A stretch of DNA of 22,267 bases from Cochliopodium minus. Its lineage: Eukaryota; Discosea; Himatismenida; Cochliopodiidae. Positions 1 through 22,267 of this stretch are shown piece by piece (position 1 is the stretch's first letter; the number at the start of each line of letters is the position of its first letter). The stretch spans positions 1-22,267 of the forward strand of contig JAMYWO010000492.1 in assembly GCA_024220525.1 (NCBI GenBank), given 5' to 3'. The translations under genes and the position numbers were made by a program. Under the pieces are notes generated by a model that was not told where the DNA came from, ran no database searches, and was given only the letters and a program-made list of their open reading frames with translations.

Positions 1-75
1 TTTATTTTTTATTTTTTATTTTTTATTTTTTATTTTTTATTTTTTATTTTTTATTTTTTATTTTTAATTTTTATT
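1..75. repeat. (TTTTTTA)n tract at left window end
   Basis: A 7-bp period of six T and one A fills the first 60 or so bases and then degrades into irregular T/A. It lies inside the intron that follows the exon at 132-258 of the minus-strand OTU gene. The same 7-bp unit fills the last 70 or so bases of the window. Joining the two ends gives one nearly continuous array, with a single run of seven T at the seam. Confidence 0.9.
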
Positions 76-131
76 TTTTATTATTTTAATTTTTTATAAT
101 TTAAATCAAATTTTAAATTTATTTGAAGTAC

Positions 132-1025
132 CATTTCATCGCAATAATCTTCATAATTTTTTTGTAAAGTATCAGTCACCCAAGAACAAAGAGTATCATC
201 CCCCTTTTCCGAAATTTTAAATTCTTTATTTTTTCTCAACCAATTTACTGTCTTTTGTCTTTAAAATAATTTTTTTTATATTTAAAAATAACATAAAAAT
301 AAAAATAAAAATTAAAAAAATTAAAATAAATAAAAATAAATACCTTACTTCCTCTTTGGAAATAGTTATTCCATAAAGTAAAAACTGGCGAGAAACAGAG
401 TCAAATTGGCAATTACCATCTTTTTAAATAATTTTTAATTGGAGGTTTTTTTTATTTTCAATATTTAAAATAAGATTTACATGCATCTGTTTCTTTATCT
501 AGTACCATACTGGATTAAATATAAATTCAAATTTTATTTTTTTTGATTAAATTGAAGAGAATATTTATTAATTAGGTTAAAATAGTTGATTCTTTGAATT
601 AAATTTTTCTAAAATTTTTTTTTACTCATATTCTTTGATTCTTCGTATTATACGCTGTTCTGCTGTCTCTAATTCTGTTTTTGTGAAGCTTTGATTTTTT
701 TTTGCTTTGAATAGATCCAAATTTCCACTGTTATTACTCTCCCGTTCTCTTTCTGCAAAACTTATCAATTCTTTTGTTATTTGGGGTGAGCTATTCCTTT
801 TATGAATCAATCTTTCTTCTTCCTCATGTTTTCTTTTTTCTATAAAATGGTTGAAATGTAAAGTTATTAACAAATGATTTGTTTCAAAGAATTTAAAATA
901 AGTTCACTTTCTTCTTCCAGAAACGTCTTTTTTGAAATTTCCAATACTTTCTGCAATTCTTCCAATTCATTTTTGTTAATCTCAAAATCATTTACATTTG
1001 AGATATAGATGTAATTTTCATTCAT
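132..1025 (-). CDS. OTU-family cysteine protease (deubiquitinase-like), N-terminal 188 residues; continues across the window end
   Basis: Five exons on the minus strand: 1025-908, 839-626, 509-481, 419-344 and 258-132. Their phases agree and give 188 codons. The start is the first ATG, which opens divergently from the next gene. Residues 1-110 are charged and probably helical. Then comes the OTU cysteine motif YGNCQF, with the predicted nucleophile Cys124, followed by the helix region ending ...YCDEM at a phase-0 donor (GTACTT) at 131-130. Family knowledge: OTU proteases cleave ubiquitin chains using a Cys in DGNC and a distal His. Here Tyr replaces the usual Asp. The His and WGD parts are missing from this end but lie at 21592-22163 in matching phase and orientation. 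The first intron (907-840) uses donor GTGAAC; the more distal GT would create a stop. The family call is strong; the short third exon is the least certain part. Confidence 0.85.
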
Positions 1026-1110
1026 GAATATTCTTAGATCTTCTTGTAAACTTTTCTTTCAGAATTTCAATTTTTTTTTTGAAAAATATAAAAAAATAGA
1101 GAACTTTTTG
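1026..1110. promoter_or_regulatory. Divergent promoter region, 85 bp
   Basis: This spacer separates the start codons of the minus-strand OTU gene and the plus-strand membrane-protein gene. It must hold both 5' leaders and probably the core promoters. It is AT-rich with poly-T and poly-A runs. I recognise no specific element, so the role is inferred from gene orientation alone. Confidence 0.5.
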
Positions 1111-2160
1111 ATGGGATTCTTTCATTTTGTATATTTCCTTTTTACTTTGGAAACACTTTTGTTATTTGGAGGTTTGAATCTGATTATTAAAAGACCATAT
1201 TAACCCCTTTTTTAAAAATAAAGGAATCGATGTTTTTTCATGGTCAAAAATAGAAGGGGTGAACTATGTTTTTCCTCAAGAAACTACACAATGGGACTCA
1301 TTATATTTGATAAGATGGAGATATTCAAAACTCATATTGCTTAGCCAAAATATAAACACGAGTGATCCAACACAATCCATCCAATATTGGATAGATAATA
1401 ATTTTATTGATAATTTTCAATCAAAATTGGTTGAATATAATCAAACAGAAGTAATAGATCCTAATGATCATTCTTTCTGGAGATTTCACCTCACAAAAAA
1501 TAAAAACTTCACATTTGAATTTACAACCAATAAGCAAGTTTCTTTCGTAATTTTCCCAAAAGGAGATTATTATAACTGGTGGAGTAAAAATTATGATGGA
1601 GAATATACAGGTTTGTAACATTAAAATTCATCTTAAACAAAATAATCTTTTATAAACAAATCTTTAGAATTATATCAGGTTGAAGAAACATTTTCTCAAA
1701 ATTACACTCAAATCCTTCAAAATAATTTGATCTACGTCACTATTGGGAGTTTTGAGGATGAACCAATTACTGCATCCATACATGTAAAGGCTCACATTGA
1801 TATACACAAAATGCCTGCACTAGGTAAAGTTGCAAAGAATGAAGCTACAATAAATGTAAAAGATTTAAAGTGGTTTTATGGTAACTTTCTTTATATAGAA
1901 ATAAAAAATTAAAAATAAAATATATTAATTTTAATTATAATTTTATTGAATTAATTATTAAAGGTAAAATTATTATTGGCTCCACTTTTCAAAGCTTAAA
2001 TGTTCCTATTGATTTTGTTGCGATACCAAATTATTTGGTTCAATCTTGTTTATATATCTTCCCATGGTTCTTTATTCTGTTTTGGGGTGCTCTCTCTGGA
2101 CTCTTATTTTCTTCTAAAAGCAAGCCAGCTATCTTAAATAAAGCTAAAAAGAAAAAATAA
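1111..2160 (+). CDS. Type I membrane protein with signal peptide and C-terminal KKKK (285 aa)
   Basis: Four exons, 1111-1171, 1224-1610, 1668-1880 and 1964-2160, all joined in phase 1. The first exon codes a hydrophobic leader (MGFFHFVYFLFTLETLLLF), likely a signal peptide. Residues 23-245 look like a soluble beta-rich domain with several N-glycosylation sequons (NTS, NQT, NFT, NYT). Residues about 248-269 form one membrane span, followed by a short basic tail ending KKKK. A lysine pair at -3/-4 fits a COPI-type KKXX signal for return to the ER, so an ER or early secretory location is inferred. The aromatic stretch FPKGDYYNWWSKN and the two-part domain vaguely recall the luminal region of plant APD1-4 membrane RING ligases, but no RING is present and I do not claim homology. 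Function unknown. Confidence 0.75.
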
Positions 2161-2353
2161 AATTTGATTGAGGATTCTCCTTTAATTTTAGTTAACATTT
2201 ATTTTTATTTTTTATTTGCTAAATAGTCATTCATTTTAAAATTTAATTGAGTCATTTTCCCATGTTTTTGAGATGAATCATTGAATTTGGAAGTGATTGA
2301 TAAAAATAAAAAAAAATTCCGTTCAAAATAAAATATAAATTTATTCAGTTAAA

Positions 2354-3568
2354 ATGAAAAGAATTCAAGTAATAAAGAATCATTTGATTGGGACGCGTTC
2401 AATTGACAAGAATCCAATCAAATTTACCAATACATGTGGTATCACTGCATATATAGGAAGAGATGGAAATGCCTTTGATTATATTTTGGAAGGATTGCTC
2501 ATTTTGCAAAGTAGAGGTTATGATTCAGCAGGATGCACAACCATATCAGATAATAAAGAATTTGCAACATCCAAATATGCATCCAAAGGATCAACAAGCG
2601 ATGCATTAGATAAATTGGGTGATTCAGGTGAGAAACATAAGGGACATTACATTGGTATTGGTCATACGAGATGGGCAACACATGGTGCAAAAACAGATAT
2701 AAATGCTCATCCTCATTTGGATATGAAAGGTAGAGTGGCGCTTGTTCATAATGGTGTAATTGAAAATTCTGATGAATTGAGAGATGAATTGGCCAAAAAT
2801 GGATGGAAGTGTATTTCTGAAACAGATACAGAAGTCATTGCCCAACTTGTAAAAAATGTTTTCTTCTTACTTTGCACAAATCAAAAATTATATCCCAAAA
2901 AAAATAAAAAAATTAAAATTAAATCAAATGATCTTAATAATTTTCTTTCATGATCTTAATTTCTTAAAACTTTTAATTTTCAAAAAAAAAAAAAAAAAAA
3001 GATTGGATACTATTTGGATAAAGACAACTCTACATTAAATGAAGCAGTACAAAAAGTACAAAAAAGGTTGGAAGGAACATGGGGATTGGCAATATTGGAC
3101 AGAACGAATCCACATCAAATAGTGGTCGCCAAACACGGTTGTCCTTTGTTGATTGGTGTCGCCAAAGACAGAATGTTTATCGCTTCTGAACCTTCTGCTT
3201 TTGGGAAATACACCAAACAATATGTTCCTTTAAAAGATTTTGAAGGTAAAAAAAAAATTGTTTTTTTTTTCTTTTTAATTATCTTTTAATTTTTTGATTA
3301 TTTGGAACTTTTTAATTATTTTTTTTTTGTTTCATATTTTTGGGATTATTTTACATTTTTTTGGATTATTTTACATTAATTTTTTATATTTTTTTATTTT
3401 ATTTTTTTATTTTTTTATTTTTTTATTTTTTTATTTTTTTATTTATTTATTTTATTATTTATTTATGTTTTTTTTGTTTTATATTTTTCAATTCAAATAT
3501 TTTATCAATTTTTTATTTATTTATTTTTATTTATTTTTATTTTTTATTTATTTTTTTTTTTTTTATCA

Positions 3569-3599
<31 letters not shown>

Positions 3600-4559
3600 A
3601 TTTTATATTTTTATTTTTTATTTTATTTTTATTTTTATTTATTATTTATTATTTTATTTTTCATTTATTTAACATTTTTTTATAACAGTTGCGACGATAT
3701 CAGCAGACACAAACATAGACCAAGTGAGAATAGAACACGCATCACCAGAAACAATAGAATTGACACCCCACCCTCATCCTCACTGGACAATAAAAGAAAT
3801 AAGGGAACAACCCACCTCCATCGCCAGAGCCATCAATTTTGGCGGGAGAATTTATGATGAAACCAACGCCAAATTGGGTGGTTTGGATGAACGCAGTGAC
3901 GAGTTGTTACCCATCAGAAACTTGTTAATTGCTGCTTGTGGTATTTTTTTATTTATTTTTTTATTTATTTTTTTTTTATTTTTTTTTATTTTTTTTTACT
4001 TTTTTTTATTTTTTTTCATAAAGTTATTGTCATTTTTTTTTATTTTTATTTTTTATTTTATTTTTATTTTTTATTTTATTTTTTATTGAATTTTTAGATT
4101 TTTTATTTTAGATTTTTCATTTTTAGTTCATATTTTCATTTTCTCTTATTGTATGAATTATTTATTATTTTATTTTTTTATTTTATTTAAAATATTAATT
4201 TTTTCATTAATGTATCTAAAACATTTTGAAGTTCATTTTTTTTTTTTTAAATTTCAATAAATTTTGTTTTTTATTTTTTATTTTTTTTTTATATTTTATT
4301 TTTTTTTTATATTTTATTTTTAATATGAATTAAAAATTCTTTTTTTTTAACCAGAATTATTTTTTTATTAAAAAAAAAGGGACATCATTTCACGCAGGAT
4401 TATTCGGAGCAAAGATAATGAGACAACTTCAATGTTTCGACACGGTTCAAGTTTTTGACGCATCAGAGTTTGGCCATTTTGATCTCCCTCCCAAATGTGG
4501 AATGTTAGTCATTTCCCAGTCTGGTGAAACTCAAGACGTTATGAAGGCCATGGATATTG
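2354..4559 (+). CDS. Glutamine-fructose-6-phosphate aminotransferase (GFAT), N-terminal 390 residues, 3' part missing
   Basis: GFAT makes glucosamine-6-phosphate from fructose-6-phosphate and glutamine, the first step of UDP-GlcNAc synthesis, in the cytosol. Exons 2354-2848, 3002-3245, 3689-3940 and 4380-4559 join in phase. The class II glutaminase domain starts at Cys28 (CGITAYIG), with GHTRWATHG at 103-111, then HNGVIEN and TDTEV. It is followed by the linker (IELTPHPHPHW) and the start of the first sugar-isomerase (SIS) domain, with CGTSFHAG near 330 and SQSGE near 377. The sequence then reaches a donor at 4560 and no further GFAT exon follows. About 290 residues (rest of SIS1, all of SIS2) are absent against the usual length near 680. 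The exons show no internal damage, so a missing piece of assembly or a recent truncation is likelier than old decay. The catalytic Cys is normally residue 2; here 27 residues precede it. Introns 2 and 3 (about 440 nt each) are almost pure T/A tracts. Confidence 0.92.
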
Positions 4560-4715
4560 GTAACAAAATATAAAATAATGAAACAAAAATTTTATTTTAA
4601 AATAAACAAAAATCATATTAAAACAAATTGACAATAATTTTTTATTTTTTTTTACTTTTTTTATTTGATTTTTATTTGAATATTTTTTTTTTTTATTTTT
4701 GATTTTTTATTTACA

Positions 4716-4814
4716 CAGGGACATAACAAATTTTTCAAATTAAAAAAATAAATCCAAATTTTTTTTTTGTTAGTGATATTCAGTTAATATTTATTTTTAT
4801 TTTTTATGTCCCTG
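4716..4814. mobile_element. 99-bp inverted-repeat element, MITE-like (Tc1/mariner type suspected)
   Basis: An 11-bp perfect terminal inverted repeat, CAGGGACATAA at 4716-4726 and its complement at 4804-4814, encloses an AT-rich interior without coding capacity. Termini beginning CAGG and a TA next to the right end suit Tc1/mariner elements, which duplicate TA on insertion; the left flank reads CA, so the duplication is imperfect. Alternatively this is a stem-loop at a gene end. It lies just after the truncated GFAT. No second copy is visible in the window. Confidence 0.45.
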
Positions 4815-4844
4815 TATTTACATTTTATTATAAAATGTAATTTA

Positions 4845-4919
4845 TATTTTATATTTTATATTTTTATATTTTATATTTTATATTTTATATTTTATATTTT
4901 ATATTTTATATTTTATATA
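4845..4919. repeat. AT microsatellite, about 7-bp unit (ATATTTT)n
   Basis: About ten near-perfect copies of a 7-bp AT unit. It has no coding potential and lies directly beside the minus-strand exon-like block at 4931-5067. Confidence 0.85.
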
Positions 4920-4930
4920 TTTTTTTTTAC

Positions 4931-5067
4931 CATCATCCCCTCCCCCTTCGCTTGAATCGTCCCCATCACCAATGTCATATTTAGATTCTTTTTTTTTGCT
5001 GCCTTTACCATCAGTGTACTCTTTATCTATTTCCTGATCTACGTCTGTAGGTACTGACAATGGCTGT
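4931..5067 (-). other. Orphan exon-like block, acidic/Gly-Ser-Lys-rich
   Basis: This 137-bp block is far richer in G+C than its surroundings and is bounded by good minus-strand splice signals: a T-rich tract ending TTTTTTTAG just upstream and a GTAAAA donor just downstream. In the open frame it reads QPLSVPTDVDQEIDKEYTDG, then a Lys/Glu run, then GDGDDSSEGGGDDG. The composition and flanks suggest a real exon, but I could not join it in frame to 5221-5466 upstream, and no partner is visible downstream. It may belong to a gene damaged or lost where the assembly is uncertain. Confidence 0.35.
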
Positions 5068-5182
5068 CTAAAAAATAAAAAAATAAATAAAAGTAAAAAA
5101 AAAAATTGAAAAAAGCAAAAATAAAATATTTCATAAATAAAAAAATATAAATAAAAAATGATAAAAAAACGAATAAAAAAAA

Positions 5183-5218
5183 AAAAATAAAAATAAAAAT
5201 AAAAATAAAAATAAAAAN
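5183..5218. repeat. (AAAAAT)n tract ending in an undetermined base
   Basis: A 6-bp A-rich repeat runs into the only N of the window, at 5218. An ambiguous base at the edge of a simple repeat marks weak read consensus, which matters because GFAT is cut short nearby. Confidence 0.85.
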
Positions 5219-5220
5219 AC

Positions 5221-5720
5221 AAGGAAAGTTGTCAAATATAGAAGAGTCTTGATAATCATTCTTGGACTTCCAATTTGGAGTCTACCAAATGTTGAATGAA
5301 TTTTCTGGAAAAATTTTGCACTTTTTTGTTTGATTATGTTTAATATTTTAAATAAAGATAACCCACTTTGTGGATGTTTTAGATCAAATAAAAAAAAAAA
5401 ACTAGAGATATAGGATCGTATTGGTTTTGGTGGTTTTTTGGACAGTCCTCTTTTGTTTTTCTTCAAATCTAATTTTCAAGGAGCGTGTTGGAGTTGAGTG
5501 AATTTTTTTTTATTGTCTTTTTTCATATTTTTCTGATTGAGATGGTAACCAATATTTATAAAAAATCATGCTGTGTTTTGTTGAAACTATCAGGCTGTAT
5601 TCTTTTGACTCCAAATTCACTAGCGTCAACAAAAATTAGTTTTTTTTCTTCTTTACTCCAAAGTAAAAAAAGAAAAAATGTTTGCATACAAGATGGATTA
5701 CTGAACAAAATTTTTATTTA
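5221..5720 (-). other. Unassigned region with fragmentary minus-strand coding look; possible decayed DDE transposase
   Basis: No gene model works here on either strand. On the minus strand, 5698-5555 reads ...WSKEEKKLIFVDASEFGVK..., followed by a stop and then, further on in the same frame, ILVTISIRKI. The pattern hydrophobics-FVD-x-S-x-FG, then an I-V-x-I-S-I strand, faintly resembles the first catalytic strand of Tc1/mariner or IS630-like transposases (FIDESGFN ... GAIS). A separate frame is open at 5466-5221 (KKNKRGLSKKPPKPIRSYI onward). The resemblance rests on a few residues. It could equally be the remnant of an unrelated gene. Confidence 0.22.
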
Positions 5721-5742
5721 ATCAAGAATTCTTGAAGAAAAA

Positions 5743-6335
5743 TTAAAAATTAAAGTAATTTTCAGATTTGTATTTCAAGTTTTTTTCTTCTTTTAGTTTT
5801 TCTAAACTATATAATACATCTTCTCTAATTGTAATTTTTAAATCTTCCAAACCGAAGAAATCTAACTCGGGCCTTATAAAATCAACAACAATTACTTTTA
5901 TTTCTTTTTCATAAAAATCATTTTCAAATTCATTTATCAAATGTATCTCTATTGTTTTCTGTTCATTCTTATAAAATGGATTCCATCCGATACTCATCGC
6001 CATACCTGAACAGAATATAAACATAATCAAAGATAAAAAAGATTAATTTTTACCATAAATTTCATTTTCTATTTTTCCCCAACCATAATAAATTCCTGTT
6101 GGATATTTTTCCAATAATTCCTTGTATTGATCAGTTGAGATATTTGCTTCATGTATGAAAAGCAAAAAAATTAAAACAATTAAATGATATTTGCTTCATA
6201 TAATTTTTTACCGGTCGGAAATCCCAATTCTTTTGATCCTCTTTTAAATCCGGGTATAACTTTTCCTTTTAAATAAAATGGGAATCCTTCAACAAATGTT
6301 AAACCTCTTTTCACATCTTTATGATGATATTTCAT
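5743..6335 (-). CDS. RFK: Riboflavin kinase (159 aa)
   Basis: It phosphorylates riboflavin with ATP to FMN. Three exons on the minus strand, 6335-6212, 6146-6054 and 6005-5743, join in phase 1 and give a complete 159-residue protein, the usual size of a stand-alone eukaryotic riboflavin kinase. Landmarks: FKRGSKELGFPTANIS at 30-45, holding the PTAN motif that binds nucleotide and Mg; GIYYGW; MSIGWNPFYKN at 76-86; Glu92 in the TIEIHLI stretch, matching the family's catalytic Glu; and the C-terminal FIRPELDFFGLEDL segment. It has no FAD-synthetase domain, so it is monofunctional as in animals and yeast. The 3' end abuts the disordered 4560-5742 region. The start lies 128 bp from the ubiquilin stop, both on the minus strand. 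Confidence 0.95.
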
Positions 6336-6463
6336 TTTTTTAATAATGGTTCAAATTATTTTTTTGAATGTACAAATGGATGGTGATAAAAAATATTTTT
6401 TGTTGGGCTTTGAAAAGATTCTAGGTATACCAAACAAATAAAATTTAATCTAAAAACTCAAAA

Positions 6464-8524
6464 TTAATTATTGAGCAAATAATCAATTGCAGCTTGTACA
6501 TTTCCTCCACACATTTGAAGGGCTCTAATATTGGCTTGGGGATCAGTAAAACCCATCGCATTTAATTGCTCTAATTGGATTTCATATTTAACTTCAGGTG
6601 TTTGGGTAGTTTGTGGTTGGGTGTTTTGTGGTTGTTGAGTGGTTTGTGGTTGTTGGTTATTTTGGGTGTTAGGTTGTTGAAAGCCTCCCATTCCTCCAAA
6701 CATTGCAAAAGGATTAAAGGGTTGTTGTTGTGGTTGTTGAAAGCCTCCCATTCCCCCCATTCCTCCCATATTTCCAAATAAACTTGCAAAAGGATTGAAC
6801 GGTTGTTGAGTTCCTTGTTGGTTACCTTGTTGGTTACCTTGTTGGGTTCCTTGTTGTTGAGGTTGTTGAGGTTGAGTAGTTTGGGTTCCTTGTTGGGTTC
6901 CCTGTTGTTGTTGATTTTCTTTTGGTTGGGTAGTTTGGGTTCCTTGTTGTTGAGGTTGTTGGCCACCCATACCACCAAACATAGCAAAAGGATTGAATGG
7001 TTGTTGTTGATTTCCTTGTTGTTGAGGTTGTTGACCACCCATACCACCCATACTTCCCATAGCAAATTGGAGCATTTGAGGGTTCAAAAGTTGTTGCATC
7101 ATTTCTGGATTTTGCAACATTTGTTGCATCATTGGATTTTGTTGCATCATATTTTGAAGCATAGGATTGCTGTTGATGATTCCTTGCAACATTTCCGGAT
7201 TTTGTAACATTTGTTGCATCATATTTTGGAACATTGGATTTTGCATCATTCCCATCATCATTTGTGGATCCATTCCACCCATTCCTCCCATTCCTCCCAT
7301 TCCTCCCATTCCTCCCATTCCTCCAAACATATTACCAAAAGGATTATTTCCCGTATTGTTTTCAGTGGTATTGCCAGTGCTATTACCAGTACTGGTATTA
7401 GTGCCAGTTGTATTTCCATTTGTATTCCCTATTTGTTTTAGATTTTTTTTGAAGGGTTTATTAGAAATTTGTGTAAAAAAAAAAAATGGAAAATCTTTAA
7501 GAAATTCAAAGAACAACAACCACCCTCTTCTTTCTTTTTCTAAATTAGAATAAAAATACCTTGTTGCATGAAAGGAAAACCAAAAGGATTATTAAATAGA
7601 TTATTATTATTATTATTATTATTGTTATTAGAATTATTGTTCCATGGATTTGGTAAAGGATCATTATTTGGAGAAGTATTTGAGTCATTTTGATTTGAAT
7701 TTGTATTTGTATTTGAATCAGAATAATCTTCAAAATCATCATCCATAAGAGGTTCTTGAATATTTGTATACATTCTTCTTAAAGCAGAAAAACCTTCAGG
7801 ATGATTAGAAATATTAGCGATAGCTCTGTCAGTATCTCTCAACATTTGTTGTCTTCTTCTTGGATCCCTCATTGTTTCCATCATTTGTCTCATTGTGGAA
7901 GGATCATTCATAATTTGGGCTATTTCTGGATTATTCTCCATCATTCTTCTCATTGAAGGATTCATTTGCATCATATTTCTCATTATTTCTGGATCTGATA
8001 GCATTCTTTCCACAAGTGGATTTTGCATCATTTGATCCATAAATTCAGGATTATTTAATATTTGTTGTTGCATTGATTGAAGGTTGTTGGGTGGTTGTTG
8101 ATTTTGTTGATCAAATAAATTACCTGTTGTTGTATTATTAGTGCTTGGAGGTTTTGATGATCCTGGAACAAGATGAACTGTCAATCCCTCCTTGATATCT
8201 GAGAAAAGGGAATGATTTTTTTTTTTATTCATAGATTTATAATTTTATGGTTTTTTTATTTACCATAAGATTCAACTGTTTCATGATTATTTAAAACTCT
8301 TCCAGCAAATATTAATCTTTGATTTTCAGAAGGAACATTGGATTCATTGGATAATATTTGTTTAAATTCTTCAATTGTAGCTTTTTTTTTGGTATTAAAT
8401 TTTTAAATTTTTTTTTTTTAATTAAGAAAATTAGAATTTTGTTTTTACCTTTTGGAGAAACAGATGCAACAAATTTTTTGCCATTGGAACATTTTATATT
8501 TACATTTATATTATCATTTGACAT
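6464..8524 (-). CDS. UBQLN: Ubiquilin/Dsk2-type UBL-UBA shuttle protein (598 aa)
   Basis: Ubiquilins carry ubiquitinated or hydrophobic clients to the proteasome. Four minus-strand exons, 8524-8449, 8380-8264, 8198-7560 and 7428-6464, join in phase 1. Order: ubiquitin-like domain at residues 1-78; STI1 repeats at about 110-215 (NNPEFMDQMMQNP, DPEIMRNMM, DPRRRQQMLRDTDRAIANI); an Asn-rich linker; a second Met/Gln-rich STI1 group in the last exon (QNPMFQNMMQQM, NPEMMQQLLNPQM); a long Gln/Gly/Thr-rich disordered part with GGMGG and PFNPFAMFGG repeats; and a UBA domain at about 556-598 (LEQLNAMGFTDPQANIRALQ ... AAIDYLL). All family parts are present in order. The Gly-Met and Gln-Gly-Thr expansions are larger than in yeast Dsk2 and are phase-separation-prone by composition (inference). 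Confidence 0.95.
7271..7324. repeat. 9-bp coding minisatellite in ubiquilin (Gly-Gly-Met repeat)
   Basis: About six nearly identical 9-bp units encode GGM repeats on the minus strand within the last ubiquilin exon. Because the units are near-identical at DNA level, copy number is likely variable and recently expanded. Confidence 0.85.
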
Positions 8525-8801
8525 TTTTATTTGACTAATTTTATGAATATAATAAGTTACCCTTTTTAATTTTTTTTTTTATTTTTTAAATCATAGAGAA
8601 TTTTTTTTTTTTTTTTGAACTTATTTCAAACAATCCAAAATTTTTGTTGTCCTACAACTTAATATATATTTTAAAACAAAAAGTCTTAATCTGTGTGAGT
8701 AAATTCAGTTTTGATTCTTGATATATATAATTGAAAATAATTTGATGAAAAAAGAAATTTTTTTTAATTGAAAAAATATAATAATAAAAATAATTTGATG
8801 A
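8525..8801. promoter_or_regulatory. Divergent promoter region between ubiquilin and CHD1
   Basis: A 277-bp AT-rich spacer lies between two start codons facing away from each other. It contains poly-T and poly-A runs and TATATA-like stretches near 8665 and 8722. No defined binding site is recognised. Sharing of control between the two genes is inferred only from layout. Confidence 0.5.
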
Positions 8802-8812
8802 ATGTTGAATGA
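8798..8812 (+). promoter_or_regulatory. Five-codon upstream ORF overlapping the CHD1 start
   Basis: An ATG at 8798 opens a frame of four codons (MNVE) ending at a TGA at 8810-8812. It overlaps the proposed CHD1 ATG at 8802 in another frame. If the leader includes it, scanning ribosomes meet it first, which could dampen CHD1 translation. Confidence 0.4.
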
Positions 8813-11800
8813 ATCTATTAAATCACAAAAAGATGATGAATTCATTTCATTTTCAGAAAATAATCCTGAAAATAATACTATAAATAAATCACGAAAAAAA
8901 CCAAATTATGTTCAAAATGATGAAGAAGATGAAGAAGAATTTGATGATAGGAATGATGATGACGATGATGAATATGAACTTGATGATGAAAAGGATGATG
9001 AAGAATATGATTTTGATGAGGAAAAAGATGAAGAATATAAAGAGAGAAATTTGAATAATAAAGATAATGAAGGGGATGAAGATGAATATTTGGATGAAGA
9101 TGAGGATTCATTCACTGCATCAAATAAAAAGAAAAAACCAAAGAAAATTAAAAGAAAGACAAGAATAAAGAAAAGAGAAACAAAACCAAGAAATAAAAAG
9201 GATGAATCTGATATCGAAGAAGATGAAGATTGGAATGAGGATGATATAAATATGTTGGATGATGATAAAATAGAAAATGAAGATATAATGGATGAAGAAG
9301 AAATAATAGAAGACATTTATTCTGATGATAGTGATGAAGAAGTTTTTGAAAAACCAAAACCAAAACCCAAGCCAAGAAAAAGGACAAGAAAAGCAAAAAG
9401 AAAAATTTATTCTTCTGAGGATGAGGATGATGGAGATGATGAGGATGAATCTTCAAGAAGGATATCAAATAGGGTCAAAGAAAGGAAAGATTATTTTGAA
9501 GAGGATATTTCTGATGAAGAAGAACAAAAAATAAAGAAAAAGAAACATATAGAAGAGGATAAAGATGAAGTATTGATTGAAATTGTTCTTGATAGCAGAC
9601 CAATTAATATTAATTCTCAAAATAACGATAATAATAATTCTCCTAATTCGGGTGAAGAAGAATACTTGATTAAATGGAAGAATAAATCCCATCTACATAA
9701 TACTTGGAATACTGAGAAATATCTTTCATCTTTTAAGGGATTCAAGAAAGTTTTAAATTATAAACAGAAAAATTCTTATTTTGATACTCTCCTTGAAAGA
9801 GGGAACAAAGATGAGATTGAACATTTTAATATCAAAAAAGAAAATGAAAGAGAGTTATATGAGACATTTATTCAAGTTGAGAGGATAATTTCTCATAGGT
9901 AAAAAATATAATAAAAAAATGCTGTTATTTATAAATTTATATAATAGATGATTTATTATTTATTTTGAGTGTTTCCATGCGCACATTATTTATTTATTTT
10001 TATTCAATTTAAAAACACATTTAAATCATTTTATAGACAAGTGAGCGGGAAAGAACAGTATTTATGTAAGTGGGTAAATTTAGAGTACGAGAATTGTACA
10101 TGGGAAGGGGAAGAGGAGATAGGGGAATACAAAAGTAAAATAGAAGAGTATTATGAAAGAAAAAAAAACCAACTAAATTTGAATCATAATACCCGCTCTT
10201 TTCAAAGAAATAATTTTGAAGAAATAACAAAACAACCAGAGTGGATAAAAGGAGGAGAACTTAGAGATTATCAGTTAACTGGTCTTAATTGGCTGGTATT
10301 TTCTTGGATTAATAACCGTAATGGTATCTTGGCTGATGAAATGGGTCTAGGAAAAACCATTCAATCTATTTCTTTTCTCTCTTACCTCAAATATCAACAA
10401 AGTATTATTTTTCTTTATCATTCATATTTTTTCTTTTTTCTTTTTTTTTTTGTCTTTTTTATCTAAGTATAAATATATTTTTTTCAATATTATTTACACC
10501 ATTTACAATTTTTTAATTTTTAAATTAGTTTTTTAAAGATTTTGAAAGTTTAGTTTCAATCTAAACTATATCAATTATTCAATCATTTTTTTTTTAAAAA
10601 AAGAGATAGATGGACCATTTTTGGTGGTAGTACCGCTAAGCACATTATCAAATTGGGCGAGTGAGTTTGGAAAATGGGCACCGGATATGAACGTAGTTGT
10701 TTATCAGGGAAAAACAGAAAGTAGAAAAATAATAAGAGATTTTGAATTTTATGTAAATAATAATAATAACAATAGCAATAACAATAACAATAATAATAAT
10801 AGTAATAATAATAATAGTAATATTAAGATGAAAAATGAGAACGGAATGGATGAGAATAATGAGATTAATAACAATAATAATAATTACGAGAACAATAATA
10901 AAAATAATAATAATAAAAATAATAATAATAATAAAAATAATAATAATAATAACGATAATAATGAGATTAATAACAATAATTGCAATTATGATAATAATAA
11001 TGAAGAAAGGGTGATAGGATTTGATGTGGTAATAACAACATTTGAGCTGATAATAAAAGACGCGAAATACATGAAACCAATAAAATGGAATTATTTAATT
11101 ATTGATGAAGCTCATAGACTTAAAAACTTTGAATCTAAACTTTATTTAGAATTAGTTGGTTTTAAAACTGTTAATAGGTTTTTAATCACTGGTACTCCTT
11201 TACAAAACTCTATGAGGGTACCTCTTATTTTTTACTTTTACTCTATTTTTTCAACCCTATAAAATTTCATTTATTTTTTTTCATTTTTATTTATTAATCA
11301 AATTTATCAATTTTATTTATTTATTTATTTTAATTAATTGTTGTTTTTACTACAACCATTCTTTTTATGATTTTTAATTAGTAAATAGAATATATAAATA
11401 TTAATATTTTTTTATTTGTTTAAAAATAAAGGAATTGTGGTCATTATTACATTTTTTGATGCCAAAAAAGTTTGATGATTTGGAAGGGTTTGAAAAAAAG
11501 TATGGAGTATTGACAACACAAGGGCAAGTGGACAGCTTGCATGAAGAATTGAAACCTTTTCTATTAAGAAGATTAAAAAAAGAAGTGGAAAAATCATTGC
11601 CTGCAAAAATAGAAAGAATCATACGTGTTGGTCTTTCTCCTCTTCAAAAGAAATACTACAAATGGATAATAAAAAAAAATCACAAACAATTAAACAAAGG
11701 AGTGAAAGGAGAAAAAACAAATTTGTTAAACATCGTTGTAGAATTAAAGAAATGTTGCAATCATCCCTATTTATTTGAAAGTGCAGAAAATAGAAGTTTA

Positions 11801-14800
11801 CCAGAACAAGAAATGTCTCTTGGAATCATAAAAAATAGCAGCAAAATGATTCTATTGGACAAATTGTTGGTGAAATTGAAAGAAACAGGACACAGAGTAT
11901 TGATCTTTTCCCAAATGGTGAGGATGTTGGATATAATAAGTGATTACTTGTATTCCAAACGTTTTCCTTTTCAACGTTTGGATGGTGCAATGAGCAGACA
12001 AGAACGTACCTTTTCCATGTCTCATTTCAATGCTCCTTCTTCTCAAGATTTTTGTTTCCTTCTTTCTACTCGTGCTGGTGGTCTTGGCATCAACCTTTCT
12101 ACTGCTGACACTGTCATCATTTTTGATAGTGACTGGTATTTTCTTCAAAACATATTCTTTCTTTTTAATTTTCTTTTTGATTTCTTTTTAATTTTCTTTT
12201 ACTTCCTTTCAATTCCTTTTTAATTCGTTTCAATTTTTTTTTTGAATGTTTTTTAATCTCCCACTTTAATTAAAAGGAATCCACAAAATGATTTACAAGC
12301 TTGTGCAAGAGCACATAGAATAGGACAAAAGAAAACAGTGAATATATACAGATTTGTGACAGGAGGGACAGTGGAGGAAAACATATTGAAAAGAGCCAAA
12401 GAAAAGTTGGTATTGGATCATCTCGTCATTCAAAGAATGGATACTAGTGGTAAAAACTTGGAAAACAAAGGAAAGTCCAATTTCACTGGAAAGAAAAGTT
12501 TTACAAACGAAGAACTTGATCGGATCCTCAAATTTGGTGCTGAAGATATTTTCTCTTCCTCCAATCCTTCTTCTTCAAAGTCTGATCCTGAAAAAGATCT
12601 TCATGAAATGGACATTGATGACATCCTTGAAAGAGCTGAAAAAACCAACCCTGATGATCAACCCAGTACCATTTTCTATTTATTCCATTTTTTTTATTCC
12701 ACTCTCCTGTTTCTAATTTTTTATTGTTTTTTTTTTTGAATTGATTTTTATTTTGCTATAGTTGAGAATGATTTGCTGAATGCGTTTAATGTGGCGAATT
12801 TCAAAGTGAATGAGAATGATAATTTTTGGGACAAGTTGATAAGCAACATATCAGAAAATGAAAACTTTGTTCCACCTAACTATAAAGAAGAAAAAAAAAA
12901 CAGTGAAGAGGAAGAAGAGGAAGAAGGTGAAGAGGGAGAAGGCAAAAAAAGTTTGAAAAATCAAAGAAAAAAAAGAAACGAAGACAGAAACGTCAAAAAA
13001 AACATGCAAAGTCTCTCTGATGCTCCTTCTTCTTCTCTTCCTCTCGGTGAAAAAAAACCAAGCATGAATGCAAAATTGACACCTCAACACAGAAAAGGAC
13101 TGTATCAAGCTTTTTTAAAATATCCCTCCATAGAAAACACAAAACATCTTCGACAACTTGCTCGTCTTAAAAGAAAAGCTTTAAAACTTATTAAAGAAGA
13201 ATCTCTTCATTTTTTAAAAGATTCTCTTTTTCTTCTTCTTAAATCACCTTCTTATCTCTCCCTTCTCTCTCCCTCTACCCCTTCTCTTCCTTCTCTTTCT
13301 TCTCGTTTTGATTCCTTTTCTAACAACGGTACCCTCCCCATTACTACCAACTCTTCTATCTCTAATAATAATACCTCTAATGATACTGACAGTTCCAACA
13401 ATAGTATCCATAATAGTGATGGTACTACCGAAAACAACATCACTATCAGCAATAACAACAACAACAATAAAAGTAATTTAGAAAACACAAAACAAGAGAA
13501 CCGAATCACTGAAAACAATACAAAACCTCCTCTCACCACCGAGCCATCCGAAAAGAGAGTATTTATGAGATGTTACAAAGGTTTCTTTCATTCTTTAAAT
13601 CTATTCTATTACACTATTTAATCATATATTTATTATATTCCCATAATTCGATTTAAATCTCATAATTAAAATAGGAGACAAAGAGTTGAGAATCAACTGT
13701 GTTGAAGTTATAGAAAGATTTGGGGGATTCGTGGCTTTTAAAAATTTAATTTCTCACTACAATGAAAGTGAAAATGACTTTTTGTTGGATGAATCTTACA
13801 AAATAGCACCTCCTGATTGGCCCAATGTATCTTGGACCTTAAAAGATGATTCCATGTTGCTTTTGGGAATATACAGATATGGTAAAAAAAAAAAAAACAA
13901 ATAAATTCTTAAATCTTACTTTCACTTGCTTCCATTTTTTGATTATTAGGAATAGGGAGTTGGAAAGATATCAGGGAAGATAAAACACTCAAGCTAAAAG
14001 ACAAAATACCAGAGGAAGATGATGGTAAAACTTTGCCAAAAAGATCACTCGAAAAGAGAAGTGTCTTTCTTTTGAAAAAAATCTCTCTTCCTTTTATCCA
14101 ACTCTCCTCTCTTATTTCTTCTCTCTCTGTTTCTCCTTCTTCTCATGTTTTTGTGGAAGACAAACCTCCTTCCTCTCAAAACAAAAGAAAAAGAAACTCC
14201 CTTTCTACTTCTACCACTTCTTCTTCTAAATCTGATCGAGATTCCTCTCAAAGGAAAAAAGCAAATTCTACCACAATGGAAAGGAAATCTTCATCATCCT
14301 CTTCATCCAAATCATCCAGCAGAACTAAAGAAGGATCCTCTTCCACCACTTCCAAAAGTAGAAGACCATCTTCCTCATCTACTTCTTCTGGCGAAAGAAC
14401 AGGAGAACAAAAGAAAAAAGAAAACAAAAGAAAGGAAATGGAAGAAATAGAAATGGAAGAAAAGGAATGGAAAATTGAAAGAATTAAATGCCAAGAATAC
14501 TTGAACACTCATGGTGCCATTCAAATTCTCAAAAAATTTGCAAATCTCCCCATTTCAAATCTATCTGATCAATTGAGGCTCAAAAAGACAAAAAAGTATT
14601 TAGTGTTTCTTGGACAAAAGATTGAGAGCATCATCAAACAAAGAAACTTTCAACGAAACTTAGAGTTTTGCTTGTGGAAATACATATCTGAGGAAACCAA
14701 AGGAACAAAAATCCCTCCTACCAAGTTGAGAATTTTATTTTATCAACTCAAATCACAAGTAAGTGATAAAAAATCATCAAAACCAGTCTCTGATAAACAA

Positions 14801-14923
14801 TCTTCAGTACAACAAAAATCTTCCTCCAAAAAATCCTCTGAAAAATCTGTTGGTTCCTCTCCATCTCACCAAAATCAACACTTCTTAAAAAAGAGATTGT
14901 TGGGGGATACTATCAACAAATAA
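8802..14923 (+). CDS. CHD1: CHD1-type chromodomain SNF2 ATPase (1722 aa)
   Basis: Nucleosome-sliding remodeller, nuclear. Eight exons join in phase: 8802-9898, 10037-10401, 10604-11217, 11432-12135, 12277-12665, 12762-13580, 13675-13881 and 13950-14923. Residues 1-250 are acidic (Asp/Glu runs) with basic patches. Tandem chromodomains lie at about 253-330 ([17 protein letters not shown], with a short Asn-rich insert) and 360-420 ([18 protein letters not shown]). The SNF2 lobe has DEMGLGKT near 466, [18 protein letters not shown] near 653 and GTPLQNS. The helicase C lobe has [23 protein letters not shown] and ARAHRIGQ, residues about 849-945. A SANT/SLIDE-like part follows at about 1330-1420 ([15 protein letters not shown]), then a Ser-rich linker and a CHD1 helical C-terminal domain (DUF4208) at about 1575-1670. 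This end domain marks CHD1 rather than CHD3/4 or ISWI. An 82-residue Asn-rich insert lies inside the ATPase lobe. Confidence 0.96.
10756..11001 (+). repeat. Asn-rich coding repeat (AAT/AAC trinucleotides) inside the CHD1 ATPase lobe
   Basis: Eighty-two codons, most of them AAT or AAC, are interrupted by short Lys-, Glu- and Ile-bearing pieces. They sit between [20 protein letters not shown] and [14 protein letters not shown], which are adjacent in ordinary CHD1 proteins. The frame is kept throughout and no splice sites bound it, so it is translated. Such tracts are common in dictyostelid-like proteomes. Confidence 0.85.
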
Positions 14924-14982
14924 TGATTTTCAAGAAAAGAGAATTAATAAATTATTTTTTTAAATTACTAAAAAAAAAAAAA

Positions 14983-16710
14983 ATGAAAAAAGTTTTTTTA
15001 TTTTTGTTATCTTTGATCTTTTTGACTTTTTTATTTTTGATTATTTTTATTTATCCTATTCCATACACACTTGATACCATTGATGTCGAAAAATTAGAAT
15101 GGAATGACTCACAAGAATTTATTGAAAAAATTGTTCAAATGAGAAAGCCAGTTATAATTAAAAATTCTCCCATGTCAAGAAGTGATGCAATAGAAAAATG
15201 GAAAAATGAAGATTATTTCAAATCAAAGCTGAATAATAATTTCACTAATATTTACAATTCAACAACAGGAGAAATGTTTTATTATGATGCCACCAAAAAA
15301 ATAGTTGAAGCTTCAAGATCAATAAAATGGAAATTTGATTTTAATGTAATAAAGAAGATGAGTATAAATGAATTCTTTGAAAGAAAAAAAATGGATTTCA
15401 TCTACTACAGCAACACTTTATCCTCCATCTCTGAAGATCTTTGGGATGATATCCAACTCCCCTCCAACATTAAAAAAATAGAAACAGTAGATCAAAGAAA
15501 GAATACCTCCCTCAACGTGTGGATAGGAAGTAAAACTGTTTCTCCTCTCCACTTTGACAGTAGCCACAACTTTTTTTTTCAAATTGTAGGACAAAAAGAA
15601 TTTCTTTTGGTATAAAAAAAAAAAATATAAAACCAAAATAATAAAAAATTGTTAAAATGATTAAAACAGCTAAATTCTTATCTATTGTTAGTTACCTCCT
15701 TCGGATCATAGTAATTTTTATTTCATATTTATTTTATTTTTATTTTTATTTTTATTATTACTTTATTTCCATTTTTATTTTTTATTTTTTTAATTTGTAA
15801 AAAAGAAAAAATAATGATGTACCCCAGTCTCCACATTGGTCACAGACAATCTATGTTGCATTTAAACAGAAATAAAGTGGTAGACATTAAAGGCATTCCC
15901 TCTGTTTCTTCAATAAAGGTAAAATCTTACTCTTTTTAACATTATTAAAATAAAATTTTATTTTTTAATATTTATTTATTATTTTTAGTTTTATTTTATA
16001 TTATTTTAAATTTTTTTTTATTTTTTGAAAAGTTGGAAAGAGCAATAATAGAAGGAGGAGATATATTGTACATTCCTCCTTTTTATTTTCACCATGTAAC
16101 AGCATTGACCCCTTCTATATCCCTCAATCATTATAACAAAACTTCTTTTTCTGATTCCATTAAATCGCTTTTTCAAAAAAAAACCATTTTTCAAGATTGG
16201 TAAGCTCAAATAGCCATTTTTAATTTATTTTTTATTTTATTTTTCTTTTAATTTTAAATTAAAAAAAGGTGGAGTTCAAGTAAAAAAACATCAGTACAAT
16301 TATACATATTGAGAGAGATAGTGAAGAGAGTACTAAAGACAGGAGAAAAAGGAGCAGCAGAATTTGGAGAAGAAATAGTAAACAATAAATTCAAAACATT
16401 GATACACGACAGACTTTTGGATCTTTCTAAAACTCAACTTTACAAAGAAATTCAATTTTTGAATCAAATGCCTATTGACAAAATCAATTTCATGAAATCC
16501 AGAAAATGCAGAATCAAAATCACCACAGAAGAAAAAAATCAATTCAAACAACACATTGATGAGATTATTGAAACATTCAATCAAATTCCATCTGATATCA
16601 GAGAAATCATTTTGACTGATTTTGTAGAAGACAAAATTTCAGAATTATATGGATTGAATAGCACCCCTTCCATCTTGTTAATGTGTCTTGGTTCTTCAAT
16701 GAAACAGTGA
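14983..16710 (+). CDS. Membrane-anchored JmjC / cupin-8 domain protein (about 447 aa)
   Basis: Fe(II)/2-oxoglutarate oxygenase fold. Exons: 14983-15609, about 15807-15918, 16033-16199 and 16269-16710. Start chosen at 14983; the in-frame ATG at 14923 overlaps the CHD1 stop. Residues 3-24 are a hydrophobic segment after KK, then PIPYTLDTI: a signal anchor or signal peptide, which places the rest in the secretory lumen. The JmjC core has RKPVIIKN near 48, NVWIGSKTVSPLHFDSSHN with metal ligands His190 and Asp192, MYPSLHIGHRQS, GGDILYIPPFYFHHV with the distal His about 265, and SISLNHYNK. The C-terminal 145 residues are helical and unrecognised. The junction after 15609 is troublesome: the GTATAA donor is phase 0, but the obvious acceptor (GTAAAAAAG at 15797-15805) leaves two extra bases before the MYPSL frame. 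An A-run length error would explain it. Substrate unknown; a histone demethylase role is unlikely if luminal. Confidence 0.82.
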
Positions 16711-16799
16711 AAATAAAGAAAATTTGTTTTTCATTAACAATTCTTGTTGAAACAAAAGAATTTTTAGTTATTTTTACCAAATTAAAAAATAAAAAAAAA

Positions 16800-17930
16800 A
16801 TGAATAGGAATGAAGATTATTCACCCAATAAGAGGAATAGATCTCCTCTTAAAAAAGATAAAGATTCTCTAAAAAGAACAAAAATAGAAAGAAATGGTAA
16901 TAATTCTTCATACAGAAAATCTAACTCTCCCCAATCAAATAGGATGAGATCTCCCAAAAAATCACCAAAAAGATCACCACAATCAAATAGAAGATCTCCC
17001 CAATCAAATAGGATGAGATCTCCCAAAAAATCACCAATAACAAGAAGATTATCAAGATCACCACAATCAAATAGAAGATCACCACAATCATATAGAACGA
17101 GATCTCCCAAAAAATCACCAATAACAAGAAGATTATCGAGATCACCAAACAGAAATTATTCTCCTCAAAGGAATAATGATGATAGAAGGCCAAGAGTAGA
17201 AAATATTAGTGAAGATCCTATTTGGAAGCAAAAAAGAGAAGAACAACAAAGAGAAAGGGAAAAAGAAGAAGAACTGGATAAAGAAAAGCAACAAAGAATT
17301 AATAAAAGAAGAGATCTACCCTTTTCTAACCCAATTTGGAAAAAATCTCCTTCACCTCCCCCCTCTATAAAGAATATAGTTCTTGCGAGAATGAATGATG
17401 TAGAAGATTCAATCAGTGAAGAAGATGATCAAAAAAAGAAATTAGAAAGCGAGAAAAAATTGAAAAAGGAGAAGAAAGAAAAGAAATCCAGCAAAAAAAA
17501 GAAAAAGAAAAAAAAAGAAGAAGATGAATGGGTTGAAAAGAAGGTAGTTGTTCCAACAAACACATACAACAAATTAGGACCTAATCCTCTTCCAACTATT
17601 GTATCTGAACAAGCCAATTTCGGAAAATCATTGATGCCTGGTGAAGCTCAAGCGATGGCCAATTATGTTCAAGATGAAAAAAGAATTCCGAGAAGAGGAG
17701 AAATTGGTCTCGAGACTGAACAAATCGAAAAATTTGAAGAATTGGGATTCGTCATGAGTGGTAGTAGACACAGAAGAATGAATGCTGTTCGTATGAGAAA
17801 AGAAAGTCAAATTTATTCTGCAGAAGAAAAGAGAATGCTTTCTCAATTTAATTTTGAAGAAAAGGCCAAAAAAGAACAAAAGATCTTGTCTGACTTTAAA
17901 TCAATCATAAACAGAACAAAAAAGAAATAA
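16800..17930 (+). CDS. NKAP: NKAP-family nuclear protein (376 aa)
   Basis: Intronless. The N-terminal two thirds are Ser/Arg/Lys-rich, with repeated SPKKSP, RRLSRSP and SPQSNR units at residues 40-125, then a charged Glu/Lys helix with a Lys run near 230. Residues about 259-376 match the conserved NKAP/SynMuv C-terminal domain: LGPNPLP, LMPGEAQAMANYVQ, KRIPRRGEIGL, IEKFEELGFVMSGSRHRRMN, then FNFEEKAKKE. In animals NKAP acts in RNA splicing and transcriptional repression, and in plants and other eukaryotes relatives are spliceosome-associated; the SR-like repeats fit that. The start at 16800 follows a 90-base spacer after the JmjC stop. The reading frame is open further upstream to 16683, but that part overlaps the JmjC coding end and is not needed. 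Confidence 0.93.
   Translation: MNRNEDYSPNKRNRSPLKKDKDSLKRTKIERNGNNSSYRKSNSPQSNRMRSPKKSPKRSPQSNRRSPQSNRMRSPKKSPITRRLSRSPQSNRRSPQSYRTRSPKKSPITRRLSRSPNRNYSPQRNNDDRRPRVENISEDPIWKQKREEQQREREKEEELDKEKQQRINKRRDLPFSNPIWKKSPSPPPSIKNIVLARMNDVEDSISEEDDQKKKLESEKKLKKEKKEKKSSKKKKKKKKEEDEWVEKKVVVPTNTYNKLGPNPLPTIVSEQANFGKSLMPGEAQAMANYVQDEKRIPRRGEIGLETEQIEKFEELGFVMSGSRHRRMNAVRMRKESQIYSAEEKRMLSQFNFEEKAKKEQKILSDFKSIINRTKKK
16928..17152 (+). repeat. Coding repeats in NKAP (Ser-Pro-Arg units)
   Basis: Imperfect direct repeats of about 15-90 bp. A long block containing the codes for RSPKKSPITRRLSRSP occurs twice, around 17012 and 17099, nearly identical at DNA level, with shorter SPQSNR units between. They extend the SR-like domain by in-frame duplication. 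Confidence 0.8.
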
Positions 17931-18034
17931 AGATTACTTATATTGCATGCTTGAAAATTTGATCTTGAATAAATTTTTTTTTGTTTGGAAATTTTATATT
18001 TTCTTTAAAACGTGTTTGATCAAAAAAAAAAAAA

Positions 18035-21000
18035 ATGAAGAAAGATTCAGATCATGGGTCTAATAATCTGGATTTTTTTTCACAAGTGGGCAATAAAGGT
18101 AAAAATCCTTCAATAACAAACAAATAAATATAAATAAATTTCTATTTTCAAATTATCAAGATATGGAAATGAATATAAAGATTAATGAATTGAAGAGCCA
18201 GATGGAATTGATAAAAGAAGAAAGGGAAAGGGAGAAAGAATTTTTGTTGAAAGAACTTGAAAACAGTAGGAATGAGAGTTTGCAGAAAGATAAAAACATG
18301 GAAAAGTACAAATCAGATACAGAAATAGCAATGGAAAAATTGGTATCATTTTGTAAGGGAGCAAAAACAAATATAGAACAACTTAAATTAGCCAATCTGG
18401 GTATTAAACGAGAAAAAGAAAAAATTGAAGAATTGCTTCAAAATAAAAATGAGGAATTGGCACAAAAAGAAAATAAGATTGATAATCTCTTGAAAGAAGT
18501 TAAAACATTGGAAAAGAGCAATAGTATAGAAATTATAAATGGATTAAAAGAAAAAACAAGTTATTTGGACAACAAAATCAAAACTCTTTATTCCCAAATC
18601 GATCAATTCAAACAAGAAAATCAAAATCTCTCTTCCAAACAAGAAAAAAATAAACAAGAAGTAGAATCGAAAGATCTTCTCATTCAATCTCTTCAACAAA
18701 GAAATGTGGAACTAAAAAACGAAAATTATGAAATTCTTTCCTCAAAAAACAATTTGGAAGAAAAACTGAGTGAAAAAGAAAAAAAAGGCGAGCACCTTTC
18801 CTCTCTTCTTTCCTCTTCTAAAAAAGAAATAGAAACACTTGAAAATAAATTAATTCAGCAAAACAAAGAAAACAAATCTCTTCTTCTTTCTCTTCAACAA
18901 AAAGAATCTTCTTTTCTTCAACAATCTGATGATTTCCTTCTTCAAATCCAATCCCTCCAACTCCGCCTTTCTTCTAAATCTCCTTCTCCTCTTCCTTCTC
19001 TTCATTCCAACCATAATGATAATAATGAAACTGATAATAATAATGAAACTAATGATGAAAATCATATAAGTAATCAAGAAGAAGTGGAAAAAGAAACTGA
19101 TATCGTCACTATACATGATGATACTACTACGCATGATACTACTATACATGATGATACTACTATACATGATGATACTACTATACATGAAAATGTATCTTTT
19201 ACCAATGAAGAGAGTACAAAAAAACATGAAGGGGAAGAAGAGAGTATAAAAGAGAATATAGAAGAAAGTATAGGAGAGAAGGAAGAAGAAGATGTAGAAG
19301 AGAATATAGAAAAGAATGTAGAAGAGAATGTAGAAGAGAATATAGAAGAGAATATAGAAAAGAATATAAAAGAAAATATAGAAGAGAATGTAGAAGAGAA
19401 TATAGAAAAGAATGTAGAAGGGAATATAGAAAAGAATGTAGAAGGGAATATAGGAGAGAAGGAAGAAGAAGATATAGAAAAGAATGTAGAAGGGAATATA
19501 GGAGAGAATGTAGAAGGGAATATAGGAGAGAAGGAAGAAGAAGATATAGAAAAGAATGTAGAAGAAAATATAGAAGAGAATGTAGAAGAGAATATAGAAA
19601 AGAATGTAGAAGGGAATATAGGAGAGAAGGAAGAAGAAGATATAGAAAAGAATGTAGAAGAAGATGTAGAAGAAAGTATAGAAAAGTACAAGGAAAGAAT
19701 AGAAAGGTATGTAGAGTGCATCAAGAAATACAAAGAAAAGAGAGAAAAAGATGCAAAAAGGATGGAAAAAAAGAAATTGGAAATCTCTTCTTTCAAACAA
19801 GACTTTGAAAAATACAAAAAACAAATTTTACTTTTAAAAGAAAAAATAGAAAAAGAAAAAGAAAAAGTAGAAAAAGGAAAAGAAGAATATGAAAAAATGA
19901 GAATAAATTATGAAAATGAAAAAAATATTTTTTCTCAAAAATTAGAATTAAAAGAAAAAACAATAAAAAAACAAGGAGAAGAAATCAGAGAAACTTCTTT
20001 TCTGTTACAATCTTTTGAGGAACAAAAAATGGAAAAAGAAAAAGAGAGGAAAGAATTGGATTCCCAACTCCTCCTTCTTTCTTCTCTTCTTCAAGAAAAA
20101 GAAGAAAGTTTGGAAAAAGAAAAAAAAGGAAAAGAAAAGTTGAAAGAAGAATGTAAAGAGTTGATTTCTCAAAATGAACTTCTCCTTTCTTCTAAAAACC
20201 TTTTAGATTCTTCCACTCTTCAAATAAATGAAATACAACAAAAATACACACTTCTTCTCGAAGAAAATGAAAATCAAAAAAACCTTTTCACTGAAAATTC
20301 AGAACTACTTTTTTCCCTTCAACAATCTCTTCATTCAAAAGAGAATCTTCTTCTTCAACAATCTCAACAATTACAATCTCTTCAGTCTCTTCTTGAAGAA
20401 AAAGAAGAATCTTCCCATTCTTTTCATGAACAACAAAATGTGTTGAATGAACAAATCCTTTCTCTTCAAGAAACAAACGATGAACTTTTAGTTCAATTTC
20501 ATGATATCACCACAAAATACGAACAAACTCTTCTTTCTTTTCAAAATTCTTCTCAACAAATTCTTTCTCTTCAAAATGAAAACAAAGAGCATCTTCTCAA
20601 TCTCGAAACACTTCAACAGGAACACTCTTCTCTTTTACAACAAGTTGATTCTTTGAAAAAAGAAAAAGAAGAAAATGAAATTCTTCGAAAAAACTTTAAT
20701 CTTCTTCAAAACAATCTTTCTGAAAAAGAAGAAAACATTGAAAGTCTTTCTCTTCAAATTCAAGAATTGTCTTTAAACCTCGAAAATTCTCAATCTCAAC
20801 TCTCTCTTCTTCAGAATCAAAATCAACTTCTTCAGCAATCTTCCCTAAATTTAGAAAAGTTGGAAAAAGAAAGAGAGGAACACGAGTCTTCTCTTCAACT
20901 TGAAAAAAAAAAATATCAAAAACTCTCCGCCATAAACAACCAGCTTCGTCTCCAACTCAATGATTACTCTTCCCTCTTAAACCAATTTAAATCTCTTTTT

Positions 21001-21546
21001 AATCAACCTCAAGATCCTTCCCCTAATATTAAGAATAACCAAACTGTAAACAATGAAAATAACAATACCAACAAAGAAGGAGAAATGGAGAGTATTTCCT
21101 TAAATGAGAAAGACTCTGATGAAGAAAAATACAATGAATCCCTTTCTTATCTTTTGTCCATAATCAAAAATATTGAAGTCTTCTCTTCTCAAGAAGCTAA
21201 ATCCAATCTTTTGACTTTGTCCAAAAAGTTTAGAGAAACTATAAACGAAAACAAAACTATTTATGTAAAAGTTTTTCAATTTTATATTCACTATATTATT
21301 TTATTCTCAATGATACTTTAGAATGAATTAAAATCAATACAAAATTCAGAAAGCAAAAACAAAACAGACCTTATTTACATCAAAAATGTTATTGTCAAAT
21401 ATTTAGTTAGCAGGGGAAACACAAAGGAACAAACACAACTATTACCTGTTTTATCTCTGGTATTAAAGTTTTCAGAACAGGAAATAGAACAGATAAAGCA
21501 GGTTGAACAACAATCCAAAAGTGGTTGGTCTTTATTTAAAAATTAA
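18035..21546 (+). CDS. GRIP-domain golgin, long coiled coil (1130 aa)
   Basis: Golgins with a C-terminal GRIP domain bind Arl1 or related GTPases on trans-Golgi membranes and tether vesicles. Three exons, 18035-18098, 18161-21264 and 21322-21546, join in phase. After a short N-terminus, residues 23-1055 are almost continuous Glu/Lys/Gln/Leu heptad-like coiled coil. It is broken by a Thr/His/Asp repeat and a Glu/Asn repeat at about 360-545. The last exon codes the GRIP domain at about 1070-1115 (DLIYIKNVIVKYLVSRGN, LLPVLSLVLKFSEQEIEQI) with the conserved Tyr, then SGWSLFKN at the end. Without the last exon the frame runs on into intron sequence and would lose the Golgi-binding part. Its 3' end converges on the OTU gene with a 45-bp spacer. 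Which golgin subtype (golgin-97, golgin-245 or GCC) cannot be told. Confidence 0.9.
19118..19186 (+). repeat. 18-bp coding repeat in the golgin (DDTTIH)
   Basis: About three and a half copies of an 18-bp unit code for DDTTIH. They form a hydrophilic, probably unstructured break in the coiled coil. Confidence 0.85.
19250..19680 (+). repeat. Nested coding repeat in the golgin, Glu/Asn/Ile/Val units
   Basis: About 430 bp of 12-bp basic units code for variants of ENIE, KNVE and ENVE, organised into larger blocks around GNIGEKEEED that recur about four times. Near-identity at DNA level shows recent tandem growth. The block keeps frame. The opposite strand is open for 324 codons only because the repeat lacks stops in that register. 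Confidence 0.9.
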
Positions 21547-21591
21547 TTTATTTGTTTAAACGAAATTTCCAAAAATTATATAAATTTAATT

Positions 21592-22163
21592 TCAAATCTT
21601 GATTTTTTGATAAATTTTTTTGAGAATATTTATTCTGTGTTGTGTGAGAGGACAAATTAGAAAAATGTCATTCAGAGATTCTATTAATTTGTATTCATTT
21701 TGAAAAACTATATCATCAAAAGTTTCAACATCAAAAAAAACTTCTCTGAGGGCCTCCAATTTATAACTCTGAGGTATTTTTTTCACAAGAGAAACCAATT
21801 CTTTTTAATACATAAATATGAAAAATTAATTGAAATTAAAATTTAAAAGAAAAGTTATACCTTCTTTATATCTATTTTCTCTTTCAATAAATTCCTCTTT
21901 TGTGATTATTGAACAATAATGATTTTCAAGAAAGTGAGCAATAACCAAAGTAAGGGAATTTTTTGTGAAATTTTTGGAAGTAAATTCACTCTTTTTTTTT
22001 ATAAAAAATAAAAATTAAATATAAAGTAAAGAGAAAAAAATAAAGAAAAAGAAACCTGATACGATTTTTCTTCTAATGTGGAACTAAATAAAATTATTTT
22101 TACTCTAAAAGTTTCGCAAATAGCCAATATTGTGATTTCATCTCCCCAAGTTCCATCTTTACT
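21592..22163 (-). CDS. OTU-family cysteine protease, C-terminal 148 residues; enters from the right window end
   Basis: Three minus-strand exons, 22163-22056, 21990-21861 and 21800-21592, join in phase. The first begins SKDGTWGDEITILAI, the OTU WGD region that follows the Cys helix. It continues with FRVKIILFS, then in the next exon LVIAHFLENHYCSI, holding the catalytic His of the OTU fold. The last exon adds a 69-residue helical tail ending KIYQKIKI. No start codon or cysteine motif lies upstream before the window end; instead an acceptor (AAAAAAG at 22170-22164) and a (TTTTTTA)n tract do. Both the phase (0) and the missing domain parts match the OTU half at 132-1025, giving one 336-residue protein if the ends are joined. 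In that numbering WGD is 194-196 and His is 248. Confidence 0.87.
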
Positions 22164-22165
22164 CT

Positions 22166-22267
22166 TTTTTATTTTTTTATTTTTTATTTCTTATTTTTTA
22201 TTTCTTATTTTTTATTTTTTATTTTTTATTTTTTATTTTTTATTTTTTATTTTTTATTTTTTATTTT
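22166..22267. repeat. T/A tract becoming (TTTTTTA)n at right window end
   Basis: Irregular T/A passes into a regular 7-bp unit of six T and one A up to the last base, the same unit and orientation as at position 1. It lies in the intron upstream of the OTU exon at 22163-22056. Confidence 0.9.

Follow-up and report, generated by a model that had tools for sequence, protein, structure and literature searches.

The window, that is, the whole stretch of DNA analysed here, is the entire scaffold C473 (22,267 bp) of a eukaryotic genome assembly of 44.65 Mb in 598 contigs. Its two ends, read from their exons, are parts of one gene of the OTU family, which gives the scaffold the look of a closed circle. 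We consider it very probable that the window represents part of a linear nuclear chromosome, misassembled into a scaffold whose pieces have been permuted. The second half of a glutamine:fructose-6-phosphate aminotransferase (GFAT) gene that begins in the window lies on another scaffold, C104, and the apparent circle is therefore best explained by a routine error of genome assembly and not by a novel type of circular DNA. An earlier note on this DNA had offered a circle, one unit of a tandem duplication or an assembly product: the last of these stands, although not as a contig correctly closed, since the scaffold's inner order appears to be wrong.

The OTU gene at the two ends

The following features make up the OTU gene:

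349..419, minus strand: exon with the Cys motif (DGNCQFDSV...), DGNCQFDSVSRQFLLYGITISKEE, first codon split; from frame reading, with donor GAA/GTAAGG
132..251, minus strand: exon ending YEDYCDEM, with a phase-0 donor from 131; from frame reading and Pfam
1..131, minus strand: 5' part of the intron, with (TTTTTTA)n over about 1-97; from sequence reading
22164..22267, minus strand: 3' part of the intron, a (TTTTTTA)n array; from sequence reading
22056..22163, minus strand: exon SKDGTWGDEITILA..., phase 0; from frame reading, and Pfam together with the next exon
21861..21990, minus strand: exon with the His motif HFLENHYCS; from frame reading

Direct reading agrees with the earlier note that minus-strand exons carrying the Cys motif end at the left of the window with ...YCDEM and a phase-0 donor after 132, and that the right end holds a minus-strand phase-0 exon, SKDGTWGDEITILAICETFRVKIILFSS (22056-22163), followed by the His-motif exon (21861-21990). 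The Cys-motif exon had been placed at 344-419; the exon itself is sound but its left boundary moves to 349, as set by the donor. The single intron of about 235 nt proposed for the break is made up of 131 and 104 nt, plus unassembled array copies, if any. When compared with the Pfam OTU profile (PF02338, 128 positions), the left half (349-419 and 132-251) matches positions 3-61 with 19.9 bits (E 0.0011), below the profile cut-off of 23.3 bits, and the right half matches positions 63-118 with 23.9 bits (E 6.5e-05), just above it. The two halves are contiguous on the profile and in phase 0 on both sides of the break; the left half carries the Cys motif and the right half the His motif, which mark OTU-like cysteine proteases. 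The adjacency of the two ends in one OTU gene, as the earlier note had claimed, is well borne out by these readings.

It is extremely improbable that the ends instead hold truncated copies of two distinct OTU paralogues that only look complementary. Several OTU genes are present in the genome and that on C377 is also cut by a scaffold end, which would suit such a reading, but the halves in the window adjoin at profile positions 61 and 63 and share the same phase, and the intron at the break is absent from all nine other OTU genes of the genome that cover this place. Four of the nine were read (C152, C25, C377 and C35) and five were followed as unbroken match spans (two on C69 and one each on C201, C60 and C75), the spans of C201 and C35 containing one stop codon each. 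The C377 gene already includes SK..WGDE and so overlaps the right half instead of completing it, whilst a candidate orphan half on C7 matched only positions 2-53 yet has frames that go on into the later part of the domain. No further half without a partner turned up in the matches that were followed, which left out the weak ones on C114 (E 0.86) and C43 (E 1.3). Searches with the DNA of two flanks (189 matches for one of them) found elsewhere only AT-rich stretches, among the matches listed.

The earlier note had also placed both ends inside (TTTTTTA)n. The array is indeed present and the first 57 bases of the window are identical to its last 57, but by itself this proves nothing about adjacency, as the ends of C1, C257 and C161 also overlap the window start, by 63, 51 and 52 bases, respectively. 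Across the genome, overlapping matches to (TTTTTTA)n number 1360 in the forward and 1315 in the reverse direction. Three T6A units are found at 8 of the 40 ends of 20 other scaffolds, compared with 0.3-1.25% of interior 80-base stretches containing the array, in a non-random sample of scaffolds whose lengths were known from earlier matches, some of them array matches; N is found at 7 of the same 40 ends. The array also adjoins four N runs, in loci brought in by array matches, and long N runs in this assembly may stand for sequence that was withheld instead of for gaps.

A GFAT gene shared between C473 and C104

Three features bear on the course of the GFAT gene:

2354..4559, plus strand: N-terminal half of GFAT; exons placed by eye at 2354-2848, 3002-3245, 3689-3940 and 4380-4559
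4841..4929, no strand: (TTTATAT)n array, at or near which the window appears to depart from the true path of GFAT; from repeat reading
C104, 12,808 down to about 11,654, minus strand: C-terminal half of GFAT; from SIS profile search, frame reading and comparison with 1jxa

In the window, the gene breaks off in phase 1 halfway through the first SIS domain. A GATase_6 domain and positions 4-72 of the Pfam SIS profile (19.4 bits, short of the 25-bit cut-off) are encoded here; positions 74-130, and positions 9-65 of a second SIS domain, are encoded on C104, which together give the domain content of GFAT/GlmS. The last GFAT exon of the window ends ATT G/GTAAC and the C104 exon begins AG/CA TTA TCG, both in phase 1, and the spliced reading over the junction is ...SQSGETQDVMKAMDI-A-LSNNIPVFSVVNAVGS. 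In alignment with 1jxa, an enzyme of the bacterial type, the window half stops at residue 358 and the C104 half starts at 371, leaving 11 query residues to cover 12. A search of the genome with the SIS profile identified C104 only (both of two matches). No second GFAT was seen in a glutaminase-domain search, which gave C473 once and C55 twice; the C55 frame reads as asparagine synthetase. The (TTTATAT)n unit recurs at about 12,875-13,005 on C104 in the same orientation relative to GFAT, so that both halves enter one type of 7-bp array in one direction. Because the halves match in phase, orientation and array, the window would leave the true path of the gene at or near 4841-4929. The pattern is that of a misassembly: a gene for which no second copy was found is split over two scaffolds with phase, orientation and flanking repeat matching, and the joins fall at sequences that recur in the genome, namely (TTTATAT)n, the dispersed repeat at 5219 and (TTTTTTA)n at the ends.

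Extrachromosomal circular DNA (eccDNA) is characterised by a circular map, chromosomal genes and short direct repeats at possible junctions, and C473 resembles it in all three. A real 22 kb eccDNA beside the chromosome, formed perhaps by recombination between 7-bp arrays, would explain why the window ends are adjacent in one gene and why arrays of the same unit and direction lie on both sides of the GFAT break. The GFAT half on C104, however, contradicts the inner junction of C473: the sequence is not unbroken all the way round, as GFAT passes to C104 after 4559, and a single N beside a truncated repeat stands at 5218. The circle would cut GFAT and would contain the N join within it, and we regard it as very unlikely. 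Equally slight is the chance that the segment is excised as a circle through the direct 7-bp arrays in some cells whilst the chromosome stays intact, with the scaffold blurring the two forms. One unit of a collapsed tandem duplication would account for the same end adjacency, but 4841-5218 would still have to be continuous, and this reading is more improbable again. Both the circle and the tandem unit put forward in the earlier note fail because each requires the interior of the window to be continuous, whereas GFAT exits to C104.

The single N at 5218 and its surroundings

Immediately to the right of the (TTTATAT)n array are the following:

4930..5068, minus strand: possible exon, QPLSVPTDVDQEIDKEY..., possibly the linker of an ABC transporter on C104; no Pfam match
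5218, no strand: single N, a probable scaffold join; same signature at three other truncated repeat copies
5219..5402, no strand: dispersed repeat, A-rich at its right end and cut short at the N; from search and copies read

The next genes to the right of 5068 encode riboflavin kinase (5743-6340) and ubiquilin.

Besides the copy in the window, at least 42 matches to the dispersed repeat right of the N were found, with 40 of 844 first-look candidates scored. Ten other copies were read. A conserved left continuation is present in six, all without an N on that side (C60, C354, C121, C23, C590 and C149); three are truncated at, or no more than 5 bases from, a single N (C251, C172 and C148), and one (C87) reads N. 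The window copy lacks the conserved left continuation and is cut exactly at the N, from which we infer that the join at 5218 is false. A naturally truncated retro-element would also miss its left flank, though less regularly at an N. The truncated copy on C148 has an A-rich left side resembling that of the window, and 11 further matches fell in the A-rich stretch alone, some of them near repeat copies; A-rich DNA may thus commonly accompany the repeat without pointing to a fault in the assembly. Of the two places, the one at or near 4841-4929 alone conflicts with a gene, and the join at 5218 could be genuine if the gap there is larger than estimated.

Another reading, to which we give a small chance, places the whole 22 kb inside C104, flanked by a pair of direct (ATATAAA)n arrays in introns of GFAT and of a transporter: the assembler would have jumped from array to array and the closed loop would have been cut at the OTU array. 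The GFAT half and array on C104 are correctly placed and oriented for this. Beyond the array, C104 carries an ABC-2 membrane half of a transporter whose upstream half has to be supplied from elsewhere, and the 4930-5068 exon would have the required orientation. However, the ATPase domain of the transporter would then be expected to the right of 5068 on the minus strand, and tblastn with three ABCG ATPase regions from the same genome found none there (best E within the window 0.97, elsewhere than the predicted place); the genes at this location are instead those for riboflavin kinase and ubiquilin. The repeat truncated at 5218 also suggests a second unreliable join. The partner of 4930-5217 was not found; C504 was considered for the missing transporter half, but its ABCG gene is a different one that has a linker and a membrane part of its own. 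ABCG ATPase queries against C104:8001-18000 gave nothing convincing (best E 0.29), and searches with PF19055 and PF00005 (19 of 145 candidates scored for the latter) failed to locate the transporter half.

Proposed order and implications for the assembly

On the favoured reading, a permuted scaffold of a linear chromosome, the chromosome would read 5219-22267, followed by 1 to about 4840 and next by C104 in reverse, from about 12,808 down. The OTU gene crosses from the right end into the left through the (TTTTTTA)n array in its intron, which the assembly left unbridged, and the link to C104 would pass through the (TTTATAT)n array within a GFAT intron. In the order of events in the assembler that we infer, the assembly would have crossed at or near (TTTATAT)n into the foreign sequence 4930-5217, and the piece 5219-22267 would have been attached on the wrong side via the single-N join at the truncated dispersed repeat. 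Permuting the pieces in this way would bring the outer ends together and create the appearance of a closed circle.

Repeat-induced misassembly, with false scaffold joins, is a general problem treated in PMC6868369. As in such cases, the breaks and switches of C473 coincide with tandem arrays of short units and with a dispersed repeat, the halves of a gene are found on different scaffolds and an N marks a join; unlike the usual case, two faults seem to be combined, with the outer ends of a permuted scaffold meeting inside one gene and imitating a circle.

Candidate corrections for the assembly are that GFAT links C473 to C104, that C104 itself looks chimeric at about 12.9-13.0 kb, and that a single N beside a truncated copy of the dispersed repeat is the sign of a doubtful join. 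More broadly, the case is a caution that where the introns of an AT-rich genome contain simple arrays, the permuting of a scaffold can yield a convincing imitation of a circle even at the level of genes, and that the decisive check is the completeness of each gene inside the supposed circle.

OTU protease gene at the window ends

The window is the entire scaffold C473 (22,267 bp) of an assembly of 44,654,751 bases in 598 contigs. The genome is eukaryotic, with AT-rich introns, and the genes in the window include those for riboflavin kinase, ubiquilin, a chromodomain-SNF2 remodeller, a Cupin_8 protein and an NKAP C-terminal protein. A long coiled-coil-like gene (~18103-21540), golgin-like by eye and without Pfam match at E 0.01, contains a 24-base coding repeat (KNVEENIEE-like) at 19236-19683. 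Parts of an OTU protease gene lie at both ends:

349-419, minus strand: left-end OTU exon encoding DGNCQFDSVSRQFLLYGITISKEE, first codon split
132-251, minus strand: left-end OTU exon encoding TVNWLRK...YEDYCDEM
22056-22163, minus strand: right-end OTU exon encoding SKDGTWGDEITILAICETFRVKIILFSSTLEEKSYQ
21861-21990, minus strand: right-end OTU exon encoding SEFTSK...HFLENHYCSIITKE...

The left half covers positions 3-61 of the Pfam OTU profile and the right half positions 63-118, and the break is in phase 0 on both sides. Conceivably, the halves could be two paralogues severed at a common intron. An intron at this position is, however, absent from all nine other OTU genes of the assembly that span it (those in C152, C25, C377 and C35 were read; two in C69 and those in C201, C60 and C75 are single spans across), making this unlikely. 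One stop codon each is present in the C201 and C35 spans. Judged from the complementary profile halves, the phase and the missing intron, the proposal in the earlier note that both ends belong to one OTU gene is accepted.

Two other scaffolds were considered. The OTU gene of C377, cut by the scaffold end soon after WGDEV (C377:25314-27425), already has the SK..WGDE segment, excluding it as partner; C7 matches the first part of the profile only, but its frames go on into a later part, and it is thus not an orphan half. Weak OTU matches were also seen in C114 and C43.

The same note cited the (TTTTTTA)n array shared by the ends as support for their adjacency. The first 57 bases of the window are indeed identical to the last 57, but the window start is also matched by the ends of C1 (63 bases), C257 (51) and C161 (52), and a 49-base array pattern has 1360 forward and 1315 reverse matches genome-wide, overlaps counted. 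The array occupies 8 of the 40 ends of 20 scaffolds, a share that may be too high as these are the scaffolds of known length, several of them located via array matches; 7 of the 40 ends read N. Among interior 80-base stretches the figure is 0.28% in the window, 0.8% in C104 and 1.25% in other loci, an array-enriched control. With the unit common genome-wide and frequent at scaffold ends, the shared array provides no evidence of adjacency. A palindrome, TGTGTCTGGAGGTCCAGACACA or its complement, lies close to the tips of two scaffolds (C1 start, C424 end).

GFAT gene divided between the window and C104

The gene for glutamine:fructose-6-phosphate aminotransferase (GFAT) breaks off in the window and resumes on scaffold C104:

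Window, 2354 (start) to 4559 (end of fourth exon): GFAT, ending in mid first SIS domain (Pfam SIS 4-72)
C104, 12,808 down to ~11,654, minus strand: exons for the C-terminal half of GFAT (first SIS from 74 to 130, then the beginning of the second SIS, 9-65)

The fourth window exon ends in phase 1 in G and the C104 exon opens with CA after the acceptor. Together these bases make up a single alanine codon, and the joined reading is SQSGETQDVMKAMDI-A-LSNNIPVFSVVNAVGSTISR. Against the bacterial-type enzyme 1jxa, the window half stops at residue 358 and the C104 half begins at 371, with eleven query residues for twelve. Each half leads into a (TTTATAT)n array, in the same orientation. Both SIS profile matches obtained are on C104 and on no other scaffold, the half-domain exon of the window being missing from these; the glutaminase domain is matched once in C473 and twice in C55, where the frame reads as an asparagine synthetase. 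GFAT continuity implies that after 4559 the true chromosome proceeds into C104 rather than into the window sequence from 4930. The GFAT intron also carries an inverted repeat at window ~4718-4817 (acagggacataaca ... ttatgtccctgt), possibly a small transposon-like element.

Past its (TTTATAT)n array, C104 has a charged exon followed by an ABC-2 membrane region, both on the plus strand. With three ABCG ATPase regions from this genome as tblastn queries, no such domain was found in C104:8001-18000 (best E 0.29) and no missing transporter half in the window (best E 0.97). C504 was rejected as the source of this half, since the ABCG gene there is a different one that has a linker and a membrane part already. 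C104 itself looks chimeric at ~12,875-13,005, where the C-terminal half of GFAT meets, at the array, an ABC-2 half lacking a detected ATPase.

Truncated repeat at the single N

The one N in the window, at 5218, marks where an A-rich array ends on its right side. Elsewhere the assembly has single Ns, one 100-N run and long N runs; the last could represent withheld sequence instead of gaps and were therefore given little weight. At C6 position 2650, exactly 100 N with identical sequence on either side resemble a duplicated gap edge.

To the right of the N, 5219-5402 (5219-5401 in the search) is a dispersed repeat, A-rich at its right end and probably a retro-element, with at least 42 other genome matches at 72-96% identity, a lower bound because scoring covered only 40 of the 844 first-look candidates. 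A further 11 matches are confined to the A-rich sequence that precedes the N. Ten of the matched copies were read. Six (C60, C354, C121, C23, C590 and C149), N-free on the left, share a conserved leftward stretch ending CTTTTCAATGCT. Three (C251, C172 and C148) are fragments starting at, or within 5 bases of, a single N, with other sequence leftward as in the window, and one (C87) reads N on its left side. Two scaffolds also start in or beside this repeat (C529:2 and C590:75).

The coincidence of truncation with a single N suggests that these Ns mark assembly breaks inside the repeat with something attached. The piece 5219-22267 begins at such an N, and we infer a false join between it and 4930-5217. 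The join may instead be genuine, the gap merely being too short, and an A-rich left flank like that of the window is also present at C148.

Order of the scaffold

On the reading we prefer, which we consider very likely, the true order runs from 5219-22267 through the OTU intron array to 1 to ~4840, and then through the GFAT intron array into C104 downward. OTU continuity, GFAT continuity into C104 and truncation of the repeat at the N are each shown by the sequence; how the assembler arrived at the 5218 join we infer. The circle raised earlier is contradicted in its drawn interior, GFAT passing from the window to C104 after 4559. A biological circle is possible solely as an extra form alongside the chromosome, and nothing in this analysis favours one. 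On the preferred reading, the scaffold presents the chromosomal pieces in a permuted order, separated by 4930-5217, whose origin is uncertain, and it is the permutation that makes the scaffold ends meet.
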